DNA from: Zunongwangia pacifica
GTDB lineage: Bacteria; Bacteroidota; Bacteroidia; Flavobacteriales; Flavobacteriaceae
DNA length: 50,191 nt
Reading direction: 5' to 3'
Assembly: GCF_023499215.1 (NCBI RefSeq)
Contig: NZ_JAKHSK010000037.1
Coordinates: 1-50,191, forward strand
The notes beneath the pieces were generated by a model. It was not told the origin of the DNA. It saw only the letters and a program-made list of their open reading frames with translations, and did no database searches. Position numbers and translations under genes: made by a program. Of this stretch, positions 1 through 50,191 are shown piece by piece; the stretch's first letter is position 1, and each line of letters starts with the position of its first letter.

Positions 1-2
1 GA

Positions 3-113
3 TCCTTACTCAACAGGTTCGATACCACCACAAGTAGCTGGAAAGGATTTAATTATCTCGCTTTTATGGCTATTGCACTAAAAAAATTCTATAAACCTCA
101 AAAGTTTAGATGA
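3..113 (+). CDS. C-terminal fragment of a probable transposase (partial)
   Basis: An open frame enters from the left edge and stops at the TGA at 111-113, giving about 36 residues. The residues include the stretch SSWKGFNYLAFMAIALKKF. A Trp, an aromatic patch and an LAF..IAL helix near a C-terminus resemble the tails of DDE transposases of Bacteroidota insertion sequences. This rests on general resemblance only, because the catalytic part lies outside the window. The stop overlaps the end of the convergent gene at 106-354 by a few bases. It could also be the tail of an unrelated protein. Confidence 0.35.
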   Translation, partial: SLLNRFDTTTSSWKGFNYLAFMAIALKKFYKPQKFR

Positions 114-354
114 CCTCATAATCTAAAAACCTGGCAAGCGCATCTAACGTACTTGCAGAAGGATTTGAATCGTATTTTGTTTTTCCCCAAAGCCTTTTGA
201 GGGTAAGTGGACTTAAGCGCACTTTGTTTTTTTCAAATATTAGTTCACTTAAAGATTCAAAATGTTTTTGCTGCCATTGCTCCGATGCAACCCAATTTAA
301 TTTGCGTTCAATTTTTTTAAGACACTTGCTTAGTAAGATATTACTTTCAGTCAT
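106..354 (-). CDS. Small helix-turn-helix-like hypothetical protein
   Basis: This 82-residue protein has no membrane segment or signal peptide. Its second half contains the pattern LSPLTLKRLWGK followed by PSASTLDALARFLDY. That pairing recurs in Bacteroidota proteins and looks like a short helical DNA-binding module, with a helix, a turn and then a 'which residues are known first' helix ending in a hydrophobic Phe-Leu. Function is inferred and unproven. It may be a stand-alone regulator or the remnant of a larger one. It is convergent with, and overlaps by a few bases, the partial frame entering from the left, which suggests an insertion or rearrangement boundary here. Confidence 0.55.
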   Translation of the reverse strand: MTESNILLSKCLKKIERKLNWVASEQWQQKHFESLSELIFEKNKVRLSPLTLKRLWGKTKYDSNPSASTLDALARFLDYEVI

Positions 355-533
355 GTGCTAATCGTATACTTTTCTTTATTGAAATGCAATGTTTTCATTG
401 GTGACCATCCAGATCCCTAACAAAGGATAAATTCAAAATTAAATGGCTACTGTTCTATCCAAGGCCATATAAAAAAGGTCTTAAAATGTCCAGGTATGGA
501 AAAAAGCACTTGCTTATTTGGGATAAACACCGC

Positions 534-917
534 TTAATTCAGTTCTATTTTTTTATCCTTACTGCGAAGTATAATCGATTGATATTCCCATACTTCAGCA
601 TTACGCGTGGCTTTAATATCCATCACGCCATTTTCTTTACTTCCTTTCACCTTAAAAGTGAGTTCAACTTTGCTGTGATCTTCGCTATACTGCACATCAC
701 CGTTTAAAAGGGAAAGGTTATCTTTTACACTTATTCTTCCGAAGTAATCCATAACTTTTGGATCGTTATTCGCTATATCTAAAGCATCTTTATGTAAGGC
801 TTCATCAGCGTAGATTTCGGTAAAATTAGAAATATGGGTACCTAAGTTTGTGGTAGAAAATGCTAAAATTAAAAGTACGGCTACAATACCAAGACTAATG
901 ACCAACCATTTTTTCAT
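534..917 (-). CDS. Coa1-like membrane-anchored protein
   Basis: The protein has one N-terminal membrane helix (about residues 3-22) followed by a soluble domain of about 100 residues rich in alternating hydrophobics. The layout and the soluble domain resemble the cytochrome c oxidase assembly factor Coa1 family, which bacteria often carry as small anchored proteins of unknown role. The start at 917 is preferred over the upstream ATG at 947, because it places the hydrophobic helix at the N-terminus and avoids a 26-base overlap with the gene ending at 922. The gene follows the membrane protein at 922-1359 by 4 bases and is surely co-transcribed with it. The family assignment is by resemblance only. 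Confidence 0.6.
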   Translation of the reverse strand: MKKWLVISLGIVAVLLILAFSTTNLGTHISNFTEIYADEALHKDALDIANNDPKVMDYFGRISVKDNLSLLNGDVQYSEDHSKVELTFKVKGSKENGVMDIKATRNAEVWEYQSIILRSKDKKIELN

Positions 918-921
918 GTGT

Positions 922-1359
922 TTAATTTTTGGTTTTGTTGGCTTCAAAAAGTGCGCTGACCTCTGGTTTTTGGATCTCGATAATGGTTAAAATTCCAAGA
1001 ACAATACCTAAAATACCAGTTAAACAGTTTATTACAGAAACTACAATGATAAAAGTAGCATTTTTACGTTGATTAAGATACTTAGCCGCTAAAAAGGTAA
1101 GTACGGCCATGATAATAGAGAATAGAATAAAAATACCTCCAAAAATAAAGAAAATCAAGTTAAAGTAATTAAACGGAAGATCACCGTGCATATCTGCATT
1201 GGTAAAAGCAACCCCCATCACCAGGTATATAAAGCCTACGAAGCAAATAAGTAAATTTAAAACGCCCTTTATTATGAATAAAATTCTATACGTTTCTAAA
1301 TTTCTACCTGGCTCAACTCTTGATGGTTCCATTTTTAATTGGTGATGATTCTTAGGCAA
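922..1359 (-). CDS. Small multi-pass membrane protein
   Basis: This 145-residue protein has three clear hydrophobic segments, at about residues 27-50, 65-92 and 102-127, and a charged N-terminal tail. It has no catalytic motif. Genes of this kind often stand directly upstream of a Coa1-like gene in Flavobacteriaceae, as here. They probably form a two-gene operon whose role in the membrane is unknown. A second Met at residue 10 is an alternative start. Confidence 0.65.
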   Translation of the reverse strand: MPKNHHQLKMEPSRVEPGRNLETYRILFIIKGVLNLLICFVGFIYLVMGVAFTNADMHGDLPFNYFNLIFFIFGGIFILFSIIMAVLTFLAAKYLNQRKNATFIIVVSVINCLTGILGIVLGILTIIEIQKPEVSALFEANKTKN

Positions 1360-1453
1360 TTTACTAATATTAGACGAATAACGGCCGGGTTTTTAGATAG
1401 GTATTTAGAGAAATTATAAGTATTTTTCAGCATAGTTTACAAATACTTTTAAA

Positions 1454-1813
1454 ATGGAAAATAAAAAAGAAAAACTTCTGGTTCAGTTTAGTAAAGCATT
1501 TGTTAATGGCGATCATCAATTTATGCTGAATCAGGTTACTGAAGATTTTCATTGGATCATGATTGGTAAAAAGGAAATTAAGGGAAAAGCGCAGTTTGCA
1601 GACGCTCTTAAAGATATGAAAAACTGCGTGACCAGTGAGCTGGAGCTTGTAGATGTAATTACGCACGGTAAAAAAGCCTGTGTTAACGGAAATATGAAGG
1701 TAGGATCTCCCAAAGCTGAAGACCAAAGCTTTTCTTTTTGCGATGTTTATGAATTTAGCTCATTTAAAGAGCCCAAAATTAAACGAATGACGTCCTACCT
1801 TATCGAGCGTTAA
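1454..1813 (+). CDS. SnoaL/NTF2-like protein
   Basis: This 119-residue soluble protein has the cone-shaped NTF2-like fold pattern. An N-terminal helix pair (FSKAFVNGD, MLNQVTEDFHW) is followed by an 'IKGKAQFADAL' segment and then strands ending in a conserved 'DVYEFSSFKEPKIKRMTSYLIE' region (shown here only as residues about 96-117). That order is typical of SnoaL-like domains that bind small hydrophobic ligands or act on them. The substrate cannot be told. It stands alone, divergent from the membrane-protein pair at 534-1359. Confidence 0.75.
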   Translation: MENKKEKLLVQFSKAFVNGDHQFMLNQVTEDFHWIMIGKKEIKGKAQFADALKDMKNCVTSELELVDVITHGKKACVNGNMKVGSPKAEDQSFSFCDVYEFSSFKEPKIKRMTSYLIER

Positions 1814-1897
1814 TTCTTAAGAAATATATAAATACCAAAATCATATAAAAAAGCTATACATTCTAAATTAGAGATCAATAATAACTACTATACTACT

Positions 1898-2539
1898 ATG
1901 AAAAAACTATTTATTCCGGTTGGTGCCTTATTTGCCATGTCTTTTATCAGTGCCCCAAAAACTGAAATTTTAATGCCTGTTCGTTCCGAGATTTCAGTAA
2001 AAGAAGCCATCAAAGTAGATTTAAAGGAATACTTTAAAGAAACCCGAAAAACTATTGAAGATCATATTAATGGACTTTCTAAAGAGCAGATGAGTTTTAA
2101 GCCAGCTCCAAATCGTTGGTCGGTTAGCCAGTGTTTGGAACATATTATTAAAACCGAAAAATTGTTATTTGGAATGACCAAAACCACTTTAAACAGTGAT
2201 CCTAATCCCGAGCGTAAAAGCGAAATTAAAATGAGTGATGAAGATCTTATCGCCGGAATTACCGATAGATCCAGCAAAGCACAGGCCAGCGAGTCTTTAA
2301 TGCCTAATGGAACTTACGAATCTCCTGAAGCTGCTTTAGAAGCCTTTGATGAACAACGTGATGAAATTATGGACTTTATCAATGAACAAACGGAAGAGGA
2401 TCTAAGAAATCATATTTCAGATTCTCCTTTTGGACCGGTGGATGGTTATCAATCATTATTATTTATTGCAGGGCACACGGCTAGACATACCTTACAGATC
2501 GAAGAAGTGATGCAGGATGCTAATTTCCCTAAAGAATAA
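1898..2539 (+). CDS. Exported DinB-like four-helix protein
   Basis: The protein is 213 residues long, with a short hydrophobic N-terminus (MKKLFIPVGALFAMSFISA) that looks like a signal sequence. The mature part matches the DinB_2 type four-helix metal-binding family: 'RWSVSQCLEHIIKTE' gives the first metal-ligand His, and 'GHTARHTLQIEEV' near the C-terminus supplies the other two. DinB-like proteins include thiol-dependent and metal-dependent enzymes, but no substrate can be assigned. A strong hairpin terminator follows 26 bases after the stop. Confidence 0.8.
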   Translation: MKKLFIPVGALFAMSFISAPKTEILMPVRSEISVKEAIKVDLKEYFKETRKTIEDHINGLSKEQMSFKPAPNRWSVSQCLEHIIKTEKLLFGMTKTTLNSDPNPERKSEIKMSDEDLIAGITDRSSKAQASESLMPNGTYESPEAALEAFDEQRDEIMDFINEQTEEDLRNHISDSPFGPVDGYQSLLFIAGHTARHTLQIEEVMQDANFPKE

Positions 2540-2565
2540 GTTTATTTAAAAATCGCTTAAATTCT

Positions 2566-2596
2566 AAAAAGCCATCCAGAAGTGGATGGCTTTTTT
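2566..2596. terminator. Bidirectional intrinsic terminator
   Basis: A 5'-AAAAAGCCATCC / GGATGGCTTTTTT-3' stem encloses a six-base loop, with an A run on the left and a T run on the right, so it can stop transcription from both sides. It sits between the DinB-like gene and the convergent acetyltransferase gene, and overlaps the latter's stop codon. Confidence 0.85.
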
Positions 2597-3125
2597 ATAT
2601 ATGAAATTCTTCAGGATATACCACAATACCAAAAATATCTTTTGCCGCATTGGGTACCAGTTCTTTCAGCATAAAATTCTTTTTAGGAACCTCAAAAGGT
2701 GCCTGGATATCAAAATTTATAGCCGGTTCGTATTCAAATCTGGGATAATATTCTTCGTGCCCTAAAACGATAACCAGTTTGTAGTCTAGTTCTTTTGCCT
2801 TTTGGTGCACACTTTTAAGTAATTTAGAGCCAATGCCTTTCGATTGGTATTCTGGTAAAACTGCGACGGGAGCAAGGGCCAGGGCCGGGAATTTATTTTT
2901 ATCGTTTTGGATGGTAATTTCACTAAGCAACACATACCCCACAAGCTTATTGTCCACTTCTGCCACCAAGGAAAGCTCAGGTATAAACGCGTAAGATTTA
3001 CGTATGCGATCCACTAAAAATTGTTCCTGGTGATCACTATTCGATTCATTTAAAAATGCTGCTTCAATAAGGGTAAAGACACCTTTGCGATCTTCGGGTT
3101 TTTCCTGCCTAATTTTTACTTCCAT
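2595..3125 (-). CDS. GNAT-family N-acetyltransferase
   Basis: A single GNAT domain of about 176 residues transfers an acetyl group from acetyl-CoA to an amine. The acetyl-CoA binding loop is seen as QSKGIGSKLL (the Q/RxxGxG/A motif), preceded by the beta4 strand 'PVAVLPEY'. It is followed by the YhbS-like segment VLGHEEYYPRFEYEPA, which suggests the YhbS-type subgroup. The start at 3125 (MEVKIRQEKP) is chosen because the family usually begins right at this strand; an upstream ATG at 3149 adds only eight unconserved residues. The acceptor substrate is unknown. Confidence 0.85.
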   Translation of the reverse strand: MEVKIRQEKPEDRKGVFTLIEAAFLNESNSDHQEQFLVDRIRKSYAFIPELSLVAEVDNKLVGYVLLSEITIQNDKNKFPALALAPVAVLPEYQSKGIGSKLLKSVHQKAKELDYKLVIVLGHEEYYPRFEYEPAINFDIQAPFEVPKKNFMLKELVPNAAKDIFGIVVYPEEFHI

Positions 3126-3176
3126 CTGTTCTAAAAAATAAAGAAGCAATGTAAGTAAATAAAATGCATCTCGCTA

Positions 3177-3876
3177 TTATTCGACATTAATTATCAAAAC
3201 GGACTCTTCGCTATTTAAGCTTTCAATTTTTTCAGCATAAGGATTATACGCAAAACTATTTCGGCAGCAATTCATTCCATCGGCCATTCCAACATTGTTT
3301 ACCAGCAGCGTAGGAATTTTATACGTTTCTGAAATAAATTGAAGGCGATTTTTGGCCTTTTCCATACCCAATTTATGCTTTGCCACACTGGCAAGATAAA
3401 GATCTGGTTTTTCTAAAATAATATCTTCCAGATGTTCGTCTACACTTATTTCATAGCAAATGGCCAATTTTATTTTCTTCTGCTGAAATTCAATGACGGA
3501 AGCACTCTTTTTAGGCTGAAAAAAACGGAACTTCATCTTCATGTAAATACTGTTTAAAATAATATTGAATATTACTTTTAGGTTTAAAAATGACCATTGC
3601 AATATGAATTTGATTTCCCATTTTTAAAGGTAATCCAAGTCCAATTGCTATCTTATATTTAGCGCTATAATCTTTAAAGATTTCAAGTCTGCCGTCGTTT
3701 TCGTCAAAAGCCAGATCCTTAGCCAGATTAGGTTCATAGTTGGTTAAAGAAAGTTCTGGGAAAACAATAAAATCTGCTTTGTCTTTAGCCGCTTTGGTGA
3801 TAAAATCGAGGTGCTTTGCCATATTGGCTTTAATATTTCCCGATTCAGATTGTAATTGTGCCAGTGCTATTTTCAT
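3177..3876 (-). pseudogene. Carbon-nitrogen hydrolase with a single-base frameshift
   Basis: Two overlapping frames on the minus strand together make one nitrilase-superfamily amidase. The first (3876 to about 3511) starts MKIALAQLQSESG and carries the catalytic Glu (E41 in FPELSLTNYEP) and Lys (K108 in KQYLHEDE). The second (down to 3177) carries the catalytic Cys in LAICYEIS. The frames meet at a run of seven T on the coding strand (A run at 3519-3525). Seven T gives ...PFFSA and a stop, whereas six T would read ...PFFQPKK into the second frame. So the whole triad is present but split. Either the gene is broken, the base call is wrong, or slippage restores the frame. It lies 6 bases after the DUF418 gene, in the same direction. 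Confidence 0.85.
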
Positions 3877-3882
3877 TTCTTA

Positions 3883-5085
3883 TCATCTTTTTATACTGAA
3901 TAGTCTTCCGTAGCTAAGGCAGCGCCAGCACCATTCTAAAGGACCAAATTTAAAATACTTAAGCCAAAGTTTGCTTAACATTATCTGAAGTATAAAGCAT
4001 ACGGTTGCGGTAATAAAACATTCCAGCAGACTCATTTTCTGATACATCGAAAACCCAATTCCGCTAAAAATAATCACTCCTATTAAACTTTGAAGGATAT
4101 AATTGCTAAGTGCCGTCTTTCCAACGGGCTGGAAACGTTTCAAGAAAACAGTTAATTTTCCTGTAAACCACAACCACGCGATAAACCACATGTAAAAAAG
4201 GCCAAAAAGCGTGTCGCAAATCACCATTAATTTTAGCCAGATAGGATTAAAAAAATCATCCTTATAAATATCGAAATTGGGTAAAATAAAGAGAAAAATA
4301 AGTCGGTATACATTAGTGAGGATCACCAACCAGATAAATGCGTTTTTACTTTTTAAGATAAAATCCTTAAGCCCTAAAAGTTTACATGATCGTACAAAGG
4401 CAGCTCCTAAAAGCATCATCGAAAAAGCAATTGGAGCTAAAAAGACCAGTAAAACCGTCAAATTAGCGAAGTATTCCAAAACCCTGAAATTTAAAGCTTC
4501 GGTGTAGTTGCCGTTTCTTAAAATTTGGGTAACTTTTTCGAAATTGTATCCTTCTAAATACTTATCCGGAGAATAATTTATAAAGGGAAAAAAATATTCA
4601 GCAATTACATCATAAAAAGGGAATGCTAAAATAAAAATAGCAAATAGGAGTAAATATTTGGTGTTCAGTTGATACAAAAGGCAGATAAAAATGCCCAAAA
4701 TCGCATAAAGATGAATCACATCACCACCCCAAAGCACTAGGATATGAAGCATACCAATTACAAATAAAATGAGCATGCGTTTAAGCATAAAAATGGGATT
4801 TGTTTTCTGCATTTTTAGCTTCTCTAGCTGCATGGCTATTCCCATCCCAAATAAAAAGGAGAATATGGGGAAGAATTTGGTGTAAAAAAATAGCTGTAAA
4901 CCCCGTTGAATTAAGGCATCAAATCTTCCTGGTGACTGCTCGTAAAAAATATCCTGATTCATAAACACGGCGTTCATGATTTCGATGTTTACCACAAAAA
5001 TCCCGAAGACGGCAAAACCACGCCAAATGTCAAGAATTTCGATACGATTATTTGGAGTGACGGGCCTTAGGCTTGGAGATTTCAT
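3883..5085 (-). CDS. DUF418 multi-pass membrane protein
   Basis: The protein is about 400 residues with many membrane helices. It opens with RIEILDIWRGFAVFGIFVVN, the usual first-helix signature of DUF418/YeiB-like proteins, and has the C-terminal block 'GKTALSNYILQSLIG' and 'GPLEWCWRCLSYGR', characteristic of the DUF418 domain. These proteins are thought to be transporters or acyltransferase-like membrane proteins, and the substrate is unknown. The start at 5085 is chosen because the family begins a few residues before RIEILD. The longer reading from 5169 would run into the metallophosphoesterase gene that ends at 5093. The downstream carbon-nitrogen hydrolase gene starts 6 bases after it. 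Confidence 0.85.
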   Translation of the reverse strand: MKSPSLRPVTPNNRIEILDIWRGFAVFGIFVVNIEIMNAVFMNQDIFYEQSPGRFDALIQRGLQLFFYTKFFPIFSFLFGMGIAMQLEKLKMQKTNPIFMLKRMLILFVIGMLHILVLWGGDVIHLYAILGIFICLLYQLNTKYLLLFAIFILAFPFYDVIAEYFFPFINYSPDKYLEGYNFEKVTQILRNGNYTEALNFRVLEYFANLTVLLVFLAPIAFSMMLLGAAFVRSCKLLGLKDFILKSKNAFIWLVILTNVYRLIFLFILPNFDIYKDDFFNPIWLKLMVICDTLFGLFYMWFIAWLWFTGKLTVFLKRFQPVGKTALSNYILQSLIGVIIFSGIGFSMYQKMSLLECFITATVCFILQIMLSKLWLKYFKFGPLEWCWRCLSYGRLFSIKR

Positions 5086-5092
5086 ATTTAAT

Positions 5093-5932
5093 TTATGCGG
5101 GTTGCAGTTCAAAAATGGTAATCTCCGGTCGTACATTAAATCGCATTTGGCGCAAACATCCCAATGCACGGTTTATATACAGTGTCCTGCCATCATAAAG
5201 ATCGATAATCCCGGCGTCGTAACGTTTATTTTCTACCGGTAAAATGGGAGCTCTTAAAAAAGGAGGTTTGCATTGCCCGCCATGGGTATGGCCGCTTAAT
5301 ATCCAGCCTTGATAGCCTTTCCAAATATCCAGATCACAAACATCGGGGTTATGGCATAAGGCGATATTCGCAATTTTAGGATCATAATTTTTGGTAGCAT
5401 TTTCAGGATAAAAATTAATGCCCCAATAATCATCTATTCCCAGAAAATGGAGTCCGTTTAAGTCTTTTGCTTCATTTCTTAAAATGTGAATATCCCGGGA
5501 GGCTAATTGATCGATGATATTCTGGGCAACGTGTGCTTCTTTATAGTCTATACCATAATCGTGATTTCCTAAAATTCCGACACTTCCTAAGTTTCCGGTA
5601 GGAAAATAGGGGATAACTTCCGCAAGCTGCTCCAGATTCTTCGGTTCTTCGTAAGTTACAAAATCACCGGTATAAACTACAAAATCTGGATGTAATTGCT
5701 GGGCTTGTTTAAAGGAATCAATGATATACTGATAATCGAAAAAATCACCGATATGTACGTCACTAATATGCATTAATTTTTTGCCATGAAGATGCTTAGA
5801 CAGGTTTTTAACTGGCATTTTGTGGTGAACAAATTCTAACCAGAATGGTTCTACCTGCCAGGCATAAATCCCTGGAATTGCCGCAATTCCGCCTAAAATA
5901 GCCAGTCTTTTTAAAAACTTTTTTCTTTTCAT
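5093..5932 (-). CDS. Membrane-anchored metallophosphoesterase
   Basis: This is a calcineurin-like phosphoesterase of 279 residues with an N-terminal membrane helix (LKRLAILGGIAAIPGIYAW). The metal-binding motifs appear in order: HISDVHIGD (DxH), YTGDFVTY (GD), GILGNHDYG (GNHD), ALCHNP, and LSGHTHGGQ (GHxH). The motif order and the anchor resemble the YkuE/YaeI group that act on phosphodiesters such as UDP-linked lipids at the membrane, but the exact substrate is not fixed by the sequence. The start at 5932 (MKRKKFLKRL) gives a proper positively charged N-terminus before the helix; the longer ATG at 5995 adds no conserved residues. Eight bases separate it from the DUF418 gene. Confidence 0.9.
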   Translation of the reverse strand: MKRKKFLKRLAILGGIAAIPGIYAWQVEPFWLEFVHHKMPVKNLSKHLHGKKLMHISDVHIGDFFDYQYIIDSFKQAQQLHPDFVVYTGDFVTYEEPKNLEQLAEVIPYFPTGNLGSVGILGNHDYGIDYKEAHVAQNIIDQLASRDIHILRNEAKDLNGLHFLGIDDYWGINFYPENATKNYDPKIANIALCHNPDVCDLDIWKGYQGWILSGHTHGGQCKPPFLRAPILPVENKRYDAGIIDLYDGRTLYINRALGCLRQMRFNVRPEITIFELQPA

Positions 5933-6050
5933 TTTGCTTATTCGAAGATCAATATTCAAAATAGTACACTGGCGCAGTACAAGCCCTTGAGGCATTCATT
6001 AGAAATTGTAAAAAGTTTTTGGAATTCATATCCAAAGTTTCCGTTTGTTT

Positions 6051-6398
6051 TTATTTATAAGGATCGCCACTCGCCGCAGTGATAATACAAATTATATGTA
6101 AAAAGATCCCCGGGAATATAAAGAAAATGTAGCCTATAGTTACAAATATTAGCCATAAAATTCCGGCTACGACTTCGCCTTTATAAATATGCCCAACGCC
6201 AGGAAAGAAAATGCTGAGTAAAATTGCTACTCCTGCGCTCCATTTTGGATAATTATTAATAACGGTTACCGGTGCTTGCGGTTGTTGTGCATTGTATGTT
6301 TGGCTGGCACTAAAGCGTTCGCCACAATGCCAGCATTTAATGGCTTCAGATTTTATAGTTTCTGCACAGTAAGGGCACTTTTTGGTTTGATAATCCAT
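6051..6398 (-). CDS. Zinc-ribbon membrane protein
   Basis: The protein is 115 residues long. A double-Cys zinc ribbon lies at the N-terminus (CPYCAETIKSEAIKCWHCGE, residues about 8-27), followed by a Gln/Pro-rich linker and two membrane helices (about 55-72 and 78-108) with the motif 'FFPGVGHIYKGEVVAGILW'. That resembles TM2/DUF5683-like proteins found in many bacteria, which have no defined function. It is likely transcribed alone or with the genes downstream. Confidence 0.75.
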   Translation of the reverse strand: MDYQTKKCPYCAETIKSEAIKCWHCGERFSASQTYNAQQPQAPVTVINNYPKWSAGVAILLSIFFPGVGHIYKGEVVAGILWLIFVTIGYIFFIFPGIFLHIICIITAASGDPYK

Positions 6399-6603
6399 AA
6401 TTTTTTGATTGGTGATTTAACGTTTGCTTTTAAATGGGAGGCTTATTTAGTTATGCGTCTTAGTTTTATCGATTTTGTTACGTAATTTAGGGATTATTAA
6501 TGATTTATAAATATAAATAGGAAATACAATACATTTCTAATTCTTAATTTATGAGAATTGATTTTGAATTTTTAAAGCGCATAATTCCCGTATTTCCTGA
6601 TAT

Positions 6604-6628
6604 TTTAGCATTAACTGATACTATATTA
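6604..6628 (-). promoter_or_regulatory. Candidate AraC operator, copy 1 (before the M1 peptidase gene)
   Basis: Read on the minus strand this is TAATATAGTAT, 8 bases, GCTAAA. It matches the other three copies at 17108-17132, 22222-22246 and 27151-27175 with the same 8-base spacing, differing only in the last base. It lies 74 bases before the ATG at 6702, in the opposite orientation to the others. The two half-sites separated by about one helical turn fit the way two HTH units of an AraC-type protein bind. The assignment to the regulator at 16208-17050 is inference. Confidence 0.55.
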
Positions 6629-6701
6629 ACCATAAATATGGTTTTTGTTGGTTATTGAACAAATATTTTACAACTTTACACTAAACTCTCTGCTTATACT
6701 T

Positions 6702-8384
6702 ATGAATAGAAAATTATTTTTTCTGGTTTTATTGATTTTAACGGCAATTTCTCTAAAAGCTCAGGAAACTCAATTTACTCATGCCGATACTCTTAGAGGA
6801 AGTATAACCCCTGAAAGAGCCTGGTGGGACGTGATGCGCTACGATATTTCAGTAACACCAGATTTTGATAAAAAATATACTTCAGGATTTAATAACATCA
6901 CCTATAAAGTAGTTCAGCAAGATCATCCTAATGTGATGCAAATCGATCTTCAACAACCTTTAGTGATCGATAGTATTATTTACGACAAAAAACAATCATT
7001 AAGTTTTAGTAGAGAAGGTGATGTGTACTTCGTGAAAACTGAGCCTCAAAACATCGAATATGAGCATGAAGTGAAAATATATTTTAGCGGAAAACCTCAT
7101 GAAGCTATTCGCGCACCCTGGGATGGCGGTTGGACGTTTACCAAAGACGAAAAGGGGAGGCCATGGATGACGGTTACCTGCCAGGGCCTTGGTGCTTCTA
7201 TCTGGTATCCCAATAAAGATCATCAAAGTGATGAGCCAGATCGTGGCGCTTCTTTAACCATACGTGTTCCCAAAGAATTGATGGCTGTGGCCAATGGCCG
7301 AATGTTGGATAAAACCAAACATAAAGACGGAACCATTTCCTATAAATGGGGCGTAGAAAACCCAATAAGTAATTATACCATTATACCTTATATAGGTCAC
7401 TATAAAAACTTCTCTGAAGTTTATACCGGCATAAAAGGCGATTTAGATCTTAACTACTGGGTGTTAGATTATAATGTAGAGAAAGCAAAAGATTATATGC
7501 CCACAGAAGTTCATAACCTTTTAGATGCTTTTGAATATTGGTTTGGGCCTTATCCTTTTTATGAAGATGGTTATAAATTGGTAGAGACAGAGCATACCGG
7601 GATGGAGCATCAATCTAATGTTTCATATGGTAACTGGTATGCCGGCGGCTATCGTGGCAGGGATTTATCGGGTACCGGTCTTGGTTTAACCTGGGATTTT
7701 ATTATTATCCACGAGAGTGGTCACGAGTGGTTTGGTAATAATATTACCACTAACGATCTGGCCGATATGTATATTCATGAGAGCTTTACCAATTATAGTG
7801 AAACCCTGTTCCTGGATTATGTGTATGGCGAAGAAGCTGCGAACGATTATAACTACGGAACAAGAGGAGGAATCAAAAATGACAAGCCTATTATTCCTGA
7901 TTATGGCGTTAATGCACAGGGGAGCGGTGATATGTACCCTAAAGGCGGGAATATGCTACATAGCATTCGCCATAGTATAGACAATGATAAGTTATTTAAG
8001 AACATTCTTACCGGCTTGAATATGACTTTTCATAACAAAACGGTAGATGGTTTAGAGGTTCAGGAATATATTTCAGATAAATCAGGTTACGATTACTCAA
8101 AAGTTTTCGAGCAATATTTGACCACGACAAAAATTCCGAAACTTCAGTTATATGTAGATGCATCAAACAGTAAAATGTTTTATAGATATACCAATATAGT
8201 AGATGGATTTAATTTACCGTTAGTGCTAAAAGGAGATGAAGAAAAAATAAAAATTATCCCTTCATCAGATTGGCAAAGTGTAGCTATTCAGCATAAAAAT
8301 CAGTATTTATTTACCCCTTGGAGGATAGAGCATATGTATTATGTAGATGTAGAATTACTCGATAATCGGGATGACTCGAAATAA
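6702..8384 (+). CDS. Secreted M1-family metallo-aminopeptidase
   Basis: The protein is 560 residues with a signal peptide ending near SLKAQ. The zinc site is complete: HESGHEW (H337, E338, H341) followed by the third ligand E360 in IHESFTNYSE. Ahead of it lies GMEHQS, the family's substrate-binding stretch in place of the usual GAMEN. The N-terminal beta domain is at about residues 30-240. The protein lacks the long C-terminal HEAT-like domain of classical PepN, which is normal for the short Bacteroidota forms. It should remove N-terminal residues from peptides outside the inner membrane. The ATG at 6702 is chosen over 6645 because it starts the signal peptide. It opens the hydroxyproline/arabinose block and has candidate operator copy 1 upstream. 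Confidence 0.9.
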   Translation: MNRKLFFLVLLILTAISLKAQETQFTHADTLRGSITPERAWWDVMRYDISVTPDFDKKYTSGFNNITYKVVQQDHPNVMQIDLQQPLVIDSIIYDKKQSLSFSREGDVYFVKTEPQNIEYEHEVKIYFSGKPHEAIRAPWDGGWTFTKDEKGRPWMTVTCQGLGASIWYPNKDHQSDEPDRGASLTIRVPKELMAVANGRMLDKTKHKDGTISYKWGVENPISNYTIIPYIGHYKNFSEVYTGIKGDLDLNYWVLDYNVEKAKDYMPTEVHNLLDAFEYWFGPYPFYEDGYKLVETEHTGMEHQSNVSYGNWYAGGYRGRDLSGTGLGLTWDFIIIHESGHEWFGNNITTNDLADMYIHESFTNYSETLFLDYVYGEEAANDYNYGTRGGIKNDKPIIPDYGVNAQGSGDMYPKGGNMLHSIRHSIDNDKLFKNILTGLNMTFHNKTVDGLEVQEYISDKSGYDYSKVFEQYLTTTKIPKLQLYVDASNSKMFYRYTNIVDGFNLPLVLKGDEEKIKIIPSSDWQSVAIQHKNQYLFTPWRIEHMYYVDVELLDNRDDSK

Positions 8385-8390
8385 GAAATA

Positions 8391-8425
8391 ATTTCAGATA
8401 AAGGCCTTATGACCTTATCTGAAAT
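8391..8425 (+). other. Strong hairpin between two peptidase genes, no T run
   Basis: ATTTCAGATA(A)AGG pairs with CCTTATCTGAAAT around a short loop. It is followed by A-rich, not T-rich, sequence, so it is not a standard intrinsic terminator on the plus strand. It may stabilise or process the mRNA between the M1 and M24 genes. Confidence 0.5.
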
Positions 8426-8452
8426 AGTTTACTAAAAAAAAAGAAAGAAAAG

Positions 8453-13500
<5,048 letters not shown>

Positions 13501-13544
13501 AATGGATTTATTCTGAATGCTAAATGTTGTTTTGTTATTTGAAA

Positions 13545-13625
13545 CGTCACCCTGAACTCGTTTCAGGGTCTCATCATATAAGTCCACCAAGCTTTATGAG
13601 ATTCTGAGTCAAGCTCAGAATGACG
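13545..13625. repeat. Double-hairpin dispersed repeat, copy A
   Basis: CGTCA and TGACG bracket two hairpins: ACCCTGAA/TTCAGGGT (13549-13569) and ATTCTGAG/CTCAGAAT (13601-13621). A second copy lies at 32662-32745 with matching changes on both sides of each stem. It is a candidate mobile repeat or RNA-structured element, not a gene. Confidence 0.75.
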
Positions 13626-13673
13626 AAAGGAAGTAGAGCAAAATAATTTAGGTTGGAAGTTGAATCTTCTTTT

Positions 13674-13863
13674 GTCATTTCGACAGAAGCATAGCGAATT
13701 GGAGAAATCTCTTTTTTAGTTTAGAGAAGTATCTTTAAAATGCAGCATGGGAATCTCTTTAGCTATTGGGAGGAACGGAATAAATTAATAAGCTAGAAAA
13801 ACCTTAATTTATATAGATCCCTCCACTACGCCTGCCTGCCGGCGAGGCAGGGTCGGGATGACG
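13674..13863. repeat. Further REP-like repeats before the DPP4 gene
   Basis: GTCATTTCGACAGAAGCATAGCG...GAGAAATCT lies at 13674-13710. At 13815-13863 a GATCCCTCC...GGGATGACG element contains the GC-rich hairpin CCTGCC...GGCAGG (13831-13851). Both are common kinds of intergenic repeat in flavobacteria. The 945 bases between the GH2 and S9 genes are otherwise empty of recognisable genes. Confidence 0.65.
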
Positions 13864-13943
13864 TTAGTAAGAATCAATAAAGATATGATTATTAAAAGCT
13901 GACAACTAAGTGCTAAAAAAACATAAACTACAATAACAATAAA

Positions 13944-16193
13944 ATGGCCAAAAATCACCTTTTAAGAATAGCGATATTGCTTTTCTTTTCCTCTTCCATA
14001 ATCGCACAGGAAGATGCTAAACTTTTAAGTTTAGAACGTATTTATTCCTCATCAGAATTTAGTAGTGATTATCAACGTCCTATCTTCTGGATAGAAGGCG
14101 GCGATGCTTTTGTGAGTATTGAAAAAGATGATTCGGGTAACGATGAGCTTATTCGGTACGAAAGCAAAAATTATAAATCGAATACTTATTTAGCGGCTAA
14201 AAATCTTACTGTAAATGATAAAAATCTGGTCATAGAAGATTTTTCGTTATCACCAGATGGTAGCAAGGTACTTATTTTTACCAATTCCAGCAGGGTTTGG
14301 CGCTCTAATACCAAAGGCGATTTTTGGGTTTACGATTTTGATACCTGGGAATTAAAGCAATTAGGAAAAGATTTTCCGTCTTCATCATTGATGTTTGCAA
14401 AATTCTCTGAAGATAATCAGTTTGTAGCCTATGTGCATAATTTTAATATTTATAAGGAGAATTTTAAAACCGGAGAAATTACTCAGTTAACCAAAGACGG
14501 CACCGGTGATATTATTAACGGAACGTTCGATTGGGTTTATGAAGAAGAATTTGGAATGCGCGATGGTTTTATGTGGAGTCCCGATGCTTCCAAAATTGCG
14601 TTCTGGCAACTGGATGCTTCAGCCATTGGTACGTTTTATATGATTAATAATACAGATTCGGTTTATTCTGAGCCTATTCCTCTTCAATATCCAAAAGCGG
14701 GATACGACCCTTCTTCAGCAAAAGTTAGGATAGTAGATACCAAAACTTCCGAAGTAAAATGGATCCCAATGCCTGGTGATCCTGTGCAGCATTATCTACC
14801 GGCAATGCAATGGCTTAATAAAGATCTGCTGCTTATTCAGCAAATGAATAGGAAACAAAATGAATTGAACATTTTCACCTATAAGCCTTCTACAGATAAG
14901 CTTAAAAAAGTGTATACAGAAACTGAAGATACCTGGGTAGATTTGCGTTATCCTGATATTTCATCAAATCAATGGGGAAATAAAGATCAGTTAATTGTAG
15001 ATAACGGAAAGTCATTTTTACGAATGACAGAAAATGATGGTTGGCGCCATATTTACAAAGTAGATTTAACCTCTGGCGAAAAAACACTATTAACGCCTGG
15101 CGATTACGATGTAGCGACTTATTATCAAACCGATGATAAGAATTTATATATCGTAGCCTCACCAGATAATGCCACGCAACGTTATTTATATCGAGTACCT
15201 TTAAATGGAAGTGGAAAATTAACAAGAATTACTCCGCAGCAGTACGAAGGTGTAAATACGTATGATGTTTCTCCAAACGGAGAATATGCGATCCATAAAT
15301 TTACCAATGTAAGCACCCCAACTACGGTTAGTTTGGTGAGCCTGCCTAAACATAAATCGGTAGAAACGTTGGTGGATAATGAACACTTAAAAAGCAAATT
15401 AGCTTCTTTAGTGCTACCGGAGACGACATTTTTTAAAGTGACTATCGATGATGATGGAATTGAAATGGACGCCAGGATGACCAGGCCTCTAAATTTTGAT
15501 TCCGCTAAAAAATATCCGGTTCTTTTTCATGTGTATGGCGAGCCTTGGGGTGTTGTCGCCACCGATCAATGGGTTGGATTATACGAGCTTTTTATGGCGC
15601 AACAGGGATTTGTGGTGATAAGTATTGATAATCGCGGTACACCAACTTTAAAAGGTAGTAAATGGCGAAAAAGTATTTATCAAAAAGTGGGAGTGATTAA
15701 CACCAATGATCAGGCTGCAGCCGCTAAAAAAGTATTAGCAACCTATAATTTCTTAGATGAAAACAGGGTAAATGTTTGGGGATGGAGTGGTGGAGGCTCT
15801 ATGACGCAGAATCTACTTTTTAGATATCCAGAAGTTTACAACACCGGGGTTGCGGTTGCCGGTGTGGCCAATCAGTTGTTTTATGATAATATTTATCAGG
15901 AACGTTATATGGGATTGCCAGATGAAGATAAAGAAAAGTTTATTGAAGGATCTCCTGTAACATATGCAAAAAATTTAGAAGGAAATCTATTGCTCATTCA
16001 CGGTACCGGAGATGATAATGTACATTACCAGAATATGGAGTTTCTTGTAAATGAACTGATCAGAAATAATAAGCAGTTTGATATGATGGCATATCCAAAC
16101 CGTTCTCATGGTATTTATGAAGGGCAAAATACATCGATCCACCTGTACACGCTCATTACAAATTATTTTTTGGAGCATAACGGATTGAAATAA
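13944..16193 (+). CDS. S9B dipeptidyl-peptidase IV
   Basis: The protein is 749 residues with a signal peptide (cleavage near SIIAQ). An N-terminal beta-propeller (about 40-480) is followed by an alpha/beta-hydrolase domain. The triad is S615 in GWSGGGS, D690 in GTGDDNVHY and H722 in NRSHGIY. The propeller carries the DWVYEEEF motif at residues 196-203, the acidic pair that in DPP4 holds the free N-terminus, so this enzyme should release Xaa-Pro (and probably Xaa-Hyp) dipeptides. It converges on the AraC gene with 14 bases between stops. It supplies the proline-specific step of the proposed backbone breakdown. Confidence 0.92.
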   Translation: MAKNHLLRIAILLFFSSSIIAQEDAKLLSLERIYSSSEFSSDYQRPIFWIEGGDAFVSIEKDDSGNDELIRYESKNYKSNTYLAAKNLTVNDKNLVIEDFSLSPDGSKVLIFTNSSRVWRSNTKGDFWVYDFDTWELKQLGKDFPSSSLMFAKFSEDNQFVAYVHNFNIYKENFKTGEITQLTKDGTGDIINGTFDWVYEEEFGMRDGFMWSPDASKIAFWQLDASAIGTFYMINNTDSVYSEPIPLQYPKAGYDPSSAKVRIVDTKTSEVKWIPMPGDPVQHYLPAMQWLNKDLLLIQQMNRKQNELNIFTYKPSTDKLKKVYTETEDTWVDLRYPDISSNQWGNKDQLIVDNGKSFLRMTENDGWRHIYKVDLTSGEKTLLTPGDYDVATYYQTDDKNLYIVASPDNATQRYLYRVPLNGSGKLTRITPQQYEGVNTYDVSPNGEYAIHKFTNVSTPTTVSLVSLPKHKSVETLVDNEHLKSKLASLVLPETTFFKVTIDDDGIEMDARMTRPLNFDSAKKYPVLFHVYGEPWGVVATDQWVGLYELFMAQQGFVVISIDNRGTPTLKGSKWRKSIYQKVGVINTNDQAAAAKKVLATYNFLDENRVNVWGWSGGGSMTQNLLFRYPEVYNTGVAVAGVANQLFYDNIYQERYMGLPDEDKEKFIEGSPVTYAKNLEGNLLLIHGTGDDNVHYQNMEFLVNELIRNNKQFDMMAYPNRSHGIYEGQNTSIHLYTLITNYFLEHNGLK

Positions 16194-16207
16194 GTTTAAA
16201 AAAATAA

Positions 16208-17050
16208 TTAATCAGTTTGTTGCCTGTACTGTGTTGGTGTAAAACCTTTTAGTTCTTTGAACTTACGATTAAAATTGGCGATATTTTGAAATCCGCAAAG
16301 TTCGGAAATTGCTGATACCGATAAGTCCTGGTCTTTATACAATAGTTTACAGGCATGTTCTATTCGTATTTCTATTAAAAATTGAAAGAAGGTTTTATTT
16401 GTTCTTTTCTTAAAATACCGGCAAAATGCATTTTTACTCATAAATGCAATTTCGGCGATATCTTCCAGAGAAATATTATCATGAAAGTTGTCCATAGCGT
16501 ATTGAAAAACATCGTTCATACGTTTTCCCTCGTCTTCAGTATATTTTTTTTGGTACACAAAAGAAGACAACGGCTGTCTCTCAGCATGTGTAAGTTCATT
16601 TAGCAATAATAATAGGGTCGCCACCCTTTCGATTTTGCTTTGTCGCTTCAGGTTATTAAAAAGATGAAATTTTTTGTCATCCGCTTTAATTTTCATTCCA
16701 TACTCAGATTCATCAAAAAACTTCTGAATTCCGCTAAGATCGGTAAGATTAAAAAATTCTTTTCCGAAGGACTTTTTGGTGAAAAAGAGCGTGTACATGA
16801 TAGAATTTGGATGCGCTTCAGCATCACTTCTAAAAACATGCGGGATGTTCTCACCTATAATGAGAATATCATGTGGCTGATATTCGTTAATACTATCACC
16901 AACGATTAAAGAGCCGCTACCTTCCATAATGTAACTAATTTGTATCTCTTCATGCTGATGGAGTTTATCATAAAATACGATTTCATGATCTTCCTGATAT
17001 ACCAGCGCTTCCTTTTCTGGCTTAGGAATTTTAAAGGGGAGAACTTTCAT
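16208..17050 (-). CDS. AraC-family transcriptional regulator
   Basis: The protein is 280 residues. The N-terminal cupin-like sensing domain (about 10-140) shows HQHEEIQISYIMEGSGSL and a PHDILIIGENIPH turn. The C-terminal domain has two HTH units, ending in the AraC signature 'ISELCGFQNIANFNRKFKEL' and GFTPTQYR. It is divergent from the hydroxyproline genes, with the shared control region at 17051-17186 between them. The likely inducer is hydroxyproline or a related compound bound by the cupin domain, which is inference from position. The ATG at 17050 is chosen over 17098 because the family starts at about this point, before 'VLPFKIPKPEKEA'. Confidence 0.88.
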   Translation of the reverse strand: MKVLPFKIPKPEKEALVYQEDHEIVFYDKLHQHEEIQISYIMEGSGSLIVGDSINEYQPHDILIIGENIPHVFRSDAEAHPNSIMYTLFFTKKSFGKEFFNLTDLSGIQKFFDESEYGMKIKADDKKFHLFNNLKRQSKIERVATLLLLLNELTHAERQPLSSFVYQKKYTEDEGKRMNDVFQYAMDNFHDNISLEDIAEIAFMSKNAFCRYFKKRTNKTFFQFLIEIRIEHACKLLYKDQDLSVSAISELCGFQNIANFNRKFKELKGFTPTQYRQQTD

Positions 17051-17107
17051 GGGGTGTGAGTTTTTGTAAATATTATTAAAAAAAACTGAATTAATCAATT
17101 TATATGG

Positions 17108-17132
17108 TAATATAGTATCATGTTTAGCTAAT
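17108..17132 (+). promoter_or_regulatory. Candidate AraC operator, copy 2 (divergent control region)
   Basis: TAATATAGTAT (17108-17118), 8 bases, GCTAAT (17127-17132). It lies 54 bases before the deaminase ATG and 57 bases before the AraC start on the other strand, so one site could serve both. It is identical in spacing to copies 3 and 4 and agrees with them at nearly every motif base. Confidence 0.6.
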
Positions 17133-17162
17133 CAATACAAATAGAAAGCGATTTAATGCATA

Positions 17163-17170
17163 TATTTTTG
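17163..17170 (+). promoter_or_regulatory. Candidate -7 element of the hydroxyproline operon
   Basis: TATTTTTG fits the Bacteroidota -7 consensus TAnnTTTG, 16 bases before the deaminase ATG. No TTG is seen at the expected -33 position, which fits a promoter that needs an activator such as the neighbouring AraC protein. Confidence 0.4.
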
Positions 17171-17186
17171 TTAAAAAATTAAACAC

Positions 17187-18104
17187 ATGGCAATAAAATG
17201 GGAAGGGGTAATGCCCGCAGTAACCACTAAATTCACAAAGGATGACGAACTGGATTTAGTAACCTTTGAAAAGAATATTAACGCACAACTGGAAGCAGGT
17301 GTAAACGGAATCATCTTAGGAGGAACTTTGGGTGAAGCTAGTACTCTAACACCGGCAGAAAAGGAAACGCTTGTAAAGAAAACTTTAGAAATTACAGCAG
17401 GACAGGTGCCGGTAATCATTAATATTGCCGAGCAGTCTACGACAGAAGCTATTCAGGTGGCTAAAAATGCTGAATCCTGGGGAGCGCAGGGATTAATGTT
17501 GTTACCACCTATGCGTTACAAGGCGACAGATCACGAGACTGTAGTATACTTTAAAGAGATCGCTAAAAATACATCGTTACCAATTATGATCTATAACAAT
17601 CCTGTAGATTATAAGATTGAAGTAACTATCCCAATGTTTGAAGAACTTTTAGCCGATTGTCCGAATATCCAAGCGGTAAAAGAATCTACTCGTGACATTA
17701 GTAATGTTACCCGTTTAAAAAATAAATTTGGGGATCGTATTAAAATCTTATGTGGGGTAGACACCCTGGCATTAGAAAGTATGGTTGCCGGTGCAGATGG
17801 CTGGGTAGCTGGTTTAGTAGCCGCTTATCCTGCAGAAACTGTAGCGATCTATAAGCTGGTTAAATCTGGAGATATCGAAGAAGCATTAAGAATATACAGA
17901 TGGTTTATGCCATTATTAGAATTAGACATTTCTCCACAATTAGTACAAAATATCAAATTGGCTGAAGTGGCTACCGGTTTGGGAACCGAGTATGTAAGAG
18001 CGCCAAGATTAGTTTTACAGGGAGCAGAAAGAGAAAGAGTACAGGGTATCATAGATGCTGCGATGGCTGTAAGACCAGAATTAGTAGAATATAAATCTTT
18101 ATAA
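17187..18104 (+). CDS. DHDPS-family deaminase of hydroxyproline catabolism
   Basis: The protein is 305 residues, one TIM barrel of the dihydrodipicolinate synthase superfamily. The Schiff-base lysine is K165 in IQAVKEST, the Tyr is Y136 in MIYNNP, and the GGTLGEASTLT loop replaces the DHDPS GTTGE. By family and context it converts delta-1-pyrroline-4-hydroxy-2-carboxylate to alpha-ketoglutarate semialdehyde and ammonia. The sequence alone would also fit other DHDPS-like lyases, such as sugar-acid aldolases; the three following genes decide the call. It is cytoplasmic. It is the first gene of a four-gene run with gaps of 18, 6 and 10 bases. Confidence 0.85.
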   Translation: MAIKWEGVMPAVTTKFTKDDELDLVTFEKNINAQLEAGVNGIILGGTLGEASTLTPAEKETLVKKTLEITAGQVPVIINIAEQSTTEAIQVAKNAESWGAQGLMLLPPMRYKATDHETVVYFKEIAKNTSLPIMIYNNPVDYKIEVTIPMFEELLADCPNIQAVKESTRDISNVTRLKNKFGDRIKILCGVDTLALESMVAGADGWVAGLVAAYPAETVAIYKLVKSGDIEEALRIYRWFMPLLELDISPQLVQNIKLAEVATGLGTEYVRAPRLVLQGAERERVQGIIDAAMAVRPELVEYKSL

Positions 18105-18122
18105 ATCAAGAAAACAGAAAGC

Positions 18123-19691
18123 ATGATTACAGGAAAAAATTATATTGGTGAGGAGCTTTCAGGTAAAGGTGATGTTACCTTTAAAACTTTTGATCCAAAA
18201 GAAAATAAAGAAACTGCCGCTATTTTTACTGAAGCGACAACCCAGGAGGTTGATGCTGCCGTAGAAAAAGCGGCTGCCGCTTTTAAAGTGTACAAGCAAA
18301 AATCTGATGCTGAAAAAGCAGCGTTTTTAGAAGCAATTGCTGAGGAATTAGAAGCAAATGCTGAAGATTTAAAAGAAATTTACAGAGCAGAATCTGGCTT
18401 ACCAGAAGGACGCTCTAATGGAGAATTTGCTCGTACCACAGGGCAGCTAAGAGCTTTTGCAGAAATGCTTAAAGAAGGTAGCTGGGTAGAAGCTATTATT
18501 AGCAATCCTGAAGGAAAACCTGATATTAGAAGAATGCAGGTACCTTTTGGACCGGTAGCTGTTTTTGGGGCAAGTAATTTCCCATTTGCATTTTCTACCG
18601 CAGGAGGGGATACCGCCAGTGCTTTAGCATCGGGTTCTCCGGTTGTAGTAAAATCTCATCCTTTACACGCGGGTACAGGAGAATTGGTTGCTGAAGCGAT
18701 TATTAAAGCAGCAAAGAAAACCGGAATGCCAGATGGTGTTTTCGCTAACCTTAACAGTAAAGGAATTGAAGTAGGAGAGTGGCTGATAAAACATCCTAAG
18801 ATCAAAGCTGTTGGATTTACCGGAAGTTATAAAGCAGGTACTGCTCTTTGTAAATTAGCTGCAGATCGTCCTGAACCTATTCCGGTTTACGCAGAAATGG
18901 GAAGTATTAATCCTGTTTTGGCGTTACCATCTGCACTAGAGGAAAAAGGTGATTTTTGGGCCGAGCAATATGCAGGTTCTATCACCGCCGGATGTGGGCA
19001 GTTTTGTACAAATCCAGGTTTAATTTTAGGGATCGAGAGTGCTGCTTTAGATCGTTTTGTTGAAAAATTAGGTGAGAATTTATCAAAAATTGCACCTTCA
19101 GTAATGTTGAGTCCTGGTATTCAAAATCAATATGAAAGCTCTAAATCTGAGGTTTTGGCGCAGGATGGTTATGCTGAAGTAAGCAGGTATGACGGTGATC
19201 TTCAACCTAATTTTGGAAGACAACAAATTATAACGGTTTCTGGCGCAAATTTCCTTCAGAATAAAAACTTCCATAAAGAAGTATTCGGGCCTTTTTCAGT
19301 AGTTGTAAAATGTAAAGATAAGACTGAACTTGGTGCAGTGCTACAGCAATTAGAAGGACAGCTTACCGGTACGGTATTAAATTCCGAAGAAAAAGAATTA
19401 AGTGAATTTGCAACGATTATCGACACCCTAACCGATACTGTAGGTAGAATTATTTACAACAGCGTACCTACAGGGGTAGAAGTTTGTGCTGCAATGACGC
19501 ATGGTGGACCATTTCCTGCAACGTCCAATGCTAAATTCACTTCAGTAGGATTAACAGCGGTACAACGATGGGTGCGACCGGTTTCTTTTCAGGACTGGCC
19601 ACAGGCATTACTTCCGCAAGCGCTAAAGAATGAAAATCCTTTAGGCATTTTACGAAACATCAATAATAAATACACTACAGATAGCTTATAG
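18123..19691 (+). CDS. Alpha-ketoglutarate semialdehyde dehydrogenase
   Basis: The protein is 522 residues of the NAD(P)-dependent aldehyde dehydrogenase superfamily and is cytoplasmic. The cofactor-binding stretch FTGSYKAGTAL and the catalytic Cys C295 in GQFCTNPGL are present, and the general-base Glu lies before it in YAEMGSINPV. The FGASNFPFAFSTAGGDTAS region is typical of 2,5-dioxovalerate (alpha-ketoglutarate semialdehyde) dehydrogenases. It makes 2-oxoglutarate, the last step of the pathway, feeding the citric acid cycle. It starts 18 bases after the deaminase gene. Confidence 0.88.
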   Translation: MITGKNYIGEELSGKGDVTFKTFDPKENKETAAIFTEATTQEVDAAVEKAAAAFKVYKQKSDAEKAAFLEAIAEELEANAEDLKEIYRAESGLPEGRSNGEFARTTGQLRAFAEMLKEGSWVEAIISNPEGKPDIRRMQVPFGPVAVFGASNFPFAFSTAGGDTASALASGSPVVVKSHPLHAGTGELVAEAIIKAAKKTGMPDGVFANLNSKGIEVGEWLIKHPKIKAVGFTGSYKAGTALCKLAADRPEPIPVYAEMGSINPVLALPSALEEKGDFWAEQYAGSITAGCGQFCTNPGLILGIESAALDRFVEKLGENLSKIAPSVMLSPGIQNQYESSKSEVLAQDGYAEVSRYDGDLQPNFGRQQIITVSGANFLQNKNFHKEVFGPFSVVVKCKDKTELGAVLQQLEGQLTGTVLNSEEKELSEFATIIDTLTDTVGRIIYNSVPTGVEVCAAMTHGGPFPATSNAKFTSVGLTAVQRWVRPVSFQDWPQALLPQALKNENPLGILRNINNKYTTDSL

Positions 19692-19697
19692 ATTTTA

Positions 19698-20699
19698 ATG
19701 GCAAGAAAAACTTTTTTTTGTGTTGACGCCCATACTTGTGGGAATCCGGTAAGAGTGGTTGCTGGTGGCGGTCCTTTTATCGAAGGAAAGAACATGAGTG
19801 AAAAGCGTCAGAATTTTATGCGGGAATACGATTGGATTCGCCGTGGTTTGATGTTCGAACCACGCGGTCATGATATGATGAGCGGAAGCATTTTGTTTCC
19901 GCCATCAGATCCCCAAAATGACTGCGGAATTCTTTTTATTGAAACCAGTGGATGTCTGCCTATGTGCGGGCATGGTACCATTGGTACCGTAACGGTTGCG
20001 ATAGAAGAAGGTCTAATTTCTCCTAAAAATCCCGGTACGCTAAGGCTGGAAACACCTGCCGGACTCGTAAATGTGAGTTACGTTCAGGAAGGGAAAAAAG
20101 TAAAGTCGGTTAAAATCGTTAATATTAAATCGTATTTAGCAAAAGAAAATATCATAGTACATAGCAATGATCTTGGTGATTTAAAAATAGATGTTGCTTA
20201 CGGTGGTAATTTTTATGCTATTGTAGAAGTTCAGGAAAACTTTAAAGGGTTAGAACATTATCAGGCTAGTGAATTAATTACGTGGAGCAGGGAATTAAGA
20301 AACAAATTAAACGAAGCTCATGAATTTATCCACCCAGAAGATCCTACGATCTTTGGTTTAAGCCATATCCAGTGGACGGGAGCTGTAATGGATGAAACCT
20401 CTACTGCGCGTAATGCAGTTTTTTATGGTGATAAAGCTATAGACCGCTCTCCTTGTGGTACTGGGACTTCGGCAAGAATGGCGCACTGGTATGCTAAAGG
20501 AAAACTGAAAAAAGGTGATCAATTTGTGCATGAAAGCATAATTGGTAGTAAATTTATTGGAAGAATAGAAGAAGAAACAGAATTAGGCGGTAAAAAGGCT
20601 ATTGTTCCCAGTATAGAGGGCTGGGCAATGGTGACCGGTTATAATAATATTGTTATTGATGATGACGATCCTTATGCTCACGGATTTCAGGTACTTTAA
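19698..20699 (+). CDS. 4-hydroxyproline 2-epimerase
   Basis: The protein is 333 residues of the proline racemase family. Both catalytic cysteines are present: C90 in CLPMCGHGTIGT and C253 in RSPCGTGTSAR. The Cys-Cys pair marks racemase/epimerase members, whereas trans-3-hydroxyproline dehydratases have Thr/Ser at one site. It interconverts trans-4-hydroxy-L-proline and cis-4-hydroxy-D-proline, the entry step of the pathway. Its neighbours supply the next three steps. It starts 6 bases after the dehydrogenase gene. Proline itself remains a possible minor substrate. Confidence 0.9.
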   Translation: MARKTFFCVDAHTCGNPVRVVAGGGPFIEGKNMSEKRQNFMREYDWIRRGLMFEPRGHDMMSGSILFPPSDPQNDCGILFIETSGCLPMCGHGTIGTVTVAIEEGLISPKNPGTLRLETPAGLVNVSYVQEGKKVKSVKIVNIKSYLAKENIIVHSNDLGDLKIDVAYGGNFYAIVEVQENFKGLEHYQASELITWSRELRNKLNEAHEFIHPEDPTIFGLSHIQWTGAVMDETSTARNAVFYGDKAIDRSPCGTGTSARMAHWYAKGKLKKGDQFVHESIIGSKFIGRIEEETELGGKKAIVPSIEGWAMVTGYNNIVIDDDDPYAHGFQVL

Positions 20700-20709
20700 A
20701 ATTTAAATT

Positions 20710-21951
20710 ATGAAGAGAGTTGCAATTATTGGTGGAGGAATTACAGGCTTATGTTCCGCTTATTATCTGGTTAAGGCCGGATATGATGTCACAATTGTGG
20801 ATAAGGGGAATATTACAAAAGGAGCTTCTTTTATTAATGCCGGATATGTAACTCCCAGCCATTTTGTACCCATTGCAGAACCTGGAATGATTAATCAGGG
20901 TATTAAATGGATGTTCAATAATTCCAGTCCGTTTTATATAAAACCACGTTGGGATATAGATTTCTTTAAATGGTCCTGGTATTTCAAAAAATCTTCAACC
21001 AAACACAAAGTAGCAAAAGCAATTCCTGTGCTTAAGGAGTTGAATGAAAAAAGCAGAGACTTATATGCTGAAATGCTGGAGTCTTTGGATTTTGAATTTC
21101 ACATGGAGCGTAAAGGCCTTCTTATGGTTTATAAAAGTGCTAAAAATGAAGAGCACGAAGGTCATATTGCTGAAAAAGGAAAGGAATTAGGGCTAGATGT
21201 AAAAGTTTTAGATAAAAAAGCCTTACATGATTTAGAACCCCAGTTTAGTGATGATGTTATTGGAGGTGTTCATTATGAATGTGATGCCCATAGCACACCA
21301 AACCTTTTTATGAAAAACCTGAAAAAATGGTTAGAAGATAAAGGGGTGAAATTTGTTTTAGAGGAAACGGTTTCTGGTTTAGAAGTAGATGGTAAAACCA
21401 TAAAAGCAATTCATACCAGTAAAAATACTATTGAGGCAGATGAATTTATTATGGCTGCGGGAAGCTGGACTTTTCCTTTAGCTAAGAAGTTAGGTCTTAA
21501 TATTCCTATTCAACCCGGTAAGGGTTATAGTATGAGCATTACCAGAGAAACCAATATTAATTTACCGGCTATACTGACTGAGGCAAAAGTAGCAGTTACC
21601 CCAATGAAAGGTTTTACAAGATTTGCCGGTACTATGGAGTTATCGGGCGATAATAATATTATTTTACCCAATAGGGTAGAAGCTATCGCAAATGCAGCTT
21701 CAAATTATTATTCAGGTTTCACCTTAACGCCTGAAGAGAAACAATCGGCTACCAGTGGTTTACGACCAGTATCCCCTGACGGATTACCATTTATAGGGAA
21801 ATCTTCAAAATTTAGAAATTTAAATATTGCTGCGGGTCACGCGATGATGGGATGGAGCCTTGGCCCAATTACGGGAAAATTAATTTCAGAAATTGTAGAA
21901 GGCAATCACACTTCAGTGTTATTAGAACCATTTGATTTGGAACGATTTTAG
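20710..21951 (+). CDS. FAD-dependent D-hydroxyproline dehydrogenase (DadA-like)
   Basis: The protein is 413 residues of the DAO/DadA family. It begins with the FAD dinucleotide fold VAIIGGGITGLCSAYYLVKAG and ends with the block 'SGLRPVSPDGLPFIGKSS' and 'GHAMMGWSLGPITGKL' typical of D-amino-acid dehydrogenases. In this operon it should oxidise cis-4-hydroxy-D-proline to delta-1-pyrroline-4-hydroxy-2-carboxylate, passing electrons to the respiratory chain. The specificity is by context. It is the last of the four catabolic genes and is followed by a terminator. Confidence 0.88.
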   Translation: MKRVAIIGGGITGLCSAYYLVKAGYDVTIVDKGNITKGASFINAGYVTPSHFVPIAEPGMINQGIKWMFNNSSPFYIKPRWDIDFFKWSWYFKKSSTKHKVAKAIPVLKELNEKSRDLYAEMLESLDFEFHMERKGLLMVYKSAKNEEHEGHIAEKGKELGLDVKVLDKKALHDLEPQFSDDVIGGVHYECDAHSTPNLFMKNLKKWLEDKGVKFVLEETVSGLEVDGKTIKAIHTSKNTIEADEFIMAAGSWTFPLAKKLGLNIPIQPGKGYSMSITRETNINLPAILTEAKVAVTPMKGFTRFAGTMELSGDNNIILPNRVEAIANAASNYYSGFTLTPEEKQSATSGLRPVSPDGLPFIGKSSKFRNLNIAAGHAMMGWSLGPITGKLISEIVEGNHTSVLLEPFDLERF

Positions 21952-21985
21952 AAAAAAAATTGTTTCAAATATTTATATAAGTTTT

Positions 21986-22020
21986 AAGACTGTCACTTTT
22001 ATAGTGATAGTCTTTTTTTT
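21986..22020 (+). terminator. Intrinsic terminator of the hydroxyproline operon
   Basis: AAGACTGTCAC pairs with GTGATAGTCTT (one G-T pair) around a seven-base loop and is followed by a run of eight T. It lies 34 bases after the dehydrogenase stop. Confidence 0.9.
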
Positions 22021-22221
22021 GCTATGATTTTTCTGAGATCTGGATTTTGATATTATATGTAAAGATTATTCATTAATTACGTTAGATCTAATTGATAGAT
22101 TTTGGGTATCTACCATGGTATCATCTGTTTAACTTTTACCAAAAAGCAACTATTAAATATTCTATTTCAAAAAAGGAAATACTCATCATTCTTTTTATAA
22201 AAATTTTAAAATAATACTTGT

Positions 22222-22246
22222 TAATATAGTATTATATAAAGCTAAT
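22222..22246 (+). promoter_or_regulatory. Candidate AraC operator, copy 3 (before SusC)
   Basis: TAATATAGTAT (22222-22232), 8 bases, GCTAAT (22241-22246). It is identical to copy 2 in all motif bases. It lies 108 bases before the SusC start, within a 400-base gap that otherwise holds only the preceding terminator and an AT-rich leader. Confidence 0.6.
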
Positions 22247-22354
22247 TTTTTCAAAAAAGCCTCCTTAATCTAATTGTAAGTTTATCCTCTAAATATTAAT
22301 GTTTATCCAGTTTTAATGGATTAAAATCAATCAAAACTCACAAAAATTTCAGTT

Positions 22355-25300
22355 ATGATGAAAAAATTATGTTTTTATGTGGGAAAATTAAATGTTAAGA
22401 AAAAGCAATATTCATTGCTTTTTTTAATGCTATTTTTTTCTCAGCTAAGTATTGCTCAATCACGATTTGAGGGTAAGGTAATAGATGAAGGAGGTGTGCC
22501 CATGCCAGGTGTTTCGGTTAAGGAAAAAAATACTGGTAATGGGACCGTTACAGATTTTGATGGCGCATTTTCTATCTCCACTAATTCGGATGATACTATA
22601 CTAATATTTTCATTCGTAGGATATAAAACCAAGGAGTTAAAAACAAGCGGTCTAAGTGGAAATATAAGTGTGACTTTAGAAGAAGATTTACAAGCTCTGG
22701 AAGAGGTTGTTTTAATTGGTTACGGAAAACAGGATAGAAGCCAGGTGACCAGTGCTGTTGCCAGTGTTTCTGAAAAAGATTTTAATCCTGGAAAAATACA
22801 GGATGCGGCTGAACTTGTTAAAGGTAAAGTAGCTGGTTTAGTTGTGACTAATAGTTCTGGAAATCCTAATGATGAATCTAATATTATGTTACGTGGGGTA
22901 ACAACGTTAAATGGTAGTACAAAACCGCTTATTTTAATAGACGGAGTTCCTGGAGATTTAACGATGGTCGCTCCAGAAAATATTTCCTCGGTAGATGTAC
23001 TTAAGGATGCCAGTGCAGCCGCTATTTATGGGACTCGTGGTGCTAATGGGGTTATTCTTATTAGTACAAAATCAGGAAGTTTTGATCGCCAAACCAGTGT
23101 AGTATATGATGCCTTTGTGTCTGTATCAGATTTTTATAAGGAAGCTGATTTTATGACTCTACAGGATATTAGAGATGGATTAACATCTTTTAGTGATGGA
23201 GGTTTCGAAACAGATTGGTTAGATGCGATTTCACAAACAGGATTTATGCATAATCATGCTCTTACTATTAATGGAGGATCAGAACTAACATCTTATTCCG
23301 GAAACATTTCCTATAGAAAAGAAGATGGAACTATCAAAAAATCGAATAACGATCAATTAAGATTACAATTAAATTTAGAACAATATCTTTTAAAAGATAT
23401 TTTAAAAGTCGGTTTTAAAATCTTTTCTGAGCAGCGTAAAAGAACGCCTAACAATATTGAAGATAATGGGATCAGCAATATTTACCGCCAGGCAGTTATT
23501 CGTAATCCAACTTCCCCCATTTATGGTGAAGACGGAGATTATTTCGAAGAATTTGGACGATATCAATATTTTAACCCGGTTGCTATGAATAATGAGTTGA
23601 TTGGGGAACGTGAGTTACGACGAACTAATATTACTGGTAATATCACTTTCGAGCCAATAAAAAACTGGGTAACGAATCTTTTAATTGCAAAAAACCTGTC
23701 GGCTACAGATATTTCCACCTACACTACTTCCAGATATTATTCATCTAAAACTACTGGATTTAGTGGTAGTGCTTATAAAAGTTATGAGAAAAAAGAGGAT
23801 AAATTTTTAGAGCTTACTACTAATTACGAATTCGATATTAATACTGTTCATCGTTTTAATGCATTAGCAGGATACAGTTATAATTACTTTAGTAATAGTA
23901 ATTTTTATGCCAGCAATTCAGATTTTCCTACAGATGGCTATCTATATAATAATATAGGAGTTGGTGCCAGGCTGAATGAAGGAAATGCCGGAATGGGTAG
24001 TGGAAAATATGACTCTCGTTTAATAGGGTTTTTTGGAAGAATTCAATATGGGTATGACAATCGATTTAATCTGCTTGCCAGTATACGTAGAGAAGGTTCT
24101 TCCCAGTTTGGAGACAACCATAAGTGGGGACTTTTTCCTTCAGTATCGGCTGGTTGGACGCTTAGTAATGAAGCGTTTTTGGAATCAGCTAGTTGGATCA
24201 ATAATTTAAAACTTAGAGCAGGTTATGGAGTAACGGGGCAACGACCTAATGATAATTATCTTTCCTTAACCACCTATAATTATGATAGCAATTACGGAAA
24301 TTTTGTTAATGAGAACGGACAATGGGTAGCTGGTTTAATGGTAACCCAAAATCCTAATCCAGATTTAAAATGGGAACGAACTTCTGAAGTTAACATTGGA
24401 CTTGATTTTTCATTCTTTAATAGTCGTTTAGGTGGTTCCTTAGATTTATATAGAAAAGACACCGATGATTTGTTATACTCATATAATGTGCCTTTACCCC
24501 CAAATATCTACGGTCAAACATTGGCCAACGTAGGTTCGATTAGAAACCAGGGGTTTGAGCTTATGATTAATGCCCTTCCTGTAACCAATGACGATTTTTC
24601 ATGGGAAACTACGGTTACGCTAACACATAATGATAATGAACTTTTAAGCTTATCCAATGATTTATATGAAACAGAAGATTATTTGGATGTGGCCTATGCA
24701 GGCGATCCGATTAATGTTCCTACCCATAGAGTTGAAGTAGGGCAGGCCATAGGAAATTTCTGGGGATTAAAATCGGTAGGAGTGACGGAAAATGGACTAT
24801 TCCTGGTAGAAGATCCTAATACCGGTGAGGCCATTCCCTATTCCACAAGTCTTAATACCAACGATTATCGCCAATATCTCGGTAATGGATTTCCTACGGT
24901 TTATATGGGATGGACCAATACATTACGATATAAAAACTTCGATTTAACCACCTTAATTAGTGGACAGTTTGGCTTTGATATTTTAAATACACAACGGATG
25001 TTTTACGAAAATAATTCGATCCAATATAATCGTTTAAAATCGGCGGCAGAACCCGTTTATGGAGAACGTCCATTATCTGGAGCCCAAGCGCAGGCCTTTG
25101 TAAGTCATTATTTAGAGAAAGGAGATTTTGTGAAATTAGATAATATTACTTTGGGCTATAATTTTAAAATTGAAAAAATATCAAATTATATTTCTGATGT
25201 ACGGGTATATTGTTCTGCCAAAAACTTTTTAACGATTACTGATTATAGCGGAATGGATCCTGAATTGGATAATAGAGATTTTTATGCCGCCGGGAATGAC

Positions 25301-25360
25301 TTTAGAGATAAATATCCTACGATCAAATCTTTCACCATTGGTACTAGATTAAACTTTTAA
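22355..25360 (+). CDS. SusC-family TonB-dependent outer-membrane transporter
   Basis: The protein is 1001 residues. Order: signal peptide (to about SIAQS), carboxypeptidase-D-like regulatory domain starting FEGKVIDEGGVPMPGV (about 33-115), TonB box near LEEVVLIGYGKQ, plug domain with 'LRGVTTLNGSTKPLILIDGVPG' and SAAAIYGTRGANGVI, then the beta-barrel to a C-terminal Phe. It imports oligomers across the outer membrane in a complex with the SusD lipoprotein encoded 9 bases downstream. In this block the cargo is probably a Pro/Hyp-rich glycopeptide or its arabino-oligosaccharides. A second ATG at 22358 is equally possible. Confidence 0.95.
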   Translation: MMKKLCFYVGKLNVKKKQYSLLFLMLFFSQLSIAQSRFEGKVIDEGGVPMPGVSVKEKNTGNGTVTDFDGAFSISTNSDDTILIFSFVGYKTKELKTSGLSGNISVTLEEDLQALEEVVLIGYGKQDRSQVTSAVASVSEKDFNPGKIQDAAELVKGKVAGLVVTNSSGNPNDESNIMLRGVTTLNGSTKPLILIDGVPGDLTMVAPENISSVDVLKDASAAAIYGTRGANGVILISTKSGSFDRQTSVVYDAFVSVSDFYKEADFMTLQDIRDGLTSFSDGGFETDWLDAISQTGFMHNHALTINGGSELTSYSGNISYRKEDGTIKKSNNDQLRLQLNLEQYLLKDILKVGFKIFSEQRKRTPNNIEDNGISNIYRQAVIRNPTSPIYGEDGDYFEEFGRYQYFNPVAMNNELIGERELRRTNITGNITFEPIKNWVTNLLIAKNLSATDISTYTTSRYYSSKTTGFSGSAYKSYEKKEDKFLELTTNYEFDINTVHRFNALAGYSYNYFSNSNFYASNSDFPTDGYLYNNIGVGARLNEGNAGMGSGKYDSRLIGFFGRIQYGYDNRFNLLASIRREGSSQFGDNHKWGLFPSVSAGWTLSNEAFLESASWINNLKLRAGYGVTGQRPNDNYLSLTTYNYDSNYGNFVNENGQWVAGLMVTQNPNPDLKWERTSEVNIGLDFSFFNSRLGGSLDLYRKDTDDLLYSYNVPLPPNIYGQTLANVGSIRNQGFELMINALPVTNDDFSWETTVTLTHNDNELLSLSNDLYETEDYLDVAYAGDPINVPTHRVEVGQAIGNFWGLKSVGVTENGLFLVEDPNTGEAIPYSTSLNTNDYRQYLGNGFPTVYMGWTNTLRYKNFDLTTLISGQFGFDILNTQRMFYENNSIQYNRLKSAAEPVYGERPLSGAQAQAFVSHYLEKGDFVKLDNITLGYNFKIEKISNYISDVRVYCSAKNFLTITDYSGMDPELDNRDFYAAGNDFRDKYPTIKSFTIGTRLNF

Positions 25361-25369
25361 AACTACATC

Positions 25370-27040
25370 ATGAAAATTTTCAAAAATAAACTTTTAAAAT
25401 ATACAGGAATAGCTGCTTTTTTTCTGACCTCGTTTTCCTGTACAGATCTTTCTGAAGACACCTATAGTATTCTTACAAACGAGGACATAGACTTTAATAA
25501 CGAGGAGGATATTTCAAGATTAACAGGCTACGTATATAACCATTTAAGGTATACATACTGGGAATGGAATGGATTATTTGATATCCAGGAAGAGTCTTCA
25601 GATTTAATTATGACTCCCTTGCGTATAGGAGTGGGTTGGGGAGATTTATATATTTCTATGCATAAGCATGATTTTAATTCTAATATTGGGCACTTTAGTA
25701 CAATTTGGGATAATGCTTATTCTGGCATCGGTTATGCCAATACTATTTTGGACCTTCCTGAAATTCAGGAAAATGCTTTGCAAAGTGCCAGGCTTCGTAC
25801 CATGCGTGCATTGTATTATTATATCTTATTCGATTGTTTTAGAAATGTACCTTTAGAAACAACACAAGCTGTAGAAAGCGGTTACCTGCCAGAACAGGCC
25901 AGTCCAGAAGAAGTTTTTGAATTTGTTGTATCTGAGCTTAATGCTGTGAAAGAAGATTTGGGAACCGAAAAAATTTATGGCTACCCCAATAAATATGCAG
26001 CCGAAATGATTCTTGCCAAAATGTACCTGAATCATAATGCATGGTTTAATGATTATGGTAATACTGAATATTTTGAACTGGCTTTACAACAAGTAGATGA
26101 TATTATTAATAACGGCGGTTATTCCCTTTCACCAAATTATAAAGACAACTTTAAAGCCAATCTAGCCGGCAATAATGAGATTATTTTTGCAATTCCTTTA
26201 GATTACACCTATGCCAGTGGTAATTATTTGGTAAACAAAGCACTTACTAGTGAGGGCGCTAAAGCTTTTGGATACGACGGGTCTCCATGGAATGGCAGTT
26301 GTGCAGTGCCACAATTTATAGATACCTATCATGAAAATGATTCGCGTTTAGAAGATACATGGGCTTATGGGCAGCAATATCATTATGAAACCGGAGAACC
26401 ATTGAGGATGAATGCAGATGACCAGGGAGAAGTTAATCTGGTTTATACGAAAAGAGTTCATTCTATAGATAATCCGGGAGCTTATATGATGGAAGGCTAT
26501 CGTTTTGTAAAGAATGAAATTGTACCGGGTGTCGATGGAACTTATGGTGATGATGTCCCCTTCTTTAGACTATCAGACGCTATGTTTATCAAGGCAGAGT
26601 GTTTATTGAGACTTAACAGGGATCAGGCTGAGGCCGCAAGATTAGTAAGTGAAGTACGTGCTCGTGCATTTGAAGATGGTACTGAAGCCGTACGCTCTGT
26701 ACAGGATTTAACATCCGGAAGTATTTATGACTATGGACACAGAGAATATACCAGTGAAGGTGCTACCAACTACAGCAATCTTGTAGCTACTTACGAAGGT
26801 GGAGATGATATAGAATTAGGAGGCCTTCTAGATGATTTAGCCTGGGAATTTGTAGGAGAACATCATCGGAGACAGGATCTTATCAGGTTTAGATTATCAG
26901 GGTCTAATACCAATGTTTATAACGGCAAATCCTGGTTTTGTAAAGATGCAGAACCTGATGCAACATATAAAAATGTTTTTCCAATTTTTCAGACCTTTTT
27001 AGATGCTAATCCTAAGCTTCAACAAAATCCTGGATATTAA
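25370..27040 (+). CDS. SusD-family substrate-binding lipoprotein
   Basis: The protein is 556 residues. The lipobox FLTSFSCTDL puts the lipidated Cys at about residue 24. The N-terminal SusD helices include YNHLRYTYWEWNG and the TPR-like segments ARLRTMRALYYYILFDCF and KYAAEMILAKMYLNH. The C-terminal block LAWEFVGEHHRRQDLIRF is the usual SusD signature. It sits on the outside of the outer membrane as the lid of the SusC transporter and binds the incoming ligand. It is co-transcribed with SusC, and a perfect-palindrome terminator follows. Confidence 0.95.
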   Translation: MKIFKNKLLKYTGIAAFFLTSFSCTDLSEDTYSILTNEDIDFNNEEDISRLTGYVYNHLRYTYWEWNGLFDIQEESSDLIMTPLRIGVGWGDLYISMHKHDFNSNIGHFSTIWDNAYSGIGYANTILDLPEIQENALQSARLRTMRALYYYILFDCFRNVPLETTQAVESGYLPEQASPEEVFEFVVSELNAVKEDLGTEKIYGYPNKYAAEMILAKMYLNHNAWFNDYGNTEYFELALQQVDDIINNGGYSLSPNYKDNFKANLAGNNEIIFAIPLDYTYASGNYLVNKALTSEGAKAFGYDGSPWNGSCAVPQFIDTYHENDSRLEDTWAYGQQYHYETGEPLRMNADDQGEVNLVYTKRVHSIDNPGAYMMEGYRFVKNEIVPGVDGTYGDDVPFFRLSDAMFIKAECLLRLNRDQAEAARLVSEVRARAFEDGTEAVRSVQDLTSGSIYDYGHREYTSEGATNYSNLVATYEGGDDIELGGLLDDLAWEFVGEHHRRQDLIRFRLSGSNTNVYNGKSWFCKDAEPDATYKNVFPIFQTFLDANPKLQQNPGY

Positions 27041-27065
27041 GATTTTGTTTTTATAACATATGAAG

Positions 27066-27095
27066 ACGGAGTGATAATTATCACTCCGTTTTATT
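27066..27095 (+). terminator. Terminator after the SusCD pair
   Basis: A perfect 24-base palindrome (ACGGAGTGATAA/TTATCACTCCGT) is followed by TTTATTTTA. It should end the SusCD transcript and separate it from the following S9 peptidase unit. Confidence 0.85.
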
Positions 27096-27150
27096 TTATA
27101 GAATCTATACTATAAGGTCGTAAAAGCATATAAAACTTATCAATTAATGT

Positions 27151-27175
27151 TAATATAATATAAATATATGTTAAT
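27151..27175 (+). promoter_or_regulatory. Candidate AraC operator, copy 4 (before the second S9 gene)
   Basis: TAATATAATAT (27151-27161), 8 bases, GTTAAT (27170-27175). It differs from copies 2 and 3 by one base in each half, with the same spacing. It lies 42 bases before the ATG at 27218, just after the SusCD terminator, so it would control the peptidase and glycosidase genes that follow. Confidence 0.5.
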
Positions 27176-27217
27176 GACAGATTTAAAATTAAATAGCTTT
27201 TCACTTAATTTTAAACT

Positions 27218-29461
27218 ATGAAAACACCTGTTTATACCTTTTTTATTTTTTTCCTAATTTCGATAGTCGCTAGTGCCCAGGGAAAAGTAGAAGATTATAA
27301 GAGAGCAGAATCTCTCGATACACTTTTCAGAAATAAGGTTTTTAATACACCAAATACCTTTAATTGGTTAAATAAAAATGAATTTTGGTATAGAAATAAT
27401 ACTGAAAATGGTACTGAATATGTTTTTGTAAATGCTAAAACCCTTCAGCGAGAAACGGCGTTTGATCATGATAAATTAGCTGGCGCTCTTTCAGAATTTT
27501 TGAAAAAGGAAATTGAAAGTTCAAAAATTGAAATTGCTAACCTGAAATTTGATGAAAACAGATCGAATTTAGAATTTCAATTAGATACGTTAAGATACAA
27601 TGTAAATCTTATTGGTTATAAGCTTAGTGTTATCGACACCGTACCGAAAAGAGATTGGAATAGGGGATATTGGGGTAGAAAAGGGGACGAAAGAGAAGGA
27701 GAACCTGTACCATCACCAGATCAAAAATATACGGCATTTATAAAGAATTCTAATCTGTATATTCAAGACAGTAACACCAAAGTCGAAACACAGTTAAGTT
27801 TTGATGGTACCAAGGGGTTCTTTTATGCTGCTAATATAATCTGGTCACCAGATAGTAAAAAGATTATCGCCTATAAAGTTAGGCCGGGAGAAGATCATAA
27901 AATCTATTTCGTAGAATCCAGTCCAAAAGATCAGCTTCAGCCAAAATTACATACAAGGGATTATACCAAACCGGGAGATGAGTTAGATTTTAAAAGTCCG
28001 CAACTTTTTGATGTACCTTCCAAAATGCATATTCCGGTAGCGACAGATCTTTTTAACGCTCAATTCGCTTTATATAATTATCAGTGGAAAGATGATAGTT
28101 CTTCGTTTACTTTTGAGTTTAACCAGCGAGGCCATCAGGCATACCGGGTAATTAAGGTTGATGCCAAAACAGGAAAAGCGACAGCGATAATCGATGAAAC
28201 CAGCCCGACTTTTATCGATTATAGTGGTAAAAAATATCGCCATGACGTAAAAGGAAAAGATGAAATTATCTGGGCTTCAGAACGTTATGGCTACAACCAT
28301 CTTTATCTTTATGACAGTAATACCGGGAAAGTCAAAAACCAGATCACTTCAGGAGATTGGCCAGTAAGAAAAGTAGTAGAAGTAGATGACAAAAATCGTC
28401 AAATTTATTTTACGGCAAGCGGTTTGGATAAAGACCAGGATCCGTATTTAATTCATTATTGCCGAATTGATTTTGACGGAAAGAATTTTACCCGTTTTAC
28501 TTCTGAAAATGGAAATCATAAAGTGACTTTTTCTCCAGATAAGGAATATTATGTAGATCAATATTCCCGTGTAGATATGCCGGCGGTTACGGTTTTAAAG
28601 AAAACAGGTAAGAAAAAGCCAATATTGATATTAGAAGAGGCTGATATTTCGGCTTTAGAAAAAACAGGATGGAAAAAGCCCGAAGTCTTTACTGCGAAAG
28701 CTAGAGACGGCAAAACCGATATTTGGGGAATTATTGTAAGACCAACTAATTTTGATCCCACAAAAACCTATCCGATCATCGAATATATTTATGCCGGTCC
28801 ACATGATTCGTTTGTTCCGAAGGAATTCAATAGTTATTACTGGGCTTTAAGTTCGTTAGCAGAACTAGGATTTATCGTCGTACAAATCGACGGAATGGGA
28901 ACTTCTAACAGATCGAAAGCCTTTCACGATGTGTGCTGGCAAAATTTAAAAGATGCCGGTTTCCCAGATCGTAAATTATGGATTACCGCAGCGGCTGAAA
29001 AATATCCTTATATGAATGCCGATAAAGTAGGTATTCGTGGTACTTCTGCCGGGGGGCAAAGTGCCGGGGCTGCTTTGGTTTTTAATTCCGATTTTTATGA
29101 CGTTGCCGTGGCTTCTTGCGGTTGCCATGATAACCGGATGGATAAGATCTGGTGGAACGAGCAGTGGATGGGCTATCCAATTGGGCCGCATTATGCAGCG
29201 AACTCCAATATAGAAAATGCCGCTCAAATGCAGGGAAATCTAATGCTTATTGTGGGAGAAGTAGATGATAATGTAGATCCTGCATCTACCATGCAATTTG
29301 CAGATGCTTTAATAAAAGCCAATAAAGATTTTGAACTGGTTGTTTTACCCGGGGAAAATCATACCTCTGGAGGCGTATTTGGAGAACGTAAACGAAGGGA
29401 CTTTTTTGTAAAGCATTTACTGGAGGTAGACCCACCTTCCTGGGATCAGGTTTACAACTAA
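27218..29461 (+). CDS. S9-family serine peptidase, DPP4-like propeller
   Basis: The protein is 747 residues with a signal peptide (cleavage near ASAQ). A beta-propeller (about 60-480) is followed by the alpha/beta-hydrolase domain. The triad is S610 in RGTSAGGQS, D683 in GEVDDNVDP and H715 in GENHTSGG. It lacks the DW-YEEE acidic pair seen in the other S9 enzyme, and its nucleophile motif is GTSAGG rather than GWSYGG. So it probably does not act as a plain dipeptidyl peptidase and may cut longer or blocked peptides. The specificity is inference. It is the first gene after candidate operator copy 4. Confidence 0.88.
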   Translation: MKTPVYTFFIFFLISIVASAQGKVEDYKRAESLDTLFRNKVFNTPNTFNWLNKNEFWYRNNTENGTEYVFVNAKTLQRETAFDHDKLAGALSEFLKKEIESSKIEIANLKFDENRSNLEFQLDTLRYNVNLIGYKLSVIDTVPKRDWNRGYWGRKGDEREGEPVPSPDQKYTAFIKNSNLYIQDSNTKVETQLSFDGTKGFFYAANIIWSPDSKKIIAYKVRPGEDHKIYFVESSPKDQLQPKLHTRDYTKPGDELDFKSPQLFDVPSKMHIPVATDLFNAQFALYNYQWKDDSSSFTFEFNQRGHQAYRVIKVDAKTGKATAIIDETSPTFIDYSGKKYRHDVKGKDEIIWASERYGYNHLYLYDSNTGKVKNQITSGDWPVRKVVEVDDKNRQIYFTASGLDKDQDPYLIHYCRIDFDGKNFTRFTSENGNHKVTFSPDKEYYVDQYSRVDMPAVTVLKKTGKKKPILILEEADISALEKTGWKKPEVFTAKARDGKTDIWGIIVRPTNFDPTKTYPIIEYIYAGPHDSFVPKEFNSYYWALSSLAELGFIVVQIDGMGTSNRSKAFHDVCWQNLKDAGFPDRKLWITAAAEKYPYMNADKVGIRGTSAGGQSAGAALVFNSDFYDVAVASCGCHDNRMDKIWWNEQWMGYPIGPHYAANSNIENAAQMQGNLMLIVGEVDDNVDPASTMQFADALIKANKDFELVVLPGENHTSGGVFGERKRRDFFVKHLLEVDPPSWDQVYN

Positions 29462-29598
29462 TTTGTCATTGAAGATCTAAATTAACTATCCCGATTGTCG
29501 ATATTTTAGTTAAGTTTTATCTGGCAATACCGTGATTGAACGCCGGGATGATTTAATTTAGAAAGAAAATTATTTTTTGATACCGAAAGATTTATAAT

Positions 29599-32500
29599 AT
29601 GAAATTGTATAAAATTATTGCCTGTTTTATTTGCGTTTTGATCGCGGGATTAGTTGAAGTCCGCGCTCAGGGCGATCAGATTCTTGATGGAATAGGAGAA
29701 ACGGGTTTAATTGCCCGCTATGTTTTTGATAAAGATGCCAAAGACTGGTCTCGTAATAACCTGCATGCAGCAATTAAAGGTGACGCCGAGTTTGTAAAAG
29801 ACGAACTATTTAAAAATGTGCTATCACTTTCAAAAGGATCATACATCACTTTGCCTGCTTCAGCACTTAGTAATGTTGAGTCGGTTAGTATAGCAGGTTG
29901 GGTAAAACCGAATTCCACAAATTCAGGTCAGATCTTTTTTTACTTCGGAAAAAATCAAAATTCTCATACGTATTTAGCACCCTTCGGAACAGGAGCATAT
30001 ACAGATTTTACTGCTGAAGTTGCAAAAAGTATGAATAAAACATACACATTATCAACCTCAGTAGCTGAAGTTTCTAAAGATCGCTGGTCACATTTGGTAT
30101 TGGTGATCGACGTGCCTTCAAAAGCTATAAAAACCTATATCAATGGTGTTCAGGTGGGGATGAAAGAAAAAATTGACCTTGAACTATCTGATATTTTTAA
30201 TGTAGAATCTGGAGAAGAAAATCAATTATACATCGGTAAAGCTATCGCGCAGGAGCAGGCTTTTTTGGATGCCAGTATTCATGATTTCAGAATGTATAGA
30301 ATTGCATTAACCGATAATCAGGTAAATGGAATATTTGAAAATGCTTTAAAAAAGCAAGATGGGGTGGTAAATGAGCGTAAAGAACCTCAGGATAACCTGC
30401 CGGAATTTTCAAGAACTGCTCCGCAAGTGTATAATGAATTTTTAACTTCAGTAGAAGATATTGAAATAGAAACAGAGGTAGGCGTTTTACCACGACTACC
30501 AAGAACGCTTGCAGGTACTTATAAAAATGGCCTAAAGGGGCCAAAAGTAAAAGTAATCTGGCCGGCGCCAACAGATAATAGCGAAGTTTTAAAAACCGGA
30601 ACCTATACCATAATCGGAAGCGTTGCCGGAACAGATCTTGCCCCTAAAGCTACCGTTAACGTAGTTGAGCATATTATTACTGAAAAGCCAGACAGAAAAT
30701 TAGAAACATTTAGTTTGGATCAGGTAAGTTTAGAGGCCAATGCCAACGGACAAAACACGAAATTCATCGAAAATCGTGATAAATTTATAAATACTCTTGC
30801 TGAAACAGATCCCGATTCATTTTTGTATATGTTTAGAAATGCATTTGGCCAGCAACAGCCACAAGGTGCAAAACCTCTTGGCGTTTGGGATACTCAGGAA
30901 ACCAAATTACGCGGACATGCCACCGGTCATTATTTAACTGCTATAGCGCAGGCTTATGCCAGTACGGGATACGATAAAGAGCTGCAGCAGAATTTTGCCG
31001 ATAAAATGGAGTATATGGTCAACACCTTATACCAATTATCGCAAATGTCTGGAAAACCTGCCAAAGATGGTGGTGATTTTAATGCCGATCCAACAGCGGT
31101 TCCTATGGGACCGGGGAAAGAAATATATAGTTCCGATCTTAGCGAAGAAGGTATTCGTACCGATTACTGGAACTGGGGAGAAGGTTTTATCAGTGCATAT
31201 CCGCCTGATCAATTTATTATGCTTGAAAATGGAGCGGTTTATGGTACCGAAGAAACCAAGATTTGGGCACCGTATTACACCTTGCATAAGATCCTTGCCG
31301 GATTAATGGATATCTATGAAGTAAGCGGAAACAAAAAAGCTTTAGCGGTTGCTGAAGGAATGGGAGATTGGGTGTATGCACGCTTAAGCGAATTACCAAC
31401 CGAGACATTGATAAGCATGTGGAATCGCTATATCGCAGGTGAGTTTGGCGGAATGAATGAAGCTATGGCGCGTTTATACCGAATTACCGGAAAAGAGGAG
31501 TATTTAAAAACTGCCAAACTTTTTGACAATATCAAGGTATTTTTTGGAGATGCGAATCATTCTCACGGTTTAGCCAAAAATGTAGATACCTTTAGAGGTT
31601 TACACGCCAATCAGCATATTCCGCAGATTGTAGGCGCTTTAGAGATGTATCGGGATTCCGATAAACCGGAATATTTTAATGTGGCCGATAATTTTTGGGT
31701 AAAAGCAACTAACGATTATATGTACAGTATTGGCGGAGTGGCAGGAGCCAGAAATCCTGCGAATGCCGAATGTTTTATTGCGCAACCGGGAACCTTATAT
31801 GAAAATGGTTTATCAGCAGGCGGGCAAAACGAAACCTGTGCGACCTATAATATGTTAAAACTTACCCGTGATTTATTCCTTTACGAACAGCGCCCGGAGC
31901 TTATGGATTATTACGAGCGTGGATTGTATAATCATATTTTAGCATCGGTAGCAGAAGATTCTCCGGCAAACACCTATCACGTTCCGTTGCGCCCGGGCTC
32001 CAAAAAAAGCTTTGGCAATCCTAATATGACCGGTTTTACCTGTTGCAACGGTACGGCTTTAGAAAGCAGCACAAAACTTCAGAATTCCATCTATTTTAAA
32101 GATGCTAATAACAAAGCATTGTATGTGAACCTTTACGTACCCTCTACCTTGCACTGGCATGAGCAAAACATAAAACTGACTCAGGAAACGAATTTCCCTA
32201 AAGAAGATCATACCAAATTAACGATTAACGGTAAAGGTAAATTTGATCTTAAATTACGGGTGCCGGGTTGGGCAACAAGGGGATTTATCTTAAAGATCAA
32301 TGGTAAGGAAGAAAAAATGGAAGCCACTCCCGGAACCTATGTAACGCTTAGCAGAAAATGGAAAGATGGCGACACGGTAGAACTAAAAATGCCATTCAGT
32401 TTTTATTTAGATCCTGTGATGGATCAGCAGAATATCGCAAGTTTATTTTACGGTCCTGTTTTATTAGCCGCTCAGGAAGATGAGCCAAGAACCGAATGGC

Positions 32501-32649
32501 GCAAAGTAAAATTTGATGCTGAAAATATTGGAGCTTCCATCAAAGGAAATCCGGAAGAACTGACTTTCGAGATCGACGGGATCATTTACAAACCATTTTA
32601 CGAAACTTATGGTAGACATTCAGTTTATCTGGATGTAGATCTTGAATAA
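29599..32649 (+). CDS. GH127/GH146 beta-L-arabinofuranosidase with LamG and Ig-like domains
   Basis: The protein is 1016 residues with a signal peptide (cleavage near VRAQ). Order: LamG/concanavalin-like domain (about 30-250), a Big_4-type Ig-like domain with LPRLPRTLAGTYKNG (about 285-360), then the (alpha/alpha)6 catalytic domain. The zinc-thiolate site of the family is visible: E745 and C747 in GQNETCATYN, C815 and C816 in FTCCNGT. In the Bifidobacterium enzyme HypBA1 the matching cysteine of the CC pair is the nucleophile. That enzyme removes beta-L-arabinofuranose from hydroxyproline-linked arabino-oligosaccharides. GH127 and GH146 are not separable here by eye. RG-II or other arabinose side chains are alternative substrates. 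Confidence 0.9.
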   Translation: MKLYKIIACFICVLIAGLVEVRAQGDQILDGIGETGLIARYVFDKDAKDWSRNNLHAAIKGDAEFVKDELFKNVLSLSKGSYITLPASALSNVESVSIAGWVKPNSTNSGQIFFYFGKNQNSHTYLAPFGTGAYTDFTAEVAKSMNKTYTLSTSVAEVSKDRWSHLVLVIDVPSKAIKTYINGVQVGMKEKIDLELSDIFNVESGEENQLYIGKAIAQEQAFLDASIHDFRMYRIALTDNQVNGIFENALKKQDGVVNERKEPQDNLPEFSRTAPQVYNEFLTSVEDIEIETEVGVLPRLPRTLAGTYKNGLKGPKVKVIWPAPTDNSEVLKTGTYTIIGSVAGTDLAPKATVNVVEHIITEKPDRKLETFSLDQVSLEANANGQNTKFIENRDKFINTLAETDPDSFLYMFRNAFGQQQPQGAKPLGVWDTQETKLRGHATGHYLTAIAQAYASTGYDKELQQNFADKMEYMVNTLYQLSQMSGKPAKDGGDFNADPTAVPMGPGKEIYSSDLSEEGIRTDYWNWGEGFISAYPPDQFIMLENGAVYGTEETKIWAPYYTLHKILAGLMDIYEVSGNKKALAVAEGMGDWVYARLSELPTETLISMWNRYIAGEFGGMNEAMARLYRITGKEEYLKTAKLFDNIKVFFGDANHSHGLAKNVDTFRGLHANQHIPQIVGALEMYRDSDKPEYFNVADNFWVKATNDYMYSIGGVAGARNPANAECFIAQPGTLYENGLSAGGQNETCATYNMLKLTRDLFLYEQRPELMDYYERGLYNHILASVAEDSPANTYHVPLRPGSKKSFGNPNMTGFTCCNGTALESSTKLQNSIYFKDANNKALYVNLYVPSTLHWHEQNIKLTQETNFPKEDHTKLTINGKGKFDLKLRVPGWATRGFILKINGKEEKMEATPGTYVTLSRKWKDGDTVELKMPFSFYLDPVMDQQNIASLFYGPVLLAAQEDEPRTEWRKVKFDAENIGASIKGNPEELTFEIDGIIYKPFYETYGRHSVYLDVDLE

Positions 32650-32661
32650 TATATCTAACTG

Positions 32662-32745
32662 TGTCATTCTGAACTCGTTTCAGAATCTCATCTATATATT
32701 TTTCTAAAATACAATAAGAGATTCCGTGTCAAGCACGGAATGACA
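32662..32745. repeat. Double-hairpin dispersed repeat, copy B
   Basis: TGTCA and TGACA bracket two hairpins, ATTCTGAA/TTCAGAAT (32666-32686) and ATTCCGTG/CACGGAAT (32721-32741). It is the second copy of the element at 13545-13625. Stem bases that differ between copies change in pairs, keeping the hairpins. Confidence 0.75.
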
Positions 32746-32785
32746 AAATAAAGTAGAACTAAATTATAATTATAATAACCAAAGC

Positions 32786-34480
32786 ATGAAGAAATTATTA
32801 AGTTTTCTTTTCGTATTTATAAGCCTTTCCAGTAGCATTTATGCTAATGAGATGATCGATGTAATTAACACCTTTAGAGCCGATAAATTTGCGTTAAGAC
32901 GTACTTATACCATGCGTGAATCTAAAGAATACTACGAGCGTTACAATCAATTTTATACCGATTGGGAAGCCAAACTGAAAAATATCGATTTTAACGGATT
33001 ATCGAAGGATGGAAAAGCCGATTATGTACTTTTAAGAAACCTGATCGCAAAGGAGGAATATCTGCTTAATCAGGATTACGCAGCTTTTCAAGAAGTAGCT
33101 TCAGTAGTCGATTTTGCAGATAATTTGTATGCTTTTATTCAGCAAAGAAGAAGAGGAACCCAGCCAGATGCCAAAGTATTGGCGATGACTTTTAATGAGG
33201 CTGAAAAGAGCATTTCAGAAAAAATAAAAGTGCTTAAAAACAACGAATTTAAGGATTGGTTGAAGGCTGAAAAGGCTGCAGCGATTATTTCTTCGCTTCA
33301 ACGTGGTTTAAGTGAAGCTTATAATTTTTATTATGATTACGATCCAGATTTTACCTGGTGGATGAAGACTCCGTATGCCTCTTTAGATCAAAAATTGAAG
33401 GAATATGCCGAATTTCTTATTGAACATTATTCCAAAGAGAGTCAGAAGGATGATGGCAGCGGAATTATAGGGAAACCGGTTGGTAGAAAAACGCTGATCA
33501 AAAACCTGGAATATGAGTTTATTCCTTATACGCCAGAAGAACTAATCGAAACCGCTGAAAAGCAATTTGACTGGTGTAAAACCGAAATGATTAAAGCTGC
33601 TAAGGAAATGGGCTATGGTGAAGATTGGAAAGCAGCCTTAGAGCATGTAAAAAATACGTATGTAGCGCCAGGTAAACAGCCAGAAGCGATTAATGATTTA
33701 TATGAACATTCCGTAGATTTTATTGAAGAACGTGATCTTATTACGATTCCGGAACTGGCTAAAGAAACCTGGGGAATGATTATGATGACCCCGGAACGGC
33801 AAAAAGTGAATCCGTTTTTTACCGGTGGTTGGGAAATTAGTATTTCGTATCCAACAGAAGGTATGGAGCACGACGATAAATTAATGAGCATGCGTGGTAA
33901 TAATCCCAATTTCTCATTCCCTACCGTACAGCACGAATTGCATCCCGGACATAATCTTCAGTTTTATATGAATCAGCGGAATAAACCTTACCGTAGTTCG
34001 TTTGATACTCCATTCTGGATGGAAGGCTGGGCGTTGTATTGGGAAATTTTGTTGTGGAATAAGGATTTTCCAAGAACTCCAGAAGAAAAAATGGGAATGC
34101 TTTTTTGGAGAATTCACCGTTGTGCAAGAATCATTTTCTCTTTAAAATATCAGTTGGGAGAATGGACTCCGCAACAGTGTATAGACATGTTAGTAAACAA
34201 AGTAGGGCATGAGTATGCCAATGCTGAAGCTGAAGTCCGCCGGTCTTTTGCGACATCGTACACCCCGCCATTATATCAATTAGCTTATATGATCGGCGGA
34301 CTTCAGTTTTATGCCATGCGAAAGGAGCTTTTAGAAAAGGGATGGACAGAAAAACAATTTCATGATCGCGTTATGAAAGAGAATATCATGCCGGTATCCG
34401 TGCTGCGGTTATTGTTAGAAGATAAGGACATTCCTAAAAATTATAACGCCGACTGGAAATTCTCTACCGATTTTAAATAA
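32786..34480 (+). CDS. DUF885-family putative metallopeptidase, exported
   Basis: The protein is 564 residues with a short signal peptide (cleavage near SIYA). It is of the largely helical DUF885 family. The zincin-like motif HELHPGH lies at residues 383-389 and a second acidic motif EGWALYWE at 413-420, the pattern of a metal site with a downstream Glu ligand. The members are generally thought to be metal-dependent carboxypeptidase-like enzymes, but the substrate is not established. Between GH127 and GH51 in a Pro/Hyp block, a role in cutting glycopeptide backbones is plausible but inferred. Confidence 0.8.
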   Translation: MKKLLSFLFVFISLSSSIYANEMIDVINTFRADKFALRRTYTMRESKEYYERYNQFYTDWEAKLKNIDFNGLSKDGKADYVLLRNLIAKEEYLLNQDYAAFQEVASVVDFADNLYAFIQQRRRGTQPDAKVLAMTFNEAEKSISEKIKVLKNNEFKDWLKAEKAAAIISSLQRGLSEAYNFYYDYDPDFTWWMKTPYASLDQKLKEYAEFLIEHYSKESQKDDGSGIIGKPVGRKTLIKNLEYEFIPYTPEELIETAEKQFDWCKTEMIKAAKEMGYGEDWKAALEHVKNTYVAPGKQPEAINDLYEHSVDFIEERDLITIPELAKETWGMIMMTPERQKVNPFFTGGWEISISYPTEGMEHDDKLMSMRGNNPNFSFPTVQHELHPGHNLQFYMNQRNKPYRSSFDTPFWMEGWALYWEILLWNKDFPRTPEEKMGMLFWRIHRCARIIFSLKYQLGEWTPQQCIDMLVNKVGHEYANAEAEVRRSFATSYTPPLYQLAYMIGGLQFYAMRKELLEKGWTEKQFHDRVMKENIMPVSVLRLLLEDKDIPKNYNADWKFSTDFK

Positions 34481-34500
34481 AAGCCCCTTAAACCTACTAC

Positions 34501-36819
34501 ATGAAAAAATTTAAAGGAATTTTTCTTCTACTTCTGGTCTGTACGATCTACTCTTGCGGCAAGGATAAAAACGAAATTTTATTATCGCCTGTAAAAAATG
34601 CAGTGGTAAAAGAAAGCGACTGGCAGTACGAACCCTGGAGTGCACCGGTACATTACAGTGATACGGCTTCAGATCAATACAATTCGCAGGTGCTTATCCT
34701 TTCTTCAGATACCTTAACGGCTGAACGTTGGTTTAAAAAAATAGAGGTAAAACCTTTTGCCACTTATAAAGTGACCGGTTATGTAAAAACTGAAGGTGTA
34801 GAAGGCGAAAGCGCACAAAGTGGCGCCGGATTACGATTAGGAAAATTCGAATTTACCGGAGACACCATTTTTAAAGGTGATACCGATTGGACAAAAGTGG
34901 AAATGGAATTCTCTACCACAATGGACGATAGCTTTTTGTTGGAATTGTTATTGGGAAAACAAGGACAGGCCAAAGGGAAAGTTTATTTTGATCATTTTCA
35001 GTTAGAAGAAATTTCAGCTAAAGAATTAAAGCCTGCAATTACGGTACACCTGGATAAAAAATTAGATCCTATGTCGCCCTATATCTATGGGCAGTTTATA
35101 GAACATATGGGAAAATCTATTTACGGTGGGATGTGGGCAGAGATGCTGGACGATCGCAAATTTTATTATGTTCCCGGCACCAAATTATCACCTTGGGAAA
35201 CGGCTGTAGATACCAATTTGGTTACCATCGATAGTTCGTATGCGTATTCAAAAGGAAAATTACCGGTGTATCAGGTAGAAAATAATTTAAGCTTAAAACA
35301 ACAAAAATTAGCCCTTGTTTCTGGCAAAACTTATGAAGGCCGATTGGTTTTTAAAGGAAATGGCATCAAAAAAGTTACGATTTCTTTAAACGGAACTAAG
35401 GAGAGTTTTGAAGTTTCAGGAACTGATTTTCAGAAAATAGCTTTTGAGTTTTCTTCGGAAGAAACCAGCGATAATGCTGTTTTAGAAATTGCTTTTGAAG
35501 GAAATGGAAAACTAACTTTAGCTGCAGTTTCTTTAATGCCAAGCGACAATATTGAAGGATACCGCCCTGAAGTAATCGAATTAATGAAGCAGTTAGATGC
35601 TCCGATCTATAGATGGCCCGGTGGAAATTTTGTTTCAGGTTACGACTGGAAAGATGGAATTGGTGATCCCGATAAGCGCCCCACCAAATTTGAGCGTGCC
35701 TGGAATGGTTTGGAATATAACGATGTTGGTGTACACGAATTTATGGAACTTTGTGAGATTTTAGACACCAAAGCAAATATTGCCGTAAACACCGGTTTGG
35801 GAACCGCTGAGCTAGCTGCGGAGGAAGTGGAATATTTTAACGGAGCGGTCTCTACAAAAATGGGACAATGGAGAGCTGAAAACGGGCATCCAGCACCTTA
35901 CGATGTGAAACTTTGGGCCGTAGGAAACGAAATGTTTGGGGACTGGCAGTTAGGGCACATGCCTATCGAAGATTATGTGAAAAAGCATAATAAGGTGGCT
36001 AAAGCAATGTGGGCGGTAGATCCCGATATCGATCTTATCGCTGTGGGATATCCCGGAAAATGGAATGATATGATGTACAAGAATTGTGCAGATTACATGA
36101 CCTTTATAAGTGAACATTTTTATAAGCAAAACTGGCATGCCGGTGGGTTATTAACCCACGTGAACCAGATGCCTGAGGTGATTTCGGCTGTTGCTGAAGA
36201 GCACCGAAGAGCGCGTAGGGAAATTCCCGGAATAGCAGAAAAGAATATCAAAATTGCTATGGATGAGTGGAATTACTGGTACGGTCCACATGTGTATGGA
36301 TTATTGGGGACACGTTATTTTTTAAGGGATGCGTTAGGTATCGCTGCCGGATTGAATGAATTCTCTCGCCAGTCGGATATTTATTATATGGCGAATTATG
36401 CACAAACCGTAAATGTAATTGGCGCGATAAAAACCACCAAAACAGATGCCTGGTTAGAAGGCACGGGACTGGTGTTAAAATTATATCGCAAGGAATTTGG
36501 TACGCAGCCGGTTGAATTTACCGGATCGCCAGAACCTTTAGATGTTTCAGCTACTTTAACAGAAGATGGTGAATTTCTTACAATTTCAGTGGTAAATGCG
36601 ACTCATCAAAAGCAGTTTTTAAAATTAAATGGTTTTTCAGAAGGTATAGCCACTTCAGGAGAAGCTTTTATTATTTCAGGAGAACATGATATGGTTTTTA
36701 ATGATGAAGAACATAAAGACCGCATCAGCATTAGAAAAGCGGATATAGAAATTTTAGAAAATAGTATGAAGATTCCGAAGGAAAGTGCAGGAATCTATAA
36801 ATTTAAAGTGATTAAATAA
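34501..36819 (+). CDS. GH51 alpha-L-arabinofuranosidase lipoprotein
   Basis: The protein is 772 residues. The lipobox IYSCG gives a lipidated Cys at about residue 19, so it is membrane-anchored. A CBM-like beta-sandwich lies at about 25-175, then the GH51 TIM barrel and C-terminal beta domain. The acid/base E477 is in AVGNEMFGD and the nucleophile E589 is in AMDEWNYWYG. It removes alpha-L-arabinofuranose, such as the terminal alpha-1,3-Araf on extensin-type Hyp-Ara4 chains. It starts 20 bases after the DUF885 gene. Confidence 0.93.
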   Translation: MKKFKGIFLLLLVCTIYSCGKDKNEILLSPVKNAVVKESDWQYEPWSAPVHYSDTASDQYNSQVLILSSDTLTAERWFKKIEVKPFATYKVTGYVKTEGVEGESAQSGAGLRLGKFEFTGDTIFKGDTDWTKVEMEFSTTMDDSFLLELLLGKQGQAKGKVYFDHFQLEEISAKELKPAITVHLDKKLDPMSPYIYGQFIEHMGKSIYGGMWAEMLDDRKFYYVPGTKLSPWETAVDTNLVTIDSSYAYSKGKLPVYQVENNLSLKQQKLALVSGKTYEGRLVFKGNGIKKVTISLNGTKESFEVSGTDFQKIAFEFSSEETSDNAVLEIAFEGNGKLTLAAVSLMPSDNIEGYRPEVIELMKQLDAPIYRWPGGNFVSGYDWKDGIGDPDKRPTKFERAWNGLEYNDVGVHEFMELCEILDTKANIAVNTGLGTAELAAEEVEYFNGAVSTKMGQWRAENGHPAPYDVKLWAVGNEMFGDWQLGHMPIEDYVKKHNKVAKAMWAVDPDIDLIAVGYPGKWNDMMYKNCADYMTFISEHFYKQNWHAGGLLTHVNQMPEVISAVAEEHRRARREIPGIAEKNIKIAMDEWNYWYGPHVYGLLGTRYFLRDALGIAAGLNEFSRQSDIYYMANYAQTVNVIGAIKTTKTDAWLEGTGLVLKLYRKEFGTQPVEFTGSPEPLDVSATLTEDGEFLTISVVNATHQKQFLKLNGFSEGIATSGEAFIISGEHDMVFNDEEHKDRISIRKADIEILENSMKIPKESAGIYKFKVIK

Positions 36820-36901
36820 TTCGGTAATTCAAATAAGCATAAACAAGTGGTAAGTCGGGATTGTATATTTTTGATTGCAATTCCTGATAATTGAGCAAAC
36901 A

Positions 36902-39598
36902 ATGAACATGAGAACTAAATTACAAACATTACTGTTGTTGTTTTTAATAACGGCAGCAGTGAATGCACAGGAAAAATCAACGTATTGGGATAACCTTAAA
37001 GACCGGGAATCTACTTTGGGACTAGAAGATGGTTTTACAACATTTAAAACCGATGAGTTTACCTTAAAACTGGTCAATGCTTCACAAACGGTAGCCGGAT
37101 TATATCCAAATTCAGATCTCGATTTTGATTTTACTCCGGGCGAGCGAATCGAAATTCGTGATAAAGATGGCATTTATTATATAGGCGATCTAAACTTTAG
37201 AATTAAAGGAGAGGATGGCGAATGGAAATCGTTTTCAACCGCTAAAAACCGAAAAAAAGTAGAAGCCTTATCGGTTTCGGGTCATGTTTTAACAGCGGCA
37301 GATTTAAGTAATACGTTAGGAAAAGATAATCCGCTTACTATTAAAAGATATTACGAGAAAAAAGATGGCGCGTTGGTTTTACGCTTTGAGATTACAAATC
37401 CAACAACTAAAACTATGGAAATCGGTGCTTTAGGGACACCAATGGCGTTTAATAATATTCTGGAAGGAAAACATCTGGATGAAACACATGCCGATAATGT
37501 ATTTTTTGATCCCTATATTGGTAATGATGCCGGTTATGTAGAAGTAAAGCATCTTACCGGAGAAGGACAGGTTTTACTGGTGTTGCCAGAGGAAAATATG
37601 CCTTTTGAGGCGTACCGTCCTTTAAATGATGATCCTACCACAAGGAGTATTGTATTTGAAGGAGTACATGAATGGATGGCATTGAGTAAAGCTTATGCCG
37701 AAAAGGAGTGGAAAGGAAAAGAACAGTGGAATAAACCGACGTCTTTGAATCTTGAAGCTGGAGAAACCAAAAATTTCGCATTGAAATTTGTACTGGCACC
37801 TGGTATTAAAGAAATTCAGAATCAATTAATCGAAGAAAAACGACCGGTAGCGGTTGGTGTACCGGGATATGTATTGCCAATGGATGTAAAAGGAAAGTTA
37901 TTCCTGAATTATCCGGAAGAAGTTGAAGCTATTTTAGTAGAACCTAAAAACGCGCTTAAAATTACTGAAATTGGTAAAAAAGGAGGCGGATTTACCGAAT
38001 ATCGGGTAGAAGGAAAAATTTGGGGGAGAAGTCGTGTCACGGTTGCTTATAGAGATGGTTTAGAACAAACGATTAATTATAAAGTGATAAAACCTGAAAC
38101 TGAGGTTGTAGATGATTTTGGTCATTTTTTAATGACCGAACAGTGGTTTGATGAACCCGATGAATTCTTTGGAAGAACAAACTCGGTGATCTCTTATGAT
38201 TATGAAGATAAAAAACAGATCACCCAGGACAGCCGCGCTTGGGTTGCCGGATTAAGTGATGAAGGTGGAGCCGGAAGCTGGTTGGGAGCAATGATGAAAC
38301 AACTTATTCAGCCAGAAAAAGCAGAGATTGAAAAGCTTCAGTTATTTATCGATGAAACACTTTGGGGCGGCATTCAGTATGATGAAGGAGAACGAAAATA
38401 CGGCGTTAAAAAAAGTGTTTTCTTTTATGAGCCGGATTCTTTACCAAAAGGAACGTATAACGACTCGATAAACTACAATACCTGGGCCGCGTGGAATAAA
38501 AAAGGAGCAGACGATCCCGGAAGATCCTACAACTATCCTCACGTTGCAGCAGCTTATTGGGTAATGTACCGTTTAGCCAGATATCACAGTGGTTTAGTTG
38601 ATAATCACGACTGGAAATGGTATTTGGAGCAGGCGTATTATACCTCTATTGCCATGTCTGATCTTGCACCATGGTATGCCGAATTTGGACAAATGGAAGG
38701 AACAGTTTTCTTAAACATTTTGAAAGATTTGCAAACTGAAGGTTTAACGGACATGGCGACGACACTGGAAGCTTCAATGAAGAAAAGGGCCGATCATTGG
38801 AAATCGCTAAACTATCCGTTTGGTAGTGAAATGCCGTGGGATTCTACCGGGCAGGAAGAAGTATTCATGTGGAGTGATTATTTTGGATATCAGCAAAAAG
38901 CCAATGTTACCTTAAATGCTATTCTTGCGTACATGCCGGTCATGCCGCACTGGGCGTATAATGGTAATGCACGTAGATACTGGGATTTTCTTTATGGAGG
39001 AAAATTATCCAGGGTAGAACGCCAAATTCATCATTACGGGTCAGGTTTAAATGCGATCCCTGTTTTAAAAGCCTATCGTGATCATCCCGATTTTTATTTA
39101 TTGAAAGTTGGCTATGGTGGAACTTTAGGAGCGATTTCGAATATAACTCAGGATGGTTTTGGATCTGCAGCGTTCCATTCCTATCCATCGACCATGAGAA
39201 TCGATTATTTGTCGGGGGATTATGGATCTAACTTTTTTGGTTACGCGATAAATACCGCAACGTATATCACAAAGAATGAAGATCTGGGATGGCTTTCTTT
39301 TGGTGGAAATATCGAGGAGAACGATGATGAAATAAAAGTAGTGCTGACAACAGCAGCAAAAAGTAAAATTTATTTTGAACCAAAACAATTATGGTTAACT
39401 TTAGATGCAGGTACTTTTAAAGCCTTGATTTACAATAAATCATCTGAAGAAATCGAGTTGATTTTAAATGAAAAAACTGAGGATAGCCCACAAGCTTACT
39501 TAAGATCGAATAAAGAACTTGATCTTAAATTTGATAAAATGAATGGAGCTTTTAAAATTCCTTTGAAAAAGAAATCTATTTCAATTAGTATAGAATAA
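36902..39598 (+). CDS. Large exported protein, probably DUF5695 family, candidate glycoside hydrolase
   Basis: The protein is about 898 residues from the ATG at 36902 (MNMRTKLQTLLLLFLITAAV, cleavage near NAQ). An earlier ATG at 36875 would add nine residues before the signal. The N-terminal beta-sandwich-like part (about 20-330) is followed by a helical region with SYNYPHVAAAYWVMYRLARY, 'AWNKKGADDPGR' and AFHSYPSTMRIDYLSGDYG. It ends in a beta-rich tail. A beta-sandwich plus (alpha/alpha)6 toroid plan is common to several glycoside hydrolases. The match to DUF5695 is by memory of the motif and is not certain. No activity is known to me. It is the last gene of the block and is followed by a terminator. 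Confidence 0.6.
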   Translation: MNMRTKLQTLLLLFLITAAVNAQEKSTYWDNLKDRESTLGLEDGFTTFKTDEFTLKLVNASQTVAGLYPNSDLDFDFTPGERIEIRDKDGIYYIGDLNFRIKGEDGEWKSFSTAKNRKKVEALSVSGHVLTAADLSNTLGKDNPLTIKRYYEKKDGALVLRFEITNPTTKTMEIGALGTPMAFNNILEGKHLDETHADNVFFDPYIGNDAGYVEVKHLTGEGQVLLVLPEENMPFEAYRPLNDDPTTRSIVFEGVHEWMALSKAYAEKEWKGKEQWNKPTSLNLEAGETKNFALKFVLAPGIKEIQNQLIEEKRPVAVGVPGYVLPMDVKGKLFLNYPEEVEAILVEPKNALKITEIGKKGGGFTEYRVEGKIWGRSRVTVAYRDGLEQTINYKVIKPETEVVDDFGHFLMTEQWFDEPDEFFGRTNSVISYDYEDKKQITQDSRAWVAGLSDEGGAGSWLGAMMKQLIQPEKAEIEKLQLFIDETLWGGIQYDEGERKYGVKKSVFFYEPDSLPKGTYNDSINYNTWAAWNKKGADDPGRSYNYPHVAAAYWVMYRLARYHSGLVDNHDWKWYLEQAYYTSIAMSDLAPWYAEFGQMEGTVFLNILKDLQTEGLTDMATTLEASMKKRADHWKSLNYPFGSEMPWDSTGQEEVFMWSDYFGYQQKANVTLNAILAYMPVMPHWAYNGNARRYWDFLYGGKLSRVERQIHHYGSGLNAIPVLKAYRDHPDFYLLKVGYGGTLGAISNITQDGFGSAAFHSYPSTMRIDYLSGDYGSNFFGYAINTATYITKNEDLGWLSFGGNIEENDDEIKVVLTTAAKSKIYFEPKQLWLTLDAGTFKALIYNKSSEEIELILNEKTEDSPQAYLRSNKELDLKFDKMNGAFKIPLKKKSISISIE

Positions 39599-39650
39599 GT
39601 AGTTTACTAGTTATTCTATATAGTTTTAATTGTTTTTCGATATGTTGAAA

Positions 39651-39676
39651 AGAGAGGTTTTCGCCTCTCTTTTTTT
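39651..39676. terminator. Bidirectional terminator ending the block
   Basis: AGAGAGG pairs with CCTCTCT around a six-base loop, followed by TTTTTT. The A run on the left also suits the minus-strand gene at 39693-39944, which ends here. Confidence 0.9.
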
Positions 39677-39692
39677 ATAAAGTAATTTGAAA

Positions 39693-39944
39693 TTATTTAT
39701 CCTTTAAGTTATCCGCTTCTGGAGAAGAATAAGGATAGCTTAAAATCTTTAGAATCCCTCTTTTTCGTATTAATTTAAATATGCTGTATGCTATCCATAA
39801 ACTTAAGATGGAGATAGCTCCTAAAGCCAGAATACCATAAATATTCGGGAAAGCATCGTATAAAGAAAGGCCTAAAAAAAGAAATGGTAAAATAGATAAA
39901 ATCGCAAGTATACCACCTATAAGGGATCTAAAAAATAATTTCAT
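39693..39944 (-). CDS. Small membrane protein
   Basis: This 83-residue protein has two membrane helices (about residues 5-30 and 36-60) and a charged C-terminal tail (RKRGILKILSYPYSSPEADN). No family is recognised. The hydrophobic pattern and its own place before a shared terminator support a real gene rather than a shadow frame. Function unknown. Confidence 0.5.
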   Translation of the reverse strand: MKLFFRSLIGGILAILSILPFLFLGLSLYDAFPNIYGILALGAISILSLWIAYSIFKLIRKRGILKILSYPYSSPEADNLKDK

Positions 39945-40129
39945 TATTGAATTTACTCTTAACAGTTATATTCATTAAAGTTAAAGAAATGATGACTTAA
40001 AGCTTTAACCTGAGTTTAATTTAAAAAAATCTGGGAGACTGAATAAAGATCTTTGTAAAAGTTTTATATCGAAGACTTTATTTCTGATATAAGTCTTTTT
40101 TTATTTTAAATACACTTTGGGAAAGTCCT

Positions 40130-40471
40130 TTAAAAGCTACAATTTGATGTTACTACTGTATTCTCGTCGATTATTTCTGAAATTTGTTCTAATTCTTCAG
40201 GAATGTCATCGATACAAACTTCAGCAATAAAAGGATAGTTTTGCATACCTGAATTTCCGATGTCATTGGCTGAAAGCTTAGTTAATACTGAACCGTTTTT
40301 CAGAATTAATTTAGCGATAGTATTTTCTGAAATATCAAGTTCTTCTAATTTTTGCAGACAGTGAAAATCGAATACATCGGGTTCACCGCCTTCCAGATAA
40401 CGCATATTTAATTTTTTGATTGAAGGTACCTCACAAAAATCGACAATAAGAAAAATATTTTTACTGTTCAT
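40130..40471 (-). CDS. Small leucine-rich hypothetical protein
   Basis: This 113-residue soluble protein contains short leucine-rich-repeat-like units, including LQKLEELDISENTIAKLILK and VLTKLSANDIGNSG. It has no signal peptide. An acidic C-terminal half follows. LRR-like fragments usually bind proteins, but nothing in the surroundings points to a partner. It may be a remnant of a longer LRR gene. Confidence 0.5.
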   Translation of the reverse strand: MNSKNIFLIVDFCEVPSIKKLNMRYLEGGEPDVFDFHCLQKLEELDISENTIAKLILKNGSVLTKLSANDIGNSGMQNYPFIAEVCIDDIPEELEQISEIIDENTVVTSNCSF

Positions 40472-40737
40472 TTTGGTTCATTTCATCATTAAGCTTATTG
40501 GTTGAATTCACTTCAAACTATTGCATTTACATGTTACCAAATTAAGAGAACCTAAAATTTAGACCTTACCGATACTATTAATTTTGTAAACATTTCTAGA
40601 CAACATTTAGAAAATTTAATTAGTAAAAGTATAACAAGAATACTAATAAGCGTAAAAACAATGAATTTTAATGATTTTTATCATCTTTTTGGGATCTATT
40701 TCGAAATATTTTTGGGCAATAATAAAATTTAGAAATT

Positions 40738-41385
40738 ATGAGAAGATTAGTATTTACAACAATTGCTGCATTATTGCTTAGTTTTTCGTTTCAGGCTCAG
40801 GAAAGTGAAGGCGCTAAAGATAATCCATGGCAATTTAGGTTAAGAGGAGTAGTGGTTTCACCAGATGAAAAAGCTTCTATAGAGGCGATAGGTGGGGATG
40901 CCGATATTTCTACTTCTGTTATTCCTGAATTAGATATTACTTATTTTTTTACTAAAAACTGGTCGTTGGAACTTATACTTGGAACGACAAAACACGATGT
41001 GGAAGCCGTAAATACCGCTGCAGGAAATATCGATTTAGGAAGTGTTTGGTTATTACCGCCAACTCTTACTTTTCAATATCACTTAACTGAATTGGGTAAT
41101 TTTAAACCCTATATCGGAGCTGGTGTGAACTATACTATTTTTTATAGCGTAGATGAAGGTCCTGTGGCAGATGATTTAGATTATGATAACAGTTTTGGCT
41201 TTGCCGGACAGTTAGGTTTTGATTATATGATTAGTGATAAGTGGTTTATTAACCTGGATGTTAAAAAGTTATTCCTACAAACCGATGTTACGGTGAATGC
41301 CACTTCTGCTTTAGATGCTACCGTTGGAGCCGATGTAGATATTAATCCGTGGCTTTTTGGATTAGGTTTTGGTGTTAAACTTTAA
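40738..41385 (+). CDS. OmpW-family outer-membrane beta-barrel
   Basis: The protein is 215 residues with a signal peptide (cleavage near SFQAQ), followed by an eight-stranded barrel pattern that ends in FGLGFGVKL. The blocks NPWQFRLRGVVVSPD, VIPELDITYFFTKNWSLELI and FKPYIGAGVNYTIF match OmpW, a small outer-membrane barrel that passes hydrophobic molecules. It appears to stand alone, with a 266-base upstream gap containing no recognised gene. Confidence 0.88.
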   Translation: MRRLVFTTIAALLLSFSFQAQESEGAKDNPWQFRLRGVVVSPDEKASIEAIGGDADISTSVIPELDITYFFTKNWSLELILGTTKHDVEAVNTAAGNIDLGSVWLLPPTLTFQYHLTELGNFKPYIGAGVNYTIFYSVDEGPVADDLDYDNSFGFAGQLGFDYMISDKWFINLDVKKLFLQTDVTVNATSALDATVGADVDINPWLFGLGFGVKL

Positions 41386-41473
41386 TCTTTTATCAAGGTT
41401 TAATTTGTACAATAATCCAGTTCCAAACTCTTGGATACCTGGAAATAATGAAAAGGTTTTTCTAATTATGCAT

Positions 41474-41496
41474 ACCTCGGGGCAAGCCCCGGGGGT
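41474..41496. repeat. GC-rich intergenic hairpin repeat
   Basis: ACCTCGGGGC / AAG / CCCCGGGGGT makes a short strong hairpin. Hairpins of this kind recur in flavobacterial intergenic spaces. It lies in the 245-base gap between OmpW and the convergent LytTR gene, with no real open frame. Confidence 0.6.
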
Positions 41497-41630
41497 CTTT
41501 GGATTATACTTATTTTATTTAGAAGTGAAAGGCTGTTCTAAAAGATGTAGAAGTTGTAATTTTAAAATTATAATCATTACAATCTCCACATTATTTATGG
41601 CAGCTTTTCTGCTTTTTTAATAGTCACGCA

Positions 41631-42350
41631 TTAATTAGTAGCTATTGCATCATAAAATGCTTTACGGTAGACCTCACCCAGTGCAATAGTAATTCCAGCT
41701 ATCCTGATACGGTTTCGCTGAATGCTTTCTATTTTGTTAATCGATACGATATAAGATTTATGAACTCGAATAAATTGATGGGTTGGCAACTGCTCTTCAA
41801 TTTTTTTCATCGTTTGGAGGCTTGTGATCTTTTCATCAGTGGTATAAATGCTTAGGTAATTCTGTAATCCCTTTACATAGAGTATCTCATCTAAATGCAC
41901 TCTAACGAGTTTATACTCTGTTTTTACAAAAATATCGCTCACAATCTTTTTAGTCTCGGTTTCCGAAGTTTTAACATCATCTTTTTCAGCTAAACCTTTC
42001 AATATCAGCTGTGCTTTCTCAATCGCTTTATAAAAACGCTCAAAAGAAACAGGTTTTAGCAGATAATCCACTGCATCATGATCAAAACCTTCTAGTGCAT
42101 AATCAGCATAAGCAGTGGTTAATATCACTAAACATTTTCCTTTTACAATCTTCATAAACTGTATACCACTTAGTTCAGGCATCTGGATATCAAGAAATAC
42201 AAGGTCAACCTCTCCCTCTAATACTTTATTTAAAGCTTCTAACGGGTTGTCTGTACTAAAAGTTAAATGAAGTACAGGTATTTTTGCAATATAATGTGTT
42301 AAAACATCAATGGCCAAAGGTTTATCATCCACAACCATACATTTAATCAT
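41631..42350 (-). CDS. LytTR response regulator
   Basis: The protein is 239 residues. The receiver domain carries the phospho-acceptor D54 in VFLDIQMPE, the acidic pair DD at 8-9, Thr in LTTAYA and Lys in YLLKPVSF. A C-terminal LytTR DNA-binding domain (about 135-235) has the usual HQFIRVHKSYIVSINKIE stretch. It binds promoter DNA when phosphorylated by the kinase encoded upstream, with which it overlaps by 8 bases. Confidence 0.93.
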   Translation of the reverse strand: MIKCMVVDDKPLAIDVLTHYIAKIPVLHLTFSTDNPLEALNKVLEGEVDLVFLDIQMPELSGIQFMKIVKGKCLVILTTAYADYALEGFDHDAVDYLLKPVSFERFYKAIEKAQLILKGLAEKDDVKTSETETKKIVSDIFVKTEYKLVRVHLDEILYVKGLQNYLSIYTTDEKITSLQTMKKIEEQLPTHQFIRVHKSYIVSINKIESIQRNRIRIAGITIALGEVYRKAFYDAIATN

Positions 42351-43389
42351 AAAGCTCGATTTTTAGATCAACAATAAAATAATCATTTTGCTGGTTAATT
42401 ATAAGTTCATGTCTATACGGATATAGCAAAGAGAGACGTCTTTTAACATTCGCTAGTCCAATACCACCTGTTTTATCTTTTCTTGCCGTATTTATCTTAT
42501 TCTTTAAGTGAAAATTAAAATCATGTCGGTCTACAAAAATTAATATCTGGATCGGATCTTTGCTGCTTATAAAAACACCATGCTTAAATGCATTCTCTAC
42601 AAAATTGATCAAAATCAATGGAGCTATTTTTTGATTACCCACAATACCAGATACTTCAAATTTAATATGAGCATGCCCTTTTTGCCCAATTTTTTGCAGT
42701 GCTACTACATTGTCCAGATAATTTATCTCGCTAGAAAGTAATACGTATGGATCATCACTTTCCCTAAGCATATACCGTAAAAGTTCAGAAAGCTTCAATA
42801 GTGCTACAGGGGCTTCTTCAGATTGTTGCTGAGTGAGTGCATAGATATCATTGATGGTATTGAATAAGTAATGAGGGTTTACCTGAGATTTTAAGAAAGC
42901 CAGTTCTGTTTTAAGCTGTTCTTTTTCCACTAATTCTTTTTCTGCACGCAGGGTGCGCCAGTCCATTAAATAGCTTAAAAGCAATCCCAAAAAAATATTT
43001 ACAAAATTGGCACTTAAGGTTATGATGAATGCAAAGGAGAAATCCAGGTCTCTTTCATAAGACTTCCACCCGATTAACGGATAGACGATTTGCTCCATCA
43101 GATAGTAAAGCGGACTAAAGATGAGTATACATCCTAATACTGAAAGAACATATTTAATGAGGTTTCCCTTTTTAAGGATATAGGGAATGAGTAATAAATA
43201 GTTAACGTAGAAGAATAATGCCAGACATCCAATTTGTAAAAATTTAACCGGCAATACAATTGAAAAAAATAAGAACCAGTCTATTTGAGTTCCCAGCACT
43301 CCCATCCCCAATGCCTCAAGTAAATTTTGAGCAAGAATCAAAAGCCAGTAGCCAAAATGCAGATAAAATAACCATTTTTTGTTCATCAA
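42343..43389 (-). CDS. LytS-type histidine kinase, four membrane helices
   Basis: The protein is 348 residues. Four N-terminal membrane segments (about 8-25, 37-72, 80-104, 116-142) are followed by a short coiled linker, the phospho-acceptor H173 in SQVNPHYLFNTIND, an N-box LINFVENAFKHGV and a G-box GGIGLANVKRRL. It partners the overlapping response regulator. No extracellular sensor domain is seen; the stimulus is unknown. The divergent S41 peptidase gene may be under its control. Confidence 0.92.
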   Translation of the reverse strand: MMNKKWLFYLHFGYWLLILAQNLLEALGMGVLGTQIDWFLFFSIVLPVKFLQIGCLALFFYVNYLLLIPYILKKGNLIKYVLSVLGCILIFSPLYYLMEQIVYPLIGWKSYERDLDFSFAFIITLSANFVNIFLGLLLSYLMDWRTLRAEKELVEKEQLKTELAFLKSQVNPHYLFNTINDIYALTQQQSEEAPVALLKLSELLRYMLRESDDPYVLLSSEINYLDNVVALQKIGQKGHAHIKFEVSGIVGNQKIAPLILINFVENAFKHGVFISSKDPIQILIFVDRHDFNFHLKNKINTARKDKTGGIGLANVKRRLSLLYPYRHELIINQQNDYFIVDLKIELYD

Positions 43390-43592
43390 GTCAAAAGTAG
43401 GTCAATAAACTCTTAAGTTAAAAAAGAATAAACAAAGCAGTCGATTTTATTGACGAAACCGTCAAATAGCCTTGTAAGTCTTTTTCTACTACAAATTAAT
43501 TGTTGTCAATAGAATCAAGCGGTTGGTCAATTGTTTTATGAAAATACTGGTTTAAAATAGACATTTGTCATCAATAAAAAATTGAATTCACT
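43390..43592. promoter_or_regulatory. Divergent control region with GTCAA(T/A) repeats
   Basis: Between the kinase gene and the S41 gene, GTCAAA or GTCAAT occurs in the same direction at 43390, 43401, 43461, 43505 and 43526, and inverted (ATTGAC) at 43449. Two of the direct copies (43505 and 43526) are 21 bases apart, and ATTGACG/CGTCAA forms a dyad. LytTR proteins often bind direct repeats about two turns apart, so this is a candidate binding region. It is inference. Confidence 0.35.
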
Positions 43593-45392
43593 ATGCACAA
43601 ATTTCTATTACTTTCGATTTTCTTATTTTTTAAAATAACTATTGGATATACGCAACAGCCCAATGATAAAGCTGAAAATAAAAATATACAACAATTTATC
43701 CAGATTTGGGGATTGGTGAAATACAGATCTCAAAAAAGCATAACAGGACAATTTGATGCCGATAAGGTATTTTTAGAATTGATAGATACTGTAAAAAAAG
43801 CCGATAAAAATCAGTTCAACCAACTTATGATAAAACTGTCAAAAGATATTGGTACAAAATCAATTGTTTCAAACCAGACTTATCCTAAGTCAAAATTGAT
43901 TAATGGACCTTACCTAATTAATAATGTGGACTATGACTGGATTAAAGGCAAAAGTTATTCTTCGCTATTAAAAAAACAATTAGAAGATTTGTCCAATACA
44001 ATCAACCATACAGGTAAACATCATTATGTACCTGAGGTTTTTCATGATGGTGATCTACCAAACGAAGCAGCTTATCCCAACTACACCTTTAATTCTCAGG
44101 CGATGAACCTATTAACATTGGCAAAAGCCTGGAATGCTATAGAATTTCTTTTTCCTTATAAGTATGTAATGGATAAAGATTGGAAAGAGGTGTTAGCAGA
44201 AATGATTCCATATTTTAAAACTATCAACGACAAAACCAGTTATGAAAAAGGGGTATTGATGTTAGCTGTTGCCATAAACGACACACATTCTGCAGCTTTT
44301 ATGTCACCTGGAAGCATGCAAACAAGTAACATTATCTTTAATGTTCGGTATTATCCTCCGTTTGATTACAAAGCAACGAAAAACGGACTTATTATAACTG
44401 AATTTTTAAACGATTCGCTGGCGAAAATCAGTGCGTTGAAGCCAGGAGATGAAATTGTAGCTATCAATGGCATCAAAATAAAGAAATGGTTAAAGGACCG
44501 CTCTTCGTTTTTACCCGCTTCAAACGATGCGGTTACGTATAGAGAATTGAGTACATCCAACAATACCAGAGGAGATGTTTTTGCTTTTAGTGATTTGAAT
44601 GGTAATATTTTAAACGTAAAAGTGAAGAGGCAAGGAACCAAAATAAATCTAAGGTTAACGCTTTTGGATCGAAAAGAGCAACAAGATATCCAAATTATTC
44701 AAGATCATATAAAAAGAGAATGGGCTCAAGAAGATGCTTTAAAAGGTATAGAGACTATCGGAAATGATATTACCTTGATAAGAGCAGGAAATTTTTTTGA
44801 TCAAGATATCCCAGAGGATAAAGATATGCCTCAGTTATCAACCGAATTGAAAAGCAAAAAAGCGATCATTTTCGACATGAGAAAATACCCACAGTCGCCT
44901 GGATTTTTTGGTTATTATATTCCAATGCTATTGGGTAAAAAACCTTTTCGATTTGCGCGCTATTATGCGGTAGACCTAAGACAGGTAGGCATTTTTAAAT
45001 ACAAGGACGAACTAGATACCTATATGCGGGTTTCGGATAATGGGGATAAACCTATGGGCGATCTTTACACAGGCAAAATAGTTATCTTAACCAATGAGCA
45101 TACCCAAAGTATGGGAGAATGGTTCACCATGATGTTAAGGCAATTCAACAATAATACCACTGTTATGGGGAGCCAAACTGCCGGAGCTGATGGTGATGTA
45201 AAAAGGATTGCCCTACCCGGAGATTATCAATTTAGTTTTACAGGCAACGGCATTTTTTATCCTGATGGGAGGGAGACGCAACGCATAGGGATTAAGCCAG
45301 ATATTTATTTTGAACCCGCTATAGAAGATTTGGGTAGAACAACCGATGCGCATTTACAGAGAGCTATAAAATATATTAGGGAAGGGATGTGA
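43593..45392 (+). CDS. S41-family peptidase with PDZ domain
   Basis: The protein is 599 residues with a signal peptide (cleavage near TIGYTQ). It has an N-terminal domain with a helical stretch (about 25-220), a PDZ domain with LKPGDEIVAINGIKIKKW (about 260-340), and a C-terminal S41 tail-specific domain. The catalytic Ser is probably in NEHTQSMGEWF, followed by the GSQTAGADG loop. It cuts proteins in the periplasm after recognising C-terminal tails. Its place divergent from a LytTR system suggests regulated expression. Confidence 0.87.
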   Translation: MHKFLLLSIFLFFKITIGYTQQPNDKAENKNIQQFIQIWGLVKYRSQKSITGQFDADKVFLELIDTVKKADKNQFNQLMIKLSKDIGTKSIVSNQTYPKSKLINGPYLINNVDYDWIKGKSYSSLLKKQLEDLSNTINHTGKHHYVPEVFHDGDLPNEAAYPNYTFNSQAMNLLTLAKAWNAIEFLFPYKYVMDKDWKEVLAEMIPYFKTINDKTSYEKGVLMLAVAINDTHSAAFMSPGSMQTSNIIFNVRYYPPFDYKATKNGLIITEFLNDSLAKISALKPGDEIVAINGIKIKKWLKDRSSFLPASNDAVTYRELSTSNNTRGDVFAFSDLNGNILNVKVKRQGTKINLRLTLLDRKEQQDIQIIQDHIKREWAQEDALKGIETIGNDITLIRAGNFFDQDIPEDKDMPQLSTELKSKKAIIFDMRKYPQSPGFFGYYIPMLLGKKPFRFARYYAVDLRQVGIFKYKDELDTYMRVSDNGDKPMGDLYTGKIVILTNEHTQSMGEWFTMMLRQFNNNTTVMGSQTAGADGDVKRIALPGDYQFSFTGNGIFYPDGRETQRIGIKPDIYFEPAIEDLGRTTDAHLQRAIKYIREGM

Positions 45393-45476
45393 GATTGGGG
45401 ATTTTTCAAAAAATTATAGAGCTTAATTTTGATTTTCAATAATATTTAAATTGATTATCAGTAATTTATAATAATA

Positions 45477-46400
45477 AACTCGAGTTTCCTATTCTAAAAT
45501 ACATTTATCGACCTGAAATGCCATTACAAACAAGATCAATTTTAGGAGAAACCCATTGGCCGTTACAGCGTTTATGTGCCTTGGCATCAAAGCACTGATC
45601 TGACTGATTGTAGTCTCTATCCTTTTCCTCATATGTTCTTTAATAAAAGCCAAAGCAGGAGTATCTTTTCGTTTTGAATTTGATTTTCTACTGATTTGTA
45701 GGTCAACCTGTTCGACCTCTCGGAACATATCTTCAATCTCATAGTTGGTATATCCACTATCACCAAAAAGGGAACTTTCCGGGGGCAGGTCGTGGTACAT
45801 CCTCCCAAGGATCTGTGAATCATGCTCGGCACCTTCCACCAGGTACATTTCTACCGGAATACCATCGGCAGTGGTGACAAGTTGGACCTTTACCCCATAG
45901 AAATGTTCCCGCTTAGAGGCATTATAGCCCCTGTATTTCTCGTCCCTGAAGAGTTTGCACCGACTGATCCTTATATTGTGACAAGCCTTGACAGGGAAGG
46001 AATCAATGATATATTCCATTTCACAACATAGGTATTTGAAGACCTTGCCTATACGCAAAAGGATGAACATTAAGGTTTCCTTTAGCTTGTGCAGGCGTTT
46101 GGTAGATCCACTCTTTTTGATAACCTGATCGAAAATATGGCTATGCATGTAGTCCAATGTCAAAGATTGGTTGCCCCGGAAATAGAGGGCAGATACTAAG
46201 GCGGTGGTAATGACCTGCCCATCGGTGAATAATCTGTTATTGTGTTCCTTGTGATTCATTTCTTTTAGCAAATCGTCAATCAAACAATAAATTGCTATAA
46301 CTTTGTCCTGGAGCATAGTAAGTACATTTTGAAGTTAGGTATCTCAAAATTAAGGACTTATTTTATGCTCCTCTTTTTTATTTTTTAGGAAACTCGAGTT
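45477..46400. mobile_element. Complete IS982-family insertion sequence
   Basis: A 924-base element with 15-base perfect inverted ends: AACTCGAGTTTCCTA at 45477-45491 and its complement at 46386-46400. It contains one intact transposase on the minus strand whose stop codon lies inside the left end. The outer CTCGAG is itself a palindrome, so the true ends may begin at TTTCCTA with CTCGAG as a 6-base target duplication. No other clear duplication is seen in the flanks. Confidence 0.85.
45489..46316 (-). CDS. IS982-family DDE transposase
   Basis: The protein is 275 residues. It shows the IS982 signature IIDSFPVKACHNIRI with the first catalytic Asp, a second Asp in FGDSGYTNYEIED, and Glu in the region RKRIETTISQIS. 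The full length is close to the family's usual size and no frameshift is seen, so it is probably active. It fills the element described at 45477-46400. Confidence 0.9.
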   Translation of the reverse strand: MLQDKVIAIYCLIDDLLKEMNHKEHNNRLFTDGQVITTALVSALYFRGNQSLTLDYMHSHIFDQVIKKSGSTKRLHKLKETLMFILLRIGKVFKYLCCEMEYIIDSFPVKACHNIRISRCKLFRDEKYRGYNASKREHFYGVKVQLVTTADGIPVEMYLVEGAEHDSQILGRMYHDLPPESSLFGDSGYTNYEIEDMFREVEQVDLQISRKSNSKRKDTPALAFIKEHMRKRIETTISQISALMPRHINAVTANGFLLKLILFVMAFQVDKCILE

Positions 46401-46831
46401 AAATATTTGAATTTTCTTATTGGACTATTTAGTGATTTTTTCATAATAATTCTATTTTAATATTATTTGAAGAATGGAATGTACTGATGCAATTATTAAT
46501 GTGAGCATGATTATTTTTTTTTGATTATGGAATGAAGATAATTTGGGATTGGTAATTAATTACTGAAAATATGATGAGTGGTAATTAGGGTATGTTGTAC
46601 GGAAAAATGATCATTTTAAGTTTAAAAAGACTTATAATAGCTTTAATCAAAGGACTTTTTGATCTTTTTTAAGAGCGAGGCTATTTTGAATAAATTAAAA
46701 ATAGGAGTCATGCCTGCGGTTTACTAAAACGTAGAATTAACTATCTACTCGTATAAAAAGTCATAACTTTAAAAATTCAAAAGGTATCTTAAGGGCTGGG
46801 TATTTCCAATAAAGTTGAAAAACAAATAAAT
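46401..46831. other. Intergenic, no gene seen
   Basis: This is AT-rich sequence between the IS element and the esterase gene. I see no open frame with coding character, no hairpin terminator and no repeat. It should hold the promoter of the esterase. Confidence 0.5.
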
Positions 46832-48052
46832 ATGAAAATTTATCTATTGATGTTGAGCTTAATATTGAGTAATTATTTGAGCTTTTCTCAAAATGATATT
46901 AGTATTGGAAAATCGGAAATTTTGCATTCAGATATCTTAAACGAAGATCGACAGCTTGAAATTCATCTACCCAAAAATTATAATAATTCCGATAAAGAAT
47001 ATCCGGTTATGTATCTGCTTGACAGTTATTATAATTTTACCCATACGGTCGGTGTCACTGAATTTCTTTATTTAAACCGGTTAATTCCTGAAATGATTAT
47101 TGTAGGTGTTAGAAATACTCATCGTAATAGAGATTTAACTACAGATTCTTCACAGTTAAGTAAAGAGCAACAAGCTAGGATGGGCACTACTGGCGGAGCT
47201 GATCATTTTATCTCTTTTTTTAAGCAAGAACTAATTCCGCATATTGAAAAAAAGTATAAAGCTGCACCTTATAGAATAATAGTCGGCCATTCCTTAGGTG
47301 GACTATTTAATGTTTATACCTTTTTTAAGGAACCTAATCTATTTAATGCTTACTTAACTATAAGCCCTAGTCTATGGTATCCCAACAGCTTGATTTCAGA
47401 ACAATTAGAAAAGGGGTTTACAATAAATCCAGAAAATCATACTAGTTTTTATATGACATTAGCTACTGAAAATTCAGGAACAATGCGAGGAAACACGTTG
47501 AAATTAAGCGGAACATTCGAGAATTATAAAATAACCCATGAAGATTCAAATCTACGATTTAAATATCAACCTATGCAGGAAGAATCACATGGCTCAACAA
47601 ACTTACCCTCTTTATATAAAGGTTTAAAATTTATTTTCGAACCAACTTTATATGAAGTGCCTAAAAGTAAAGAAGAGATTTTAGCTCTGGGAGGGGCACT
47701 TGAAGTTATTGAAAAAACCAAAGAATATTACAAACAATTATCTCAAAATTATGGTTTTGAAGTTTCCAATGAATATGCTTTAACAGATCTTGGTTATTCA
47801 TTTTTACGCATAGAAGAGTATGATAAATATGCGTTGAAGGCCTTTCAGGATGCCATTGATTCAAATCCTAATTCTTATAATGCATTTTCCAATTTAGGAA
47901 AGGCTTATGAAAATTTAGAGGAATTAGAGCAAGCAAAGCAGTATTATGAAAAAGCTTTAAAAATGGTGAAGGAAACCGGAGATCCTGAGTGGGAATTTTA
48001 TCAAGTTGATTTGGAGAATTTAAAAAAGAAAATTCAAGATAAAAAAGAATAG
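46832..48052 (+). CDS. Esterase (Fes/IroE-like) with TPR tail
   Basis: The protein is 406 residues with a signal peptide (cleavage near LSFSQ). It has the PF00756-type esterase fold with strand segment YPVMYLLDS, the nucleophile in VGHSLGGLF and a late His in ESHGSTNLPSLYKGL. The C-terminal part (about 300-400) has TPR-like helices, ALKAFQDAIDSNPNSYNAFS and AKQYYEKALKM. Such esterases hydrolyse sugar- or siderophore-linked esters, and the substrate is not given by the sequence. Confidence 0.87.
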   Translation: MKIYLLMLSLILSNYLSFSQNDISIGKSEILHSDILNEDRQLEIHLPKNYNNSDKEYPVMYLLDSYYNFTHTVGVTEFLYLNRLIPEMIIVGVRNTHRNRDLTTDSSQLSKEQQARMGTTGGADHFISFFKQELIPHIEKKYKAAPYRIIVGHSLGGLFNVYTFFKEPNLFNAYLTISPSLWYPNSLISEQLEKGFTINPENHTSFYMTLATENSGTMRGNTLKLSGTFENYKITHEDSNLRFKYQPMQEESHGSTNLPSLYKGLKFIFEPTLYEVPKSKEEILALGGALEVIEKTKEYYKQLSQNYGFEVSNEYALTDLGYSFLRIEEYDKYALKAFQDAIDSNPNSYNAFSNLGKAYENLEELEQAKQYYEKALKMVKETGDPEWEFYQVDLENLKKKIQDKKE

Positions 48053-48386
48053 GGTAGGAGTAAACTACTTTAGGGCAAACGCACGAGGCATTTGTTAGAA
48101 AATTATTTTTATTTAAAGGCATCCCGATATCGGGATCTGAGCATTTAATCTCGGTTATCGAGTAAAGCACAGCAATAGCATAGTCCACTAATGCGAAAAG
48201 CAAATTGAAATACTATTAAATTAAAGATGAATATCTACTTTTTATCCACTTTCGCTTCTATTCCTGCAAGTTTTTCATCTTAACTTCAAAGAGCTTTTAT
48301 AGCAATTTATAGTATGTTATTCAACATACTATTTCTAATTAAGAATTATTATTATTGTCAGATTAATTTCTACGATTTATTAGTTT
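48053..48386. other. Intergenic, palindrome only
   Basis: The gap holds a 16-base perfect palindrome ATCCCGATATCGGGAT at 48121-48136, a type of flavobacterial intergenic repeat. No gene is seen; a minus-strand frame across this region is a shadow of the esterase. The AT-rich end before 48387 should contain the Crp gene promoter. Confidence 0.5.
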
Positions 48387-48950
48387 ATGGAAGATTTTGA
48401 AAAATACATACATGAAAATTTAAAGCTTTCTGATGAGCTTATTAAAAAGCTCTTATCATCAATGGTTATACAAACAATCCAGAAAAAAGAGTATTTAATT
48501 ACTCCTGGAAAAGCAGGTGATTTTATAGCGTTCGTAAATAGCGGAGTCTTAAGGTATTTTATCGGAAAAGATGGATCTGAATATAATATAGATTTTCATT
48601 TAGAAGCTACTTTTGCCAGTGCTTATTCCAGTTTTTTGACCGGAAAACCGGCTATAGGCTATCTACAGGCTCTTGAAGATAGCCAGCTTCTCATGTTAAG
48701 TAAAAAAAATTATGATGCACTCCTTTCAGAAAATACCGAGGCCTATAAGTTTGCTAAATTTATTAGTGATGATTATTTTCTTAGAAAGTGTAAACGGCAA
48801 ACTTCCTTATTAATGGATTCGGCCATAGAGCGGTATCGGCTGTTGCTTGAAACTTACCCCGGCATAGAGCAAAAAGTACCACAATATCAAATCGCGTCGT
48901 ATTTAGGAATAGAGCCAGAATCCTTAAGTAGGATAAAACCCTTAACATAG
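48387..48950 (+). CDS. Crp/Fnr-family transcriptional regulator
   Basis: The protein is 187 residues. The cyclic-nucleotide-binding-like domain covers about 20-125, with EYLITPGKAGDFIAFVNSGV and a later 'FHLEATFASAYSSFLTGKP' phosphate-loop region. A C-terminal winged HTH ends YQIASYLGIEPESLSRIK. The effector need not be cAMP. The C-terminus stops soon after the recognition helix (SRIKPLT), as in many short Bacteroidota members. It precedes the hydrolase gene by 52 bases and probably controls it. Confidence 0.87.
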   Translation: MEDFEKYIHENLKLSDELIKKLLSSMVIQTIQKKEYLITPGKAGDFIAFVNSGVLRYFIGKDGSEYNIDFHLEATFASAYSSFLTGKPAIGYLQALEDSQLLMLSKKNYDALLSENTEAYKFAKFISDDYFLRKCKRQTSLLMDSAIERYRLLLETYPGIEQKVPQYQIASYLGIEPESLSRIKPLT

Positions 48951-49002
48951 GTCAATAAATAAATTTTGATAATTTCTGATTTTTGAACCGTTAAAACAAA
49001 AA

Positions 49003-49923
49003 ATGATGGTTTTAAAGAAAATACCAGTCCCTTTTATACTTCTAGCTTCTTTTTTGGGGAGCGCTCAATCTTTTCGGTCAACTTATCATTATCTGGATAT
49101 TGATAATGAAAAAATGGCATATATAGAAAAAGGTGAGGGAGAAGTTATTTTATTATTATTATTGCATGGATGGCCTCAAACATCCTATACGTGGAGAAAA
49201 GTAATCCCTATACTTTCTAAGCACTATAAGGTGATCGCTTTAGATTTACCTGGTTTGGGAGCTAGCGATCCTACAACAAATTATGATAGTAAACATATAG
49301 CCTATAAGATACACTGTTTTATGATTAAAATGGGCATCGCTTCTTTTCATTTGGTTGGCCATGATATTGGCGCCTGGATTGCGACAACTTATAGTTTTCT
49401 ATATGAAAACAACCTGAAAAGCCTTTGTTTAATTGATGCCGGTATTCCTGGATTCATTGATTCCTCGCTGTTTAATACTGATAATGCTCATAAAATTTGG
49501 CAATTCTATTTTAATCAAATCGAAGAACTCCCCGAATTCTTAATTGAAGGCAAGGAAAAAGAATATCTATCTTGGTTTTTTAATCAAAAATCTTTTATAA
49601 GGTCAGCAATTAGCTCAGATGATTTGGCAGTGTATGTCGAGGCCTATAAAGGAAAGGCTAAACTTAAAAATGGATTTAACTATTACAGGGCTTTTTCTAC
49701 AAGTAGCTTTCAAAATAAAAAGCACCTAAAAAAGCTAACTATTCCTGTTCTGGCTATAGGTGGAGCACATGCTGTAGGTAATGGTTTAGGAAATTCCTTA
49801 AATAATATAAGCCATAATTTAAAGAGTATGGCTATTGATGATTGTGGGCATTACGTGCCGGAGGAAAGACCTGTATTGCTTTCTAAACTGATTATAGAAA
49901 TGATAAATAATATTGAGAATTAA
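49003..49923 (+). CDS. Alpha/beta hydrolase, epoxide-hydrolase or dehalogenase type
   Basis: The protein is 306 residues with a signal-like N-terminus (MMVLKKIPVPFILLASFLGS). It shows LHGWPQTSYTWRKV (oxyanion loop), VGHDIGAWIA with an Asp nucleophile, and a final His in DCGHYVPEERP. An Asp nucleophile fits epoxide hydrolases and haloacid or haloalkane dehalogenases rather than Ser esterases. The substrate is unknown. A run of TTA codons at about 49146-49163 encodes Leu-Leu-Leu before the HGWP motif. Confidence 0.85.
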   Translation: MMVLKKIPVPFILLASFLGSAQSFRSTYHYLDIDNEKMAYIEKGEGEVILLLLLHGWPQTSYTWRKVIPILSKHYKVIALDLPGLGASDPTTNYDSKHIAYKIHCFMIKMGIASFHLVGHDIGAWIATTYSFLYENNLKSLCLIDAGIPGFIDSSLFNTDNAHKIWQFYFNQIEELPEFLIEGKEKEYLSWFFNQKSFIRSAISSDDLAVYVEAYKGKAKLKNGFNYYRAFSTSSFQNKKHLKKLTIPVLAIGGAHAVGNGLGNSLNNISHNLKSMAIDDCGHYVPEERPVLLSKLIIEMINNIEN

Positions 49924-50032
49924 AAGTGATAAAGCATTGAAAATAAATATTATATCGTAATGTCTTTTTTCAATATTTTAGGAAAAAAAGGTGCATTTAT
50001 TTTGTTCAAAATTTAAAACAGATAAAAAAAAA

Positions 50033-50191
50033 TGGACTTGCAAGAAAAAGTCGGACAGTTTTTTTAAGATCTATGCTACATTATTAAATTGATAAAATTC
50101 TTGTTCTACTTCGTAAGGAGTTTTGTATCCCAAAAAGGAGTGTAATCGTTTCCGGTTGTACCATATTTCGATGTACTCAAATACAGCGGTC
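50033..50191 (-). mobile_element. End of an IS3-family insertion sequence (partial)
   Basis: The element's end is TGGACTTGCAAGAAAAAGTC (starting about 50033). It contains the last part of a transposase and runs off the right edge of the window. The other end is not visible. Confidence 0.75.
50071..50191 (-). CDS. IS3-family transposase OrfB, C-terminal end (partial)
   Basis: The minus-strand frame reads ...[20 protein letters not shown] then [14 protein letters not shown] and stops at 50071-50073. The [19 protein letters not shown] motif is the well-known end of the IS3/IS150-type integrase domain. The catalytic DDE residues and the start lie beyond the window. Confidence 0.85.

Follow-up and report, generated by a model that had tools for sequence, protein, structure and literature searches.

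A gene set of Zunongwangia pacifica that probably acts as one AraC-type regulon for the use of plant or algal hydroxyproline-rich glycoproteins

Do genes for 4-hydroxyproline (Hyp) catabolism, peptidases, glycosidases and a SusC/SusD importer that lie side by side in a flavobacterial genome serve one purpose, or are they only neighbours? The question is raised by a 50,191-nt stretch of Zunongwangia pacifica DNA (contig NZ_JAKHSK010000037.1), which was analysed at full length and is called the window here. Hyp-rich glycoproteins, such as extensins, arabinogalactan-proteins (AGPs) and algal wall proteins, hold both carbon and nitrogen, yet glycan loci have usually been investigated in isolation from amino acid pathways. 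A sequence-only reading of the window had proposed that a single system handles glycan, peptide and Hyp together. On the basis of sequence comparisons, we consider it probable that the locus is one regulon of an AraC-type, probably Hyp-responsive regulator for plant or algal Hyp-rich glycoprotein.

Open reading frames and matches to Pfam and NCBIfam showed that positions 6645-39598 carry a complete Hyp pathway, four peptidases, a DUF885 protein, SusC/SusD, GH2, GH51 and DUF5695 proteins and a GH146-like beta-L-arabinofuranosidase, whose gene is called GH127L below. All genes named in the earlier reading are present where it had placed them, and the DUF5695 gene, which it had left unnamed, also belongs to the set. 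The features are on the plus strand unless stated otherwise. The AraC-family regulator (16208..17098, minus strand; HTH_18, 76.5 bits) lies next to the Hyp operon, which begins with a DHDPS-family protein (17187..18104; Pfam DHDPS, 202 bits), the putative deaminase of the pathway, scoring 174.6 bits against the NCBIfam dapA model, below its cut-off of 206. It is followed by an aldehyde dehydrogenase (18123..19691; Pfam Aldedh, 171 bits), which reached no NCBIfam cut-off among the matches listed and whose operon position points to an alpha-ketoglutaric semialdehyde dehydrogenase, by the 4-hydroxyproline 2-epimerase (19698..20699; NF010578, 599 bits against a cut-off of 376), with both Cys90 and Cys253 found as that reading had described, and by an FAD-dependent D-amino acid dehydrogenase (20710..21951; Pfam DAO, 213 bits), presumably acting on D-Hyp. 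The deaminase, Aldedh and DAO genes thus adjoin the epimerase gene in one operon, as in a 4-Hyp catabolic operon.

The peptidases comprise an M1-family metallopeptidase (6645..8384; Pfam Peptidase_M1, 47.7 bits) with a signal-peptide-like N-terminus and HExxH at 356, whose gene has Hyp genes as neighbours in further genera, too, and also in a second family; an M24 or aminopeptidase P-type Xaa-Pro peptidase (8453..9841; Pfam M24, 166 bits; AMP_N, 99 bits), in which inspection of the N-terminus revealed no apparent signal peptide; dipeptidyl peptidase 4 (DPP4) (13944..16193; Pfam DPPIV_N, 274 bits), whose best PDB match is a DPP4 (7y4f) and which keeps the double-Glu motif, DWVYEEEFG, noted previously; and a second S9/DPP4-type peptidase, S9b (27218..29461; Pfam DPPIV_N, 164 bits; Peptidase_S9, 153 bits). 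In addition, the DUF885 protein (32786..34480; Pfam, 161.5 bits) may be a peptidase for Hyp peptides; it gave no match to a simple HExxH-type pattern, and 47 of the 103 Hyp loci that were mapped contain another DUF885 protein.

Among the sugar-directed genes, a LacZ-type GH2 beta-galactosidase (9864..12998; NF052611, 1051 bits, cut-off 999) and a GH51-type alpha-L-arabinofuranosidase (34501..36819; best PDB match 3s2c, 4e-69), which has a lipoprotein-like N-terminus and keeps both catalytic motifs, GNE475 and DEW588, accompany a SusC/RagA TonB-dependent importer (22355..25360; TIGR04056, 702 bits, cut-off 368) and an adjoining SusD-family protein with a lipoprotein-like N-terminus (25370..27040; Pfam SusD_RagB, 88.7 bits), as in a polysaccharide utilization locus (PUL). 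The closest PDB relatives of SusC/SusD gave no decision on the type of substrate. GH127L (29599..32649) encodes, in the Pfam domain order, LamG_3, Big_4, a GH127 catalytic domain and a middle domain, and is a predicted GH146-like beta-L-arabinofuranosidase. The sequence-only reading was right that a GH127/146 gene is there, but HypBA1, which it cited, is not the nearest characterised relative: compared with solved structures only, the best match is the GH146 enzyme BT0349 (5opj, 4e-66), with 8k7y at 2e-41, against 2e-9 for HypBA1, so that by sequence the protein is GH146-like rather than HypBA1-like. Its Glu, Cys, Cys, Cys zinc ligands (E745, C747, C815 and C816) align with those of GH146, and E724 is taken as the acid/base from our own re-reading of a gapped alignment that differs from the one printed by the program; all five residues are invariant across 11 aligned orthologs. 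Trp556 appears in the alignment as the counterpart of the W162-type residue found in BT0349, which itself comes from a pectic RG-I locus. No gene in the window was named a GH121 beta-L-arabinobiosidase by Pfam or NCBIfam, libraries that may hold no GH121 model.

The DUF5695 protein (36875..39598; Pfam, 1291 bits) was compared both by sequence and by a predicted structure. As a single sequence it had no PDB match at an E value of 1, its profile matched 5no8 at 1e-6, and identity to PL27 was 15%, which does not place it clearly in PL27 by sequence. The structure model (pLDDT 81.9, pTM 0.86; an alignment-free model with pLDDT 35 was discarded) matched PL27 5nok in Foldseek with an E value of 3e-26 and TM scores of 0.74 by target and 0.57 by query, and is thus predicted to share the PL27 fold of a beta-sandwich and an alpha/alpha barrel. 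A GH121-like fold had been expected from the analogy with HypBA2, but PL27 ranked first and no GH121 was among the Foldseek matches listed. The predicted fold is like that of the PL27 enzyme BACCELL_00875, an AGP lyase, and PL27 is described as acting on gum arabic AGP (PMC8377490). In the parts of the literature searched, a single paper, on fungal regulators, named DUF5695.

The same reading had described one co-oriented block, and the gene set is indeed in place; it is not one transcript, because a 945-nt repeat-rich gap (12999-13943) separates the GH2 and DPP4 genes, the AraC gene is on the minus strand, and terminator-like hairpins follow the dehydrogenase at the end of the Hyp operon (21986..22014; 12 pairs, then a T run) and SusD (27063..27092). 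Such terminators between the units would suit a mere juxtaposition of two functionally unrelated parts, a pectic arabinan PUL and a general Hyp operon of the collagen type. The origin of BT0349 in a pectin locus would suit it as well, and so would the abundance in the family of ordinary Hyp operons, which frequently include peptidase-type genes. We mapped 103 Hyp loci (104 were known, the epimerase gene of G094, found in a separate search, being masked by an opposite-strand ORF; G146, G033 and G003, with only a second type of Pro_racemase match, were left out), with aldehyde dehydrogenase, DAO and deaminase genes as companions in 96, 95 and 92 loci, respectively. We nevertheless regard such an accidental arrangement as very improbable, since peptidase and glycosidase genes are interleaved in the window, the linkage recurs elsewhere in different gene orders, and one operator-like box precedes four of the units here and GH127L in other families.

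This box is 26 nt long and AT-rich, with two G-TAA half-sites 21 nt apart. Its exact pattern occurs upstream of the M1-PepP-GH2 unit (6605..6630, minus strand, inverted relative to the other three; 27.1 bits in a matrix search), in the gap between the AraC gene and the Hyp operon (17106..17131; 25.8 bits), upstream of SusC (22220..22245; 24.0 bits) and upstream of the S9-GH127L-DUF5695 unit (27149..27174; 22.8 bits), and at no other site in the 5.1-Mb genome. The pattern was defined after viewing these loci, and the matrix and whole-genome searches are the less circular tests; the matrix was trained on 61 sites from Hyp loci of other genomes, all without a nearby GH127L, and its next best score was 8.4 bits. 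Across 13 genomes, 28 of the 33 exact sites fall in the locus or its glycosidase part; of the remaining five, three lie in front of homologs of DPP4 or of SusC/GH2. The reversed pattern is absent. No box was found before the DPP4 gene of the window, and one lies 111 nt upstream of an unlinked DPP4 ortholog (80%) in G094. Two boxes look off-target, one inside an AraC-like ORF (G094:C42) and one between PFL-like and AMP-binding genes (G061:679389). A first count, which allowed three mismatches in a 15-nt core and entered some stretches twice, once as an AraC gap and again as the region upstream of S9b or SusC, was a weak test; the reversed core matched 10 of 45 AraC gaps, 2 of 46 S9b, 1 of 16 SusC and 1 of 54 GH127L upstream stretches. 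Being AT-rich and present in several families, the box might serve as a common promoter element of Bacteroidota and not as an operator, and would then be silent on co-regulation; this is hardly tenable in view of the spaced half-sites, the confinement of all four exact matches in this genome to the locus and the empty reversed control in 13 genomes.

The box is also found beyond the glycosidases. Of 98 Hyp loci that have no GH127L close by, 53 carry it with at most one mismatch (two sites for the reversed pattern), and 55 of the 61 sites, in 52 of the 98 loci, lie beside the AraC or deaminase gene, where it is absent from the other 46. These 98 include the separate Hyp operons of G030, G075, G144 and G154, in which GH127L lies elsewhere; those of G030, G144 and G154 have no box at this threshold, and the genomes of the latter two contain no exact box at all. 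Among 37 loci from outside the Flavobacteriaceae, 16 have the box upstream of GH127L, at a distance of 44-266 nt (reversed control, 0), and 21 have none there with at most one mismatch. Among the linked loci of the second family, L261 has one box with two mismatches, and L260 and L262 have none within two. Furthermore, in a tree restricted to sequences of more than 240 residues, with 12 of the named loci selected for inclusion, the AraC proteins linked to glycosidases formed one 24-row group.

Of 199 family genomes, 11 have full-length GH127L, and these are also the 11 with full-length DUF5695; in G189, a twelfth genome, there is no more than a piece of DUF5695 that contains stop codons. All 11 also have the Hyp epimerase, compared with 108 of the 199 overall. 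GH127L lies within 10 kb of the epimerase gene in seven of them and away from the Hyp operon in four, whereas in epimerase-bearing genomes only 1 of 38 other GH127/146-type matches, a hand-copied part of the full table, is so linked. When 80 named loci were sorted by hand into 43 from Flavobacteriaceae and 37 others (several being MAGs without a family name), the epimerase was present in 30 of the 40 Flavobacteriaceae loci with both flanks, and among 30 full loci of the others, 28 lack a Hyp epimerase at up to 10 kb from GH127L. In the second family, DUF5695 is within 10 kb of the epimerase in all three genomes that have it, in other gene orders. In a sample of 385 phylum genomes, GH127L occurs in 12, DUF5695 in 14 and both in 10, with DUF5695 lacking a GH127L ortholog in four and the reverse in two; G337, G412, G419 and G474 have DUF5695 and no Pro_racemase-family gene, and G337 and G474 also have GH127L. 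Relatives' loci additionally contain GH43, GH42, GH51, canonical GH127, amino acid permease, AraR-like NUDIX regulator, sugar kinase and class II aldolase genes. Collagen or gelatin alone fits many Hyp-only operons but not the arabinosidases and the arabinose-type genes beside the glycosidase version, as the sequence-only reading had argued. Its possibility of failure, that Hyp genes and glycosidases are never linked, is excluded by these neighbourhoods. Its proposal of one system is supported by linkage in at least two families, the matching phyletic profiles of GH127L and DUF5695, the single AraC group, and the boxes before four units here and before unlinked GH127L, DPP4 and SusC/GH2 genes elsewhere. 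Gene content, linkage, co-occurrence and the box are read directly from the sequences.

We infer from these patterns how the regulon might work. The GH146-like enzyme, GH51 and GH2, presumably secreted, would strip sugars, with DUF5695 acting in sugar removal as an undescribed carbohydrate-active enzyme, and SusC/SusD would carry glycopeptides or fragments through the outer membrane. The Pro/Hyp-rich backbone would be cut by DPP4, the second S9 peptidase, M1, DUF885 and aminopeptidase P, and the freed L-Hyp converted to 2-oxoglutarate by the epimerase, D-Hyp dehydrogenase, DHDPS-type deaminase and semialdehyde dehydrogenase. The AraC-type regulator would bind the box before the four units and switch them jointly. 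Since Hyp operons with no glycosidase gene close by carry the box as well, Hyp itself or an intermediate of its pathway is the probable signal, so that an amino acid and not a sugar would announce the glycoprotein. The chances seem about even for the full proposal that glycosidases, SusCD, peptidases and the Hyp pathway are all under the control of a Hyp-responsive AraC, that DUF5695 is an undescribed PL27-related family which attacks Hyp-linked glycans in concert with the GH146-like enzyme, and that DUF885 is a peptidase family for Hyp peptides.

The substrate of such a regulon may be extensin, AGP or an algal Hyp-rich glycoprotein. If it is AGP, PL27-like DUF5695 would remove caps, GH146 terminal beta-arabinofuranose, GH51/GH43 alpha-arabinofuranose and GH2/GH42 galactose, before the backbone is eaten. 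The predicted resemblance to BACCELL_00875 and the activity of PL27 on gum arabic fit this, as do the GH2 beta-galactosidase, the GH42 enzyme encoded in 10 of the 30 named Flavobacteriaceae loci that are linked to the epimerase, and the LamG and Ig-like GH146 enzyme Bll3HypBA1, described as active on AGP (PMC10850190). However, the likeness to PL27 is one of fold at low identity, none of the scanned window proteins was named an exo-beta-1,3-galactanase, endo-galactanase, glucuronidase or AGP galactanase, and GH127L seems to keep the BT0349-type Trp and not Bll3HypBA1-type residues, and we hold AGP as a tentative choice at somewhat under even chances. Alternatively, the substrate may be the short Hyp-arabinosides carried by extensins or by Hyp-rich glycoproteins of algae, a reading that we put just short of an even chance. 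GH51/GH43 would then take alpha-Ara, DUF5695 would supply the missing arabinobiosidase-like step, and GH146 would free the last Araf-beta-Hyp to yield free Hyp. A Hyp-operon box on GH127L genes mostly far from Hyp genes, as in the other-family loci, is expected if the product of GH127L is Hyp; moreover, the GH146 enzymes XeHypBA1 and Bll4HypBA1 are described as active on Araf-beta-Hyp (PMC10850190), and DUF5695 keeps close company with GH127L. Against it, the Foldseek ranking puts PL27 first, with GH121 absent from the matches listed, GH2 has no obvious role, and the specificity residue of GH127L resembles that of BT0349.

If the proposed regulon is real, a Bacteroidota glycan system would be commanded via an amino acid. 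An operator-like box tying a glycosidase to Hyp catabolism, even at a distance, opens bacterial use of these proteins to direct tests, offers clues to the functions of DUF5695 and DUF885, and provides a marker for the use of plant or algal wall proteins by root and marine Bacteroidota.

The earlier reading had supposed that such loci are not well described, and the literature searched showed no coupling of glycan, peptide and Hyp use in such a regulon. Bacterial trans-4-hydroxy-L-proline operons with an epimerase, D-Hyp dehydrogenase, DHDPS-type deaminase and KGSA dehydrogenase are known from rhizobia and pseudomonads; the same four enzyme families form one operon here, but SusCD, glycosidase and extra peptidase units adjoin it and bear the same operator-like box. 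Bacteroidota also have AGP PULs with PL27 and GH127/GH146, and the window shares with Bacteroidota PULs the SusCD pair, the predicted secreted glycosidases and a PL27-like fold, whereas its regulator and box are of the amino acid operon type and its regulon would include peptidases and an amino acid pathway. For Latescibacteria single-cell genomes, HRGP degradation was predicted from a GH127 gene and peptidases, in an account that, as far as it goes, lists genes by function and mentions neither one common locus nor a Hyp operon nor joint regulation (PMC4454575). The Bifidobacterium longum cluster for HRGP beta-arabinooligosaccharides comprises HypAA (GH43), HypBA2 (GH121), HypBA1 (GH127) and an ABC importer (PMC7263609), and together with Bll4HypBA1 it has in common with the window the removal, predicted here, of Hyp-linked beta-L-arabinofuranose, GH127/GH146 enzymes and LamG/Ig modules (PMC7263609, PMC10850190). 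As described there (PMC7263609), that cluster takes the sugar only, while the locus in the window adds peptidases and the Hyp pathway, with SusCD rather than an ABC importer, and with DUF5695 in a place where one might expect GH121.

The 4-hydroxyproline (Hyp) enzymes, peptidases, glycosidases and SusC/SusD proteins named in the sequence-only reading were all found at 6645-39598 with Pfam and NCBIfam, the window being an entire contig within a 5.1-Mb genome. From 6645 the genes encode M1, M24/AMP_N, GH2 (LacZ type), DPP4 and AraC proteins, then the Hyp operon on the + strand (DHDPS family, aldehyde dehydrogenase (ALDH), 4-Hyp epimerase and FAD dehydrogenase), and then, to 39598, SusC, SusD, a second S9/DPP4-type peptidase (S9b), a LamG + Big_4 + GH146-like enzyme (GH127L), DUF885, a GH51-type enzyme and DUF5695. 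Key residues are kept in the epimerase (C90/C253), DPP4 (double Glu), the GH51-type enzyme (GNE and DEW motifs) and GH127L (E745/C747/C815/C816 and E724). Of the single co-oriented block first described, the shared + strand stands for all genes except araC, which is on the - strand, but the block comprises several transcription units rather than one, as indicated by terminator-like hairpins directly after the dehydrogenase and SusD genes and by a 945-nt repeat-rich gap before DPP4. This noncoding gap (12999-13943, between GH2 and DPP4) consists of degenerate direct repeats with units of 39-89 nt in 2-4 copies, spaced about 190-260 nt. A DDE transposase gene lies downstream of the locus at 45489-46316.

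The neighbourhood comparison in Flavobacteriaceae proposed with that reading bore out linkage of GH127L with the epimerase. The epimerase family is common (108/199 family genomes) and the GH127L ortholog (full length, 61% identity or more) is rare (11/199); the ortholog occurs in 6/6 genomes of the genus, one copy being split over contigs. All 11 GH127L family genomes have the epimerase (chance about 0.0009), and in seven of them the two genes are 4.0-9.2 kb apart, while only one of 38 other GH127/146-type matches, a hand-taken control set from epimerase-bearing genomes only, lies within 10 kb of an epimerase, at the locus of genome G061 itself. Gene maps from several genera share the core AraC / deaminase-ALDH-epimerase-dehydrogenase / (SusC-SusD) / S9b-GH127L-DUF885-(GH51)-DUF5695, with local losses. 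Moreover, among the best 80 of 352 GH127L relatives in named genomes (43 Flavobacteriaceae loci and 37 others), the epimerase is present in 30 of the 40 Flavobacteriaceae loci with both flanks, and these 30 hold DUF5695 (28), S9b (28), DUF885 (29), GH43 with F5/8 + LamG (21), a second GH51 (12), canonical GH127 (12) and GH42 (10). Outside Flavobacteriaceae, 30 of the 37 loci in this best-80 sample have both flanks, and most of these GH127L genes are far from Hyp genes, 28/30 having no epimerase within 10 kb. The two that do are in Pedobacter antarcticus (L145), where epimerase-ALDH-deaminase-M1-aminopeptidase P-DUF5695 is divergent from GH127L, and in a Flavisolibacter MAG (L150). In a second family, DUF5695 and the epimerase are no more than 10 kb apart in 3/3 DUF5695 genomes, in three different gene orders, and in one of these loci DUF5695 adjoins a BT0349-like GH146-type gene (with DUF6805).

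Full-length DUF5695 and GH127L occur in an identical set of 11/199 family genomes. They lie on different contigs in genome G144, in which genes for M1, DUF5695, GH51-type and AraC (72% identical) proteins are together on another contig; in G189 DUF5695 is only a short fragment with stop codons. In the phylum sample (385 genomes), DUF5695 is present in 14, GH127L in 12 and both in 10 (hypergeometric 4e-15), and the epimerase-family gene is absent from four DUF5695 genomes, of which two have GH127L as well. A second DUF5695 lineage, in another glycan locus, is represented by a diverged protein (168 bits; L061:12042-14843, genome G201) encoded beside GH127-type, GH2-like and SusCD genes.

A 26-nt operator-like box was read by eye in the gaps, roughly GGTAATATAGTATTA-N6-GCTAAT, with two G-TAA half-sites 21 nt apart. 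Its 15-nt core (up to three mismatches) is found in 40/45 AraC gaps and upstream of 41/46 S9b, 15/16 SusC and 9/54 GH127L genes, compared with 10/45, 2/46, 1/16 and 1/54, respectively, for the reversed core. The stricter exact pattern, GDTAATATNRTAYN8GNTAA, has four matches in the own 5.1-Mb genome, all at the locus (6605-, 17106+, 22220+ and 27149+); the window DPP4 has no box of its own. The site preceding M1 (6605-6630) runs opposite to the other three, a feature shared by G100, G143, G200 and G202. Across 13 genomes, 28/33 exact matches fall within the locus or, where it is split, its glycosidase part: all sites in G000, G100, G200, G202, G143, G127, G117, G030 and G075, 1/4 in G061 and 0/2 in G094. 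G144 and G154 have no exact match, and the reversed pattern has none in any of the 13. Of the five remaining sites, three precede a DPP4 ortholog of 80% identity (G094) or separate SusC-like and GH2 genes (G061), and the other two look off-target.

Furthermore, 53 of the 98 Hyp loci that have no GH127L close by carry the box (one mismatch allowed), which thus belongs to Hyp operons as such. In these loci 55/61 sites, in 52 loci, adjoin the AraC or deaminase gene, the reversed pattern giving 2 sites, and a matrix built from those 61 sites alone recovers, in the window, precisely the four exact-pattern sites, at 22.8-27.1 bits against 8.4 for the next best. In other families it lies 44-266 nt upstream of GH127L in 16/37 loci, most with no Hyp gene nearby (18 sites in all in 768 kb, reversed control 0), and is absent there within one mismatch from 21/37. 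Within one mismatch it is also missing from the G030, G144 and G154 Hyp operons, and within two from 2/3 linked loci of the second family; these last slightly lower our confidence in a single regulon. In a phylogeny of 84 AraC proteins, all 20 encoded at glycosidase-linked loci belong to a single 24-row group (support 100/99), among them those of genomes in which the glycosidase part and the Hyp operon are separate.

As to the substrate, GH127L is by sequence of the GH127/146 type, but HypBA1 is not its nearest characterised relative: among solved structures GH146 is nearest (BT0349 4e-66, Bll3HypBA1 2e-41, HypBA1 only 2e-9). The GH146 enzymes XeHypBA1 and Bll4HypBA1 are active on Araf-beta-Hyp, and Bll3HypBA1, with LamG + Ig-like modules, cleaves beta-1,3-arabinofuranosides of arabinogalactan-protein (AGP) and arabinan; a BT0349 Trp occupies the position of Phe and Ile in Bll3HypBA1 (PMC10850190), and Trp556 of GH127L appears to match it. 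The DUF5695 model from 35 sequences (pLDDT 81.9, pTM 0.86) resembles PL27 BACCELL_00875 (Foldseek 3e-26, next fold 6e-8), also the sole match in a PDB profile search (1e-6); PL27 is described as taking rhamnose off gum arabic by elimination (PMC8377490). Extensin-type arabinosides and AGP are about equally probable substrates, each somewhat less likely than not and the former only marginally ahead. Of the 103 Hyp loci mapped, 47 encode a DUF885 protein, in most cases with its gene flanked by those for ALDH and epimerase (e.g. L087:7795-9519), an association suggesting that DUF885 may be a family of peptidases with a general role on Hyp peptides. Further genes seen in relatives are for an amino acid permease (L105) and, at Allomuricauda/Muricauda loci, for an AraR-like NUDIX regulator (L099), a sugar kinase and a class II aldolase (L110), a set that release of arabinose would lead one to expect. 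SusC/SusD (22355-27040) are 98-99% identical in G202 (L057/L058), where most flanking genes are 85-98%, the pair in G200 (L059/L060) is 38-45% identical to that of the window, and G199 (L055/L056) has none between dehydrogenase and S9b; judged from these comparisons, the importer cassette seems to have been exchanged, replaced or lost among relatives. Three loci (L179, L205 and L211, of G025, G096 and G038) carry a second, weaker-scoring Pro_racemase-family gene on the strand opposite to the epimerase and about 3-9 kb away from it, which may encode a 3-hydroxyproline dehydratase.

On this genomic evidence, the locus is quite probably one regulon for the use of plant or algal Hyp-rich glycoprotein. 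Hyp or a pathway intermediate would signal via the AraC regulator, the glycosidases and peptidases would be produced together with SusCD, the sugars would be stripped and the backbone cut by Pro-directed peptidases, and the freed Hyp would be converted to 2-oxoglutarate. The claim that loci joining glycan, peptide and Hyp use are not well described agrees with the literature consulted, mostly without subscription papers, in which glycosidases, peptidases and Hyp catabolism were not found combined in any one locus or regulon; the nearest case in it is the predicted use of Hyp-rich glycoproteins by Latescibacteria (PMC4454575). Each of the elements, Hyp operons, GH146 enzymes and polysaccharide utilisation loci, is known singly, and what appears new is their union under one Hyp-type box.
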